NCBI GenBank assembly: GCA_947626795.1
Contig: CANQTH010000016.1
Location: 1 to 44,984 of the forward strand
DNA: 44,984 nt
Source: an uncultured Lachnospiraceae bacterium
GTDB taxonomy: Bacteria; Bacillota; Clostridia; Lachnospirales; Lachnospiraceae
Direction: 5' to 3'
In this document: in pieces, positions 1-44,984 of the stretch
Layout: each line of letters begins with the position of its first letter
Position numbering within the stretch: the first letter of the stretch is position 1
Position numbers and translations under genes: made by a program
The notes under the pieces: generated by a model
Databases searched by the model: none
Told to the model about the DNA's origin: nothing
The model's input: the letters and a program-made list of their open reading frames with translations, nothing else

Positions 1-150
1 CGTTGCGGAAAAAGACGCGCCATGAGATTACATATTGTGAAAAGGGCGCGCCGTGAAAAGTTGCGCGTTGCGGAAAAAGACGCGCCATGAGATTACATAT
101 TGTGAAAAGGGCGCGCCGTGAAAAGTTGCGCGTTGCGGAAAAGGGCGAGC
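1..150. repeat. 65-bp tandem repeat upstream of deoD
   Basis: A 65-bp unit is present as two identical copies (1-65 and 66-130) followed by a partial third that diverges after about 15 bases. Each unit contains two GGCGCGCC-like or GCGCGCC blocks separated by an AT-rich stretch (ATTACATATTGTGAAAA). The array continues left of the window, so the copy number is a minimum. No promoter could be assigned within it. Confidence 0.9.
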
Positions 151-214
151 TGTGAAAAAAATATCTTGGAAAAGGCGGTTTTTGGACGCCGTTTCCCAAA
201 AAGGAGGAATCGAC

Positions 215-934
215 ATGGCGAATGTGCCAACGCCACATATTGAGGCGAAAGAAGGGGATTTTGCGAAGACTGTATTGATGCCGGGGGATCCGCTGCGCGC
301 GAAATTTATCGCGGAGACGTATTTGGAGCAGCCCAGGTGCGTGAACCGGGTGCGCGGGATGCTGGGCTATACCGGGCGTTATAAGGGGAAAGAGATTTCT
401 GTCATGGGGTCAGGGATGGGAATGCCGTCCATCGGCATTTATTCCTATGAGCTGTTCCATTTTTACGATGTGGACAATATCATCCGGATCGGGTCGGCAG
501 GGGCGATCTTGGACGACGTGAACGTAATGGACGTCGTTATTGGGATGGGAGCCTCCATGGTGTCCGACTATGTGGGGCAGTTTGACTGCCCGGGGCATTT
601 CGCGCCGCTTGCGGATTATCATCTGTTAAGCACGGCGGTCGAAAGCGCGAAGGAGCTTGGGACTCCGGTCCGGGTGGGGAATATCCTTTCCGAGGACGCG
701 TTTTATACGGATCGGCCCAACAGCAAGGACTGCTTTCGCAAGATGGGCGTGCTGGCCGTGGAGATGGAGAGCGGCGCGCTGTACCTGAATGCGGCGCGGG
801 CGGGGAAGCGCGCGCTCTGCATCCTGACGATTTCGGACCATATCTATAAGCCGATGCAGCTCACGTCCGAGGAGCGCCAGACAGGATTTGGGAAAATGAT
901 CGAGATCGCGTTGGAGACGGCGCTGCGCGCCTGA
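215..934 (+). CDS. deoD: purine nucleoside phosphorylase, DeoD type
   Basis: Cytosolic enzyme of purine salvage that cleaves (deoxy)purine nucleosides with phosphate to free base and (deoxy)ribose-1-phosphate. The 239-residue product matches the usual length of the hexameric DeoD family. The N-terminal TPHIEAKEGDFAKTVLMPGD block, the GSGMGMPS phosphate-site region, the GSAGA segment and the VEMESGAL sugar-binding motif are all present, and the ISDH segment near residue 210 holds the general-acid Asp. An in-frame upstream extension to 152 exists, but the ATG at 215 follows AAGGAGG by eight bases and begins the conserved protein. The last codons and the stop lie inside a 77-bp tandem duplication. 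It converges on the CLC gene. Confidence 0.95.
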   Translation: MANVPTPHIEAKEGDFAKTVLMPGDPLRAKFIAETYLEQPRCVNRVRGMLGYTGRYKGKEISVMGSGMGMPSIGIYSYELFHFYDVDNIIRIGSAGAILDDVNVMDVVIGMGASMVSDYVGQFDCPGHFAPLADYHLLSTAVESAKELGTPVRVGNILSEDAFYTDRPNSKDCFRKMGVLAVEMESGALYLNAARAGKRALCILTISDHIYKPMQLTSEERQTGFGKMIEIALETALRA

Positions 935-1085
935 CTGCAGGCAGTTTCGGGGAGCGTGGCGCGCTTGGGAGCTGGCCGGGGTCGCCCCCGTGACGGCGTC
1001 TGCGCGCCTGACAGCGGGCAGCTTCGGGGAGCGTGGCGCGCTTGGGAGCTGGCCGGGGTCGCCCCCGTGACGGCGCTGCGCGCTT
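923..1085. repeat. 77-bp tandem duplication spanning the deoD stop codon
   Basis: Copy one (923-999) starts in the last codons of deoD and includes its TGA. Copy two (1000-1075) repeats it with a few substitutions, and a third copy starts at 1076 but runs directly into the 3' end of the convergent CLC gene. The duplication therefore fills the whole space between the two genes. No clear terminator with a T-run was found in it. Confidence 0.9.
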
Positions 1086-2349
1086 AGTGCGTCTTCCGAT
1101 TGATAAATTCCGCTTTGAATTTGGAATACATGATCTTCTGGCTGCTGTAGAGGCTGTAGTAGCCGGAGAGCATATATCCGATGGAAACGGCGAGCAGGTA
1201 GTAGGGGACGCCGCCCACTCCGAACAGCTCAAGGCTGACGAGCAGCGAGGAGATAGGGCAGTTGGTGACGCCGCAGAAGACGGCGGCCATCCCGGATGCT
1301 GCGCAGATCTTAGGGGCGAATCCGACGACGTTCCCGAACAGGCAGCCAAACGTCGCGCCGATGAAGAGGGACGGCACGATCTCCCCGCCCTTGTACCCGG
1401 CGCCTAAGGTGACGGCGGTGAACAGGATCTTCAGCAAAAAGGCGTAGGGGACGGTCTTTGCGGAAATGAAGCACCGTTCGATCACGGGCATCCCCGCTCC
1501 ATTGTAATCCTGGTTCCCGACGATCAGCGTGAGGATTAAGAGGATCGTTCCGCCGAAAAAGATACGGACGAACGGGTTGGGGAAGTATTTTTTGTACAGG
1601 CTCTCGCTCTTTTCGAGCGTCAGGCAGAAAAGCGTGCTGATCCCGGCGCAGAGGATGGCGAGGATGGCGACGCACGCTCCGGTCGCGAATGTGAATTTCG
1701 GGATGAACAAGATCGGGAACCGCTCGGGGGCGACGTGGAAATAGCTTGCGACGCCGTAGGCCGTCAGGGAGGAGACGACGCAGGGGACCAGGGCGGAATA
1801 ATACATGATGCCCACGCTTACGACTTCCATGGAAAAGATGGCGGCCGCGACGGGCGTGCCGAGCAGCGCGGAAAAGGCCGCGCTCATGCCGCACATGATG
1901 ATGATGTTCTGATCCTTGTCGTCGAGCCGGAACAGCTTCCCGATCGAAGCGCCGATGCTGCCGCCAAGCTGCAGGGCCGCGCCCTCGCGCCCGGCGGATC
2001 CGCCGAACAAGTGGGTGACGACGGTCGAGATGAAGATGAGCGGCGCGCGTTTTAACGGGATATGCCCCTCGGACTGGATGGCGGAGATGACGATGTTCGT
2101 CCCGGGATCCTTCTCGATGTGGGAGAGGCGGTAGAGGCCCACGATCAGAAGCCCCGCGAAGGGCAGGAGGAAGATCAGCCGCGGGCAGGCGGCCCGCGCG
2201 TCGGTCGCGTAAGACATACAGTAATGGAACAGCGTGCTCACGGAGCCTACGACAATTCCGGAAAAAAGGGAGAACACGACCCATTTCATGAAATAGAAGA
2301 GCCGTTTCATAATATGTAAGATAAAATTTGAGAAATATAGGGCGCCCAT
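1084..2349 (-). CDS. CLC-family anion/proton antiporter, CLC-F-like
   Basis: Integral membrane antiporter of 421 residues with about ten hydrophobic segments. The gating-glutamate motif appears as THLFGGSAGREGAALQLGG, and the third filter motif as YKGGEIVPSLFIGATFG. The first canonical motif (GSGIP, whose Ser coordinates chloride) is replaced by PGTNIV. From family knowledge, the THLFGGSAGREG and KGGE forms resemble the fluoride-exporting CLC-F branch more than chloride CLCs, so fluoride is a possible substrate; this is inference. The ATG at 2349 sits nine bases after AGGAGG on the reverse strand, while an upstream TTG at 2355 is too close to that site. No fluoride riboswitch was recognised upstream. 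It is convergent with deoD and divergent from the receiver gene at 2685. Confidence 0.85.
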   Translation of the reverse strand: MGALYFSNFILHIMKRLFYFMKWVVFSLFSGIVVGSVSTLFHYCMSYATDARAACPRLIFLLPFAGLLIVGLYRLSHIEKDPGTNIVISAIQSEGHIPLKRAPLIFISTVVTHLFGGSAGREGAALQLGGSIGASIGKLFRLDDKDQNIIIMCGMSAAFSALLGTPVAAAIFSMEVVSVGIMYYSALVPCVVSSLTAYGVASYFHVAPERFPILFIPKFTFATGACVAILAILCAGISTLFCLTLEKSESLYKKYFPNPFVRIFFGGTILLILTLIVGNQDYNGAGMPVIERCFISAKTVPYAFLLKILFTAVTLGAGYKGGEIVPSLFIGATFGCLFGNVVGFAPKICAASGMAAVFCGVTNCPISSLLVSLELFGVGGVPYYLLAVSIGYMLSGYYSLYSSQKIMYSKFKAEFINRKTH

Positions 2350-2423
2350 AAGCAAGATCCTCCTAAGCTGCCATTTTGTGATCGTTCAGCCTTGCGGCTT
2401 TCCTATTATGTCATTTCTACCAT

Positions 2424-2488
2424 AGCTTATACCACTTTTGGAAGTTTTTCAAGTAAGGCTTTTCATTTTTAGAATTATGGTGTATGAT
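2424..2488. promoter_or_regulatory. possible divergent promoters in the 335-bp gap 2350-2684
   Basis: On the reverse strand TTGAAA (2452-2447) precedes a weak TAAGCT or TATAAG -10 for the CLC gene. On the forward strand TTTTCA (2460-2465) lies 17 bases before TATGAT (2483-2488), pointing toward the first receiver gene. Both are only partial matches. The rest of the gap (2490-2684) is GC-rich and shows no feature I can support. Confidence 0.35.
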
Positions 2489-2684
2489 TGATATGACTGT
2501 ATCCATGCCCGGGAGGGCAGGGAACGTGCGCGGGCGCGCCTTTGTTTTCCGGGAAGCGCGGGCAGAGCGCTTCTTTCGGGAAGCGCAGGCAGGGGCTTCC
2601 TGCAGGGACGCGGCGGGGAACGCCATTTTTAGCGGGCGCGTCCGCGCGTGCGGCAGAATCAACATGGAAGGGCGTGATGGACCT

Positions 2685-3059
2685 ATGAAGACGATTTTAT
2701 TGATCGACGACAGCATGATACAGCTCCGGATCCTGCAGGGAATGCTGCGGCGGGACTACAATATCCTGATGGCGGCGTCGGGGTTTGAGGGGATCGAGAT
2801 GGCGAAGCAGAAGCAGCCGGATCTGATCTTATTGGATTACGATATGCCCGTGATGGGCGGGCGCGAGACGCTCAAGAACCTGCGGGACAGCGAGAAGACG
2901 CGGGAGATCCCGGTGATCTTCCTTACCGGGGTCGACGAGCGCAGGGAGATCGAGGCGGTCTTGAAGCTGCGTCCGCAGGGCTATCTGCTCAAGCCGGTGG
3001 AGCAGGATCGTCTGTTCGAGACGATCCGCAAGATATTAGGGAAAGCCGAAAAGTCCTAA
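2685..3059 (+). CDS. single-domain response regulator (CheY-like receiver)
   Basis: A 124-residue stand-alone REC domain with the full phospho-acceptor set: acidic pair D8-D9, phospho-Asp D51 in LLDYDMP, T81 and K103. It has no output domain, so it must act through protein contacts or as a phosphorelay intermediate. An open frame extends upstream to 2484, but the first 67 codons have no domain character and MKTILLIDD is the normal REC start; the ribosome site before 2685 is weak. It is followed by a second receiver and a hybrid kinase in the same direction. The 3' end, including a perfect 9-bp inverted repeat (3004-3026) and the stop, is tandemly duplicated downstream. Confidence 0.85.
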   Translation: MKTILLIDDSMIQLRILQGMLRRDYNILMAASGFEGIEMAKQKQPDLILLDYDMPVMGGRETLKNLRDSEKTREIPVIFLTGVDERREIEAVLKLRPQGYLLKPVEQDRLFETIRKILGKAEKS

Positions 3060-3153
3060 GGCCTCCGCGCCGGGGCAGGATCGTCTGTTCGAGACGATCC
3101 GTAAGATATTAGGGAAAGCCGAAAAGTCCTAAGGCCCCCGCGCCGGGGGCAGC
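3002..3153. repeat. 73-bp tandem duplication spanning the receiver stop codon
   Basis: Copies at 3002-3074 and 3075-3147 differ at only two positions, and a few bases of a third copy follow. Each copy has the last 19 codons of the receiver gene, its TAA, a GC-rich tail, and the inverted repeat GGATCGTCT/AGACGATCC. The second copy is non-coding relative to the gene. Confidence 0.95.
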
Positions 3154-3236
3154 CTGGAGTGGGCGGATCCCGCAGCGGGAAAGGCGCAGGGTTTAGCGGC
3201 TGCGGAAAGCGGGGCTTGCAGGCGGAAGGAGAAGAC

Positions 3237-3659
3237 ATGGAGCATACAGGCAGCGAGAAGCCGCGCGTCCTGATCGTGGATGACGTGGAAGGGCAGCGTT
3301 TCATATTGAGGAATATCATAATGGAGATGGGGTGCCAGCCTGTGCTGGCGGAGAGCGGCGCTCAGGCGCTCAAGATCTTTCCGCGGTGCGCCCCGCAGGT
3401 CGTCCTGCTGGACGTCGCCATGCCACAGATGGACGGGTATGCGGTGTGCAGGGCGCTGAAGGAAGACCCGCAGGCGAAGGACGTCCCGGTCCTGTTCGTG
3501 TCGGGTTTTGAGGACGAGGGCGAGATCGTGAGAGGTTTTGAGGCGGGCGGGGCGGACATTGTGCGCAAACCCTTCATACCGGAGGTCGTCAAGGCGCGCG
3601 TCGGCCTTCAGTTGGAGCTGGCCGCCGCCCGCAGGGAACTGGCCGGGAAGACGGCGTAG
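3237..3659 (+). CDS. single-domain response regulator
   Basis: A 140-residue receiver domain with D15-D16, phospho-Asp D59 in LLDVAMPQMDG, S89 and K111. A short Ala/Arg-rich helix follows the domain (residues 120-140). The ATG at 3237 follows GGAAGGAG by six bases; an upstream in-frame extension to 3159 lacks receiver character. It lies between the first receiver and a membrane hybrid kinase and probably shares their transcript. The receiver of the REC-HD-GYP protein at 13263 has a similar start (ILIVDDV near its N-terminus), suggesting related input. The codons for the last eight residues (RELAGKTA) and the stop are repeated twice more just downstream. Confidence 0.85.
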   Translation: MEHTGSEKPRVLIVDDVEGQRFILRNIIMEMGCQPVLAESGAQALKIFPRCAPQVVLLDVAMPQMDGYAVCRALKEDPQAKDVPVLFVSGFEDEGEIVRGFEAGGADIVRKPFIPEVVKARVGLQLELAAARRELAGKTA

Positions 3660-3793
3660 GGTGCGTATCCGCCGCCGTGCGTGTAGAGCGAATTACAGGG
3701 AACTGGCCGGAAAGACGGCGTAGGGCGCGTATCCGCCGCCGTGCGTGTAGAGCGAATTGCAGGGAACTGGCCGGGAAGACGGCGTAGGGCGCG
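3631..3793. repeat. 64-bp tandem repeat spanning a receiver stop codon
   Basis: Units start at 3631, 3695 and 3759; the first two are complete and the third covers about 35 bases. Each unit repeats the codons for ELAGKTA, a TAG stop and a tail holding GTATCCGCCGCCGTGCGTG. The array fills almost the whole gap before the hybrid kinase gene. Confidence 0.95.
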
Positions 3794-3826
3794 GGTCTGG
3801 AACGATACGGAACAGGAGATGGCAGG

Positions 3827-6595
3827 ATGGAAAAAGTGTTGCTTCCCGAGAGGGAGAAAGTGTCGATAGAGCGGAGCATGCTGGTATTTTATCTGATATA
3901 CAGCACGGTGCTGACCATTTTTACCATAAGGAGCGACTGGCCGATCTGGCTGGCGATCGGGACGGGCGTAAGCTGCCTGTTCGGATTCTTTTTTCATATG
4001 GCGCGGGTGCGGACGTATGAGTTCCGGGCCTGGTACGTGGCAAGCACGATGCAGATCAGCGTGATCTTCATGTCCATCTGCACGGCGAGTTATTCCATGA
4101 CGGTCCCGCTGCTCCTGGCGTTTACCGTGGCATATGCCATATACAGCATGCCGGAGCTGATCTACCTGTCGGTTGCCGGGACGACTTTTTTGAGCATTTA
4201 CCATATCTTCGTGGCGAAGAGCGTGAGCTTTGTCTCGGAGAAGACGGCGATCCAGACGGCGCTTGAGATCGTGTCCATTTATTTTTCACAGCACATCGTC
4301 TTCATTATCATCAAGAAGCGGCTGGACAACATCAAGAGCCAGCAGCAGACGATCCTGTCTTTGCAGGACGCAGAACACAGCAAGGACGATTTCCTGGCGA
4401 ATGTCAGCCATGAGATCCGCACTCCGGTCAACACCATCTGCGGGATGAGCGAGATCGTGCTGCGCGAGGACCTGGCGGAAGGGGTGCGCGCCGACATTTT
4501 CAGCATCCAGGCGGCCGGGCGCAACCTGCTCTCCATTGTCAGCGACGTTTTGGACTTTACGGAGATGCAGTCCGGGAAAATGACGCTGGCCGAGGAGTCG
4601 TATAACATCACGTCGACGCTGAACGACATCATCAATATGTCGATGGCGCGCATCAGCGGGAAGCGGCTGGAGCTGATCGTAGACTGCGACGCCGGGATCC
4701 CGAGCGGGTTGGCGGGAGACGAGCAGAAGATCCGGCGCGTCATCATGAACCTCGTGAACAACGCATTGAAATTCACGGTGGAGGGCTGCGTCAGCCTGCA
4801 GATCTCGTCGCGCCGGACGGAATACGGGATCAACCTGATCGTGTGCGTGAAGGACACGGGGATCGGGATGGATGAGGAGAGCCTGGAAAAGCTGTTCACA
4901 AGCTTTAACCAGGTGGACACCAGGCGCAACCGCCAGGAGGGCGGGATAGGGCTTGGGCTCGCCATCTCCCAGGCGATCGTCGACATGATGGGGGGCTTCA
5001 TCATGGCGTCGAGCAAGCTGGGCAAGGGCAGCGAGATCCAGTTCACCATCCCGCAGAAGGTAGTGGACGATACGCCGATCGCGGCGCTGCGCGACCCGGA
5101 GAGCGTCAACGTCGCGGTCTACATCGACATGGAGACGTACGACCGTCCGGACGTCCGGGAGGAATATGGGCGCGTGATCGTCCATATGATCAGCCAGCTC
5201 CGCGTGAGGTGCCATGTCTGCCAGAACCTGGCGGAATTAAAGCACAGGGCGCAGCGCGAGACGTTTACCCATATTTTCATCAGCATAGAAGAATATGAGG
5301 AAGACAGCGGATATTTTGACGGGCTGTCTAAGACGTCGAAGGTCATCGCCGTCATTGACCGCCTGAACGACGTGCGGATCGCGAACAGGGACATCCTGCG
5401 CCTGTATAAGCCGTTTTTCATCCTTCCGGTCGTCATGGTCTTAAACGACGAGAAGCTCGTACAGGGGATGGACACGTCTTATTATTACCGCGGGCGGTTC
5501 GTCGCGCCGGACGTGAACGTGCTGCTCGTGGACGACAACCTGATGAATATCCGCGTGCTGGAAGGGCTGCTCGCCCCCTATCAGGTCAAGGTGGCGATGG
5601 CGACAAGCGGCGCGGAGGCATTGGAAAAGATCGATTCCATGGAATACGACGCCGTGTTCTTAGACCACATGATGCCGGAGATGGACGGGATCGAGACGCT
5701 CCACCGCATCCGGCAGAAGCAGGGGAATTATTTCAAGAAGATCCCGATCGTCGCGGTGACGGCGAACGCGGTCGGCGGCATGCGCGAGGTGTACTTGAAC
5801 GAAGGCTTCCAGGACTTCATGGCGAAGCCGATCGAGATGTCCGTCTTAGACCGCGTGCTGCGCAGGAACCTGCCGCAGGAAAAGCTCGTCCCGGTCGAGG
5901 AGGACGAGGCCGCGCGGGAAGAGGCGGCGGAGTCTGTAAAAGCGCAGGAAACAGAGAAGAAGGAAGCCGCGCCGCGTAAGACGGACCTGCCCGCAGACCG
6001 CTTCGACGAGGAGGCGGGCGTGAAGTACTGCGGCGGGTTTGACAATTACATCCGCATCCTGCAGATCAACAGCGAGAGCGGCGAAGAGGAAAAGGACAAG
6101 ATCCAGGCGTGCTTCGATCAGAAAGACTGGAAGAATTATACGATCTTTGTGCATGCGCTGAAAAGCACGATGCGCAGCATCGGCGTGGAGAAGCTTTCCG
6201 CCATGGCAAAAGAGCTGGAACAGGCCGGGAAGCAAGGCAGGGAGGACTATATCCTGGAGAACCATAGCGCGATGATGGAAGAGTACGCGCAGATCCTGGA
6301 ACTGCTCAAAAAGAGCGAGACGGTCTGCCCGCAGGATAAGGAAGAAGGCGCGGAAGGGCTGGAAGCGCTGGACGAGGCGGACATGGACCGGCTCTCGCTG
6401 GAATTTGAGGACGCGGCCTATGCGTTCGACGGCGACCAGATGAACATCATCGCGGAATATCTGATGGAATGCAGCTACAAGGGGCATCCCCTTAAAAAAC
6501 ATTTGGAGCCGATCGCGCGCAAGATCGAGATGATGGATTACTTATCCGCGGCGGAAGCCGTGTCGCGGCTCAAGGACAAATGGAAGGAACCGTAA
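3827..6595 (+). CDS. membrane hybrid histidine kinase (6TM-HisKA-HATPase-REC-Hpt)
   Basis: A 922-residue sensor kinase. Residues 15-165 hold about six membrane segments with no sizeable extracellular loop. HisKA has the phospho-His at H195 (SHEIRTP). The ATPase has NLVNNALKFT (308-317), DTGIGM (343-348) and GLGLAIS (375-381). Residues 425-545 form a degenerate receiver-like segment. A true REC follows at 563-680 with D613, and an Hpt domain near 770-830 has H776 in FVHALKS, so an internal His-Asp-His relay is possible. Residues 840-922 are unassigned. The ATG follows AGGAG by eight bases. The TAA lies within a dispersed-repeat copy. Final targets may be the neighbouring lone receivers. Confidence 0.92.
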   Translation: MEKVLLPEREKVSIERSMLVFYLIYSTVLTIFTIRSDWPIWLAIGTGVSCLFGFFFHMARVRTYEFRAWYVASTMQISVIFMSICTASYSMTVPLLLAFTVAYAIYSMPELIYLSVAGTTFLSIYHIFVAKSVSFVSEKTAIQTALEIVSIYFSQHIVFIIIKKRLDNIKSQQQTILSLQDAEHSKDDFLANVSHEIRTPVNTICGMSEIVLREDLAEGVRADIFSIQAAGRNLLSIVSDVLDFTEMQSGKMTLAEESYNITSTLNDIINMSMARISGKRLELIVDCDAGIPSGLAGDEQKIRRVIMNLVNNALKFTVEGCVSLQISSRRTEYGINLIVCVKDTGIGMDEESLEKLFTSFNQVDTRRNRQEGGIGLGLAISQAIVDMMGGFIMASSKLGKGSEIQFTIPQKVVDDTPIAALRDPESVNVAVYIDMETYDRPDVREEYGRVIVHMISQLRVRCHVCQNLAELKHRAQRETFTHIFISIEEYEEDSGYFDGLSKTSKVIAVIDRLNDVRIANRDILRLYKPFFILPVVMVLNDEKLVQGMDTSYYYRGRFVAPDVNVLLVDDNLMNIRVLEGLLAPYQVKVAMATSGAEALEKIDSMEYDAVFLDHMMPEMDGIETLHRIRQKQGNYFKKIPIVAVTANAVGGMREVYLNEGFQDFMAKPIEMSVLDRVLRRNLPQEKLVPVEEDEAAREEAAESVKAQETEKKEAAPRKTDLPADRFDEEAGVKYCGGFDNYIRILQINSESGEEEKDKIQACFDQKDWKNYTIFVHALKSTMRSIGVEKLSAMAKELEQAGKQGREDYILENHSAMMEEYAQILELLKKSETVCPQDKEEGAEGLEALDEADMDRLSLEFEDAAYAFDGDQMNIIAEYLMECSYKGHPLKKHLEPIARKIEMMDYLSAAEAVSRLKDKWKEP

Positions 6596-6790
6596 GGATA
6601 CGAAGATTCAGCCAGGAGGGAATCCGCAGGGCTGAGCTGTCAGGTAACAGGGAATCCGCAGGGCTGAGCTGTCAGGTAACAGGGAATCCGCAGGGCTGAG
6701 CTGTCAGGTAACAGGGAATCTGCAAGGCTGGGCTGTCAGGTAAGAAGGTAACAGGGAATCCGCAAGGCTGAGCTGTTACGTAAGAAGGGA
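6591..6790 (+). repeat. dispersed palindromic repeat copy with 32-bp internal amplification
   Basis: The left end (CCGTAAGGATACGAAGATTC) matches the dispersed repeat family described at 33512-33636. Inside it a 32-bp unit with AATCCGCAGGGCTGAGCTGT is repeated five times (AATC at 6621, 6653, 6685, 6717 and 6757), the last copy displaced by an 8-bp insertion. The TAA of the preceding kinase gene is part of the element's own CCGTAAGG sequence. The array separates the two hybrid kinase genes. Confidence 0.85.
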
Positions 6791-6795
6791 AAGGC

Positions 6796-9507
6796 GTGGG
6801 GAAAATGCTTGAAAAAATGAAAGAAATAATCCTGGGCAAGGATCTGGAATTGCGGGAGCAGCTCTTCCGCATGATCCTGTCCATGGCCATGCTCGTGGCG
6901 TCGGTCGCCATCGTTGCGGGAGTCCTGCTGGACAATTCGGTCTTGAACGCGGTTCCCCTCGCGATCCTGATGCTGATCGTGTATGCCATATCGCGGCTGG
7001 CATTTAAATATCATAAGATCGACGCGGCCGCGATCGCGTTCGGTGTGCTGATCGTCTGCGGCCTTTTCCCGCTGATGTTCTTTTTGAGCGGCGGGATCGA
7101 GAGCGGGGCGGCCGTGTGGTTCGTGCTGGGGATCATGTACATCTTCATCATATACCGCGGGTATACGCTCGGCGTCTTTCTGCTGATCGCGATCCTCGCG
7201 GACGCCGTCACGTACATCGTGGCTTACCAGAGGCCGGACCTCATCATTCCGCTCGGGTCGAAGTCGGAAGTATATTACGATTCCCTCTTCGCCATCCTGG
7301 TCGTCGGGATCGCGGTCGGGATGGTCATGCGCTTTCAGTTGAAGCTTTACGAGCAGGAGCGCAACCTCTCCTTGAAGCAGAAAGAGGAGATCGAGCAGAT
7401 CAGCCGTTCCAGGGATGCATTTTTCATGAACATGAGCCATGAGATCCGCACGCCGATCAATACGATCATCGGGCTGAACGAGATGATTCTGCGCGAGAAT
7501 ATTTCTGACGAGGTGGCGGAGGACGCCATCCATGTGAAAAATGCGAGCAAGATGCTGCTGACGATCATCAACGACGTTCTGGACTTCTCGCAGATCGAGA
7601 ACAAGCGGATGTCCATCGTCCCGGTTCCGTACCGGATCGTCGGGCTGATCGACGACGTCGTGGATCTGGTGCAGATGAGGGCTAAGGAAAAAGACCTGGA
7701 GCTTTACGTCGATATCGACAGCAGCCTGCCCTCCGTGCTTTTGGGCGACGAGGTGCGCGTCAAGCAGGTTCTGACGAACCTCATGACGAACGCCGTGAAA
7801 TATACGCAGAAAGGGTCGGTGACGCTGTCGGTCCGGGGCGGGGCCTCGGAGGGCGAGACGGAGCAATTGACGTTTTCCGTTTCGGATACCGGGATCGGGA
7901 TCAAGAAAGAGGATATCGAGACGCTCTACGATTCGTTCCAGCGCCTTGACCTGGAGAAGAACCGCAGGGTCGAGGGGAGCGGGCTTGGCCTCGCGATCAC
8001 GAAGCAGCTCGTGAGCCTGATGGGCGGGAAGCTGACCGTGGACAGCATCTATACGAAGGGATCCGTGTTCACGGTGATCCTGGATCAGCCGATCGTGGAT
8101 AAGACTCCGGTCGGGAGCGTCAGCTATGAGCGGAAGCTCGCCAGGAGCCGGAGCAACCATTATAAGCAGAGCTTCGAGGCGCCGCTGGCGAAAGTGCTGG
8201 TCGTGGACGACAACGATACGAACCTGATGGTGGTGGAGAAGCTGCTGCGCGCGACGAAGGTGTCGCTCGACAAGGCGAAGAGCGGGACGGAATGCCTGGA
8301 GATGCTGGAAAAGAAGGCTTACCACGTCGTCCTTTTAGACAGCCTGATGCCGGAGATGGACGGGCTGGAGACTTTGCGGGAGATCCGGCGGCGTGAGAGC
8401 AAGAAGAGCTGGAAGACGCCCGTCATTGTCCTGACCGCGGATACCAGCGGGGAGCAGAGGTACCTGGACGGCGGTTTCGACGGATACCTGGCCAAGCCGA
8501 TCGAGGGGAGCAGGCTGGAGGCGGAAGTCCTAAAGTTCCTGCCGGAAGAGGTCTTAGAATACCAGATCGGCCAGGAAGAGGCCGGGGAGAGGAAGGAAAA
8601 GGAGCAGGGTGTCCTTAGGAGGCGGCATAAGAAGATCCAGATCTCCACGGACTGCGCGAGCGATCTGTCGAAAAAATACCTGGACCGCTACGACATCAAG
8701 ATGATGTACCAGTTCGTGCGGACGGACGAGGGCGTGTTCCGCGACACGTTGGAGATCGACACATACAACCTTTCCCGCTACCTGTCGCGTCCGGGGAACA
8801 CGGCGGTCGCGTTCAGCGCGTCGGTGGAGGAATACGAAGCGTTCTACGCGGAGGGCTTAACGGAAGCGGAGGATCTGGTCCATATCTCGCTGGCGGGGAA
8901 GGTGGGGAAGAGCTACCAGAACGCGTGCGCGGCGGCGAAATGCTTCGGCCGCGTCCATGTGATCGACGCGGGGCATATTTCCTGCGGGGCCGGGCTTTTG
9001 GTGCTGATCGCCTGCAATTTGCTGGCGAACGGCTGCAGCAACGTGGATGAGCTGTGCGGCGAGCTGGACCGCGTGAAGAAGCGGATCGAGACGAGCTTCA
9101 TCATGCCGAGCATCCGGAACTTCTATGCGGGCGGCTATACAAATAAAGTGGCGAACGTGTTCTTCAGTAAATTGGGATTGTATCCGATATTAAAGACGAC
9201 GCAGAGCCGTCTCAAGATCACGGGGATAGAAGGCGGGAAGCTGGAAAATGCGAAGCGGCGCTACATCCGCCGTATGCTTTTGCGCAAGAAGGCCAGGATT
9301 GACCAGCGAGTCGCGATCATCACGCACGCGGGCTGCACGGTCAGGCAGCAGAAGGAATTTGTGGACGAGGTGCTAAGCTGCATCCCGTTCCAGAAAGTGA
9401 TCTTGGAGAAAGCGTCCGTGTCCTGTTCGAGCAACGGCGGGATCGGCACGATGGGGATCGCTTACCTGCTAAAGGAAGACGGCAAGGAATATATGGGCAG
9501 GGCATGA
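6796..9507 (+). CDS. membrane hybrid histidine kinase fused to a DegV/FakB-like domain
   Basis: A 903-residue fusion. Residues 22-180 hold five or six membrane segments. HisKA has H215 (SHEIRTP). The ATPase has NLMTNAVKYT, DTGIGI (364-369) and GSGLGLAIT. REC spans about 465-585 with D515. After an acidic-basic linker, residues 612-895 form a full-length DegV-type domain: ISTDCASDL, HISLAGKVGKSYQNA, VIDAGHISCGAG, IRNFYAGGYTNKV, LGLYPILK and IITHAGC are in the expected order. DegV/FakB proteins bind fatty acids. Here the usual LSGT ligand segment reads VGKS, so the ligand may differ. GTG at 6796 is the earliest start and ATG at 6805 is an alternative. Probably one transcription unit with the DUF6033-like gene. 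Confidence 0.9.
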   Translation: MGKMLEKMKEIILGKDLELREQLFRMILSMAMLVASVAIVAGVLLDNSVLNAVPLAILMLIVYAISRLAFKYHKIDAAAIAFGVLIVCGLFPLMFFLSGGIESGAAVWFVLGIMYIFIIYRGYTLGVFLLIAILADAVTYIVAYQRPDLIIPLGSKSEVYYDSLFAILVVGIAVGMVMRFQLKLYEQERNLSLKQKEEIEQISRSRDAFFMNMSHEIRTPINTIIGLNEMILRENISDEVAEDAIHVKNASKMLLTIINDVLDFSQIENKRMSIVPVPYRIVGLIDDVVDLVQMRAKEKDLELYVDIDSSLPSVLLGDEVRVKQVLTNLMTNAVKYTQKGSVTLSVRGGASEGETEQLTFSVSDTGIGIKKEDIETLYDSFQRLDLEKNRRVEGSGLGLAITKQLVSLMGGKLTVDSIYTKGSVFTVILDQPIVDKTPVGSVSYERKLARSRSNHYKQSFEAPLAKVLVVDDNDTNLMVVEKLLRATKVSLDKAKSGTECLEMLEKKAYHVVLLDSLMPEMDGLETLREIRRRESKKSWKTPVIVLTADTSGEQRYLDGGFDGYLAKPIEGSRLEAEVLKFLPEEVLEYQIGQEEAGERKEKEQGVLRRRHKKIQISTDCASDLSKKYLDRYDIKMMYQFVRTDEGVFRDTLEIDTYNLSRYLSRPGNTAVAFSASVEEYEAFYAEGLTEAEDLVHISLAGKVGKSYQNACAAAKCFGRVHVIDAGHISCGAGLLVLIACNLLANGCSNVDELCGELDRVKKRIETSFIMPSIRNFYAGGYTNKVANVFFSKLGLYPILKTTQSRLKITGIEGGKLENAKRRYIRRMLLRKKARIDQRVAIITHAGCTVRQQKEFVDEVLSCIPFQKVILEKASVSCSSNGGIGTMGIAYLLKEDGKEYMGRA

Positions 9508-9561
9508 TAGGATAGGCAAAAACTGTTACGGCAAACAGGAGAGAAAAAGGAGGGAACTGGA

Positions 9562-10281
9562 ATGAACACGAATGGAATCGGAACTGTTTACGCGCAGGAG
9601 ACGGCGCAGGCCGCCACAATAGCCAAAAGGAACAAGAAGGCGTCCGGGCAGAAGGAGATCGGAAGCCCGAAGCTGAGCGAGAAGGCGCAGAAGTATTACG
9701 ACCAGTTGAAAAAGAAGTATTCCAACATGGACTTCTTTTTGGTGAGCGAGGACTTGAAAGACGAGGCGGAGGCGAACGCCGGGCAGTACGCGAGCAACAA
9801 GGAGCTGATCGTCCTGATCGACGAAGAGAAGATTGAGAAGATGGCGGAGGACGAGGAATACCGGAAGAAGTACGAGGGCATCTTGAGCGGCGCGACCGCG
9901 CAGTTTGTCCAGATGAAGAGCAGCCTCGGCAGCGACGCCGATGTGGTGAAGTCGTTCGGCATGAAGTTTGACGACGATGGGAAAGCGTCGTTCTTCGCGG
10001 TCGTTGACAAATCCCTTGCGGCGCAGAAGCAGCGGATCGAGAAGCAGGCGGCGCAGAAAGCGGACGATAAGAAAAAGGCTGAGAAGCAGGAGCGCAAGGA
10101 TCGGGCGGAGAAACGGGAAGAAGCGAAGAAGAGTGACGGCAGGGACACCGTCACGGTGGAGGCCTCTTCCTGGGACGAGCTGAAAAAGAAGATCGACAGC
10201 ACGATCGCGGAGATCCTGGGCGACACGGTCCGGACGGAGCAGGAGACCTGGGTCGGCCAGCAGTTTGATTATACGATTTAA
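9562..10281 (+). CDS. DUF6033-like protein, function unknown
   Basis: A 239-residue soluble, strongly charged protein. Residues 35-160 form the conserved part, with YYDQLKKKYSNMDFFLVSED and a LIDEEKIEKMAEDEEYRKKY helix. Residues 165-195 are a Lys/Glu/Ala-rich helix likely to form a coiled coil, and residues 196-239 form a short tail. I recall this pattern as DUF6033, found in Lachnospiraceae, but could not check. There is no signal peptide or membrane segment. The ATG at 9562 follows AAGGAGG by seven bases. It lies 54 bases after the kinase-DegV gene and is followed by a strong terminator, so it ends that transcript. Confidence 0.75.
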   Translation: MNTNGIGTVYAQETAQAATIAKRNKKASGQKEIGSPKLSEKAQKYYDQLKKKYSNMDFFLVSEDLKDEAEANAGQYASNKELIVLIDEEKIEKMAEDEEYRKKYEGILSGATAQFVQMKSSLGSDADVVKSFGMKFDDDGKASFFAVVDKSLAAQKQRIEKQAAQKADDKKKAEKQERKDRAEKREEAKKSDGRDTVTVEASSWDELKKKIDSTIAEILGDTVRTEQETWVGQQFDYTI

Positions 10282-10298
10282 GGCGGGACGACGCGCGC

Positions 10299-10345
10299 AA
10301 GGCGCGCAGGCCCTTTCGGTTCGAGGGGCTTGCGCGCCTTATTTC
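10299..10345 (+). terminator. rho-independent terminator after the DUF6033-like gene
   Basis: AAGGCGCGCAGGCCC pairs with GGGGCTTGCGCGCCTT around an 11-base loop and is followed by ATTT. It starts 17 bases after the stop codon. The T-run is short but the stem is very stable. Confidence 0.75.
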
Positions 10346-10396
10346 CGCGGGCAACGAGCCAGGCGGACGTCGTCCATTTGGCGACTGCCGCGCGGA

Positions 10397-10475
10397 TCAA
10401 ATACCCCGCCACTTGGGGCGTTCAAATTAAGAACAAGCTAAGTCATTCCCCGTAGCTTACTGCGGAGTATTTGAC
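10397..10475. other. nested inverted repeats, possible terminator for the reverse ORF
   Basis: TCAAATAC...GTATTTGA forms an outer stem extended by CCGC/GCGG. Inside it are two small hairpins, CCCC...GGGG and AAGCTA...TAGCTT. On the reverse strand the AAGCTA hairpin directly follows the stop of the small ORF at 10457-10714 and is followed by TTCTTAATTT, which could end transcription. A structured three-way RNA is an alternative reading. Confidence 0.4.
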
Positions 10476-10714
10476 TTCCAATCTCTGCTCTCGCGGAAGA
10501 CGTCGCTCTCCGGCTTGGACGGGTTGGCGTAAAAGGGCTGCGGGAGGAAGTCGTAGACGTCTAAGAACGCGTCCAGTTCCGCGCTGTCCTGCGGCGGCCG
10601 CGGCATCGCCCCGGTGCAGTCCGTGGCGGAGCCGGACCGAAGGTCGTCGAGATCGTCCCGGCCCGCGAAGTCCGGCGCCGGATGTTCCCCTTTGCCTGTA
10701 TGTTCGTCGTCCAT
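10457..10714 (-). CDS. small acidic hypothetical protein
   Basis: An 85-residue ORF on the strand opposite its neighbours. The product starts MDDEHTGKGEHPAPDF and ends with a Pro/Phe/Ser-rich tail (PQPFYANPSKPESDVFRESR). No membrane segment, signal peptide or known motif was seen. The ATG at 10714 follows GAGG by six bases on the reverse strand. It fills an otherwise empty stretch between the signalling block and the tRNA promoter, and a hairpin follows its stop. Overlapping forward frames are longer in places but lack ribosome sites, so this frame is the better candidate. It may still be chance. Confidence 0.45.
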   Translation of the reverse strand: MDDEHTGKGEHPAPDFAGRDDLDDLRSGSATDCTGAMPRPPQDSAELDAFLDVYDFLPQPFYANPSKPESDVFRESRDWKSNTPQ

Positions 10715-10819
10715 GTCATACCTCGCTTTCTGCGGGGCCGTTTTCCGCCCCGCTGTGGATAGTATGCCAAAAATGCGGGTTTTTATGCGGAAAAGGAAAA
10801 GAGAAAGTGAAAAAACGGG

Positions 10820-10848
10820 TTGACATTTCGGGGCGTATCGAATATAAT
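10820..10848 (+). promoter_or_regulatory. sigma-A promoter of the tRNA cluster
   Basis: Perfect TTGACA (10820-10825) and TATAAT (10843-10848) hexamers are separated by 17 bases. The first tRNA begins 33 bases after the -10. A small inverted repeat (CAATGCC/GGCATTG) lies in the short leader. Confidence 0.9.
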
Positions 10849-10880
10849 ATGTCTTGCGTTGCAATGCCACGGCATTGTTG

Positions 10881-10955
10881 CGGGGTGTGGCTCAGCTTGG
10901 CTAGAGCGCCTGGTTTGGGACCAGGAGGCCGCAGGTTCGAATCCTGTCACCCCGA
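10881..10955 (+). tRNA. tRNA-Pro (anticodon TGG)
   Basis: The acceptor stem CGGGGTG/CACCCCG, the D stem GCTC/GAGC, the anticodon stem CCTGG/CCAGG with loop TTTGGGA, and a T arm with TTCGAAT fold normally. The discriminator base is A. The CCA end is not encoded, which matches the CCA-adding enzyme at 26582. Confidence 0.95.
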
Positions 10956-10958
10956 GAC

Positions 10959-11029
10959 GCGGGTGTAGTTCAATGGCAGAACACCAGCCTTCCAAGCTGG
11001 ACACGTGGGTTCGATTCCCATCACCCGCT
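10959..11029 (+). tRNA. tRNA-Gly (anticodon TCC)
   Basis: The acceptor stem GCGGGTG/CACCCGC, the D stem GTTC/GAAC, the anticodon stem CCAGC/GCTGG with loop CTTCCAA, and a T loop TTCGATT are present. It is 71 bases long with discriminator T and no encoded CCA. It lies three bases after tRNA-Pro. Confidence 0.95.
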
Positions 11030-11031
11030 GT

Positions 11032-11105
<74 letters not shown>

Positions 11106-11112
11106 CTTTTAT

Positions 11113-11187
11113 GGTGGGTATAGCGCAGCTGGTTAGCGCGCCAGATTGTGGCTCTGGAGGCCCAGGGTTCGAATCCCTGTATCCACC
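11113..11187 (+). tRNA. tRNA-His (anticodon GTG)
   Basis: The acceptor stem GTGGGTA/TATCCAC is extended by the extra G at the 5' end (11113), the His identity element, which faces the C discriminator at 11187. The anticodon stem CCAGA/TCTGG carries loop TTGTGGC. No CCA is encoded. Confidence 0.95.
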
Positions 11188-11231
11188 TTTCCGCAACGGG
11201 TCTTAGGAAAAGTACCGATCCTTGCAGCTAT

Positions 11232-11303
11232 TGGGCTATCGCCAAGCGGTAAGGCACAGGACTTTGACTCCTGCATTCGCTGGTTCAAATCCAGCTAGCC
11301 CAG
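11232..11303 (+). tRNA. tRNA-Gln (anticodon TTG)
   Basis: The acceptor stem TGGGCTA/TAGCCCA, the anticodon stem CAGGA/TCCTG with loop CTTTGAC, and a T arm GCTGG/CCAGC with loop TTCAAAT are present. The discriminator is G and no CCA is encoded. Confidence 0.95.
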
Positions 11304-11393
11304 CTATATGTGGGACGTTATGATCCCAGGCGGGAGCGCGCAGGACGCGCGTCCCGGAAATAAAGTGGGCAAGCCCACTTCAGCCTTTACCCC

Positions 11394-11415
11394 CCCCTCA
11401 GTTTTGAGGGGTTTG
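11394..11415 (+). terminator. probable terminator of the five-tRNA transcript
   Basis: CCCCTCA pairs with TTGAGGGG around a very short loop and is followed by TTTG. A separate palindrome (AGTGGGC/GCCCACT) lies just before it at 11364-11379. The stretch 11304-11470 shows no coding feature. Confidence 0.55.
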
Positions 11416-11470
11416 CTGTCTTATCGGCAAAGCGTCCCGGAAGGCCGCCGCGCCGGGGGACGGTTCTTAT

Positions 11471-11550
11471 GCGGATGTGGCGGAACTGGCAGACGCGCCA
11501 GACTTAGGATCTGGTGGGAGACCGTGCAGGTTCGATTCCTGTCATCCGCA
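11471..11550 (+). tRNA. tRNA-Leu (anticodon TAG)
   Basis: The acceptor stem GCGGATG/CATCCGC, the anticodon stem CCAGA/TCTGG with loop CTTAGGA, and the T arm with TTCGATT are present. The variable arm is short for a leucine tRNA. The discriminator is A and a run of seven T follows, which may end the transcript. It is separated from the other five tRNAs by 167 bases. Confidence 0.93.
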
Positions 11551-11713
11551 TTTTTTTCATGATAGCGGGCCGTGCGTGCCAGCGCGTCCGTTCGGCGGCA
11601 GCCGTAAGGCGCGTCAGTGCATTCATTTGGCGATTCCCGCGGAGCGTTTGGCCGCTTCGCGAAGAAGGGAAAACAGCGCAATGGAAATTGTGCCGTTTTT
11701 CCTTCTTTTTTTC

Positions 11714-11742
11714 TTGACAGGGGGATTTTTGGAACGTATACT
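11714..11742 (+). promoter_or_regulatory. sigma-A promoter of the PAS kinase and HD-GYP genes
   Basis: TTGACA (11714-11719) and TATACT (11737-11742) are 17 bases apart. The promoter lies inside the upstream extension of the kinase frame, so translation must begin downstream of it, which selects the ATG at 11812. Confidence 0.85.
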
Positions 11743-11811
11743 GGAAATAATGGGATAACGCTGAAAAGGAAAGAGAAACTACAGCGGCGAGAATATGCGG
11801 GGAAGAGGATC

Positions 11812-13260
11812 ATGGATGTGGGAAAGGAATCAGTGAGCAACGAGGCCGCGGTGCGGTTCGCGGATGCGGCGATGGAGATCATCTTGCTGATCGACAATAC
11901 GGGGAACGTCCTGTATGGGAACAAGATGGCAAAAGAAGAGCTTGGATACGGGGAGGGGATCTTGGGCGTCAATATCTCCGCCCTGATGCCGCCGGACCAG
12001 CAGGCGGGGGGCGGGCAGGATGAGCCGTTCATAGAGAGGCTGGGCAAGCTGGGCGAGGGGATGATGTACCGCAGGAACGGGACGTGCTTCCCGGTAAGCC
12101 TCGCCGTGCTGGGCGAGGGCGCACGGAGCCTCCTGTTCGCGGTCAACATAGCCAAGCAGGTCGAGACGGAGCGGAAGCTCGCCCGCGTGAAGGAAGAGAT
12201 GGAGGAGACGCTGAAAGTCCGCAACGAGTTCGTGGCGAACGTGACGCATGAACTGCGCACCCCGGTGAACGGCGTGAAGGGACACGTCACGAACCTGATC
12301 GAGGCGGGCGTGTCCTTAGAGCAGAAGCGGACGCTGGACATCATCCTGCACTGCTGCGAGAATATGTCCGCGATCATCAACAACATCCTGGATTTCTCCA
12401 AGCTGGAGGCCGGGAAGTTTACGATCGAGAAAAAAGAGTTTAATTTTTACGAGATGATGAACCATACGGTTGAGACGAACATTACGGCGATCAACGCGAA
12501 GGGACTGCACATCATGGTGAATATCGACAAGGCGATCCCGCAGTACCTGATCGGCGACGAGCTGCGCATGACGCAGATCCTCAACAACCTGATCTCCAAC
12601 GCGGTGAAGTTCACGGATGTGGGCTACATCAGCATCGAGGTGACGAAGACGCTGCAGTTCGACGACGAGGTGGAATTGTTTTTCGTCGTCTCCGATACCG
12701 GGATCGGAGTGTCCAAGGAGGAGAAGGATAAGCTGTTCAAGAGCTTTTCCCAGGCGGACGCCTCGACGACGCGCAAATACGGCGGCACGGGGCTGGGGCT
12801 TTCGATCACGAAGCAGCTCGTGGAGCTGATGCAGGGGAGCATTTACTTAGACAGCGAGAAAGGCAAGGGCAGCAGCTTTTCCTTCTATGTCCGGCTGAAC
12901 ATGGCGCAGGACAAGGACGACGGGGGCAAGGCGCGCGGGAACTTTGAGTTCCTCAACCAGGCCGAGGACTTCGCGCAGGACGACAGGGCCGAGGACATCT
13001 TCAAGTTCGGGACCAAGGTGAACGCGGAGGAGTTCCGGGACAAGATGGAGAAGCTCATCATATGCCTGGAGGTCGGCGCCTGGGAGAAGGCGGAGACGTT
13101 CGCGCACAACATCAAGACTCTCGTGGAGCAGGGCCCTTCCGAGGTGAAGAAGGCGGCCTTTCGCATGGAGATGAACGTCCGGAAGGAGAATTATGAGAAG
13201 AGCATGGAACAGTATAACAAGGTGAAGGCATTGTATGAGCAGAATAGCGGAGGAATATAA
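11812..13260 (+). CDS. PAS-domain sensor histidine kinase
   Basis: A 482-residue cytosolic kinase with no membrane segment. Residues 10-120 form a PAS domain (AAMEIILLIDNTGNVLYGN). HisKA carries H146 (VTHELRTP), and the ATPase has NNLISNAVKFT, DTGIGV and GTGLGLSIT. No REC follows. The last 90 residues resemble a worn Hpt domain (WEKAETFAHNIKTL, then KKAAFRMEMNVRKENYEK), which could receive phosphate from a lone receiver. The ATG at 11812 is chosen because the promoter at 11714-11742 excludes earlier starts; GAAGAGG precedes it. It lies two bases before the HD-GYP gene and is almost surely co-transcribed with it. Confidence 0.88.
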   Translation: MDVGKESVSNEAAVRFADAAMEIILLIDNTGNVLYGNKMAKEELGYGEGILGVNISALMPPDQQAGGGQDEPFIERLGKLGEGMMYRRNGTCFPVSLAVLGEGARSLLFAVNIAKQVETERKLARVKEEMEETLKVRNEFVANVTHELRTPVNGVKGHVTNLIEAGVSLEQKRTLDIILHCCENMSAIINNILDFSKLEAGKFTIEKKEFNFYEMMNHTVETNITAINAKGLHIMVNIDKAIPQYLIGDELRMTQILNNLISNAVKFTDVGYISIEVTKTLQFDDEVELFFVVSDTGIGVSKEEKDKLFKSFSQADASTTRKYGGTGLGLSITKQLVELMQGSIYLDSEKGKGSSFSFYVRLNMAQDKDDGGKARGNFEFLNQAEDFAQDDRAEDIFKFGTKVNAEEFRDKMEKLIICLEVGAWEKAETFAHNIKTLVEQGPSEVKKAAFRMEMNVRKENYEKSMEQYNKVKALYEQNSGGI

Positions 13261-13262
13261 AC

Positions 13263-14342
13263 ATGGATATGACTGATAAGTCCAGCGCGGTCCCGCAGAT
13301 CCTGATCGTGGACGACGTGGATGCGAATCTGATGATCCTGGAGAATATCATCCAGGAAATGGGCTATATCCCAAAGTGCGCGACCAGCGCGAACGAGGCG
13401 GTCGCGCTGATCGCGGAGAGCAGGCCGCAGCTGATCCTGCTGGACGTGTTCATGCCGGAGATGAACGGATATGAGTTTTGCGAGAGGCTCAAGGAAAAGC
13501 CAGCGACGAAGGGGATCCCGATCATCTTCATCTCGGCGGCGGACTCGAGCGAGGACCGCGTGAAAGGCTTCAAGCTGGGCGCGGTGGATTACATCGGCAA
13601 GCCGTTCGAGGCGACGGAAGTCATCATGCGCGTGCGGAACCATGTGAAGATCTATGAGATGCAGCAGGAGATGGAACGCTTGAACCGCAGGCTGCATACC
13701 GTCATCAACAACCAGGCGAGGCGCATCGAGGAGGAGCAGAAGACCATCCTGTACGCGCTCGCGGCGCTGACGGAGGAGCAGAGCAAGGGGGAGGGTCATC
13801 TGGAGCGCGTGGCGTACAATTGCCGCCTGTTAGCGCAGAGCCTCCAGTTCAGCCCGGGATTCATGGAAGAGATCTCGGAGAGCTTCATCAACACGATCGA
13901 GGTCGCTTCCAGGCTTCACGATATCGGGAGCTTTTATACTCCGTACGATATCCTGGGGAAGCCCGGGGAACTCAGCGCAGAGGAGATGGAGATCGTGCGC
14001 AAGCACGTAAGCCAGGGCGCGGAGATCTTAGAGCGCGTGTACAGCAATACGCCGGGGAACAGCTTTTTGCCGATGGCGATCGAGATCGCGCGTTACCACC
14101 ATGCGAGATGGGACGGGAGCGGCTATCCGGACGGCATTTCCGGCAAGGACATCCCGCTGTCGGCGCGGATCGTCATGGTCGTCGACGTGTACGACACGCT
14201 GACCGGGGAACGCTGCTACGGGAAGACCTACGGCAGGGAAGAGGGGCTGGAGATGGTCCGGGCGGAGAGCGGGATCCATTTCGACCCGGAGATCGTGGAC
14301 GTCTTCCTGAAGGTAGGCAGGCAGCTCCAATGCTCCGGCTAA
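13263..14342 (+). CDS. response regulator with HD-GYP c-di-GMP phosphodiesterase domain
   Basis: A 359-residue protein. The receiver (residues 10-130) has D61 in LLDVFMPEMNG and K113. A coiled linker (131-165) leads to the HD-GYP domain (about 165-350), which in characterised members hydrolyses cyclic di-GMP. H219-D220, H279-H280 and the GYP signature in WDGSGYPDG (283-291) are present, as is D308. The lysine that normally follows HDIG is a serine (HDIGSF), which may alter activity. It starts two bases after the PAS kinase gene, its likely phosphodonor, with GGAGG in that gene's 3' end. A promoter for cheR starts just past its stop. Confidence 0.92.
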   Translation: MDMTDKSSAVPQILIVDDVDANLMILENIIQEMGYIPKCATSANEAVALIAESRPQLILLDVFMPEMNGYEFCERLKEKPATKGIPIIFISAADSSEDRVKGFKLGAVDYIGKPFEATEVIMRVRNHVKIYEMQQEMERLNRRLHTVINNQARRIEEEQKTILYALAALTEEQSKGEGHLERVAYNCRLLAQSLQFSPGFMEEISESFINTIEVASRLHDIGSFYTPYDILGKPGELSAEEMEIVRKHVSQGAEILERVYSNTPGNSFLPMAIEIARYHHARWDGSGYPDGISGKDIPLSARIVMVVDVYDTLTGERCYGKTYGREEGLEMVRAESGIHFDPEIVDVFLKVGRQLQCSG

Positions 14343-14343
14343 T

Positions 14344-14372
14344 TTGACATTTCGCAAGGGATATAGTACAAT
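14344..14372 (+). promoter_or_regulatory. sigma-A promoter of the cheR-mcp operon
   Basis: TTGACA (14344-14349) and TACAAT (14367-14372) are 17 bases apart. The -35 begins two bases after the HD-GYP stop, and cheR starts 62 bases after the -10. The chemosensory genes can thus be transcribed separately from the kinase genes upstream. Confidence 0.85.
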
Positions 14373-14433
14373 ATCTAGTGGTTAGACAGTCAGCCTTGGC
14401 GCCTGGCGGAATCGGCGCAATAGGAGTGGAAGC

Positions 14434-15246
14434 GTGATTACAGAGCAGGAGTTTCAGAGGATAGCGGTTTTCGTGAAAAATCAGTATGGGATCAACCTTG
14501 CCGGCAAGCAGATCCTCGTGAACGGGAGATTGAAGAATTACCTTCTGCGGAACGGCTACAGCGGGTACGACGAGTATATGTCGAAGGTGGAAGCGGATCC
14601 TTTTGGGGAAGCGGCCCGCAGCCTGGTGAACGCCCTGACGACGAACCACACCTATTTCATGCGGGAATTTGAGCATTTTGAATATATGCGGCGGGTGATC
14701 CTCCCGCAGCTAAAGGCGTCGGAGGCGGCAACGAGGGACCTGCGCATCTGGTCCGCGGCGTCCTCCACGGGGGAGGAGCCTTACACGATCGCGATGGTGC
14801 TGAAGGATTTTTTCGGGATGGAACACAGGCTTTGGGACACGAAGGTGCTTGCGACCGACCTTTCCACGAAGGTCTTGCAGCACGCGCAGCGCGGGGTCTA
14901 CTTGGGGGAGCAGATCGAGCCTTTGCCGGAAAAATGGCGCAGGCGGTACTTTAAGCAGATCAACGAGCTGGAGTACCAGGTGCGGCAGGAGCTGAAGGAC
15001 GAGGTGCTGTTCCGGCAGTTCAACCTGATGAACCCCCTGCCGTTTCGGAAGCCGCTCCATATCGTATTCCTTCGGAATGTCATGATCTATTTTGACGAGA
15101 AGACGAAGCTCGCCCTTTTGAACCGGATTTATGACAAGATAGCCCCGGGGGGCTACCTGTTCGTCGGGACGACGGAGTCGGTGGACCGGAGGGGGACGCC
15201 GTTCCAGTACATCGAGCCTTCCATCTATCGGAAAGAGAAGGGATGA
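14434..15246 (+). CDS. cheR: chemoreceptor glutamate methyltransferase CheR
   Basis: S-adenosylmethionine-dependent enzyme that methylates glutamates of chemoreceptors. The 270-residue product has the N-terminal helical CheR domain (1-75), then the methyltransferase fold with LRIWSAASSTGEEPYTIAM (103-121), VLATDLSTKVL (138-148) and FLRNVMIYFD near residue 215. The GTG start at 14434 follows AGGAG by seven bases. It is the first gene of the cheR-cheB-cheY-cheA-cheW-mcp run. The only receptor in the window is encoded at the end of the run. The 3' end with the stop codon is partly duplicated 69 bases downstream. Confidence 0.95.
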   Translation: MITEQEFQRIAVFVKNQYGINLAGKQILVNGRLKNYLLRNGYSGYDEYMSKVEADPFGEAARSLVNALTTNHTYFMREFEHFEYMRRVILPQLKASEAATRDLRIWSAASSTGEEPYTIAMVLKDFFGMEHRLWDTKVLATDLSTKVLQHAQRGVYLGEQIEPLPEKWRRRYFKQINELEYQVRQELKDEVLFRQFNLMNPLPFRKPLHIVFLRNVMIYFDEKTKLALLNRIYDKIAPGGYLFVGTTESVDRRGTPFQYIEPSIYRKEKG

Positions 15247-15320
15247 CCCGCGCGGCGCGCTCAATTGGGCGTCCGGGGGCGGGGATGCCGCATCGACCGG
15301 AAAGAGAAGGGATGACCCGC
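15229..15320. repeat. 69-bp-spaced duplication of the cheR 3' end
   Basis: The 23 bases around the cheR stop (15229-15251) recur exactly at 15298-15320, including GGAAAGAGAAGGGATGACCC. The 46 bases between the two copies have diverged or were inserted. The second copy leads into the cheB ribosome site. Confidence 0.9.
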
Positions 15321-15358
15321 AAGGCAGGACGGTTGCAAAGAGAAAGCAGGATGAGAGC

Positions 15359-16384
15359 ATGAGGAAGATCAAGGTTTTAGTGGTGGACGATTCCCTTACG
15401 TTCCGGAGGCTCCTGGTGGAGAGCCTGCGGAAGGATCCGGCCTTAGACGTGGTGGCGGAGGCGGGGGACGCTTATAAGGCGCGGGACGCCATCATAAAAT
15501 ACCGCCCGGACGTCATGACGCTTGACGTGGTGATGCCGCGGATGGACGGGATCGAGTTTTTGCGGAAGCTGCTGCCGCAGTATCCGCTCCCGGTCGTCGT
15601 CATCAGCGCGCTGGACGAGAAAGTGTTCGACGCCATGAGCGCGGGCGCGGTGGATTTCGTCTGCAAGCCGAACAGCATCAACAGGGAGCAGGTCAGCGCG
15701 TTTATCCGCAAAGACTTAGGCACGAAGATCAAGATCGCCTCCACGGTGAAGGTGGGGAGGCTGAAACGTCCCGCCGCGCGCCCCATCAGCCAGGCCGCGT
15801 CTTCCTTGAGGAAAGACATGGTAGTGGCGATCGGGGCCTCCACAGGGGGGACGGAAGCGATCTTTGACATCGTGAGGCAGTTCCACAGCGACATACCGGG
15901 CGTCGTCGTGGTGCAGCATATGCCGCCCGGATTCACGCGGATGTACGCGAACCGCCTAAACGAGCAGTGCCAGGTCGTCGTGAAGGAAGCGGAGACGGGC
16001 GACCAGGTGCGGCAGGGGCAGGTGCTGATCGCGCCGGGCGACCGGCAGATGCGCTTGGTCAAGCTCAACGGCACGTATCAGGTGGAATGCCGTGGGAACG
16101 AGCGGGTGAGCGGGCATTGCCCGTCCGTGGACGTGCTGTTTTCCTCCGTGGCGAAGGCGGCGGGGAAGGACGCGGTCGGCGTCATCCTGACCGGGATGGG
16201 CGGCGACGGGTCGAAGGGCTTGCTGGAGATGCGCGAGGCGGGCGCGGTCACGATCGGGCAGAACGAGGCGAGCTGCGTGGTATACGGGATGCCGAAAGTG
16301 GCCTACGATATCGGGGCCGTCCAGTACCAGGAGGAGCTTTCGGCGATCGCGAAGAGGATATACAGCGTATTGAAGACGACATAG
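15359..16384 (+). CDS. cheB: chemoreceptor methylesterase/deamidase CheB
   Basis: Phosphorylation-activated enzyme that removes methyl groups from chemoreceptors, opposing CheR. The 341-residue product has a receiver (1-120) with D10-D11, phospho-Asp D56 and K103, a linker (121-150), and the catalytic domain (153-341). The catalytic triad is visible as S161 in GASTGGTEA, H187 in VVQHMPPGFT and D283 in TGMGGDGSKG. The ATG at 15359 follows a modest GCAGGA site. Co-transcribed with cheR. Confidence 0.95.
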   Translation: MRKIKVLVVDDSLTFRRLLVESLRKDPALDVVAEAGDAYKARDAIIKYRPDVMTLDVVMPRMDGIEFLRKLLPQYPLPVVVISALDEKVFDAMSAGAVDFVCKPNSINREQVSAFIRKDLGTKIKIASTVKVGRLKRPAARPISQAASSLRKDMVVAIGASTGGTEAIFDIVRQFHSDIPGVVVVQHMPPGFTRMYANRLNEQCQVVVKEAETGDQVRQGQVLIAPGDRQMRLVKLNGTYQVECRGNERVSGHCPSVDVLFSSVAKAAGKDAVGVILTGMGGDGSKGLLEMREAGAVTIGQNEASCVVYGMPKVAYDIGAVQYQEELSAIAKRIYSVLKTT

Positions 16385-16497
16385 GCCGAAGAGCCGAACG
16401 GATCAGCCTGGGACTTTGCGCTTGCCGCGAAGCTTGTAAGGCGGGGCTGCTGCAAAGAACGGGATGATCTGTGGCCAAGAGAGAAAGGAGAGAGGCT

Positions 16498-16893
16498 ATG
16501 AAGATTTTACTGGCGGAGGATGATTTTGCAAGCCGTAAATTTATGGTGAATTATCTGGAAAAATACGGGGAGTGCGACATTACGGTCGATGGGGAGGAGG
16601 CCGTGGACGCGTTTATCATGGCACTGGAGGACGGCGAGCCTTACGACCTGGTGTGCCTGGACGTCATGATGCCGGTGATCGACGGGTATCAGGCGCTAAA
16701 GGCGATCCGCGACATCGAGAAGGATCATGGCATCGCGGGGGACGACAGGGTGAAGATCATCATGACGACCGCGCTCAACGAGGAACGGAACGTGAAGAAA
16801 GCGTTTGAAATGGGATGCACGGTATATTGCGGCAAGCCGATCGACGTAGAGAAGTTCCAAATGATCTTGAAAAAGCTGGAATTGATAAAATAA
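16498..16893 (+). CDS. cheY: chemotaxis response regulator CheY-like
   Basis: A 131-residue single receiver with E7-D8-D9, phospho-Asp D55 in CLDVMMPVIDG, T90/T91 and K113. An earlier GTG at 16471 is in frame, but the ATG at 16498 follows AAAGGAG closely and begins the REC fold. It lies between cheB and cheA, so CheA is its expected phosphodonor. The target is unclear because no flagellar switch gene is in the window. The 113 bases before it hold no feature I can support. Confidence 0.9.
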   Translation: MKILLAEDDFASRKFMVNYLEKYGECDITVDGEEAVDAFIMALEDGEPYDLVCLDVMMPVIDGYQALKAIRDIEKDHGIAGDDRVKIIMTTALNEERNVKKAFEMGCTVYCGKPIDVEKFQMILKKLELIK

Positions 16894-16980
16894 CGTCAGG
16901 AGGAATGCCCGCAGGCCGCATGGCCCGGCCGCGGCAGGCGCGCGGCGGGCGGGGCCGCCGGGAGAGGAGGGAGGCTTACT

Positions 16981-19128
16981 ATGGCAGAAGACTTTAATAT
17001 GGAAAATATGCTCGACATATTCCTGTATGAGAGCAGCCAGCTTTTGGAAAGCTTAGAGAATACCGTGTTGGAGAAGAAGGACGAGGATTGTTTTGACGAG
17101 CCGGCGATCGATGAGATCTTCCGCGCCATGCATACCATAAAAGGATCTTCGGCCATTATGATGTACGAAAACATCACGAAGGTATCCCATAAATTAGAGG
17201 ACATATTCTATTATATTCGCGAGTCCCATCCGGACAATGTGCCGCATCTGGAATTGGTGGAGCATGTGCTGGACGTATCGGACTTTATCACGGGGGAGCT
17301 GGACAAGATCCGGGACGGCGGCGACCCGGACGGGGACGAGAGCGGGATCGTCGAGGAATTGGACGAGTTCCTCACGCAGATCAAGTCCGGGATCGAGAAG
17401 GCCGGGGAGGAGCTTCCGCCGGAAAATAAATACGAGGAGCCGAGCCAGTTCTATATCGCGCCCGCCGGGGGCGGGAGCGTCAAGTATTACAAGGCGTCGA
17501 TCTATTTCCGCGAGGACACGGAGATGAGCAACATCCGCGCCTATACGTCCGTGTACGCGCTCAAGGAGATCGTGGACGACATGGAATATATGCCGGACGA
17601 TATCATCAGCAATGAGAACAGCGCGGACACGATCATTGAGGACGGCTTCCATATGCTGATCAAGTGCAAGCATTCCAGGGAAGAGATCATCGACGCGATC
17701 GGGGACACCTCCGGCATGGAGCGCGTGGAGGTGAACGAATGCTCGCAGAAAGAGTTCGAGATGGGCTTCCACGAGCCGGACCAGGAGCCGATCGTCATAG
17801 AGCTGGACGACAAGGAAAAGGAGAAAAAGGAAGAGAAGAAGATCAAGACGGAGCCTGTGCCGGGGGATTACGTCGTCAAGGGCAAGGAGACCGGGAAAGG
17901 GAAGAAGCTGGCGAAGAACCAGTCCAAGTCCGGGCCGAAGCAGTCTTACATCAGCGTCAACATCGAGAAGATGGATTCCCTGATGGACATGATCGGGGAG
18001 CTTGTCATCGCCGAGGCGGTCGTGCTGCAGAATCCGGACCTGAAAGTGCCGGGGCTGGATCTGACGAATTTCCAGAAGGCGGCGAGCCAGCTTTCCAAGA
18101 TCACGACGGAGCTGCAGGACGTCATCATGTCCATGCGCATGATGCCGCTGACCAACACGTTCCAGAAGATGAACCGCATCGTTTTCGACGTGTCCAGGAA
18201 GCTGGGCAAGGACATCGGGCTGGACGTCATCGGGGAAAATACGGAAGTGGACAAGAATATCATCGAGCATATTTCCGATCCGCTGATGCATTTGATCCGC
18301 AATTCCGTGGATCACGGGATCGAGTCGAAGGAAGAGCGCATCGCGGCGGGGAAGAACCCGCGCGGCAAGATCACCCTGCAGGCGAAGAACGAGGGCGGCA
18401 AGGTGTATGTCATCGTAAAAGACGACGGGAAGGGTCTGAACAAGCACGTCATTTATGAGAAGGCTAAGAAGAACGGCTTAGTCGGGGATCGGCCCATCAC
18501 GGATTTTACGGACAAGGAGATCTATCAGTTCATCACCTACCCCGGGTTTTCCACGAAGGAGCAGGTCACGGAGTATTCCGGGCGCGGCGTCGGGATGGAC
18601 GTCGTGGTGAAGAATATCCAGGCTATCGGCGGCAAGCTGGAGATCGACAGCATCGAGGGCGCCGGGTCGGAGATGACGCTGAAGATCCCGCTGACGCTGG
18701 CGATCATCAACGGCATCGTCATGCTGGTCGGGAATTCGACGTTTGTCATCGAGACGAATGCGATCAAGGAATTTGTGCGGTTCAGCAAGGAGATGCTCGT
18801 GCGGGAGCCGGGCGGGGAGGAATATATGATGCTCCGCGGGGAGTGCTACCCGTTCATCCGCCTGAACCAGCGCTTCCATCTGGCGCCGCCGGAGACGGCC
18901 GAAGGCGGGGACGGGGAGGAAGGCATCGTCGTCGTCTTAGAGCATGAGGATGAGTTTATCTGCGTCTACATCGACGAGCTGATCGGGGAGCAGGAGATCG
19001 TCGTCAAGCCGATCCCCTCGTATATCAAGAAAGTGCAGGGGCTGTCGGGATGCACCCAGCTTGGGGATGGGAGCATCGCGCTGATCTTGGATATCGCGGG
19101 TTTGATTTCAGGGAATGAAAGGAGATAA
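16981..19128 (+). CDS. cheA: chemotaxis histidine kinase CheA
   Basis: Kinase that couples chemoreceptor state to phosphorylation of CheY and CheB. The 715-residue product has P1 (1-135) with phospho-His H51 in MHTIKGSS, a P2-like regulator-binding region (165-262) and an acidic-basic linker (270-320). The P3 dimerisation domain follows (323-385), then the P4 ATPase with LIRNSVDHGIE (438-447), KDDGKGL and GRGVGMD (534-540), and a C-terminal CheW-like P5 (about 575-710). The ATG follows GGAGGGAGG. It ends three bases before cheW. Confidence 0.96.
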   Translation: MAEDFNMENMLDIFLYESSQLLESLENTVLEKKDEDCFDEPAIDEIFRAMHTIKGSSAIMMYENITKVSHKLEDIFYYIRESHPDNVPHLELVEHVLDVSDFITGELDKIRDGGDPDGDESGIVEELDEFLTQIKSGIEKAGEELPPENKYEEPSQFYIAPAGGGSVKYYKASIYFREDTEMSNIRAYTSVYALKEIVDDMEYMPDDIISNENSADTIIEDGFHMLIKCKHSREEIIDAIGDTSGMERVEVNECSQKEFEMGFHEPDQEPIVIELDDKEKEKKEEKKIKTEPVPGDYVVKGKETGKGKKLAKNQSKSGPKQSYISVNIEKMDSLMDMIGELVIAEAVVLQNPDLKVPGLDLTNFQKAASQLSKITTELQDVIMSMRMMPLTNTFQKMNRIVFDVSRKLGKDIGLDVIGENTEVDKNIIEHISDPLMHLIRNSVDHGIESKEERIAAGKNPRGKITLQAKNEGGKVYVIVKDDGKGLNKHVIYEKAKKNGLVGDRPITDFTDKEIYQFITYPGFSTKEQVTEYSGRGVGMDVVVKNIQAIGGKLEIDSIEGAGSEMTLKIPLTLAIINGIVMLVGNSTFVIETNAIKEFVRFSKEMLVREPGGEEYMMLRGECYPFIRLNQRFHLAPPETAEGGDGEEGIVVVLEHEDEFICVYIDELIGEQEIVVKPIPSYIKKVQGLSGCTQLGDGSIALILDIAGLISGNERR

Positions 19129-19131
19129 GCC

Positions 19132-19632
19132 ATGGCGGAAGAGAATTTGGAAGAATTGGAGGCTCTCGAAGCCGCTTCGGATGAAGACGCGCAGAAAGGG
19201 AAGTACATGACATTCCAGATCGGCGAGGAATGTTATGGGATCGCGATCAGCTATGTCAATGAGATCATCAACAACATCCCTGCGATCGCGGCGGTCCCGG
19301 AGGTGGACGATTATATCAAGGGGCTGATCAATATCCGCGGGAAGATCGTCCCGGTCGTCGATGTGAAGGTCCGGTTCGGGCAGGAGCCGTTCGAGTACAC
19401 GGACCGCACCTGTGTCATTGTGATCGATGTGAAGTCCACGATGGTAGGGCTGATTGTGGAAAAGGTCGCGGAGGTCATCACAGTCGACGAGAAGGAGATC
19501 ATCCCGCCGCCGTCCTTAAACCAGACGAGCAACGGGAAAGAGAAGTATGTGTTCGGCCTGGTCCGGGTGGGCGAGGACGTGAAGCTATTGCTGAACCCGG
19601 AACGGCTGATCGGGGACGAGGCGCTTGATTGA
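19132..19632 (+). CDS. cheW: chemotaxis coupling protein CheW
   Basis: Scaffold that links receptors to the CheA P5 domain. The 166-residue protein has an acidic N-terminal extension (1-22) and a typical CheW fold, with YGIAISYVNEIINNIPAIAA, YIKGLINIRGKIVPVVD and VDEKEIIPPP as the recognisable parts. The ATG at 19132 follows AAAGGAG, which lies inside the cheA 3' end. It directly follows cheA and precedes the receptor gene by 38 bases, so the signalling core is encoded together. Confidence 0.95.
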   Translation: MAEENLEELEALEAASDEDAQKGKYMTFQIGEECYGIAISYVNEIINNIPAIAAVPEVDDYIKGLINIRGKIVPVVDVKVRFGQEPFEYTDRTCVIVIDVKSTMVGLIVEKVAEVITVDEKEIIPPPSLNQTSNGKEKYVFGLVRVGEDVKLLLNPERLIGDEALD

Positions 19633-19670
19633 GCGGAAAATAATGGAGACAGGCTAAGGAGGAAAAAGAA

Positions 19671-21029
19671 ATGTTGAAAAATGCGAAACTAAAACAGCGT
19701 ATCATAGGAGGTTTCATCCTATTGTTTATCTTGCTCTCGGTCATCGTATATACGAGCTTTGCCGCGATGGAGCAGGCGCGGGCGGGCGACCTGACCACGG
19801 TGGAGATCGTGCGGGAAGAGATCTGGATGATCTGCGTCACGGCGGTGTCGGCCCTGATCTGCCTGTTCACGGCCATTACGATCACAAGGGACATCGCGCA
19901 CTCCATCGCCATGCTGAAAGAAGTGGCCGAAGAGCTTGCTAAGGGCAATACGGACATCACGGTCGAGAAGCAGAGGAACGACGAGTTCGGGGAACTGATC
20001 GAGGATTTCCAGAAGATCATTGACAATACCAGGTACCAGGGCGAGATCGCGGGGCAGATCGCGACCGGGGATCTGACCGCGGAGATTAAGACGAACGGGG
20101 AAAAGGATATCATGGGCAACGCCCTGGACAACCTGATCCGGGAAAACAACAAGATGCTCTCCAACATCCGCGAGTCCACGATGCAGGTGACGGTCGGGGC
20201 GGACCAGGTGTCCGACGCGAGCCAGGCGCTGGCGCAGGGCGCGACGGAGCAGGCGAGCGCGACGCAGCAGATCAACGCTTCCATGAACGAGATCGCGGAG
20301 AAGACGAAAGTCAATGTGAACAAGATCAACGAGACGAACGAGCTGGTGGAGAGCATGGGCAGGGAGGCAGTCTCGATCAACGAGCATATGGCGGAGATGA
20401 TGCACGCGATGGCGGACATCAACGAGTCCTCCGAGAACATCTCCAAGATCATCAAGGTGATCGACGACATCGCGTTCCAGACGAACATCCTCGCGCTGAA
20501 CGCCGCAGTGGAAGCGGCGCGGGCGGGCGTCCATGGCAAGGGCTTCGCGGTCGTGGCGGACGAGGTGCGCAACCTCGCGGGCAAGAGCGCGTCCGCGGCC
20601 AGCGAGACGGCCGGGATGATTGAGGATTCCATCCACAAGGTGCAGCTTGGCTCCAGGCTCGCGGAAGAGACGAACGAGTCCCTCTCGGGCATCATGGAGA
20701 AGATCGAGCAGGTCGTGACGCTCACGCAGAATATCGCGACCGCTTCCAACGACCAGGCGACGGCGGTCACGCAGATCGACCAGGCGATCAGCCAGGTGTC
20801 CCAGGTGACGCAGACGAACTCCGCGACCAGCGAGCAGTGCGCGGCGGCCAGCGACGAGCTGTCCAACCAGGCGGCGACGCTGCGCGGGCTTGTCGGGAAT
20901 TTCAAGCTCAAGGATTCGGACGATTACGAATTTTCATCAGGCAGCGGCGGCTCCGGGAGCGATCCGTATGCGGGGAACGAGGATAACGAGAAGATCATTT
21001 CCTTAGACGGGGAATTTGGGAAATATTAA
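19671..21029 (+). CDS. chemoreceptor (MCP) with minimal extracellular part
   Basis: A 452-residue methyl-accepting protein. Two membrane segments (about 10-32 and 50-72) enclose only some 18 extracellular residues, so there is no classical ligand domain. A HAMP domain (72-125) is followed by a second HAMP-like segment with ATGDLTAEI (130-175), then a coiled-coil signalling domain whose hairpin tip [18 protein letters not shown] is canonical. The tail is Gly/Ser-rich and lacks a CheR-binding NWETF-type end. It probably senses cytoplasmic or membrane state, or a partner protein. The ATG follows AAGGAGG. Last gene of the chemosensory run. Confidence 0.93.
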
Positions 21030-21108
21030 GAAGTGACGGAAAGACGCTGTGGGGCATTGGGAAATGCGGGGCCATGGCGTTTTTCCATGGCAAGGCGGGA
21101 GGACAGGC

Positions 21109-22443
21109 ATGGGAAAGAGGTTAAGCAGGGTACAGACGATCGCGGTCGGGTTTTTGCTGGTCATTGCGGCAGGGACGCTCCTCCTGATGCTCCCCATCGC
21201 CTCAAAAAGCGGGGAGAGCGCCGGGTTTTTCCCAGCTTTTTTTACGGCGGTAAGCAGCGCCTGCGTGACGGGGCTGGTGGTCGTGGACACGTACGCGGGC
21301 TGGACGCTGTTCGGGCAGGCGGTCATCCTGCTGCTCATACAGATCGGCGGGCTGGGCTTCATCACCATCGGGGTGTTCTTCTCCACGTTCTTAAAGCGGC
21401 GCATCGGCCTAAAGGAGCGCAACCTGATCCAGGAGAGCATCAATACCCTCCAGATCGGCGGGACGGTGCGGCTGGTGCGCAAGGTCGTCTGCTATACCGC
21501 CGTCATAGAGGGGGCGGGCGCGCTGCTGTTCATGATACGCTTTATCCCGCTGTTCGGCTTCTGGAAAGGGGTCTGGTACGGGGTGTTCCATTCCGTTTCC
21601 GCGTTCTGCAACGCCGGGTTCGACTTGATGGGCGCGTTTGAGCCGTACGCCTCGCTGACGCCGTTTTACGACGACGTGCTGGTGAACGTCACGGCCATGG
21701 CCCTGATCGTCATCGGCGGCATCGGCTTTATCGTGTGGGACGACATTTCCAGGAACAAGTGGCGCGTGAGGAAATACCTGCTGCATACGAAGATCGTGCT
21801 TGCGATGACGGCGGCGCTGATCTTCGGGGGCGCGCTCTGCTTCTTTTTGTTCGAGCGTGGAAACCTCCTCGCGGGGATGGACGCGAAAGGCTGCGTCCTT
21901 TCCTCGCTCTTCGGTTCAGTGACGGCGCGGACGGCGGGGTTCAACACGCTGGACACGGCGTCCTATACGGAAGCGACCCGCTTTTTGAACGTCGTCCTGA
22001 TGTTCATCGGGGGCAGCCCGGGATCGACGGCGGGGGGCGTGAAGACGACGACGATGGCGGTCGTCCTGCTGTACGTCTGGGCGAACCTGCGCAGCCAGAG
22101 CGGGCTGGGCGTCTTCGGGCGGCGCTTAGACGAGGACTCCATCAAGAAGGCCAGCACGGTCTTTTTCATCAACCTGCTGCTTGCGTCCGCCAGCGTGCTT
22201 CTGATGTGCGCCTTAGAGCCGAAGATCGGGATATCGGATATCCTGATGGAGGTATTTTCCGCGATCGGGACGGTGGGGATCTCGACCGGGATCACCCGGG
22301 AGGTCACGCTGGCTTCCAAGTGCGTCCTGATCTTGCTGATGTACTGCGGGCGGCTGGGGAGCATGTCGTTCGCGCTGGCCTTCATGGAAAAGAAACAGGG
22401 CTCCCGGGTGAAGCTGCCGGTGGAGCGGATCACGATTGGATAG
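21109..22443 (+). CDS. ktrB: potassium uptake channel subunit KtrB/TrkH family
   Basis: Membrane ion-conducting subunit of 444 residues with eight membrane segments and four pore loops. The filter regions are ACVTGLVV, FCNAGFDL, TARTAGFNT and GTVGISTGI, each with the expected glycine. An in-frame extension starts at 21049, but the ATG at 21109 follows GGGAGG and begins the hydrophobic protein. Its length and single-RCK partner favour the Ktr type over the larger Trk type. The regulatory subunit follows 12 bases later. Confidence 0.92.
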   Translation: MGKRLSRVQTIAVGFLLVIAAGTLLLMLPIASKSGESAGFFPAFFTAVSSACVTGLVVVDTYAGWTLFGQAVILLLIQIGGLGFITIGVFFSTFLKRRIGLKERNLIQESINTLQIGGTVRLVRKVVCYTAVIEGAGALLFMIRFIPLFGFWKGVWYGVFHSVSAFCNAGFDLMGAFEPYASLTPFYDDVLVNVTAMALIVIGGIGFIVWDDISRNKWRVRKYLLHTKIVLAMTAALIFGGALCFFLFERGNLLAGMDAKGCVLSSLFGSVTARTAGFNTLDTASYTEATRFLNVVLMFIGGSPGSTAGGVKTTTMAVVLLYVWANLRSQSGLGVFGRRLDEDSIKKASTVFFINLLLASASVLLMCALEPKIGISDILMEVFSAIGTVGISTGITREVTLASKCVLILLMYCGRLGSMSFALAFMEKKQGSRVKLPVERITIG

Positions 22444-22455
22444 GAGGAAAAGGGC

Positions 22456-23103
22456 ATGAAATCAATCCTGGTGATCGGGATGGGAAGGTTCGGGCGGCAT
22501 TTGTGCGCGGACCTCGTAAAGAATGGGGACGACGTGATGGCGGTCGATTGGAAGGAAGAGGCGCTGGAGGACGTCCTGCCGCTCGTCACGAGCGCGAAGA
22601 TCGGGGACTGCACGCGGGAAGAGGTGCTGCGCAGCTTTGGCATTGGGAATTTTGACATCTGTTTCGTGTGCATCGGCACGAATTTCCAGAGCAGCCTGGA
22701 GGTCACGAGCCTGCTCAAGGATCTGGGCGCGGCGTACGTCATCAGCAAGGCGACGCGGGACATCCAGGCGAAATTCCTGCTGCGGAACGGGGCGGACGAA
22801 GTGGTCTATCCCGACCGGGACATCGCCAAGCGGATCGCGGTCCGGGTCAGCGCGAACCACGTCTATGATTACATGGAAATGGGGGAATATTCCATCTATG
22901 AGATCCAGCCGCTGGACGAGTGGGTCGGGAAATCCATCAAGGAGCTGAACTTCCGCGTGCGCTACAAGGCGAACATCCTGGGCATCAAGCGGGACGGGGA
23001 TACGCGGCTTTTGCCGGACGCGGATTACGTGTTCAAGAAAGAGGAGCATTTGATGGTGATCGGGGAAAAGGCGGACATTGACCGGATCCTGCGGCAGCTT
23101 TAG
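22456..23103 (+). CDS. ktrA: potassium uptake regulatory subunit KtrA/TrkA family
   Basis: Cytosolic gating subunit of 215 residues. An RCK_N Rossmann domain (1-130) has GMGRFG (8-13) and the acidic residue D28 after the second strand for nucleotide binding. An RCK_C domain follows (about 135-215). In several Gram-positive KtrA proteins the RCK_C domain binds cyclic di-AMP; that is family knowledge only. The ATG follows AGGAGG. It forms a pair with ktrB. Confidence 0.93.
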   Translation: MKSILVIGMGRFGRHLCADLVKNGDDVMAVDWKEEALEDVLPLVTSAKIGDCTREEVLRSFGIGNFDICFVCIGTNFQSSLEVTSLLKDLGAAYVISKATRDIQAKFLLRNGADEVVYPDRDIAKRIAVRVSANHVYDYMEMGEYSIYEIQPLDEWVGKSIKELNFRVRYKANILGIKRDGDTRLLPDADYVFKKEEHLMVIGEKADIDRILRQL

Positions 23104-23117
23104 CGGGAGGTGATCGC

Positions 23118-23681
23118 TTGCAGACGGCATTGGGATTGGATGGGGAGATCCTGCTTTGGATCCAGGAATTTCTCCGGATCGGATGGCTGGACCCGGTCGT
23201 GAAGGCGGTCACGCACCTGGGGGACGGCGGCTTTGTCTGGATCCTGCTCGCCGTTCTCTTCCTGCTGGACAAAAGGCGGCGGAAGACCGGGGCGTGCATG
23301 GCGGCCGCGCTGTTGCTTGGCTTTTTGGCGACGAACCTGATCCTGAAGAACGCGGTCATGCGCCCGCGCCCTTATTACGGGGTGTCGGGATTGCGCGCGC
23401 TGGTGACGGACCCGAGCTGGTCGTTCCCGTCCGGGCATTCCACCAGCTCCATGGCGGCGGGTGTCGTGATGTTCCGCCAATTGGAGCCGCGCTGGCAGGG
23501 GAGGTGCGCGCTTGCTTTCGCGGTGATCGTCTGCCTTTCCAGGCTGTATGTGGGCGTCCATTACCCGTCGGACGTCGTCTGCGGGGCGGCGGTCGGGATC
23601 GCCGCGGCCGTGTGCGCGATGCGCCTTGTGGGGCGCGCCTGGCCGGAGGGCGGGCCGACGGAAGGATGGCGGGAAGACTAG
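23118..23681 (+). CDS. PAP2-family membrane phosphatase
   Basis: A 187-residue membrane phosphatase, possibly acting on undecaprenyl pyrophosphate or another lipid phosphate. The three PAP2 signatures are complete: K77-x6-R84-P85, PSGH (104-107) with H107, and S141-R142-x5-H148-x3-D152. Four or five membrane segments surround them. The start is a TTG at 23118 preceded by GGGAGGTGA. It follows ktrA by 14 bases and precedes the DUF1653 gene by 24, so it looks like part of one transcript although its function is unrelated. Confidence 0.88.
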   Translation: MQTALGLDGEILLWIQEFLRIGWLDPVVKAVTHLGDGGFVWILLAVLFLLDKRRRKTGACMAAALLLGFLATNLILKNAVMRPRPYYGVSGLRALVTDPSWSFPSGHSTSSMAAGVVMFRQLEPRWQGRCALAFAVIVCLSRLYVGVHYPSDVVCGAAVGIAAAVCAMRLVGRAWPEGGPTEGWRED

Positions 23682-23705
23682 AAAAGACAGAAAGAAGGAG
23701 ACAGT

Positions 23706-24557
23706 ATGCCACAGGGAAATCCCAGACCGGGGGAATTGTACTTGCATTTTAAGCAGAAGCTGTACCAGGTTGTGACGGTCGCGGAACAAACGGAGACAGG
23801 AGAGAGGCTCGTCGTCTACCAGGCGCTGTACGGGGCGTTCCGGACGTATGCGCGCCCGTACGACTCGTTTGTTGGCCCGGTGGACCGGAAAAAATATCCG
23901 GACGCGAGGCAGAGGTACCGCTTCCAGCTTGTGGAGCGGAAAGGCGCGGGAAATCCGCCTGCGGAGCCAGGAAAAGAGGTGGCGCCGCCGGAAGGAACGC
24001 CGCCGGAAGCGTGGCGCGGGAAAGAGCCGGAGAGCGCGCCGCCGGAAGCGTGGCGCGGGAAAGGTCCGGAGAGCGCGCCGCCGGAAGCGTGGCGCGGGAA
24101 AGGTCCGGAGAGCGCGCCGCCGGAAGCGGGACGCGGGAAAGAGCCGGAGAGCGCGCCGCCGGAAGCGTGGCGCGGGAAGGTGTCGGGAGGAGCGTTGGAA
24201 GCAGCGGGGCGCAGGAAAGCGCCGGAAGCGGGACGAGGAAAAGCGCCGGAAGGAACGCCGCTGGAAGCGTGGCGCGGGAAAAAGCCGGAGAGCGCGCTGC
24301 CGGGAGCCGGGGCGTCCGAAGAGGAGTTGAACCGTTTCCGGGAAGAAAAAATGATGGAGTTCCTGGATGCGGAGACGATGGAGGAAAAGTACAAGATCCT
24401 GCTGGAGATGGAAGGCTGCATAACGGATCGGATGATCAACAATCTTGCGGTCGCGCTCGACGTCGTCGTGAAGGAGGGGCCGCTGGACTTACGGTACGAG
24501 GAGCTGAAGGTCTGCATCCGCACGTTCCAACGGTATGAGATCAGCCGCTTGCGGTGA
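23706..24557 (+). CDS. DUF1653 protein with in-frame minisatellite
   Basis: A 283-residue soluble protein. Residues 6-78 match the DUF1653 pattern (PRPGELYLHFKQKLYQV, ERLVVYQALYGAFRTYARP, KYPDARQRYRF). Residues 98-165 consist of five copies of a 13-residue repeat of the form PPEAWRGKGPESA, and related degenerate repeats run to about 205. Residues 210-283 form a helical C-terminal domain (EEELNRFREEKMMEFLDAET) of unknown role. The ATG follows GAAGGAG. Last gene of the ktrB-ktrA-PAP2 run. The repeat segment is probably a flexible linker. Confidence 0.85.
   Translation: MPQGNPRPGELYLHFKQKLYQVVTVAEQTETGERLVVYQALYGAFRTYARPYDSFVGPVDRKKYPDARQRYRFQLVERKGAGNPPAEPGKEVAPPEGTPPEAWRGKEPESAPPEAWRGKGPESAPPEAWRGKGPESAPPEAGRGKEPESAPPEAWRGKVSGGALEAAGRRKAPEAGRGKAPEGTPLEAWRGKKPESALPGAGASEEELNRFREEKMMEFLDAETMEEKYKILLEMEGCITDRMINNLAVALDVVVKEGPLDLRYEELKVCIRTFQRYEISRLR
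24000..24194. repeat. 39-bp in-frame minisatellite in the DUF1653 gene
   Basis: Five near-identical 39-bp copies start at about 24000, 24039, 24078, 24117 and 24156, each with GCCGGAAGCGTGGCGCGGGA or a close variant. The unit is a multiple of three, so copy changes keep the reading frame. Degenerate copies continue to about 24300. Confidence 0.93.
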
Positions 24558-24566
24558 CGGGGGAAC

Positions 24567-24701
24567 GATTCAGCCTTCGGCTTCACAGTTACGGAATCCG
24601 GCTCATTTCAAGTTTGCCTTCGGCAAAGAGCCGGATTTCCGCTCGGCAAAATTTATATGTTTTTACGGACTTTGCAGCAAGTGCAAAGTCCTGGGCTGAA
24701 T
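24567..24701 (-). repeat. dispersed palindromic repeat, reverse orientation
   Basis: A 135-bp copy of the family described at 33512. Its ends pair (ATTCAGCC with GGGCTGAAT). Inside are a large hairpin GGAATCCGGCTC/GAGCCGGATTTCC enclosing TTTGCC/GGCAAA, and a second hairpin ACTTTGCA/TGCAAAGT. It lies between the DUF1653 stop and the small transcription unit, in the 661-bp gap 24558-25218. Confidence 0.85.
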
Positions 24702-24734
24702 GGCTGCGATGGGGGCGTAAGGGAGGATTTCCCC

Positions 24735-24763
24735 TTGCGAAATCCCATCCTTGCGTTTATAAT
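24735..24763 (+). promoter_or_regulatory. sigma-A-type promoter of a small transcription unit
   Basis: TTGCGA (24735-24740) is 17 bases before a perfect TATAAT (24758-24763). A terminator follows 142 bases later with no gene of normal size between, so this promoter appears to serve a short RNA. Confidence 0.7.
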
Positions 24764-24769
24764 GATTGA

Positions 24770-24962
24770 AAAAGATACGGGAGGATATCATGAGCGGGAT
24801 CAGAACATATATTTGGAGGGTATGAAGAGCGATCTGAAATGGCAGCAAGCGGACAGGGGATAGGGCTGTCCTATTTTGGATCACAAGATCACAGGAAACG
24901 AAGAACACTTATCTTTCACGACAGGGCGATCATCTGTCGGGAAAGGTAAGTGTTTTTTATTC
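24770..24962 (+). ncRNA. candidate small RNA of about 190 nt with two micro-ORFs
   Basis: The unit is bounded by the promoter at 24735-24763 and the terminator at 24905-24962. The sequence between can form TCAGA/TCTGA enclosing CATAT/GTATG, and GGACAG/CTGTCC. The 5' bases GAAAAAGATA could also pair with TATCTTTC in the terminator's left arm. Two tiny ORFs are present: 24790-24825 (MSGIRTYIWRV), with GGGAGG upstream, and 24822-24863 (MKSDLKWQQADRG), overlapping it by ATGA. It might be a regulatory RNA or encode small peptides. I recognise no known RNA family. NlpC/P60 downstream has its own promoter. Confidence 0.45.
24905..24962 (+). terminator. strong rho-independent terminator
   Basis: AACACTTATCTTTC pairs with GAAAGGTAAGTGTT, and an inner CGACAG/CTGTCG stem closes the loop. 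A run of six T follows. It ends the small unit that starts at 24770. The stretch 24963-25100 holds only a doubtful 25-codon ORF (24988-25065). Confidence 0.9.
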
Positions 24963-25101
24963 CCGCGGGCAATGAGGAAAATAGCCATGCTTGCATGGAT
25001 ATTTGACGAATGCCGCGAGGGCCAAATGACACTGGAAGAAAAAGAGAAAGGAAAAAAGTTTTAGCGCAGCCGTTTTCTATAGCTCTTTCGGAGAGAGAAG
25101 G

Positions 25102-25130
25102 TTGCCACAAAGGGGCAATCGTGGTATACT
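25102..25130 (+). promoter_or_regulatory. sigma-A promoter of the NlpC/P60 gene
   Basis: TTGCCA (25102-25107) and TATACT (25125-25130) are 17 bases apart, 89 bases before the ATG. The promoter lies in an upstream extension of the same frame, which argues for the ATG at 25219 as the start. Confidence 0.75.
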
Positions 25131-25218
25131 TGAAGATGACAAGGCGCAGGGACGCGGCAGGGCGGCGTGGGACCGTTCTGTGCGGCGGCCTTGGGGCATA
25201 GGCGCAAAGGAGGCAGTC

Positions 25219-26523
25219 ATGAAGAGGAAGAAGGTAACGGCGGCGCTGTTGGCGATAGCGGTCGGATGCACGCAGTTTTCTACCGTTTTGGCGGATCGGA
25301 AATCCGACGCGGAGCAGAAGAAGCAGGAGGCGGAAGCAGGCCTGGAGTCGAAGCAGGGCGAGATTGACGCGATCGAGCAAAAGCAGGAGGAGCTGCAGGG
25401 CGAGATCAACGCCCTGGATGCGGAGCTTGTGAACGTCATGATCGAGCTGTCCACATTGGAAGAGGAGCTGGCGGTCAAGCAGGACGAGCTGGAGCAGACG
25501 AAGGCGGACCTAAAGCAGGCGAAGAAAGATGAGAAGAGCCAGTATGAGGCGATGAAGCTCCGCATCCGGTTCATGTATGAGAAGGGCGGGACGGAGATGC
25601 TCACGAGCATCCTGGAGTCCGGGAGCATCGCGGACATGCTCAACCGTGTGGAATATGTGAATGAAGTATATGATTACGACAGGGACCTGCTGACGAAGTA
25701 TAAGAATACCAAGAAGCAGGTGGCGCAGCTAAAGAAGCAGCAGGAAGAGGAAGTGGCGGCCTTAGAGTCCAAGCAGAAGGAATACCAGGTGGCGCGCGAG
25801 AATTACGAGACGACGATCGAGCAGAAGAAAGGCGAAGTCGCGGATTTTGACACGAAGCTGGCGGCCGCGCAGGAGCTTGCGGCCGAGTACCAGGATACCA
25901 TCAACGCCCAGAATACGATCATTGCGGAGGAAAATGAGCGGATCGAGCGGGAACGCCGGGAACGCGAGGCGGCGGAAGCGGCCGCGGCGGCTGCGCGCGA
26001 GCGGGCGGCCAGGGAAGCCGCGGAGCGCGCGAGCATCGTGGCGGCGAACGAAGGTTCTGAATCCGGGGAAAGCTCTGTGGAAAAAGGGAACGACGGCGGC
26101 TCCGAGGACGGGGGCAGTTCCGACGGATCGGGCGGCGGCTCGAACGAGGAAGCGAAGGATCCGGGCTACCGCACGGGCGTGAGCGGGAGCGACGTGGTCA
26201 ATTACGCGCTGAGCTTCGTGGGCAACCCCTATGTCTGGGGCGGGAAAGACCCGAATACCGGGGCGGACTGCAGCGGCTTTACCAGCTATGTCTATGCGCA
26301 TTTCGGGATCAGCATCCCAAGCTATTCCTATTCCCAGCGGTCGGTGGGTCAGGAAGTGAGCTACAGCAAGGCCAGGGCGGGGGACTTGATCTGCTATTCC
26401 GGGCATGTCGCGATCTATATGGGGAACGGGCAGATCGTCCATGCCAAGGGTACGGCGTATGGGATCGTCGCGTATGACAGCGCGACCTACCGCCCGATCA
26501 TCACGGTACGCAGGGTCCTGTAG
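25219..26523 (+). CDS. secreted coiled-coil NlpC/P60 peptidoglycan hydrolase (CwlO/PcsB-like)
   Basis: A 434-residue exported protein. Residues 1-25 are a signal peptide (basic MKRKK, hydrophobic core, cleavage near VLA-D). Residues 27-300 form a long coiled coil typical of CwlO/PcsB proteins, which in relatives is controlled by FtsEX. A Gly/Ser-rich linker (305-325) leads to the NlpC/P60 cysteine peptidase domain (330-434), with C351 in GADCSGFTSYVY, H396 in GHVAIYMGNG and H408 in IVHAKG as the likely catalytic residues. It should cut peptide stems of peptidoglycan outside the membrane. The ATG follows AAAGGAGG by six bases. Confidence 0.93.
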   Translation: MKRKKVTAALLAIAVGCTQFSTVLADRKSDAEQKKQEAEAGLESKQGEIDAIEQKQEELQGEINALDAELVNVMIELSTLEEELAVKQDELEQTKADLKQAKKDEKSQYEAMKLRIRFMYEKGGTEMLTSILESGSIADMLNRVEYVNEVYDYDRDLLTKYKNTKKQVAQLKKQQEEEVAALESKQKEYQVARENYETTIEQKKGEVADFDTKLAAAQELAAEYQDTINAQNTIIAEENERIERERREREAAEAAAAAARERAAREAAERASIVAANEGSESGESSVEKGNDGGSEDGGSSDGSGGGSNEEAKDPGYRTGVSGSDVVNYALSFVGNPYVWGGKDPNTGADCSGFTSYVYAHFGISIPSYSYSQRSVGQEVSYSKARAGDLICYSGHVAIYMGNGQIVHAKGTAYGIVAYDSATYRPIITVRRVL

Positions 26524-26581
26524 GCGGGAAGGTTTGCGGCAGAGCGGCCGTAAGGCTTTGCTGTCACGATAGGAGCGCGAG

Positions 26582-27898
26582 ATGACGATACACTTACCAG
26601 AAAAAGTGAGGCATATCATTGGTACTTTGGAGGGCGCGGGCTTTGAGGCCTATGCCGTGGGGGGATGTGTGCGCGATTCCCTGCTGGGGCGGGAGCCGGA
26701 GGATTGGGACGTCACGACCTCGGCGCTTCCCGGCCAGGTCAAGCGGCTTTTCCCGAGGACGGTCGACACAGGAATCCGGCACGGCACGGTGACTGTGCTG
26801 GAAGGCCGGGAAGGGTTTGAAGTGACGACTTACCGGATCGACGGGGAATACGAGGACAAGCGTCACCCGCGGGAAGTCACGTTCACCCCGGATCTTCTGG
26901 AGGATCTGAAACGCAGGGATTTCACGATCAACGCCATGGCGTATAACGATGCGAAGGGGCTGGTGGATGCGTTCGGCGGCATCCGCGACATAAAGAGAAG
27001 ATCTGTGCGCTGCGTCGGAAGCCCCCGGGAGCGTTTTACGGAAGACGCGCTTCGGATGATGCGGGCCGTCCGTTTCAGCGCGCAGCTTGGGTTCCCCATC
27101 GAGGGCGGGACGAAGGAAGCGATCCGGCCGCTCGCGAAGAACCTGGCGCAGATCAGCGCGGAGCGCATACAGTCAGAGCTTGTGAAGCTGTTAGTCTCGG
27201 ATCACCCGGAGGAAATGCGCACAGTGTATGAGACAGGCATGAGCCAGGTGTTTTTGCCGGAATTTGACGCGATGATGGACACGCCTCAGAATAATAAGCA
27301 CCATTGCTATAACGTGGGGGAGCATACGCTCGTCGCGCTCGGCCATGTGAGGAAGGATAAGGTCCTGCGCCTGACGATGCTTTTGCATGACGTGGGCAAG
27401 CCCGTGTGCAAGAGCGTCGGGGAGGACGGGATCTATCATTTTTACGGGCATCCCGAGACGGGGGCGCAGATGGCGCGCGGCATCCTGCGCCGCTTAAAAT
27501 TCGACAACGCGACGATCCGGCGCGTGACTGCGCTGATCACCTGGCACGACGACAGGCCGCCGATCGAGGAGCGCGCCATCCGGCAGGCCATTTACCGGAT
27601 CGGGGAGGAGCAGTTCCCGGATCTGTTCGAAGTAAAGCGCGCGGACGCGCTGGCGAAGAACCTCTACAAGCGGGAGGAAAAGCTTGCGTATATCGCGTCT
27701 TATGAGGCGATGTACCGGGAGATCCTGGAAAAAAAGCAGTGCCTCAGCTTAAGGGGGCTTGCGCTGGACGGAAGCGACTTGATCCGGATGGGCATGAAGC
27801 CGGGCAAGGAGATCGGGGAGGCGCTTGAACGCCTGCTCATGCACGTCCTGGAATGTCCGGAAGACAACAACGCGGACGCTTTGCGCCGCCTGCTGTGA
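26582..27898 (+). CDS. cca: CCA-adding tRNA nucleotidyltransferase with HD domain
   Basis: Adds or repairs the 3' CCA end of tRNAs. The 438-residue product is a class II nucleotidyltransferase. It has YAVGGCVRDSLLG (24-36), the metal-binding D41/D43 in EDWDVTT, and RRDFTINAMAYN as the nucleotide-selection block, followed by helical neck and body domains. The HD domain has LLHDVGKP (H269-D270). The enzyme is needed here because none of the six tRNA genes encodes CCA. The ATG follows AGGAG by four bases. The last codons and stop are duplicated 66 bases downstream. Confidence 0.95.
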   Translation: MTIHLPEKVRHIIGTLEGAGFEAYAVGGCVRDSLLGREPEDWDVTTSALPGQVKRLFPRTVDTGIRHGTVTVLEGREGFEVTTYRIDGEYEDKRHPREVTFTPDLLEDLKRRDFTINAMAYNDAKGLVDAFGGIRDIKRRSVRCVGSPRERFTEDALRMMRAVRFSAQLGFPIEGGTKEAIRPLAKNLAQISAERIQSELVKLLVSDHPEEMRTVYETGMSQVFLPEFDAMMDTPQNNKHHCYNVGEHTLVALGHVRKDKVLRLTMLLHDVGKPVCKSVGEDGIYHFYGHPETGAQMARGILRRLKFDNATIRRVTALITWHDDRPPIEERAIRQAIYRIGEEQFPDLFEVKRADALAKNLYKREEKLAYIASYEAMYREILEKKQCLSLRGLALDGSDLIRMGMKPGKEIGEALERLLMHVLECPEDNNADALRRLL

Positions 27899-27981
27899 CC
27901 GGGGAGGCCGGGCGTTCCACATCTTCTGCTGCGGCATTAGGATACGATGCGCCGCCTGCTGTGACCGGGGAGGCCGGGCGT
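27882..27981. repeat. 66-bp duplication spanning the cca stop codon
   Basis: Positions 27882-27915, covering the last codons (RRLL), the TGA and 18 bases of tail, recur at 27948-27981 with identical sequence, including GCGCCGCCTGCTGTGACCGG. A 32-bp spacer separates the copies. It fills the start of the 326-bp gap 27899-28224. Confidence 0.92.
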
Positions 27982-28002
27982 CCCTCATCTGGCGTAACCG
28001 TC

Positions 28003-28123
28003 CATCCTTCCGGCTTCCTTGTTACGGAATCCGCCCATTCAGACCGCCTGCGGCGGGTCGGATTGCCTCTTGGCTAAACCTTTGTATCTTTACGGATCTT
28101 GCATCAAGGAGCGCCTGATGCAG
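28003..28123 (-). repeat. dispersed palindromic repeat, reverse orientation
   Basis: A reverse-orientation copy of the family at 33512, with GTTACGGAATCCGCCCATTC, an inner CCGCC/GGCGG hairpin, CTTTACGGATCTTGCATCA, and a terminal GCATCA/TGATGC stem. Together with the cca duplication it explains most of the gap before the CotS-like gene; 28124-28224 shows nothing I can name. Confidence 0.8.
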
Positions 28124-28224
28124 GCTTCTCATGATGCGGTCTGCCGTGAGGAGCGGGTGCTTGGCTTAAGGTTTCACATTTGCCGCCGGAATAGAAAAAA
28201 GAATAGAAACAGGCCCCGTCACAT

Positions 28225-29277
28225 ATGATAGAAAGACAAGGAGCGCGAACTTGCAAATATCATGGTGGAGGGGTTTATGTGTATAATCGAGAGAATCTGA
28301 TCTTGGAGCAATATCCGTTCGAGACGAGACAGACTGTGAAAGGACGGGGAGCCTTTATCTGCGAGACGGACCAGGGGCTGAAAATTTTAAAAGAATATAA
28401 GGGGTCGGAAGGCCGGGCGGATTTTCTGTGCCTCCTGCTCCAGTTTTTGAAAGAGCATGGGCAGGGGCAGGTGGACTGCATCGTCAGGACGAAAGAGGGG
28501 AAGCCGATCGCGAAAGACGCGGACGGGACGTCCTACATGGTGCGGGACTGGTACGAGGGAAGGGAGTGCGACACCAAGAGCAGGGACGACATATTGCGCG
28601 CCATCCGGAAGCTGGCGAAGCTACATACGATCTTGAAAGGGTTTCCGGACGAGATACCGGATTACCTCCAGATACGGGAGGACGCGCTGCTGCGTGAGAA
28701 CGAGCGCCATACGCGGGAATTGAAGAAAGTGCGGAATTTCATCGCTTCCCGGAAAAAGAAGACGGAGTTCGAGATGAAGTTCTTAAAGAACTTCGACTTG
28801 TTTTATGAGGAAGCCGGGAACGTCATAGCCTTACAGGAGCAGGAAATGGGCAAAAGCCCGGGCGCGGGCGGGGAAACCGGGGCGTACGGCATCTGCCACG
28901 GGGACTACAACCAGCACAACGTCATTTTTACCGGGGGCGGCGTCGCGGTCTTAAATTTTGAGAAGGCGGCTTACGACGTCCAGGTGGCGGACCTGGGGAA
29001 TTTCATGCGGAAGATCCTGGAGAAGCACAATTGGAACATGGGGCTTGGCATAGATATGCTGAACGCGTACAGCCGTGTGCGCGGGCTGGGCGCGCAGGAA
29101 GAAAAGCAGCTTTACATCCGGCTTGCGTACCCGGAGAAATTCTGGAAGATCGCGAACCATTATTTTAACACGGGCAAGGCCTGGGTATGCGGGCGGGACC
29201 TGGAAAAATTAGAGAAAGTCATCGCCCAGAACGAGGCGCGGGAAAAATTCCTTCACTCGATGGAACGGGGCCGTTGA
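28225..29277 (+). CDS. CotS-like spore coat / aminoglycoside-phosphotransferase-fold protein
   Basis: A 350-residue protein with the kinase-like fold of the CotS spore-coat family. It shows GRGAFICETDQGLKILKEYKG (written here in two parts: GRGAFICETD, then QGLKILKEYKG, residues 33-53), TSYMVRDWYEGRECD, and HGDYNQHNVIF with H225. The metal-binding Asp expected in the next strand is an Asn (N244 in VLNFEKA), and later VADLGNF is kept, so kinase activity is doubtful. The ATG at 28225 has a poor ribosome site. A GTG at 28279 follows GGAGG by nine bases and is a real alternative. It probably belongs to the outer spore layers. The lipoprotein gene follows 19 bases later. Confidence 0.8.
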   Translation: MIERQGARTCKYHGGGVYVYNRENLILEQYPFETRQTVKGRGAFICETDQGLKILKEYKGSEGRADFLCLLLQFLKEHGQGQVDCIVRTKEGKPIAKDADGTSYMVRDWYEGRECDTKSRDDILRAIRKLAKLHTILKGFPDEIPDYLQIREDALLRENERHTRELKKVRNFIASRKKKTEFEMKFLKNFDLFYEEAGNVIALQEQEMGKSPGAGGETGAYGICHGDYNQHNVIFTGGGVAVLNFEKAAYDVQVADLGNFMRKILEKHNWNMGLGIDMLNAYSRVRGLGAQEEKQLYIRLAYPEKFWKIANHYFNTGKAWVCGRDLEKLEKVIAQNEAREKFLHSMERGR

Positions 29278-29296
29278 CTTAGGACGGAGGGACGGA

Positions 29297-30667
29297 ATGC
29301 AAAAGAAGAGCGTTATGTTTATCGTCGCGGTCCTGGCGTTTTTGCTGGCGGGATGCGCCGGGGGCGCGGGGACGGAGCGGAAAGTCACGGACGGAAGCGA
29401 GGCGTACGTCGAGCGGGAAGAAGGCGCGGACGCCAGGGAGCAGGAAACGGAGACGGGAGAGACGGACGAGGCCGAAGAGGAGGACGAGGCCTTATATGCC
29501 GTGACGGCCATCGACGAGGGCCGCAAGATCCTGACGCTGTACGATTATGGGGAGATGCGGGAAAAACCGTACGATTACACGGGCGCGACGTATATCAGGG
29601 GAAAATACGGGGACAGTATGTCCATCCAGCAGCTCGCGCCGGGCGATCTTGTCTCCATCCGGACGCAGGAGGGGAAGCTTACGGACGTCCAGATCTCGGA
29701 TCAGGCGTTTTCCTACGGGGACGTGCATAATTTCACGCTTGACTTAGAAGGGGATATGCTGACGGTAGGGGGTGGCAGCTATTATTTTGACGACGGCGTC
29801 TTGGCGTTCCAGGGAAGCAGCCGGGTGTCTTTATCGGAGATCAGCGAGCAGGATACCATCTGTTTAAAAGGCGTGGATCGGCAAATCTATACGATCCAGG
29901 TGCTTACGGGGCATGGGACGGTGGCGCTGGAGAATACGGAGCTGTTCCAGGGCGGGTACATTACGATCGGGAACGTGCTTTCGATGAAGATCACGCCGCA
30001 GATGCGGATCGAGGTTGCGGAAGGGACATACCTTCTGGCGGTCGCCAACGACGGGTACGGCGGAAGCCGGGAGATCACAGTGGAGGCGAACCGCGAGACG
30101 AAGGTCAACTTGGACGAGCTGAAGGGGGAAGGCCCCAAGTTTGGGCAGGTGCAGTTTAAGACCGTCCCGGAGACGGCCGCGGTATACCTGGACGGGGAGC
30201 AGGTCGGCACGTCCCAGCCGGTCCAGATCCGTTACGGGTCGCACATTTTGACCGCGAAGGCGGCGGGATATGCCGATTGGAAGAAGATCCTGGTGGTCAA
30301 CTCGGAAACGGCGCAGATCACGATCGAGCTGACGGAAGAAGAGGATGAGGACGAGGACGATGTAGTCTCGACTGCGGGGAGCGGGACATCAGGCAGCACG
30401 CCCACGACGGCGGTCCCAAGCGCGGGAACAGGAAACAACACGGGAACAGGAAACAACACGGGAGCGGGAAACAACACAGGAACAGGAACGGGGAACAATA
30501 CGGGAATGGGCAATAACACAGGAACTGGGAATGGAGCAGGAACGGGGAATAACACGGGAACCGGGAATAATACCGGAACAGGGAATAACACAGGAACGGG
30601 AAACAACACAGGCAACAGCACGGGAACGGGCGATAATACAGGGACAGGCAGCGGCGGCGGAACTTGA
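29297..30667 (+). CDS. PEGA-domain lipoprotein with Asn/Thr/Gly repeats
   Basis: A 456-residue exported lipoprotein. The signal peptide ends in a lipobox (LLAGC) with lipidated C20. An acidic region (25-65) precedes a beta-rich part (68-275) without a recognised fold. Residues 284-345 form a PEGA domain (TVPETAAVYLDGEQVGTSQP), which in relatives binds surface structures. Residues 375-456 are low-complexity repeats of NNTGTG. The ATG follows GGAGGG by six bases. It is downstream of the CotS-like gene and is followed by a partial dispersed repeat. The repetitive tail could span or bind the cell wall. Confidence 0.85.
   Translation: MQKKSVMFIVAVLAFLLAGCAGGAGTERKVTDGSEAYVEREEGADAREQETETGETDEAEEEDEALYAVTAIDEGRKILTLYDYGEMREKPYDYTGATYIRGKYGDSMSIQQLAPGDLVSIRTQEGKLTDVQISDQAFSYGDVHNFTLDLEGDMLTVGGGSYYFDDGVLAFQGSSRVSLSEISEQDTICLKGVDRQIYTIQVLTGHGTVALENTELFQGGYITIGNVLSMKITPQMRIEVAEGTYLLAVANDGYGGSREITVEANRETKVNLDELKGEGPKFGQVQFKTVPETAAVYLDGEQVGTSQPVQIRYGSHILTAKAAGYADWKKILVVNSETAQITIELTEEEDEDEDDVVSTAGSGTSGSTPTTAVPSAGTGNNTGTGNNTGAGNNTGTGTGNNTGMGNNTGTGNGAGTGNNTGTGNNTGTGNNTGTGNNTGNSTGTGDNTGTGSGGGT
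30418..30655. repeat. in-frame repeats encoding NNTGTG in the lipoprotein gene
   Basis: About a dozen 18-bp units of the form GGAACAGGAAACAACACG, with third-position changes, encode the C-terminal Gly-Thr-Asn tail. All unit lengths are multiples of three. Confidence 0.9.
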
Positions 30668-30680
30668 AGGAACGCCGGAG

Positions 30681-30724
30681 CGGGCGGATCCCCGTAACCA
30701 GGAAGCCGAAGGCGGAACTGTTAC
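30681..30724 (+). repeat. partial dispersed repeat copy
   Basis: Only the right end of the family at 33512 is present: GGGCGGATCCCCGTAAC, then GGAAGCCGAAGGCGGAACTG and TTAC. It starts 13 bases after the lipoprotein stop. Confidence 0.8.
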
Positions 30725-30752
30725 GGAATTGGAAATAATTGTGAAAAAACAG

Positions 30753-30781
30753 TTGAGAAATGTCCGTCTTTGAAGTATGAT
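30753..30781 (+). promoter_or_regulatory. sigma-A promoter of pgcA
   Basis: TTGAGA (30753-30758) lies 17 bases before TATGAT (30776-30781). The coding start is 77 bases beyond the -10. A second weak inverted repeat (TAACTG/CAGT region, 30800-30835) lies in the leader. Confidence 0.7.
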
Positions 30782-30858
30782 AAAAGAATAGAAATACTGT
30801 AACTGTTCAGTACCTTCATAGTTACAGAATACTGTTGTTAAGGAGGTAGGAAAGGGAG

Positions 30859-32592
30859 ATGGATTACAAGAAGGTTTACAAGGAATGGCTGGACAACCCT
30901 TATTTCGATGAGGCGACGAAAGTGGAGCTTTCCGGCATCGAGGGCGATGAGAAGGAGATCGAGGAGCGTTTTTACATGGATCTTGAGTTTGGCACGGCCG
31001 GGCTGCGCGGGATCATCGGAGCGGGGACGAACCGCATGAACATCTATACGGTGCGCAAGGCGACGCAGGGGCTTGCCAATTACATCGCGTCCGTGGGCGC
31101 GCAGGAAAAAGGCGTGGCGATCGCATACGATTCGAGGCGGATGTCCCCGGAATTTGCGGACGAGGCGGCTCTTTGCCTCGCGGCGAACGGCATCAAGGCG
31201 TATGTGTTTGAATCCCTGCGGCCGACCCCGGAGCTGTCCTATGCGGTGCGCAAGTTAGGCTGCACGGCCGGGATCAATATCACGGCAAGCCATAATCCGC
31301 CGGAATACAATGGATATAAAGTATACTGGGAAGACGGCGCGCAGATCACGCCGCCGCACGACAAGGGCATCATGGACGAGGTGAAGAAAGTCACGGATTA
31401 TGCCACGGTCCGGACGATGGCGAAGGAAGACGCGGTTAAGGCCGGGCTTTACGTGACGATCGGGAAAGACATTGACGATCCGTATATTGCGGAGTTGAAG
31501 AGCCTGGTATTCCGCCAGGACTGCATCGACCAGGCAGGGAAGGACTTGAAGATCGTTTACACCCCGCTGCACGGGACGGGGAATATCCCGGTGCGCCGCG
31601 TCTTAAAGGAGCTTGGGTTTGAGAACGTCTATGTAGTGCCGGAGCAGGAGCTTCCGGACGGGGAGTTCCCGACGGTGAGCTATCCGAACCCGGAGGCGGA
31701 AGAAGCCTTCCAGCTCGGCTTAAAGCTGGGACGGGAAGTGGACGCGGACTTGATCCTTGCGACCGACCCGGACGCGGACAGGCTCGGCGTGTACGTGAAA
31801 GATTCCAAGACCGGGGATTACCACAGCCTGACGGGCAATATGTCCGGCTGCCTGATCGGGGATTACGTGATCAGCCAGAGGAAGGAAAAAGAAGGCCTCC
31901 CGGCGGACGGCGCGTTCGTGAAATCCATCGTTTCCACGAACATGGCGGACGCCATCGCGAAATATTATGGGATCGAGCTGGTGGAAGTGCTGACAGGCTT
32001 CAAGTTCATCGGGCAGAAGATCCTGGAATTTGAGACGACCGGGAAAGGGACGTACCTCTTCGGCATGGAAGAAAGCTACGGCTGCCTGACCGGGACATAC
32101 GCGAGGGACAAAGACGCGGTCGTGGCTTCCATGACGCTGTGCGAGGCGGCCGCTTATTATAAGACGAAGGGCATGACGCTGTGGGACGCTATGCTCGCGA
32201 TGTATGAGCGTTACGGCTATTACAAGGACGACGTGAAATCCATCACCTTGAAGGGGATCGAAGGGTTAGAGAAGATCCAGAACGTCATGGAGACCCTGCG
32301 GAAGGACGCGCCCGCGCAGATCGGCAGTTATCCGGTAGTCTCCATGCGGGATTACAAGACGGGCGTCGTGCGGGACACGGAGACGGGGAAAGAGTCGCCG
32401 ACCGGGCTGCCGTCCTCCAACGTGCTTTATTACGACCTGACGGACGACGCCTGGGTATGCGTAAGACCGTCCGGCACGGAGCCGAAGGTGAAGTTCTATT
32501 ACGGCGTGAAAGGTGCTTCCTTAGCGGACGCCGGGGAAAAATCGGAGAAGCTCGGGAAAGAAGCGCTTGCGATGATCGACCGGATGCTCTAA
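30859..32592 (+). CDS. pgcA: phosphoglucomutase / phosphomannomutase family enzyme
   Basis: Interconverts hexose 1- and 6-phosphates (alpha-D-phosphohexomutase family) and supplies sugar phosphates for cell-wall and glycogen synthesis. The 577-residue product has the four family motifs: catalytic S144 in TASHNPPEYNGYK, the metal loop DPDADR (303-308), the sugar loop GMEESYG, and the phosphate loop RPSGTEPK near the C-terminus. The closest type is the Gram-positive PgcA. The ATG has AAAGGGAG just before it and a stronger AAGGAGG 12 bases upstream. Three 60-bp repeats begin at the base after its stop. Confidence 0.94.
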   Translation: MDYKKVYKEWLDNPYFDEATKVELSGIEGDEKEIEERFYMDLEFGTAGLRGIIGAGTNRMNIYTVRKATQGLANYIASVGAQEKGVAIAYDSRRMSPEFADEAALCLAANGIKAYVFESLRPTPELSYAVRKLGCTAGINITASHNPPEYNGYKVYWEDGAQITPPHDKGIMDEVKKVTDYATVRTMAKEDAVKAGLYVTIGKDIDDPYIAELKSLVFRQDCIDQAGKDLKIVYTPLHGTGNIPVRRVLKELGFENVYVVPEQELPDGEFPTVSYPNPEAEEAFQLGLKLGREVDADLILATDPDADRLGVYVKDSKTGDYHSLTGNMSGCLIGDYVISQRKEKEGLPADGAFVKSIVSTNMADAIAKYYGIELVEVLTGFKFIGQKILEFETTGKGTYLFGMEESYGCLTGTYARDKDAVVASMTLCEAAAYYKTKGMTLWDAMLAMYERYGYYKDDVKSITLKGIEGLEKIQNVMETLRKDAPAQIGSYPVVSMRDYKTGVVRDTETGKESPTGLPSSNVLYYDLTDDAWVCVRPSGTEPKVKFYYGVKGASLADAGEKSEKLGKEALAMIDRML

Positions 32593-32778
32593 AAAAGCTG
32601 CCTGGTCGGCCTTCCCTTAACGCTTTGGGAAAGGAGAGCCGCTTTGCGGCGGAAAAGCTGCCTGGTCGGCCTTCCCTTAACGCTTTGGGAAAGGAGAGCC
32701 GCTTTGCGGCGGAAAAGCTGCCTGATCGGCCTTCCCTTAACGCTTTGGGAAAGGAGAGCCGCTTTGCGGCGGAAAAGT
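32593..32778. repeat. 60-bp tandem repeat directly after pgcA
   Basis: Three copies, starting at 32593, 32653 and 32713, are almost identical (one G-to-A change in the third), with a short fourth start. Each holds CCTTCCC/GGGAAAGG and GCCGC/GCGGC hairpins. The first base follows the pgcA TAA. No T-run typical of a terminator follows any hairpin. Confidence 0.95.
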
Positions 32779-32863
32779 CCGCATTTTCGGGGCGGCGGAA
32801 GCAAGAAAGCCGCGCATGGCAACAAATAATGGTGATTGTATACCGGGAAGTATGGAAATTTGC

Positions 32864-32892
32864 TTGACAAACTATGGAAAAACAAGTATAAA
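32864..32892 (+). promoter_or_regulatory. sigma-A promoter of the HU gene
   Basis: TTGACA (32864-32869) and TATAAA (32887-32892) are 17 bases apart. The leader to the HU start is about 170 bases and contains CGGGCTG/CAGCCCG arms that could pair over some 60 bases. With the 60-bp array this explains the 476-bp gap 32593-33068. Confidence 0.85.
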
Positions 32893-33068
32893 TATGTTTG
32901 TAGGCGTTCTGCGGGCTGTTTCGGCATTTTGGGCGGCGCGCGGGATAAGTGATTTATATCAAAGGCGGGTAGATTCAGATTCAGCCCGAAGGGGATAGGC
33001 GAACCTGTTATTTTGATAAAATTAGGTCACAGTAAATTTAGAAAGAAATTCGAGGAGGAACTTTAATC

Positions 33069-33344
33069 ATGAACAAAACAGAATTGATCGCGGCAATGGC
33101 GGAGAAAAGCGAGATTTCCAAGAAAGATGCGGAGAAAGCGCTGAAGGCTTTTACGGACATCGTTGCGGAAGAGCTGAAAAAAGGAGAGAAGATCCAGTTG
33201 GTCGGGTTTGGCACATTTGAAATTTCCGAGCGTGCGGCGAGAGTCGGCAGGAATCCGCAGAGCGGGAAAGAGATGAACATCCCGGCGTCGAAGGCGCCTA
33301 AGTTTAAGGCAGGGAAGGCTTTGAAGGATTTCGTGAACGCGTAA
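33069..33344 (+). CDS. hup: nucleoid-associated DNA-binding protein HU
   Basis: A 91-residue HU/IHF-family protein that bends and compacts DNA as a dimer. The N-terminal helices (MNKTELIAAMAEKSEISKKD), the GFGTFEISERAARVGRNPQS block (residues 47-66, with the RNP DNA-intercalation turn) and the C-terminal helix are all standard. The ATG follows AGGAGG by ten bases. It has its own promoter and a very long terminator, so it is a single-gene unit, as expected for an abundant protein. Confidence 0.97.
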   Translation: MNKTELIAAMAEKSEISKKDAEKALKAFTDIVAEELKKGEKIQLVGFGTFEISERAARVGRNPQSGKEMNIPASKAPKFKAGKALKDFVNA

Positions 33345-33363
33345 GTTAGCCGGAACGCCAGGG

Positions 33364-33453
33364 GCTGCGGCAGAATGTGGCTTCCAGCAGGGAACGGGAC
33401 GGGCGGCGCAGCCGCCGTCCTCCTGCTGGGCCGCATTTGCCGCAGCTTTTTTT
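33364..33453 (+). terminator. unusually long terminator hairpin after HU
   Basis: GCTGCGGCA...CCAGCAGG...GGACGG on the left pairs with CCGTCC...CCTGCTGG...TGCCGCAGC on the right with only small bulges, giving about 35 base pairs, and seven T follow. It starts 19 bases after the HU stop. Confidence 0.92.
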
Positions 33454-33511
33454 CGTCATGGGATATGGCAAAAGCTTTTGAGGGACGCGCACGGGTAACG
33501 CGACAGTTCAT

Positions 33512-33636
33512 CCTTGGGCTTTGCATTTGCCGCAAAACCGTAAGGATATGAAAATTCAGCCAGGGGGATCCGCCTGGTAAAAGGCGGTCGGAATGGGCGG
33601 TTCCCGTAACTGGGAAGACGAAGGCGGAATTGTTAC
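33512..33636 (+). repeat. dispersed palindromic repeat, forward orientation (reference copy)
   Basis: The landmarks used for the family are, in order: GGGCTTTGCATTTGCCGCAA, CCGTAAGGATATGAAAATTC, AGCCAGGGGGATCCGCC, a GGCGGTCGGAATGGGCGG block, CCCGTAAC, and GGGAAGACGAAGGCGGAATT ending in GTTAC. The inner GATCCGCC/GGCGGTTC arms pair. The right end lies just before the rqcP ribosome site. Confidence 0.85.
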
Positions 33637-33656
33637 AATGCGAAGGGAGGAAAGAA

Positions 33657-33896
33657 ATGAGGCTTGACAAATTTTTGAAAGTATCGCGCCTGATCAAGCG
33701 CAGGACGGTGGCGAACGAGGCCTGCGACGCCGGGCGGGTGTCCGTGAACGGCAAGGTGGCGAAGGCTTCCGTGAACGTGAAAGAGGGCGACGTCATCGAG
33801 ATCGCGTTCGGGACGAAGGCGGTCAAGGTGGAAGTTTTAGCCGTCCAGGACACGAGCAAGAAAGAGGAAGCGAAGGAATTGTTCCGGTATCTGTGA
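33657..33896 (+). CDS. rqcP: S4-domain RNA-binding protein RqcP (YabO)
   Basis: A 79-residue S4-domain protein (MRLDKFLKVSRLIKRRTVAN, then DAGRVSVNGKVAKAS). In B. subtilis this family (RqcP, formerly YabO) acts with RqcH on stalled large ribosomal subunits to add C-terminal alanine tails. The ATG at 33657 follows GGGAGG by six bases and excludes the upstream extension to 33630. It lies before yabP, the conserved order in spore-forming Firmicutes. Confidence 0.92.
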   Translation: MRLDKFLKVSRLIKRRTVANEACDAGRVSVNGKVAKASVNVKEGDVIEIAFGTKAVKVEVLAVQDTSKKEEAKELFRYL

Positions 33897-33916
33897 CCGT
33901 TCCGGCAATTTTTTTG

Positions 33917-33944
33917 GCATAAACAGACGCCCCCTTCATATATT
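33917..33944 (+). promoter_or_regulatory. putative sporulation sigma-E promoter of yabP-yabQ
   Basis: GCATAAA (33917-33923), a 13-base spacer, and CATATATT (33937-33944) fit the sigma-E pattern (about ATA near -35 and CATA-A-T near -10). YabP and YabQ are mother-cell sporulation proteins in B. subtilis, which supports the call. The element falls in the 94-base gap after rqcP. Confidence 0.55.
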
Positions 33945-33990
33945 TAAAAAGGACATCCATAGTCCTTGCAGATGGGAAGGGGGTTTTGAA

Positions 33991-34275
33991 ATGGAAGAAC
34001 GGGCGGCGGGGGGCAGCCACAAGATCGTGGTGTCGAACCGGAGGAACGGCGTATTGAACGGCGTGCTGGACGTCCTTTCCTTTGACGCCGGGGAAGTCCT
34101 GCTGGAAACGGAGCAGGGGATGCTGATGATCAAGGGGAGCGACCTGCACGTGAGCCGCCTGACCCTGGAAAAAGGGGAGATCGACATCGAGGGGAAGATA
34201 GACAGCCTGACGTATTCGGACGTGAAACCCTCCGCGAAGCAGGGAGAGTCTCTGCTCGGGAGGCTGTTCCGGTGA
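33991..34275 (+). CDS. yabP: sporulation protein YabP
   Basis: A 94-residue protein of the YabP/YqfC family. HKIVVSNRRNGVLNGVLDVL and FDAGEVLLETEQGMLMIKGS are the conserved parts, followed by LHVSRLTLEKGEIDIEGKID. It is needed with YabQ for spore cortex formation in B. subtilis. The ATG follows AAGGGGG. Its stop overlaps the yabQ start (TGATG), so the pair is translationally coupled. Confidence 0.93.
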   Translation: MEERAAGGSHKIVVSNRRNGVLNGVLDVLSFDAGEVLLETEQGMLMIKGSDLHVSRLTLEKGEIDIEGKIDSLTYSDVKPSAKQGESLLGRLFR

Positions 34276-34748
34276 TGGAGGTGAGCGCGGGCGTCCTGAA
34301 GGAAGCGGACGTGCTGCTGGCTGCCGCGCTGACCGGGGCGGCCCTGATGTTTGCCTACGACCTGATCCGGATCTTCCGGCGGATCGTCCCGCATGGGGCC
34401 GGGCTGGTCGGGGCGGAGGATCTGCTGTTTTGGATCGGCGCGGCCGCCGCGCTGTTCGCGATGCTCTGCCGGGAGAACAGCGGGCGCATCCGGGGTTTTT
34501 CCATATTGGGCGTCCTGCTCGGGATGCTTGCCTATGCGGCTGCGTTCGGCCCGTGGCTGGTGCGCGCGGGCGCGTATTTTTTGGGGAAGCTTTTCCATGC
34601 CGCGAGCAGGCCCGTCGTCTGGGCGGCCCGCCTGCTTGGGCGGCCGTTCGGCGTTCTGAGGCGGAGATGGAAAAAAATTTCCCGTTTTTTGAAAAAACAA
34701 TTGAAAAAAATATGCAAAGCAGTTAGAATAGGGTTATGCAAGATTTAA
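34275..34748 (+). CDS. yabQ: spore cortex biosynthesis protein YabQ
   Basis: A 157-residue membrane protein with three or four hydrophobic segments (about 10-28, 45-63, 72-100), starting with LLAAALTGAALMFAYDLIRI and continuing with an EDLLFWIGAAAALFAML segment, both typical of YabQ. The tail (125-157) is strongly basic. The ATG at 34275 overlaps the yabP stop; a GTG at 34272 would be one codon longer. Required for cortex assembly in B. subtilis. Confidence 0.92.
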   Translation: MEVSAGVLKEADVLLAAALTGAALMFAYDLIRIFRRIVPHGAGLVGAEDLLFWIGAAAALFAMLCRENSGRIRGFSILGVLLGMLAYAAAFGPWLVRAGAYFLGKLFHAASRPVVWAARLLGRPFGVLRRRWKKISRFLKKQLKKICKAVRIGLCKI

Positions 34749-34767
34749 AGGGGAAGAGGCTGGTAAC

Positions 34768-35118
34768 ATGGAAAAACGCGAAGCGGCGCGCAGATCGGGC
34801 GCGCAGCGTACCAGGATGCGCAGGAGGAGGCAGCAGAACAAGGCGAGCATGATCTGCATCACGCTGATCGTATTGATCCTTACGGGCGTGACGTCTGTCC
34901 AGATCGTCTCCGTGTACGACAGGAACCAGGAATACAAGAAGAAAGAAGCGGAGCTCCAGTCAAAGGTAGAGGAAGAGGAGCAGCGCAAGGAAGAACTGGA
35001 AGAGTACGGGGAATTTGTGACGACGAAGGAATACATTGAGCAGATGGCGAAGAAGAAGCTGGGCCTTGTTTATCCGAACGAGATCATATTTAAGGAGAAG
35101 GATGCGCCGGAAGAATGA
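34768..35118 (+). CDS. divIC: cell division protein DivIC / FtsB family
   Basis: A 116-residue bitopic division protein. A basic cytoplasmic start (1-25) is followed by one membrane helix (27-49), a coiled coil (52-80), and the conserved C-terminal part EYIEQMAKKKLGLVYPNEII. It forms a complex with FtsL and DivIB at the septum. It is 19 bases after yabQ and has a GAAGAGG site upstream. A terminator separates it from spoIIE. Confidence 0.9.
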   Translation: MEKREAARRSGAQRTRMRRRRQQNKASMICITLIVLILTGVTSVQIVSVYDRNQEYKKKEAELQSKVEEEEQRKEELEEYGEFVTTKEYIEQMAKKKLGLVYPNEIIFKEKDAPEE

Positions 35119-35146
35119 CCTGCAGATGAATTTCATAAAAGGCATA

Positions 35147-35190
35147 AGCCCCTTAAAATCGCCAGAAATGACGGTTTTAAGGGGTATTTT
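35147..35190 (+). terminator. rho-independent terminator after divIC
   Basis: AGCCCCTTAAAATCG pairs with CGGTTTTAAGGGGT around a 10-base loop and is followed by ATTTT. It separates the rqcP-divIC unit from spoIIE. Confidence 0.88.
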
Positions 35191-35254
35191 GTCTAAAACT
35201 TTTTGAAAACAGGCCCACGGTTTGACAAACATTTTATCCTCTGGTTTTTATAAT
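35188..35254 (+). promoter_or_regulatory. spoIIE promoter with 21-bp spacer and Spo0A-box-like sites
   Basis: TTGACA (35222-35227) and TATAAT (35249-35254) are separated by 21 bases instead of 17. The B. subtilis spoIIE promoter has the same long spacing and is activated by Spo0A. Two 0A-box-like sequences are present, TTTGTCTAA (35188-35196) and TTTGACAAA (35221-35229), the second overlapping the -35, as expected for Spo0A activation. Confidence 0.75.
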
Positions 35255-35296
35255 AGTGCCTACGCACGGAAAACAGACCAAAGGAGGATAGATGGG

Positions 35297-37147
35297 ATGA
35301 AACGATCGAAATGGAAGGAAATCGCGTTGTATGGGCTTGCGGCCTTAGCGTCGAAATGGGAGTTCGCCGGGTGCTACCCGCTGATTCCCGTCATGTTTGC
35401 GGCAATCTATATGGAAGAAGTGAACCGGACGCTGCTCGTCATCTTCAGCGTGTTTGGCATGGCGCTCTTCGCCCCGGTGCAGGCGATGGCGAAATACACG
35501 ATGGCGGTCCTGGTGGCGGCCGCGGCGATCCGATTGATGGAATGGGCGAACAAGGGCTGCCGCGCGTATGCCGGCGCGCTTGCGGCGGGCGCGAGCGTGC
35601 TTGCGATGACGCTTGCGGGGGAGCTTTTGATGGTGCGGAACCGGGCCACGATCTGGATGGGCCTGCTGGAGTCCGCGCTGGTCTTCGGCCTGGTCGTGGC
35701 GATATCGCCGCCCCTCCATTGGTTCTTGGAGGACGGCGCGCCCTTTTTGCGGCGCAGGCGGGACGCGGGGCGCGTGGAGCCGGAGCATGGGGAGCGTCTG
35801 CAGACGTACGCGCGGTCGTTTGACGGCCTGTCGAAGCTCTTTTCCGGGATGGAGACGTTCAAGAGCAGCTTCGAGCCGGAGGAGGTGGGCCGGATGCAGC
35901 AGGAGATCGCGGGCAAGATCTGCGTTTCCTGCGACCAGTGCGCCATCTGCTGGCAGGAGGAGGCCAGCCCGATGTACGAGCTGTTCGGGCGGCTGTTCCA
36001 TTCCATTGAGAAAAAGGGGATGGCGGAGGAAGCGGTGCATCGGGAGCTTTCGGGCTGCTGCCCGTATTCGGAGAGCATCATGGAAGAAGCGGTGGGCGTG
36101 TTTGAGAAGGCGAAGCTGAACCTCGCCTGGTACAACCGCCTGTTGGAGAACCGGGGCGTGATCGCGGAGCAGTTGGACGCGATGGCTTATATCATGGAAG
36201 ACTGCGCGATGGAATACCGCGACATCAGCGTCCAGGAGAGCCGCCTCGTCGCGGCGGTGAAGTACCGCCTGAAGGAACGCGGGGCCGTGGCGAAGGAAAC
36301 GCGCCTTTACCAGCGCAAGAACGGGAAATATTCCTTAAAGGCCGCCGTTCGCTCCAAATGGGGGAACAGCATCCAGGTGAAGGAGCTTGCGAAGGCCGTG
36401 AGCCAGGGGCTGCGGCGGGACATGGCCCCGGGGCGGTACGCGCGCGCTCTCTTAGGGCGGGAGGAGGCCGTCCTGACGTTTGAGGAGGACACGCTCTACC
36501 ACGCGCTGCACGGCGTGGCGCGCCTGACCAAGGATCATGCCCAGACGTCCGGGGACAATTTCTCGTTCCTGGAGCTGGAGGGCGGGGAGTGCGTCCTGGC
36601 GCTTTCGGACGGCATGGGGTCGGGGCTTGGCGCCTGCAAGGAGAGCGAGATGGTGATCGAGCTGATCGAGAAGTTTTTGGAAACGGGCTTCCAGAAGGAG
36701 ACGGCGATCCGCATGATGAATTCCGCGATGGTGATCCAGGGGGACGAAGGCAGCTTCTCGACGGTGGACCTGGCCTCCATGGATCTGTACACCGGGAGGT
36801 GCGAATTTTACAAGATCGGCGCCGCGCCCGCGTTCATCAAGCGCGGAAAGCAGGTGGAATGCATCTCGTCCGCAAGCCTTCCGGCGGGGATCTTCCATCA
36901 TTTGGATATTGAAAAGAGCGTCCGGCAGCTTGAGGACGGGGATTTCGTCATCCTGGCCACGGACGGCGTGCTGGACTACCTTCCGTCGCCGGATCCGGAA
37001 GGGACCATGGCCGACGTCATAAGGGAGTTGGAGACGAACAATCCGGGGCAGATGGCGAATCAGATCCTGGAGCAGGTGCTGCTTTATACTTCCGGGAAAG
37101 CGCCGGACGACATGACGGTGTTAGTAGCGGGGATTTGGGAGAAATAA
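35297..37147 (+). CDS. spoIIE: stage II sporulation protein E, serine phosphatase
   Basis: Membrane PP2C-type phosphatase that dephosphorylates SpoIIAA and so activates sigma-F in the forespore. The 616-residue product is shorter than the 827-residue B. subtilis protein; the N-terminal region (10-145) has about five or six rather than ten membrane segments. The central region keeps a CVSCDQCAICW cysteine cluster. The C-terminal phosphatase domain has SGDNFSFLELE, LALSDGMGSG, ILATDGVLDYL and a final DDMTVLV. The ATG at 35297 follows AAGGAGG by nine bases; the earlier in-frame extension covers the promoter and is not coding. It directly abuts tilS. Confidence 0.95.
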   Translation: MKRSKWKEIALYGLAALASKWEFAGCYPLIPVMFAAIYMEEVNRTLLVIFSVFGMALFAPVQAMAKYTMAVLVAAAAIRLMEWANKGCRAYAGALAAGASVLAMTLAGELLMVRNRATIWMGLLESALVFGLVVAISPPLHWFLEDGAPFLRRRRDAGRVEPEHGERLQTYARSFDGLSKLFSGMETFKSSFEPEEVGRMQQEIAGKICVSCDQCAICWQEEASPMYELFGRLFHSIEKKGMAEEAVHRELSGCCPYSESIMEEAVGVFEKAKLNLAWYNRLLENRGVIAEQLDAMAYIMEDCAMEYRDISVQESRLVAAVKYRLKERGAVAKETRLYQRKNGKYSLKAAVRSKWGNSIQVKELAKAVSQGLRRDMAPGRYARALLGREEAVLTFEEDTLYHALHGVARLTKDHAQTSGDNFSFLELEGGECVLALSDGMGSGLGACKESEMVIELIEKFLETGFQKETAIRMMNSAMVIQGDEGSFSTVDLASMDLYTGRCEFYKIGAAPAFIKRGKQVECISSASLPAGIFHHLDIEKSVRQLEDGDFVILATDGVLDYLPSPDPEGTMADVIRELETNNPGQMANQILEQVLLYTSGKAPDDMTVLVAGIWEK

Positions 37148-38728
37148 ATGCAAAAGAAGATCATGGCGTTTATGGAAGAACACCATATGGCAAAGGAAGG
37201 GGACTGCATCCTGGCGGGCGTGTCCGGCGGGGCGGACTCCATCTGCTTATTGTCCGTCCTGCTGGAGCTGGCAAAAGAGAAAAAATACCGGATCTGCGCC
37301 GTGCATGTGGAGCATGGGATCCGCGGGGAGGCGAGCGGGCGGGACGCGAGCTTCGTGGAGCGGCATTGCCGGGAACGCGGCGTCCCCCTTCGGACGTTCC
37401 ATTGCCGGGCGGCGGAGTACGCGCGGGCGAACAAGATGTCAGTGGAGGAAGGGGCCAGGGCGCTGCGCTACGGATTTTTTCGGCAGGCCGCCGAGGAGTT
37501 TGGGGCGGATAAGGTCGCGCTGGCGCACAACCAGAACGACTGCGCGGAGACGGTCCTGTTCCATCTGGCGCGCGGGTGCGGGCTGCGCGGGCTGGGCGGC
37601 ATCCTTCCGGTGCGGGGGAACCTGATCCGGCCGCTTTTGTGCGTGAGCCGGGCGGAGATCGAGGATTATCTGGAAAAGGCCGGGCAGGGGTTTTGCGTGG
37701 ATGAGACGAATCTGGAGCTGGAATATGCCAGGAACAAAATACGCCATCAGGCGATCGCGCCCCTGGAGGAGGTCAACGCGCAGGCCGTTTCGCATATCGC
37801 GCGGACATCCTTTTTGGCGGCGGAAGCGGCGGATTATATGGAAGCGCAGGCGGGGCTGGCAAAGAAGCGGTGGGCTTCGCGTGAGGGCGGCGCGCTGCGC
37901 ATAGCGGACGGGATCCTCGGGGAAGAGGCGGTGATTTGGAAGATGGCGCTTTGGATGGCGCTGGGCGAGGCGTCGGGAAGCAGCCGCGATATTTCGGAAG
38001 TGCATATCCGGCAGGTCGCGGGGCTGTTCGGCAGGCAGGTCGGGCGCAGGCTGGATCTGCCTTACGGCGTGGAGGCCGAGCGGACGTACGGCGGGATTTT
38101 GCTGCGCCAAAAAAAATGCGGCGGGACAGATCGGAAAGAGTCGCCGGGAGGGCTGTCAGGGCTGCGGAAAGAGCCGCCGGAAGGGCAGTCAGGGCCGCGG
38201 GAGGAGCCGCCGGGAGGCGGCCGCGCCTGGGACATAGAACCGGAGGGCGTGCTGGAGATCCCGGCATACGGCTGCCGGGTCCGCACCCGCCTGCTGCGGG
38301 ATTTTGGGACAGCTACGCTTTCCGGCTGCCCTGCTGCGGAATCCGCCCCCGCCGAAGGCGATCTGAAATGGGCGGATTCCATAACAGAGAAGCCAGAGTC
38401 TGAACTGTTGCAAAATTTTTCCGAAATTCCGAAAAAAAAGTATACGAAGTGGTTAGATTATGATAAGATATTAGGGGTCATGCAGCTAAGGAACCGACAG
38501 GAGGGAGACGCCATTGTCATCGATTCGGAAGGCAGGCGCAAGAAGCTGGGCCGATACCTGATCGATGAGAAGGTGCCGCGGCAGGAGCGCGGCAGCGTCC
38601 TGGTCCTGGCGGACGGCAGCCATGTGATCTGGGTCGTCGGGCGCCGGATCGGCGAGGACGTGAAAGTAACAGAAGAGACAAAGAGGATCTTGGAGATACA
38701 GATTGATGGAGGGACATTTCATGAGTGA
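37148..38728 (+). CDS. tilS: tRNA(Ile) lysidine synthetase TilS with two insertions
   Basis: Converts C34 of tRNA-Ile(CAU) to lysidine so that AUA is read as isoleucine. The 526-residue product has the PP-loop SGGADS (26-31), a VHVEHGIRG block, ARALRYGFF and ALAHNQND in the N-terminal ATPase domain. The protein is some 60 residues longer than typical TilS. One reason is an 11-residue Pro/Gly-rich repeat (about 328-358). The other is about 34 residues (388-422) that coincide exactly with a dispersed repeat copy. Conserved TilS-C sequence resumes at KKKYTKWLDYDKIL and continues to the end. The ATG is the base after the spoIIE stop, with GGGAG upstream. Confidence 0.93.
   Translation: MQKKIMAFMEEHHMAKEGDCILAGVSGGADSICLLSVLLELAKEKKYRICAVHVEHGIRGEASGRDASFVERHCRERGVPLRTFHCRAAEYARANKMSVEEGARALRYGFFRQAAEEFGADKVALAHNQNDCAETVLFHLARGCGLRGLGGILPVRGNLIRPLLCVSRAEIEDYLEKAGQGFCVDETNLELEYARNKIRHQAIAPLEEVNAQAVSHIARTSFLAAEAADYMEAQAGLAKKRWASREGGALRIADGILGEEAVIWKMALWMALGEASGSSRDISEVHIRQVAGLFGRQVGRRLDLPYGVEAERTYGGILLRQKKCGGTDRKESPGGLSGLRKEPPEGQSGPREEPPGGGRAWDIEPEGVLEIPAYGCRVRTRLLRDFGTATLSGCPAAESAPAEGDLKWADSITEKPESELLQNFSEIPKKKYTKWLDYDKILGVMQLRNRQEGDAIVIDSEGRRKKLGRYLIDEKVPRQERGSVLVLADGSHVIWVVGRRIGEDVKVTEETKRILEIQIDGGTFHE
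38132..38222. repeat. 33-bp in-frame minisatellite in tilS
   Basis: Units start at 38132, 38165 and 38198, the third shortened. They encode RKESPGGLSGL, RKEPPEGQSGP and REEPPGGG. The frame is kept. The repeat sits in the linker between the catalytic part and the C-terminal domain. Confidence 0.85.
38310..38411 (+). repeat. dispersed palindromic repeat inserted in frame in tilS
   Basis: This copy contains CGGAATCCGCC, GCCGAAGGCGATCTG, AAATGGGCGGATTCCATAAC, AGAAGCCAGAG and GAACTGTTGC in the family order. The GGAATCCGCC/GGCGGATTCC arms pair perfectly. All of it is translated as part of TilS (residues about 388-422) without a stop codon. Confidence 0.85.
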
Positions 38729-39248
38729 GAACGTCCGTGTGTTGATAACGGAAGAAGAAGTAGAGAAGCGGGTCCGCGAGATGGGCGAGGAGATCAGCCG
38801 GGATTACCAGGGGGAAGCGGTACATTTGGTCAGCGTGCTGAAAGGCGGCGTATTTTTCACCTGTGAGCTGGCGAAGCGGCTGGCCGTGCCGGTTTCGCTG
38901 GATTTCATGTCGGTGTCCAGCTACGGGGACAAGACGACGTCCAGCGGCGTGGTGAAGGTCGTCAAGGATCTGGATGAGCCGATCGAGGGGAAGAACGTCT
39001 TAGTCGTGGAAGATATCGTGGATTCTGGCAGGACGCTGCGGTATCTGCTGGAGAACCTGAAAAGCAGGGGGCCGAAAAGCCTGAGACTATGCACGCTGCT
39101 GGATAAGCCGGAGCGGCGGGTCACGGACGTGCATGTGGACTATACCGGGTTCGAGATACCGGATCAGTTCGTGGTGGGCTACGGCCTTGATTATATGCAG
39201 AAATATCGGAACCTCCCGTATGTGGGGGTCGTGGAGCTGGATGGGTAA
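38721..39248 (+). CDS. hpt: hypoxanthine phosphoribosyltransferase
   Basis: Purine salvage enzyme that joins hypoxanthine or guanine to PRPP. The 175-residue product has VSVLKGGVFF (the PPi loop), a flexible SYGDKTTSSG loop, and the PRPP motif VLVVEDIVDSGRTL. The C-terminal VGYGLDYMQKYRNLPYVG segment is standard. The ATG at 38721 follows GGAGGG by six bases and overlaps the tilS end by eight bases. An earlier TTG at 38703 has no better site. Order tilS-hpt-ftsH is the conserved one. Confidence 0.95.
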   Translation: MSENVRVLITEEEVEKRVREMGEEISRDYQGEAVHLVSVLKGGVFFTCELAKRLAVPVSLDFMSVSSYGDKTTSSGVVKVVKDLDEPIEGKNVLVVEDIVDSGRTLRYLLENLKSRGPKSLRLCTLLDKPERRVTDVHVDYTGFEIPDQFVVGYGLDYMQKYRNLPYVGVVELDG

Positions 39249-39280
39249 GGCTGGAGCAAGAGGAGAGAGGAGGCAGGAAC

Positions 39281-41122
39281 ATGGATTCACAGAAACGTTA
39301 CCGGGCGTTCGGCTTATATGTCGCGGTGATCATCATATTGGCGATGCTCTGGCTGTTCCGGGACGCGTCGTCCGGGACGGGCCAGGATATGGTATATACG
39401 TATGGGCAGTTTGAGAGCGATCTGGAGCGGGGGCGCGTGGTGTCCGTCGTGATCTCCCAGAACCGGGAGGTGCCGAGCGGCCAGGCGGACGTCACGCTAA
39501 AGGGCGATTCCGGCAAGAGCGGCGCGCGCGTCATCTATGTGTCGGACGTCAATGAGCTGCAGGAGACGATGAAGAGCTACGGATTTTCCGATTATGTCGT
39601 GCGCCAGATGCCGGAGGAGAACTGGCTGATCTCGATCTTGCCCATGCTGATCCTGTTCGCCGTCCTGTTCGTGTTCTACATCATGATGACGAACCATGCG
39701 GCGGCGGCTTCCGGGGGCGGCAGCAAAATGATGAATTTTGGGAAGAGCCGCGCGCGGCTGTCGACGGACGAGAATAAGAAGATGAATTTCCGGAACGTCG
39801 CGGGGCTCAAAGAAGAGAAGGAAGAGCTGGAGGAGCTTGTGGATTTCCTGCGCGATCCCAAGAAATATACGAAGCTTGGCGCGAGGATCCCGAAAGGGGT
39901 GCTTCTGGTAGGCCCTCCCGGGACGGGCAAGACACTTTTGGCGAAGGCGGTGGCCGGGGAGGCTGGGGTGCCGTTCTTTAGCATTTCCGGATCGGATTTC
40001 GTGGAGATGTTCGTAGGCGTGGGCGCGTCCCGCGTCCGCGATCTGTTTGAGGACGCGAAGCGGAACGCGCCGTGCATCGTATTCATTGACGAGATCGACG
40101 CGGTAGCGAGGCGGCGCGGTACGGGAATGGGCGGCGGCCACGATGAGCGCGAGCAGACCTTGAACCAGCTTTTGGTGGAGATGGACGGGTTCGGCATTAA
40201 CGAGGGCATCATCGTGATGGCGGCGACGAACCGCGTCGATATCCTGGATCCGGCGATCATGCGCCCGGGGCGGTTCGACCGGAAAGTCCATGTCGGAAGG
40301 CCGGACGTCGGCGGCAGGGAGGAGATCCTGCGCGTCCACGCGAATAACAAGCCGCTGGGCGACGACGTGGACTTAAAGCAGATCGCCCAGACGACGGCGG
40401 GGTTCACCGGGGCGGATTTGGAGAATCTTCTGAATGAGGCGGCCATTTACGCGGCGAAGGACAACCGGGCGTACATCGTGCAGGGCGACATCCGCAAGTC
40501 GTTTGTCAAGGTCGGGATCGGCGCGGAGAAAAAGAGCCGTATCATCACGGAGAAAGAAAAGCGGATCACGGCGTACCATGAGGCGGGCCATGCGATTTTG
40601 TTCCATGTGCTGCCGGACGTCGGGCCGGTCTATTCCGTTTCCATCATCCCGACCGGGGTCGGGGCGGCAGGGTACACGATGCCGCTGCCGGAGCGTGACG
40701 AGATGTTTAACACGAAGGGCAGGATGCTCCAGGAGATCATCGTGGATCTCGGCGGGCGCGTGGCGGAGGAATTGATCTTTGACGACATCACGACGGGCGC
40801 GTCCCAGGACATCAAGCAGGCGACCGAGATGGCGAAGGCCATGGTGACGAAATACGGCATGTCCGAGCAGGTCGGGCTGATCAATTACAACAGCGAGGAC
40901 GACGAGGTGTTCATCGGGCGCGACTTAGCGCATACGCGCGGCTACGGCGAGAACATCGCGGGGCTGATCGACCAGGAGATCAAGCGCATCATCGACGAAT
41001 GCTATGCGAAGTCAAAGAGCATTTTGCTGGAGCATGAGGGCATCCTCCACAAGTGCGCGGCGCTCCTTCTGGAAAAAGAGAAGATCGGCAGGGATGAGTT
41101 CGAGGCGTTATTTGAGGGGTAA
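39281..41122 (+). CDS. ftsH: ATP-dependent zinc metalloprotease FtsH
   Basis: Membrane-anchored AAA+ protease that degrades damaged membrane proteins and regulatory proteins. The 613-residue product has two membrane segments (about 11-27 and 115-136) flanking an extracellular domain. The AAA domain has Walker A GPPGTGKT (211-218), Walker B IVFIDEID, and an arginine-finger region [11 protein letters not shown]. The zinc site is HEAGH (433-437), with the third ligand in the [11 protein letters not shown] region. The ATG follows GAGGAGG. Last gene of the spoIIE-ftsH run. Confidence 0.97.
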
Positions 41123-41250
41123 GCGGGCGCGGATTGTGCAATATGACAAGAAAAATTCCAGGCGTCCGGGAAGGACCGTCGGGAATATGCACAAAAACAG
41201 GCCTCGATTTTTGTGAAGTTTATGCACACTTATCGGTGGAACTGTGATAG

Positions 41251-41352
41251 TATAATAGCTGTAAAACCCCCAATACATTATATAGTTTTTGCTATACCCC
41301 ATAGTAAAAATACCTTCTCCTTAAAAGACAGCCGACAGGCTGTCTTTTTTTG
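41251..41352 (+). ncRNA. weak candidate for a short RNA between ftsH and its terminator
   Basis: A perfect TATAAT (41251-41256) lies in the 371-bp gap 41123-41493, but no convincing -35 is seen at 16-18 bases. About 90 bases follow before the terminator. They include the hairpin TTTTTGCTAT/ATAGTAAAAA (41285-41311) with loop ACCCC. It may instead be only the ftsH 3' untranslated region. Confidence 0.25.
41323..41352 (+). terminator. rho-independent terminator downstream of ftsH
   Basis: AAAAGACAGCC pairs with GGCTGTCTTTT around GACA, and a run of seven T ends the stem. It lies 200 bases after the ftsH stop and would end either ftsH read-through or the short candidate RNA. Confidence 0.92.
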
Positions 41353-41353
41353 C

Positions 41354-41401
41354 CGCATTGCTTATCGTAACGCTGAGGTCACGAAAAGATTTCCCGAAAA
41401 T
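41354..41401. repeat. 48-bp direct repeat, left copy
   Basis: This stretch (CGCATTGCTTATCGTAACGC, then TGAGGTCACGAAAAGATTTC and CCGAAAAT) recurs at 44778-44825 with one C-to-T difference. The pair flanks the DUF262, sigma and anti-sigma genes. The remaining bases to 41493 show nothing I can support. Confidence 0.92.
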
Positions 41402-41493
41402 GCCTGTTAAAGTCGCTAAATGCTAAGATGAAAAGAGCAGATGCATTAAATTGCAATGCAACTGCTCTTTTCAAAACATTTCATATGGCAAGC

Positions 41494-42465
41494 CTATGCG
41501 GTCTGGATCATGTTCTTCCAGTAGTTGAGCCGCCCCCGCACGTTTTCCGCGCTGCTCGTCCCGGACTGGACGTATTGCTTATATTCCTCGTTCGCGTCGT
41601 AGGCGCTCAAAAATTCGTCCACGAATCCGATCAGCTTTTGGAACGGCCGATCCTCCTCTAAGAAACGGTATCCGCTGTAGAGGATCATCGGGATGGACGT
41701 GGCGGGGATCTTTATCTTTTCATAAGCGTCGTCGAACTGATCCAGCGCGTTTTGGAGCAGCTTGATCTTATCCGGCTCGATCTCGTTCGAGCGCATGGCG
41801 ACAAAGGAATCGATGTCCTTCGTCCGGAATGAGACAAATTCCTGGTCCTGGTTCGTCTCGATCAGCATGAGTGTCTGTATGATCAGGTCCCGGTCGGTTC
41901 CATTCTTGCGCTGCGCCTTCGTCATTAATTTGTCCATGAACGGATGAGTGGCGAGAGAGTACACGGACTCGCTGAAAGCGTCCGACTCATGCACCACGCG
42001 GAGCAGCTTGCCGTTTAACGGCTTCCCCGCGTTCTGCCTGCGGAAGATCTCGCGCACGTCCTTTTCCGTGCAGTCCGTCAATTCGTATAGCTGCAGCTCC
42101 GCCGACAGGATTGCGTCCCTCGTGTCCTCGTCCAGCTTGCTGAATTTCAATCCGGCCAGGGATTTTTCCTCGCCGTTCACATTGACAGGCTCCATGTCCT
42201 TGGAGAGGGCGAACTTATCCGCCACGAAGTCCCTCACGCAGCTTAGGCGCTGCACGCCGTCGATCACGGAGAGGACGCCGTTTTCCTTGATCGCGTAAGT
42301 CGGGTTGATCGGGTACTTGCGCAGGAGGGAATCGATGAGGTCTGTCTTTTGCCTGCGGTTCCACTGTCCCTCCGGGCGCTGCAGCTTGTGCCTGAGTACA
42401 AGCGCGCCTTTGTCCATCTGCTTATTCAAGGCCTGCAATGTCTTGGTCCTGCATGTGCTGTCCAT
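41494..42465 (-). CDS. stand-alone DUF262 (GmrSD N-terminal-like) protein
   Basis: A 323-residue soluble protein on the reverse strand. LRHKLQRPEGQWNRRQKTDL and SVIDGVQRLSCVRDF (67-81), a variant of the DUF262 DGQQRLT nucleotide-binding motif, identify the family. KDVREIFRRQNAGKPLNG is the second conserved part. DUF262 is the N-terminal half of type IV restriction enzymes such as GmrSD, but no DUF1524/HNH nuclease half is present, so a nuclease role is not shown. The ATG at 42465 follows GGAGG by seven bases; the longer frame crosses a leader hairpin. Divergent from the sigma gene and with its own promoter. Confidence 0.82.
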   Translation of the reverse strand: MDSTCRTKTLQALNKQMDKGALVLRHKLQRPEGQWNRRQKTDLIDSLLRKYPINPTYAIKENGVLSVIDGVQRLSCVRDFVADKFALSKDMEPVNVNGEEKSLAGLKFSKLDEDTRDAILSAELQLYELTDCTEKDVREIFRRQNAGKPLNGKLLRVVHESDAFSESVYSLATHPFMDKLMTKAQRKNGTDRDLIIQTLMLIETNQDQEFVSFRTKDIDSFVAMRSNEIEPDKIKLLQNALDQFDDAYEKIKIPATSIPMILYSGYRFLEEDRPFQKLIGFVDEFLSAYDANEEYKQYVQSGTSSAENVRGRLNYWKNMIQTA

Positions 42466-42492
42466 ATCACACCTCCAAAAATTCAAATTTAA

Positions 42493-42545
42493 GATTCCCG
42501 CCGCGGATGCCGGCATATTGCCCGCAGCCTGTGGAGGCGGGAATC
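42493..42545 (-). promoter_or_regulatory. leader hairpin of the DUF262 gene, possible attenuator
   Basis: On the reverse strand GATTCCCGCC and GGCGGGAATC form a perfect 10-bp stem around a 33-base loop that holds a smaller ATGCCGGCAT palindrome. The stem is followed by TTAAATTTGAATTTTT and then the GGAGG ribosome site. It may end transcription conditionally or hide no more than a stable 5' end. Confidence 0.6.
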
Positions 42546-42568
42546 TCCTTTCATCTGACGATGTTTTC

Positions 42569-42597
42569 AGAGTAGTACAAGTTGGCGGTTTTGTCAA
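42569..42597 (-). promoter_or_regulatory. promoter of the DUF262 gene
   Basis: On the reverse strand TTGACA (42597-42592) is 17 bases before TACTCT (42574-42569). The transcript would start about 95 bases upstream of the coding start and include the leader hairpin. Confidence 0.65.
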
Positions 42598-42655
42598 TGT
42601 TTTTCATAGTTGAAAAAAGCTGAAAAAAAGATAAGATCTGACAAAAATGACGTCC

Positions 42656-42684
42656 TTGCGAACCAAATGCGAAGTTATTACAAT
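42656..42684 (+). promoter_or_regulatory. sigma-A-type promoter of the sigma/anti-sigma pair
   Basis: TTGCGA (42656-42661) is 17 bases before TACAAT (42679-42684). Because it lies in the frame's upstream extension, the coding start must be downstream, near 42757. Confidence 0.65.
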
Positions 42685-42756
42685 GTATCAGTGAAGGGCA
42701 TCGAGGCACGGCATATTGCATCCGGAAGTTGTGCGCGACCCGAAAGACGTCTGGAC

Positions 42757-43338
42757 ATGGTGGTGGAAACGATGGATCATATGGAATTAGAGCAGTGCAT
42801 CCGCTCGCATGGGAAAGAATTGTTTTCCTTTTGCGGCAGGCTCACGCGCAATACCCAGGAAGCGGAAGAACTTTACCAGGACACGCTCCTAAAGGCGGTG
42901 GAGCTTGGGGCGAGGATCGATTATGGCAGGAACCCCAAGAGCTACCTGGCTTCCATCGCGCTGCGCATCTGGAAAAACCGAAGGCGGAAATATGCCTGGC
43001 GCAGCCGGATCGCGGGGATGCGGCCGTTGATGGAAGAGGAAAAGGGAGCGGGGACGGCGGGTTGGGGGACAACCGGGGCGGAACTGGAAATGATGGGCCT
43101 GGATGCTTCAGCGGAAGAGGCGTTCTTGAAACAGGAGCTGAAGGATCAGGTCAACCGGGCAGTGGAGAAACTGGACGAAAAGTACCGCATCCCGATCTAC
43201 CTGCATTATATGCTCGGGCTTCCGGTCGCGCAGATCGGGAAAGCCCTGAAGCTCCCGCAGGGGACGGTCAAGAGCAGGCTGCATAAGGCGAGGGAATTAT
43301 TAAGGAAGGAATTGGAGGTCATGGGACATGAGGCATGA
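42757..43338 (+). CDS. ECF-type RNA polymerase sigma factor
   Basis: A 193-residue sigma-70-family protein. Region 2 is LEQCIRSHGKELFSFCGRLT with TQEAEELYQDTLLKAVE; a basic NRRRKYAWRSRI segment and a spacer follow. Region 4 is KYRIPIYLHYMLGLPVAQIG and ALKLPQGTVKSRLHKAREL, the helix-turn-helix for the -35. The start is uncertain: ATG 42757 has no clear ribosome site, and ATG 42772 (MDHMELEQ) follows GGTGG. The promoter excludes the longer frame to 42610. Its stop overlaps the next gene by 11 bases, usual for a sigma and its anti-sigma. Confidence 0.85.
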   Translation: MVVETMDHMELEQCIRSHGKELFSFCGRLTRNTQEAEELYQDTLLKAVELGARIDYGRNPKSYLASIALRIWKNRRRKYAWRSRIAGMRPLMEEEKGAGTAGWGTTGAELEMMGLDASAEEAFLKQELKDQVNRAVEKLDEKYRIPIYLHYMLGLPVAQIGKALKLPQGTVKSRLHKARELLRKELEVMGHEA

Positions 43339-44626
43339 TATGGAAGAATTGTTGCGCGAGGCCCTTTCGCCGGAGACAGAGCCGGGGGATGAGTTGAACC
43401 AGAAAATCATAAGAAAAGCGAAGGAGGCAGAAATGATGGGAAAGAGAACTTACAGGAGGGTTCCGGCGGCCGCGCTTGCGGCTGCGGCAGTGATCGCGGC
43501 AGGATCTTTTACGGCAGCGGCGGCGTGGAAATACCTGGCGCCGGACAAGGCGGCCGAGGTTGTGGAGGATCGAAGGCTTACAGAGGCGTTCCAAAGCGAG
43601 GACGCGATCGAGATCAACGAGTCGCAGACGTGCGGGGATTACAAGATCACGCTTTTGGGGGTCGTGTCAGGGAAAAATTTGAGCAGCTATCTTACGGAGC
43701 ATGACGGAGAAGTCGAGGAGGACCGCACCTATGTCGTGACGGCGATCGAGAACGCGGACGGCACGCCGAGGCCGGGAACGGGCGACGAAGGATATGGGGA
43801 AGACGCGTTTTTCGTGTCGCCGCTGATCAAGGGGCTTGACCCGGCGGAATTTAACATCGTGACGATGAACGGTGGATATTCTGAATTTGTGCGGAATGGG
43901 ATACAGTACCGCATCGTCGAGTGCGACAACGTGGAGATTTTTGCGGACCGGGGGCTGTACTTGTGCGTCAGCAGCGGCACGTTTTACCCGGCGGACGCCT
44001 ACCGCTATGAAAAGGCGACCGGGGAGATCGCAAGGAACAGCGATTTCGACGGCGTGAACGCGTTATTTGAGCTGCCGTTGGACAAGGCGAAGGCCGACCC
44101 GGAAGCCGCGCGGGAATTTATCGAGTCGCATTCGCTTGAGGGACAAAAGGATCCGGCGGAGACAGGCGAGCAGGAAAAAGAGAACGCATCCGACGCGCAG
44201 GAAAAAGAGGACGCGGCAGGCGCGCGGGAAAAAGAGGACGCGGCAGGCGCGCGGGAAAAAGAGGACGCGGCAGGCGCGCGGGAAAAAGAGGACGCATCCG
44301 ACGCGCGTGGGATTCAGGAAGCAAAGGCGTTCCAGACGAAGGAAGAGCTGGACCAAAACGCCGTGCTGCTCGACGCGCTGACCCAGACGTTGACGCCCGA
44401 CGCGGACGGATATATTTCCTATGCGTATAAGATCGGGGACAAAGGGATGGAATCAAGCGGAAAGCTCCTGGCTAAGTCGCTGTTCCCGGATGGGGAGACG
44501 GGAATGTCCGACTTTAAGACGATCATGGGAGGAGAGGATGAGGACGAAGCTTACATCGAGACTTATGCAAGAAACGAGGATGGAAGCGTCACGTTAAGCG
44601 TATATTATTACAAGGCGCAGCCGTAA
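43328..44626 (+). CDS. putative anti-sigma factor, single-pass membrane protein
   Basis: A 432-residue protein. A short cytoplasmic helix (1-40) that could bind the sigma factor is followed by one membrane helix (46-66), then a large extracellular domain (75-275), broadly like DUF4179 anti-sigma proteins. Residues about 283-325 are acidic-basic repeats of KEDAAGARE. A second small domain (330-432) ends the protein. The ATG at 43328 overlaps the sigma stop and lies ten bases after GGAGG; ATG 43340 is an alternative. By context it should hold the sigma factor inactive and respond to an envelope signal; that role is inferred from gene order. Confidence 0.75.
   Translation: MRHDMEELLREALSPETEPGDELNQKIIRKAKEAEMMGKRTYRRVPAAALAAAAVIAAGSFTAAAAWKYLAPDKAAEVVEDRRLTEAFQSEDAIEINESQTCGDYKITLLGVVSGKNLSSYLTEHDGEVEEDRTYVVTAIENADGTPRPGTGDEGYGEDAFFVSPLIKGLDPAEFNIVTMNGGYSEFVRNGIQYRIVECDNVEIFADRGLYLCVSSGTFYPADAYRYEKATGEIARNSDFDGVNALFELPLDKAKADPEAAREFIESHSLEGQKDPAETGEQEKENASDAQEKEDAAGAREKEDAAGAREKEDAAGAREKEDASDARGIQEAKAFQTKEELDQNAVLLDALTQTLTPDADGYISYAYKIGDKGMESSGKLLAKSLFPDGETGMSDFKTIMGGEDEDEAYIETYARNEDGSVTLSVYYYKAQP
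44176..44300. repeat. 27-bp in-frame minisatellite in the anti-sigma gene
   Basis: About four and a half 27-bp units with GAAAAAGAGGACGCGGCAGG encode KEDAAGARE. The three central copies are identical. The frame is kept throughout. Confidence 0.93.
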
Positions 44627-44633
44627 AGGGCGC

Positions 44634-44653
44634 ACAGCCATAAGGGCTGTTTT
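44634..44653 (+). terminator. probable terminator after the anti-sigma gene
   Basis: ACAGCC pairs with GGCTGT around ATAAG and is followed by TTTG. The stem is short, so the call is moderate. It starts eight bases after the stop. Confidence 0.55.
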
Positions 44654-44660
44654 GAGAGGC

Positions 44661-44768
44661 CTGGCTGCAAGAATACGAAGAGTTTTCCAAGAAGGAATCC
44701 GCCCATGCCGCAAAGCGATGGAATGGGCGGATTCCATAATAGGGCAGCTGAAGGCTGCGAAATTATTG
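44661..44768 (+). repeat. dispersed palindromic repeat, forward orientation
   Basis: Copy of the 33512 family with CAAGAATACGAAGAGTTTTC, GGAATCCGCCCATGCC, GAATGGGCGGATTCC and GCAGCTGAAGGCTGCGAAAT. Its GGAATCCGCCCAT/ATGGGCGGATTCC arms are a perfect 13-bp inverted repeat except for the centre. Confidence 0.85.
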
Positions 44769-44777
44769 TTTTTGGAA

Positions 44778-44825
44778 CGCATTGCTTATTGTAACGCTGA
44801 GGTCACGAAAAGATTTCCCGAAAAT
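44778..44825. repeat. 48-bp direct repeat, right copy
   Basis: Identical to 41354-41401 except for one base. It directly follows the dispersed repeat. A reverse-strand ORF (44763-44951) overlaps it, but its product has no recognisable domain. The last 159 bases (44826-44984) are AT-rich and show nothing I can support. Confidence 0.92.
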
Positions 44826-44984
44826 TCCTATTTTAGAAGTCCATGTATCAATGTCGCTGTCAAATGTTCTGAATATCGTACTATGGTTCATGTAACTTGT
44901 GGAGGTTAGCTGACTTGCAATCCGAAATTCCAGTGAAAAAGTAAATTCCACCGCCCTTTAAAATCTGGCGTATTTTATATATTT

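What the first reader, a model, noticed from the sequence alone, without database searches (positions are those of the whole stretch)
923..27981. Recurrent tandem duplications that include the stop codon of unrelated genes
Seen: deoD (77 bp), two receivers (73 and 64 bp), cheR (69-bp spacing) and cca (66-bp spacing) each have their last codons plus the stop repeated downstream. Unit sizes cluster at 64-77 bp although the sequences are unrelated. Two further genes (kinase at 3827, pgcA) have arrays starting at or right after the stop. The repeated choice of gene ends suggests a process or selection linked to 3' ends, such as RNA end formation, transcription-replication conflict, or tolerance of slippage only where it does not break the frame.
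Basis: seen in the sequence. Interest (0 to 1): 0.78.

Follow-up and report, generated by a model that had tools for sequence, protein, structure and literature searches.

The report
Spacer-sized DNA insertions at gene ends
Many of the repeats at gene ends in this gut bacterium look like the result of small pieces of DNA, some of them traceable to the cell's own chromosome, being inserted next to stop codons with a duplicated stretch of about 34 bases, much as CRISPR immune memories are written but outside the CRISPR array.

Summary
All five named arrays are present. In a 1.25-Mb sample (43%) of this Lachnospiraceae genome, tandem arrays outside genes span a stop codon 28 times and a start once.

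"Tandem duplication" is often not the best description. Local direct repeats show a common A-B-A unit. A is 31-38 bp (mostly 34-36, perfect in 10 of 28) and lies at or near a stop; B is a 28-39-nt insert (one of 21). There are 28 such non-coding events in the sample; no single event inside a gene has A of 33-36 (0 of 28). In 1.30 Mb from 80 other loci there is one. Seven of 29 B have a full or nearly full-length match elsewhere in the same genome, one 36/36. So short fragments were inserted with about 34 bp of target duplication; recombination between A copies can then give A-B-A-B-A.

The closest known process is off-array CRISPR spacer integration; the genome has two Cas1-Cas2 modules. Against it: the duplication equals neither own repeat (33, 36), no TTC PAM at six sources, no hairpin preference. 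Insertion with duplication is well supported; the enzyme is inferred.

The parts
916..1083 (+). deoD gene-end array, unit 77 bp x2.2, includes stop codon 932-934; third copy only 14 bp
3002..3148 (+). receiver-1 gene-end array, unit 73 bp x2.0, includes the stop (ends 3059); no third A copy, so plain tandem duplication is possible here
3632..3793 (+). receiver-2 gene-end array, the clearest A-B-A-B-A case in the window: A = 34 bp (three copies; stop 3657-3659 in the first), B = 30 nt (two copies)
6617..6788 (+). 32-bp x4 array (with a related 40-bp unit at its end) beginning 21 bp after the stop of the hybrid kinase (3827-6595)
15229..15320 (+). cheR gene end: A = 23-bp perfect repeat containing the stop, spacing 69, B = 46 nt (outside the core size range)
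27882..27990 (+). cca-like gene end: A up to 43 bp (with mismatches) containing the stop, spacing 66, single A-B-A (outside the core size range)
32593..32777 (+). 60-bp x3.1 array starting at the base after the stop of the gene at 30859-32592
1..142 (+). 65-bp array at the contig start; bases 39-115 (77 bp) are identical to the last 77 bases of contig C11, so the assembly seems to have broken in this array and its true copy number is unknown

Best explanation
Many gene-end repeats of this genome began as insertion of a short captured DNA fragment (B, mostly 28-39 nt) into a site whose roughly 34 bp (A) were duplicated, giving A-B-A. When A contains the stop codon or lies just after it the gene stays whole, so such events survive; events inside genes are lost. 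The process works like spacer integration by the CRISPR adaptation integrase Cas1-Cas2 acting outside its array, at least in part on fragments of the cell's own chromosome. Shown: A-B-A anatomy, size distribution, rarity elsewhere, gene-end bias, chromosomal matches for some B. Inferred: order of events, selection as filter, expansion by recombination, and the enzyme.
For: Non-coding A-B-A events: A 31x2, 33x1, 34x8, 35x6, 36x6, 37x2, 38x3; B 21-39, 27 of 28 between 28 and 39; A perfect in 10 of 28. Single non-coding events peak at A = 34-36 (18 of 56), while 0 of 28 single events inside genes has A of 33-36. Perfect A of 34 (5), 35 (2) and 36 (1 at spacing 72) fit a 34-bp duplication plus chance extension; perfect repeats of other lengths also occur (24x3, 25x2, 29, 31x2, 57, and a 36 at spacing 128). 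B matches elsewhere in the own genome over its full or nearly full length in 7 of 29: 36/36 (C28:6907, from C1:16369), 36/37 (C13:256, from C44), 35/37 (C12:7792, from C14), 33/35 (C14:33937, from C7), 35/36 with one gap (C12:38767, from C37), 29/33 (C9:23656, from C11), 31/36 (C23:10407, from C102). In the three cases measured the flanks of B and source do not match. Own CRISPR: type I-C operon with cas4-cas1-cas2 and 60 repeats of 33 nt, and a type III-like locus (RAMP genes; cas10 not tested) with cas1-cas2 and 70 repeats of 36 nt; spacers 32-39 with one of 44; 21 of 28 B lie in 32-39. Rarity: one canonical non-coding event in 1.30 Mb from 80 loci; in 1.31 Mb from 20 other genus members, apart from CRISPR arrays, the same locus again in G009 plus one weak event in G013 (4 of G013's 16 rows were not printed), against 28 in 1.25 Mb here. 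The two comparison sets overlap. Gene-end bias: 13 of 26 events hold a stop in A v. 11.1% of gene-compatible random windows, P = 1e-6; strictest null 11 of 23 v. 24.8%, P = 0.014; within 25 bp of a 3' end 18 of 23 v. 33.5%, P = 1.4e-5.
Against: The duplication (mode 34) equals neither own repeat length (33, 36). Seven of 28 B are shorter than any own spacer (one of them, 21 nt, is in a composite array dropped later). No TTC PAM next to B in six sources read by eye. Canonical spacers differ from B: GC 0.42-0.43 v. 0.57, and 0 of 128 match the own sample, though lethal autoimmunity could explain that. Inverted repeats are not centred in A; an earlier energy difference compared unequal lengths and is not used. 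Only 7 of 29 B have a source. With in-sample data alone the excess over controls is modest: 3 of 29 B v. 212 of 3000 non-coding 35-mers with any full-length match, v. 69 of 3000 overlapping a called gene (P = 0.03, although one of the three B sources lies outside called genes), v. 48 of 3000 with sharp ends (P = 0.012). Most control matches probably come from the dispersed 145-bp element (inference). The cheR, cca, receiver-1 and deoD repeats of the window do not fit the 34-bp rule well, and two clean events have A of 31.
Confidence: 0.5

Rival explanations
1. Plain tandem duplication (replication slippage or unequal recombination at microhomology), seen mainly at gene ends because a duplication there leaves the protein intact.
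For: Receiver 1 (period 73, 2.0 copies) and C7:29237 (93 bp, 2.0 copies) are tandem units with almost no third A. Arrays inside genes have periods divisible by three in 45 of 45, so selection on frame is strong.
Against: Single A-B-A events have one B only, with A clustered at 34-36 bp; slippage gives no fixed overlap. B matches a distant place in the genome in 7 of 29, 36/36 in one. Comparable DNA of relatives has almost none.
Confidence: 0.25
2. An unknown process unrelated to CRISPR: repair of breaks with about 34-nt staggered ends, with a short filler copied or captured from the chromosome (template switching or end joining).
For: Host-like GC of B (0.57) and chromosomal matches; duplication length matches neither own CRISPR repeat; no TTC PAM in six sources.
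Against: It has to explain both a stagger near 34 and a filler near 34; I know of no such repair process (recall). The genome does hold two Cas1-Cas2 modules.
Confidence: 0.2
3. A mobile short repeat family (REP- or MITE-like) that inserts near gene ends.
For: The genome carries a dispersed intergenic element of about 145 bp (92 hits, 42 of at least 120 bp). Some arrays are built from it (C1:17775, C4:35028; C28:18888 and parts of C13:7617, by eye).
Against: None of the 16 stop-spanning units of the first sample matched another place in the 445 kb searched at E <= 1e-3, and B inserts of the first 22 core events share no long sequence with each other.
Confidence: 0.03
4. Assembly artefact of short-read repeats.
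For: The genome is a 144-contig draft and contig C16 begins inside an array with a 77-base overlap to the end of C11.
Against: Copies differ by point changes (TRF match 84-98% in 15 of 16 arrays); a single A-B-A has no repeat as long as 77 bases; A lengths cluster; other drafts of the genus lack them.
Confidence: 0.02

Closest known systems
Off-array (non-canonical) spacer integration by Cas1-Cas2 (Nivala, Shipman and Church 2018, Nat Microbiol; text not held; seen only as a reference in PMC11687729, PMC9456107 and PMC11788318; its content is recalled)
   Same: Spacer-sized fragment, target duplicated to a repeat-sized direct repeat, sites outside the CRISPR array, cas1-cas2 present
   Different: Here 28 events in 43% of one natural genome, concentrated at gene ends, some inserts host-derived, duplication of 34 rather than the own repeat lengths; A-B units appear amplified in tandem
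Canonical CRISPR arrays of the same genome (type I-C on C82, type III-like on C13)
   Same: Repeat-spacer-repeat layout, period about 65-75; tandem-duplicated identical spacers occur in the C13 array too
   Different: The gene-end A is a different native sequence at each site; B has host GC and some host matches, canonical spacers 0 of 128 in the sample
Casposon or transposon target-site duplication
   Same: Insertion flanked by a direct repeat of target DNA
   Different: No shared insert sequence; insert only about 34 nt; casposase duplications are about 14-15 bp (recalled)
Ordinary bacterial tandem duplications or VNTRs
   Same: Head-to-tail copies that differ by point changes
   Different: Clustered A and B sizes and, in several cases, a B from elsewhere

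Membership tests
Off-array CRISPR spacer integration | Insert of spacer length | tested here: inconclusive
   B 21-39, 21 of 28 in 32-39; own spacers 32-39 with one of 44
Off-array CRISPR spacer integration | Target present as a direct repeat of repeat-like length on both sides of the insert | tested here: met
   A 31-38 bp, mode 34, perfect in 10 of 28
Off-array CRISPR spacer integration | Duplication length equal to the repeat length of a resident system | tested here: not met
   Mode 34 v. 33 (I-C) and 36 (type III-like)
Off-array CRISPR spacer integration | cas1 and cas2 in the same genome | tested here: met
   Two modules
Off-array CRISPR spacer integration | Inserts come from another locus or DNA molecule | tested here: met
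   7 of 29 inserts match elsewhere in the genome over full or nearly full length; controls are modest; the other 22 have no source
Off-array CRISPR spacer integration | PAM beside the source (TTC for type I-C; none needed for type III; both recalled) | tested here: not met
   0 of 6 sources, flanks printed, read by eye
Off-array CRISPR spacer integration | Target resembles the repeat (inverted repeat) | tested here: not met
   Loop of best stem in A in 6 of 28, 7.8 expected
Off-array CRISPR spacer integration | Events depend on Cas1-Cas2 | not testable with these tools
   Cas1 in 14 of 29 genus genomes; too little DNA sampled in other carriers to test association
Plain tandem duplication | Unit is a copy of contiguous local sequence | tested here: not met
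   Not met for the A-B-A events whose B matches elsewhere; possible for receiver 1 and deoD; undecided for events without a source
MITE or REP element | Inserts or units share sequence across loci | tested here: not met
   0 of 16 stop-spanning units in the first sample and the B of 22 core events; a few arrays outside these sets do contain the dispersed element

The most novel reading that the evidence does not exclude
A natural genome in which the CRISPR adaptation machinery, or an unknown integrase like it, has written dozens of spacer-sized fragments, many of them host-derived, at gene ends (about 60-65 per genome if the sample is typical). Because these copies are probably not read as guides, they would keep a record of the raw fragment pool that autoimmunity removes from the real arrays, and they reshape the 3' ends of many genes.
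Probability: 0.4. Interest if true: 0.85.

Novelty: new variant of a known kind. Interest (0 to 1): 0.72.

Why it matters
If right, spacer-like integration outside CRISPR arrays is not only a rare laboratory side effect but can be a main source of small insertions in a natural genome, with a visible preference for gene ends. It would give a readable record of which DNA fragments the adaptation machinery handles before selection, a route to new CRISPR arrays, and a source of new 3' untranslated regions. If the enzyme is not Cas1-Cas2, a new class of short-fragment integration is at work.

Tried and rejected
Hairpin targeting: a fold-energy difference at the sites did not survive a positional test; the control windows were shorter and not matched for GC, so I do not use it. 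Site motif: only a weak purine preference at the right end of A, 0.74 v. 0.61 nearby. Viral origin of AT-rich inserts: 25-26-nt cores of three B, exact match only, 0 hits each in viral contigs. A search of PLSDB with a relative's CRISPR contig gave no match and tells nothing. Empty sites in relatives: in the 110 nt printed after the stop, no second A and no B is visible by eye at the C14:33937 gene in 6 of 13 loci that aligned, nor at the C7:25542 gene in 8 of 12; the others did not align there, and downstream sequence has diverged too far for a strict test. The window loci have few orthologues. Association with Cas1 across the genus: too little DNA sampled in other carriers. Rows dropped before counts: 8 events inside genes (36 to 28), then 2 composite short-unit arrays (C1:69317, C1:74109; 28 to 26); the CRISPR arrays on C13 and C82 were masked but C13's was not. 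One indel-rich array (C2:38744) fits no simple A-B reading.
Full report
WHAT WAS CHECKED. TRF and direct reading confirm every array named in the finding. The window is G000:C16:1-44984 of a 2.89-Mb draft in 144 contigs. Named relatives by deoD include Eubacterium sp. isolate S35_Bin1 (93%), Petralouisia muris (92%) and Eubacterium sp. 14-2 (91%); that these are mouse-gut Lachnospiraceae is partly recall. Pfam supports the names deoD-like, receivers, hybrid kinase, cheR and cca-like; pgcA was not tested.

IS IT MORE THAN CHANCE. I wrote a simple gene caller and ran TRF on 829,846 bp of the genome. Forty-five arrays lie inside genes, all with periods divisible by three. Outside, 23 span a stop, 1 a start, 1 both, 32 are intergenic (6 rows of these are a CRISPR array) and 2 overlap partly. 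Random placement gives stops and starts about equally (482:523 and 308:310 in two sets of 2000). With the sample enlarged to 1.25 Mb and the CRISPR loci left out the counts are 28 stop, 1 start, 1 both, 39 intergenic, 3 partial and 66 inside (P = 1e-7 for stop v. start). Stop arrays have a median period of 71.

ANATOMY. Printed in the orientation of the gene (16 arrays), many stop-spanning arrays end shortly after a copy of the stop, with about 2.5 copies: A-B-A-B-A, where A is the gene tail with its stop and B a spacer. A search for local direct repeats that does not need two full copies found many single A-B-A events. In the 1.25-Mb sample 36 events have A 30-39, spacing 58-80 and B 20-42; 8 lie inside genes and are dropped, leaving 28. 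Their A lengths are 31x2, 33x1, 34x8, 35x6, 36x6, 37x2 and 38x3; B runs from 21 to 39; A is perfect in 10 of 28. Of 56 single non-coding events of any size 18 have A of 34-36; of 28 single events inside genes none has A of 33-36. The lengths fit a target duplication of about 34 bp with chance matches at the edges; two clean events with A of 31 show that it is not rigid.

ORIGIN OF B. The B inserts of the first 22 events are unrelated to each other, and 0 of 16 stop-spanning units of the first sample recur elsewhere in it. Searched against the whole own genome, 22 B and 7 more gave seven full or nearly full-length matches elsewhere: C28:6907 (36/36; source C1:16369-16404, by eye the end of a ribosomal S11-like gene with its stop), C13:256 (36/37, C44, inside a reading frame), C12:7792 (35/37, C14, inside a called gene), C14:33937 (33/35, C7, inside a called gene), C12:38767 (35/36 with one gap, C37, inside a called gene), C9:23656 (29/33, C11, inside a called gene) and C23:10407 (31/36, C102, by eye just after a tRNA-Asn-like gene). 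Two weaker partial matches exist (C1:57449, C9:15814). Controls in the local sample: full-length matches for 3 of 29 B, 0 of 29 A, 6 of 1500 coding and 65 of 1500 non-coding 35-mers; for 212 of 3000 non-coding 35-mers near gene ends, 69 of them overlapping a called gene; with sharp ends 48 of 3000 v. 3 of 29 B (P = 0.012). Non-coding DNA thus has a background of repeats, and the case for B rests on the near-perfect, sharply bounded matches. For those at least, local duplication cannot be the origin.

RARITY. The same search in 1.30 Mb from 80 loci (mostly Clostridia, some of the same genus) finds five events: three inside genes, one intergenic with B of 50, and one canonical event over a stop (L072). 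In 1.31 Mb from 20 other genus members it finds 2 in G009 (one the same locus as L072, one in a CRISPR array), 16 in G013 and none in the other 18. Only 12 of the 16 G013 rows were printed, all in the L248 CRISPR arrays; one search shows one weak event outside them, L251:19901 (A 35, B 30). G004, G005 and G025 have none in 200, 200 and 260 kb. The two comparison sets overlap. Most relatives were sampled in only about 20 kb.

WHY GENE ENDS. Of 26 events (two composite arrays dropped) 13 have a stop inside a copy of A, against 11.1% of random 34-bp windows that would leave genes whole (P = 1e-6). Limited to well-called contigs and leaving out windows just upstream of starts it is 11 of 23 v. 24.8% (P = 0.014), and 18 of 23 v. 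33.5% lie within 25 bp of a 3' end (P = 1.4e-5). Tolerance explains the lack of events inside genes and part of the bias; a residual preference for the first bases after genes remains, whose cause is open. Hairpins do not explain it.

MECHANISM AND KINSHIP. A spacer-sized fragment inserted with a repeat-sized duplication, taken from arbitrary DNA, is what Cas1-Cas2 does. The genome has a type I-C operon (cas5, csd1/cas8c, cas7, cas4, cas1, cas2; 60 exact 33-nt repeats, spacers 32-37) and a type III-like locus (two RAMP genes tested, cas1, cas2; 70 repeats of 36 nt, spacers 32-39 and one of 44). The latter array itself holds tandem-duplicated identical spacers, the same kind of growth as A-B-A-B-A. 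Integration outside arrays is in print: the 2018 Nivala paper I saw only as a reference. In PMC9456107 I read passages saying that non-canonical integration occurs near IHF-like motifs in vivo and that integration in vitro favours an inverted repeat; in PMC13034035 a passage on frequent off-target integration by a type V-C Cas1. Against membership: 34 is neither 33 nor 36, seven of 28 B are shorter than any own spacer, no TTC beside six sources, no palindrome preference, and B has host GC (0.57) where canonical spacers have 0.42-0.43 and 0 of 128 self matches in the sample. The last difference is expected if self-targeting guides are lethal only in the array, but it also fits a non-CRISPR process. 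I therefore say that it works like off-array spacer integration, and do not file it as a proven member.

WINDOW LOCI. Receiver 2 is a clear A-B-A-B-A (34/30). cheR (23-bp A) and cca (43-bp A with mismatches) are single A-B-A outside the core size range, perhaps eroded. deoD and receiver 1 are tandem units without a full third A and may be plain duplications. Copy numbers may be underestimates, since the contig itself seems to break in such an array.

NOVELTY. I saw no report of this pattern in the listings; several listings were cut (15 of 317, 12 of 118, 20 of 26), one search found nothing, and the library lacks most subscription papers. I rate it a new variant of a known kind.

Noticed in passing
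window 24569-24700 and 27994-28108: Copies (95% and 72%) of a dispersed intergenic element of about 145 bp with inverted ends (GTAACAGTTCAGCC); 92 hits, 42 of at least 120 bp, in 1.25 Mb; MITE-like. Some tandem arrays are built from it (C4:35028, C1:17775).
   Followed up: partly
L189 (G000:C13:27916-33110) and L214 (G000:C82:472-4460): Two large CRISPR arrays, type III-like (70 matched repeats; by eye the last repeat base comes in blocks of T, G, then C) and type I-C (60 repeats).
   Followed up: partly
window 23986-24289, 30423-30644, 38132-38217, 44163-44307: Arrays inside called genes; in the 830-kb sample all 45 such arrays have periods divisible by three.
   Followed up: no
window 10881-11550: Cluster of six tRNA genes.
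   Followed up: no
L015 and L016 (G000:C6:1-40000): GC ranges from 0.60 down to 0.36 along the stretch and my caller misses many long ORFs there; probably an acquired island.
   Followed up: no
L319 and L320; L326: The insert at C28:6907 is an exact copy of what reads by eye as the end of a ribosomal S11 gene with its stop; the insert at C23:10407 resembles the sequence just after a tRNA-Asn-like gene. Neither identification was tested by a tool.
   Followed up: partly
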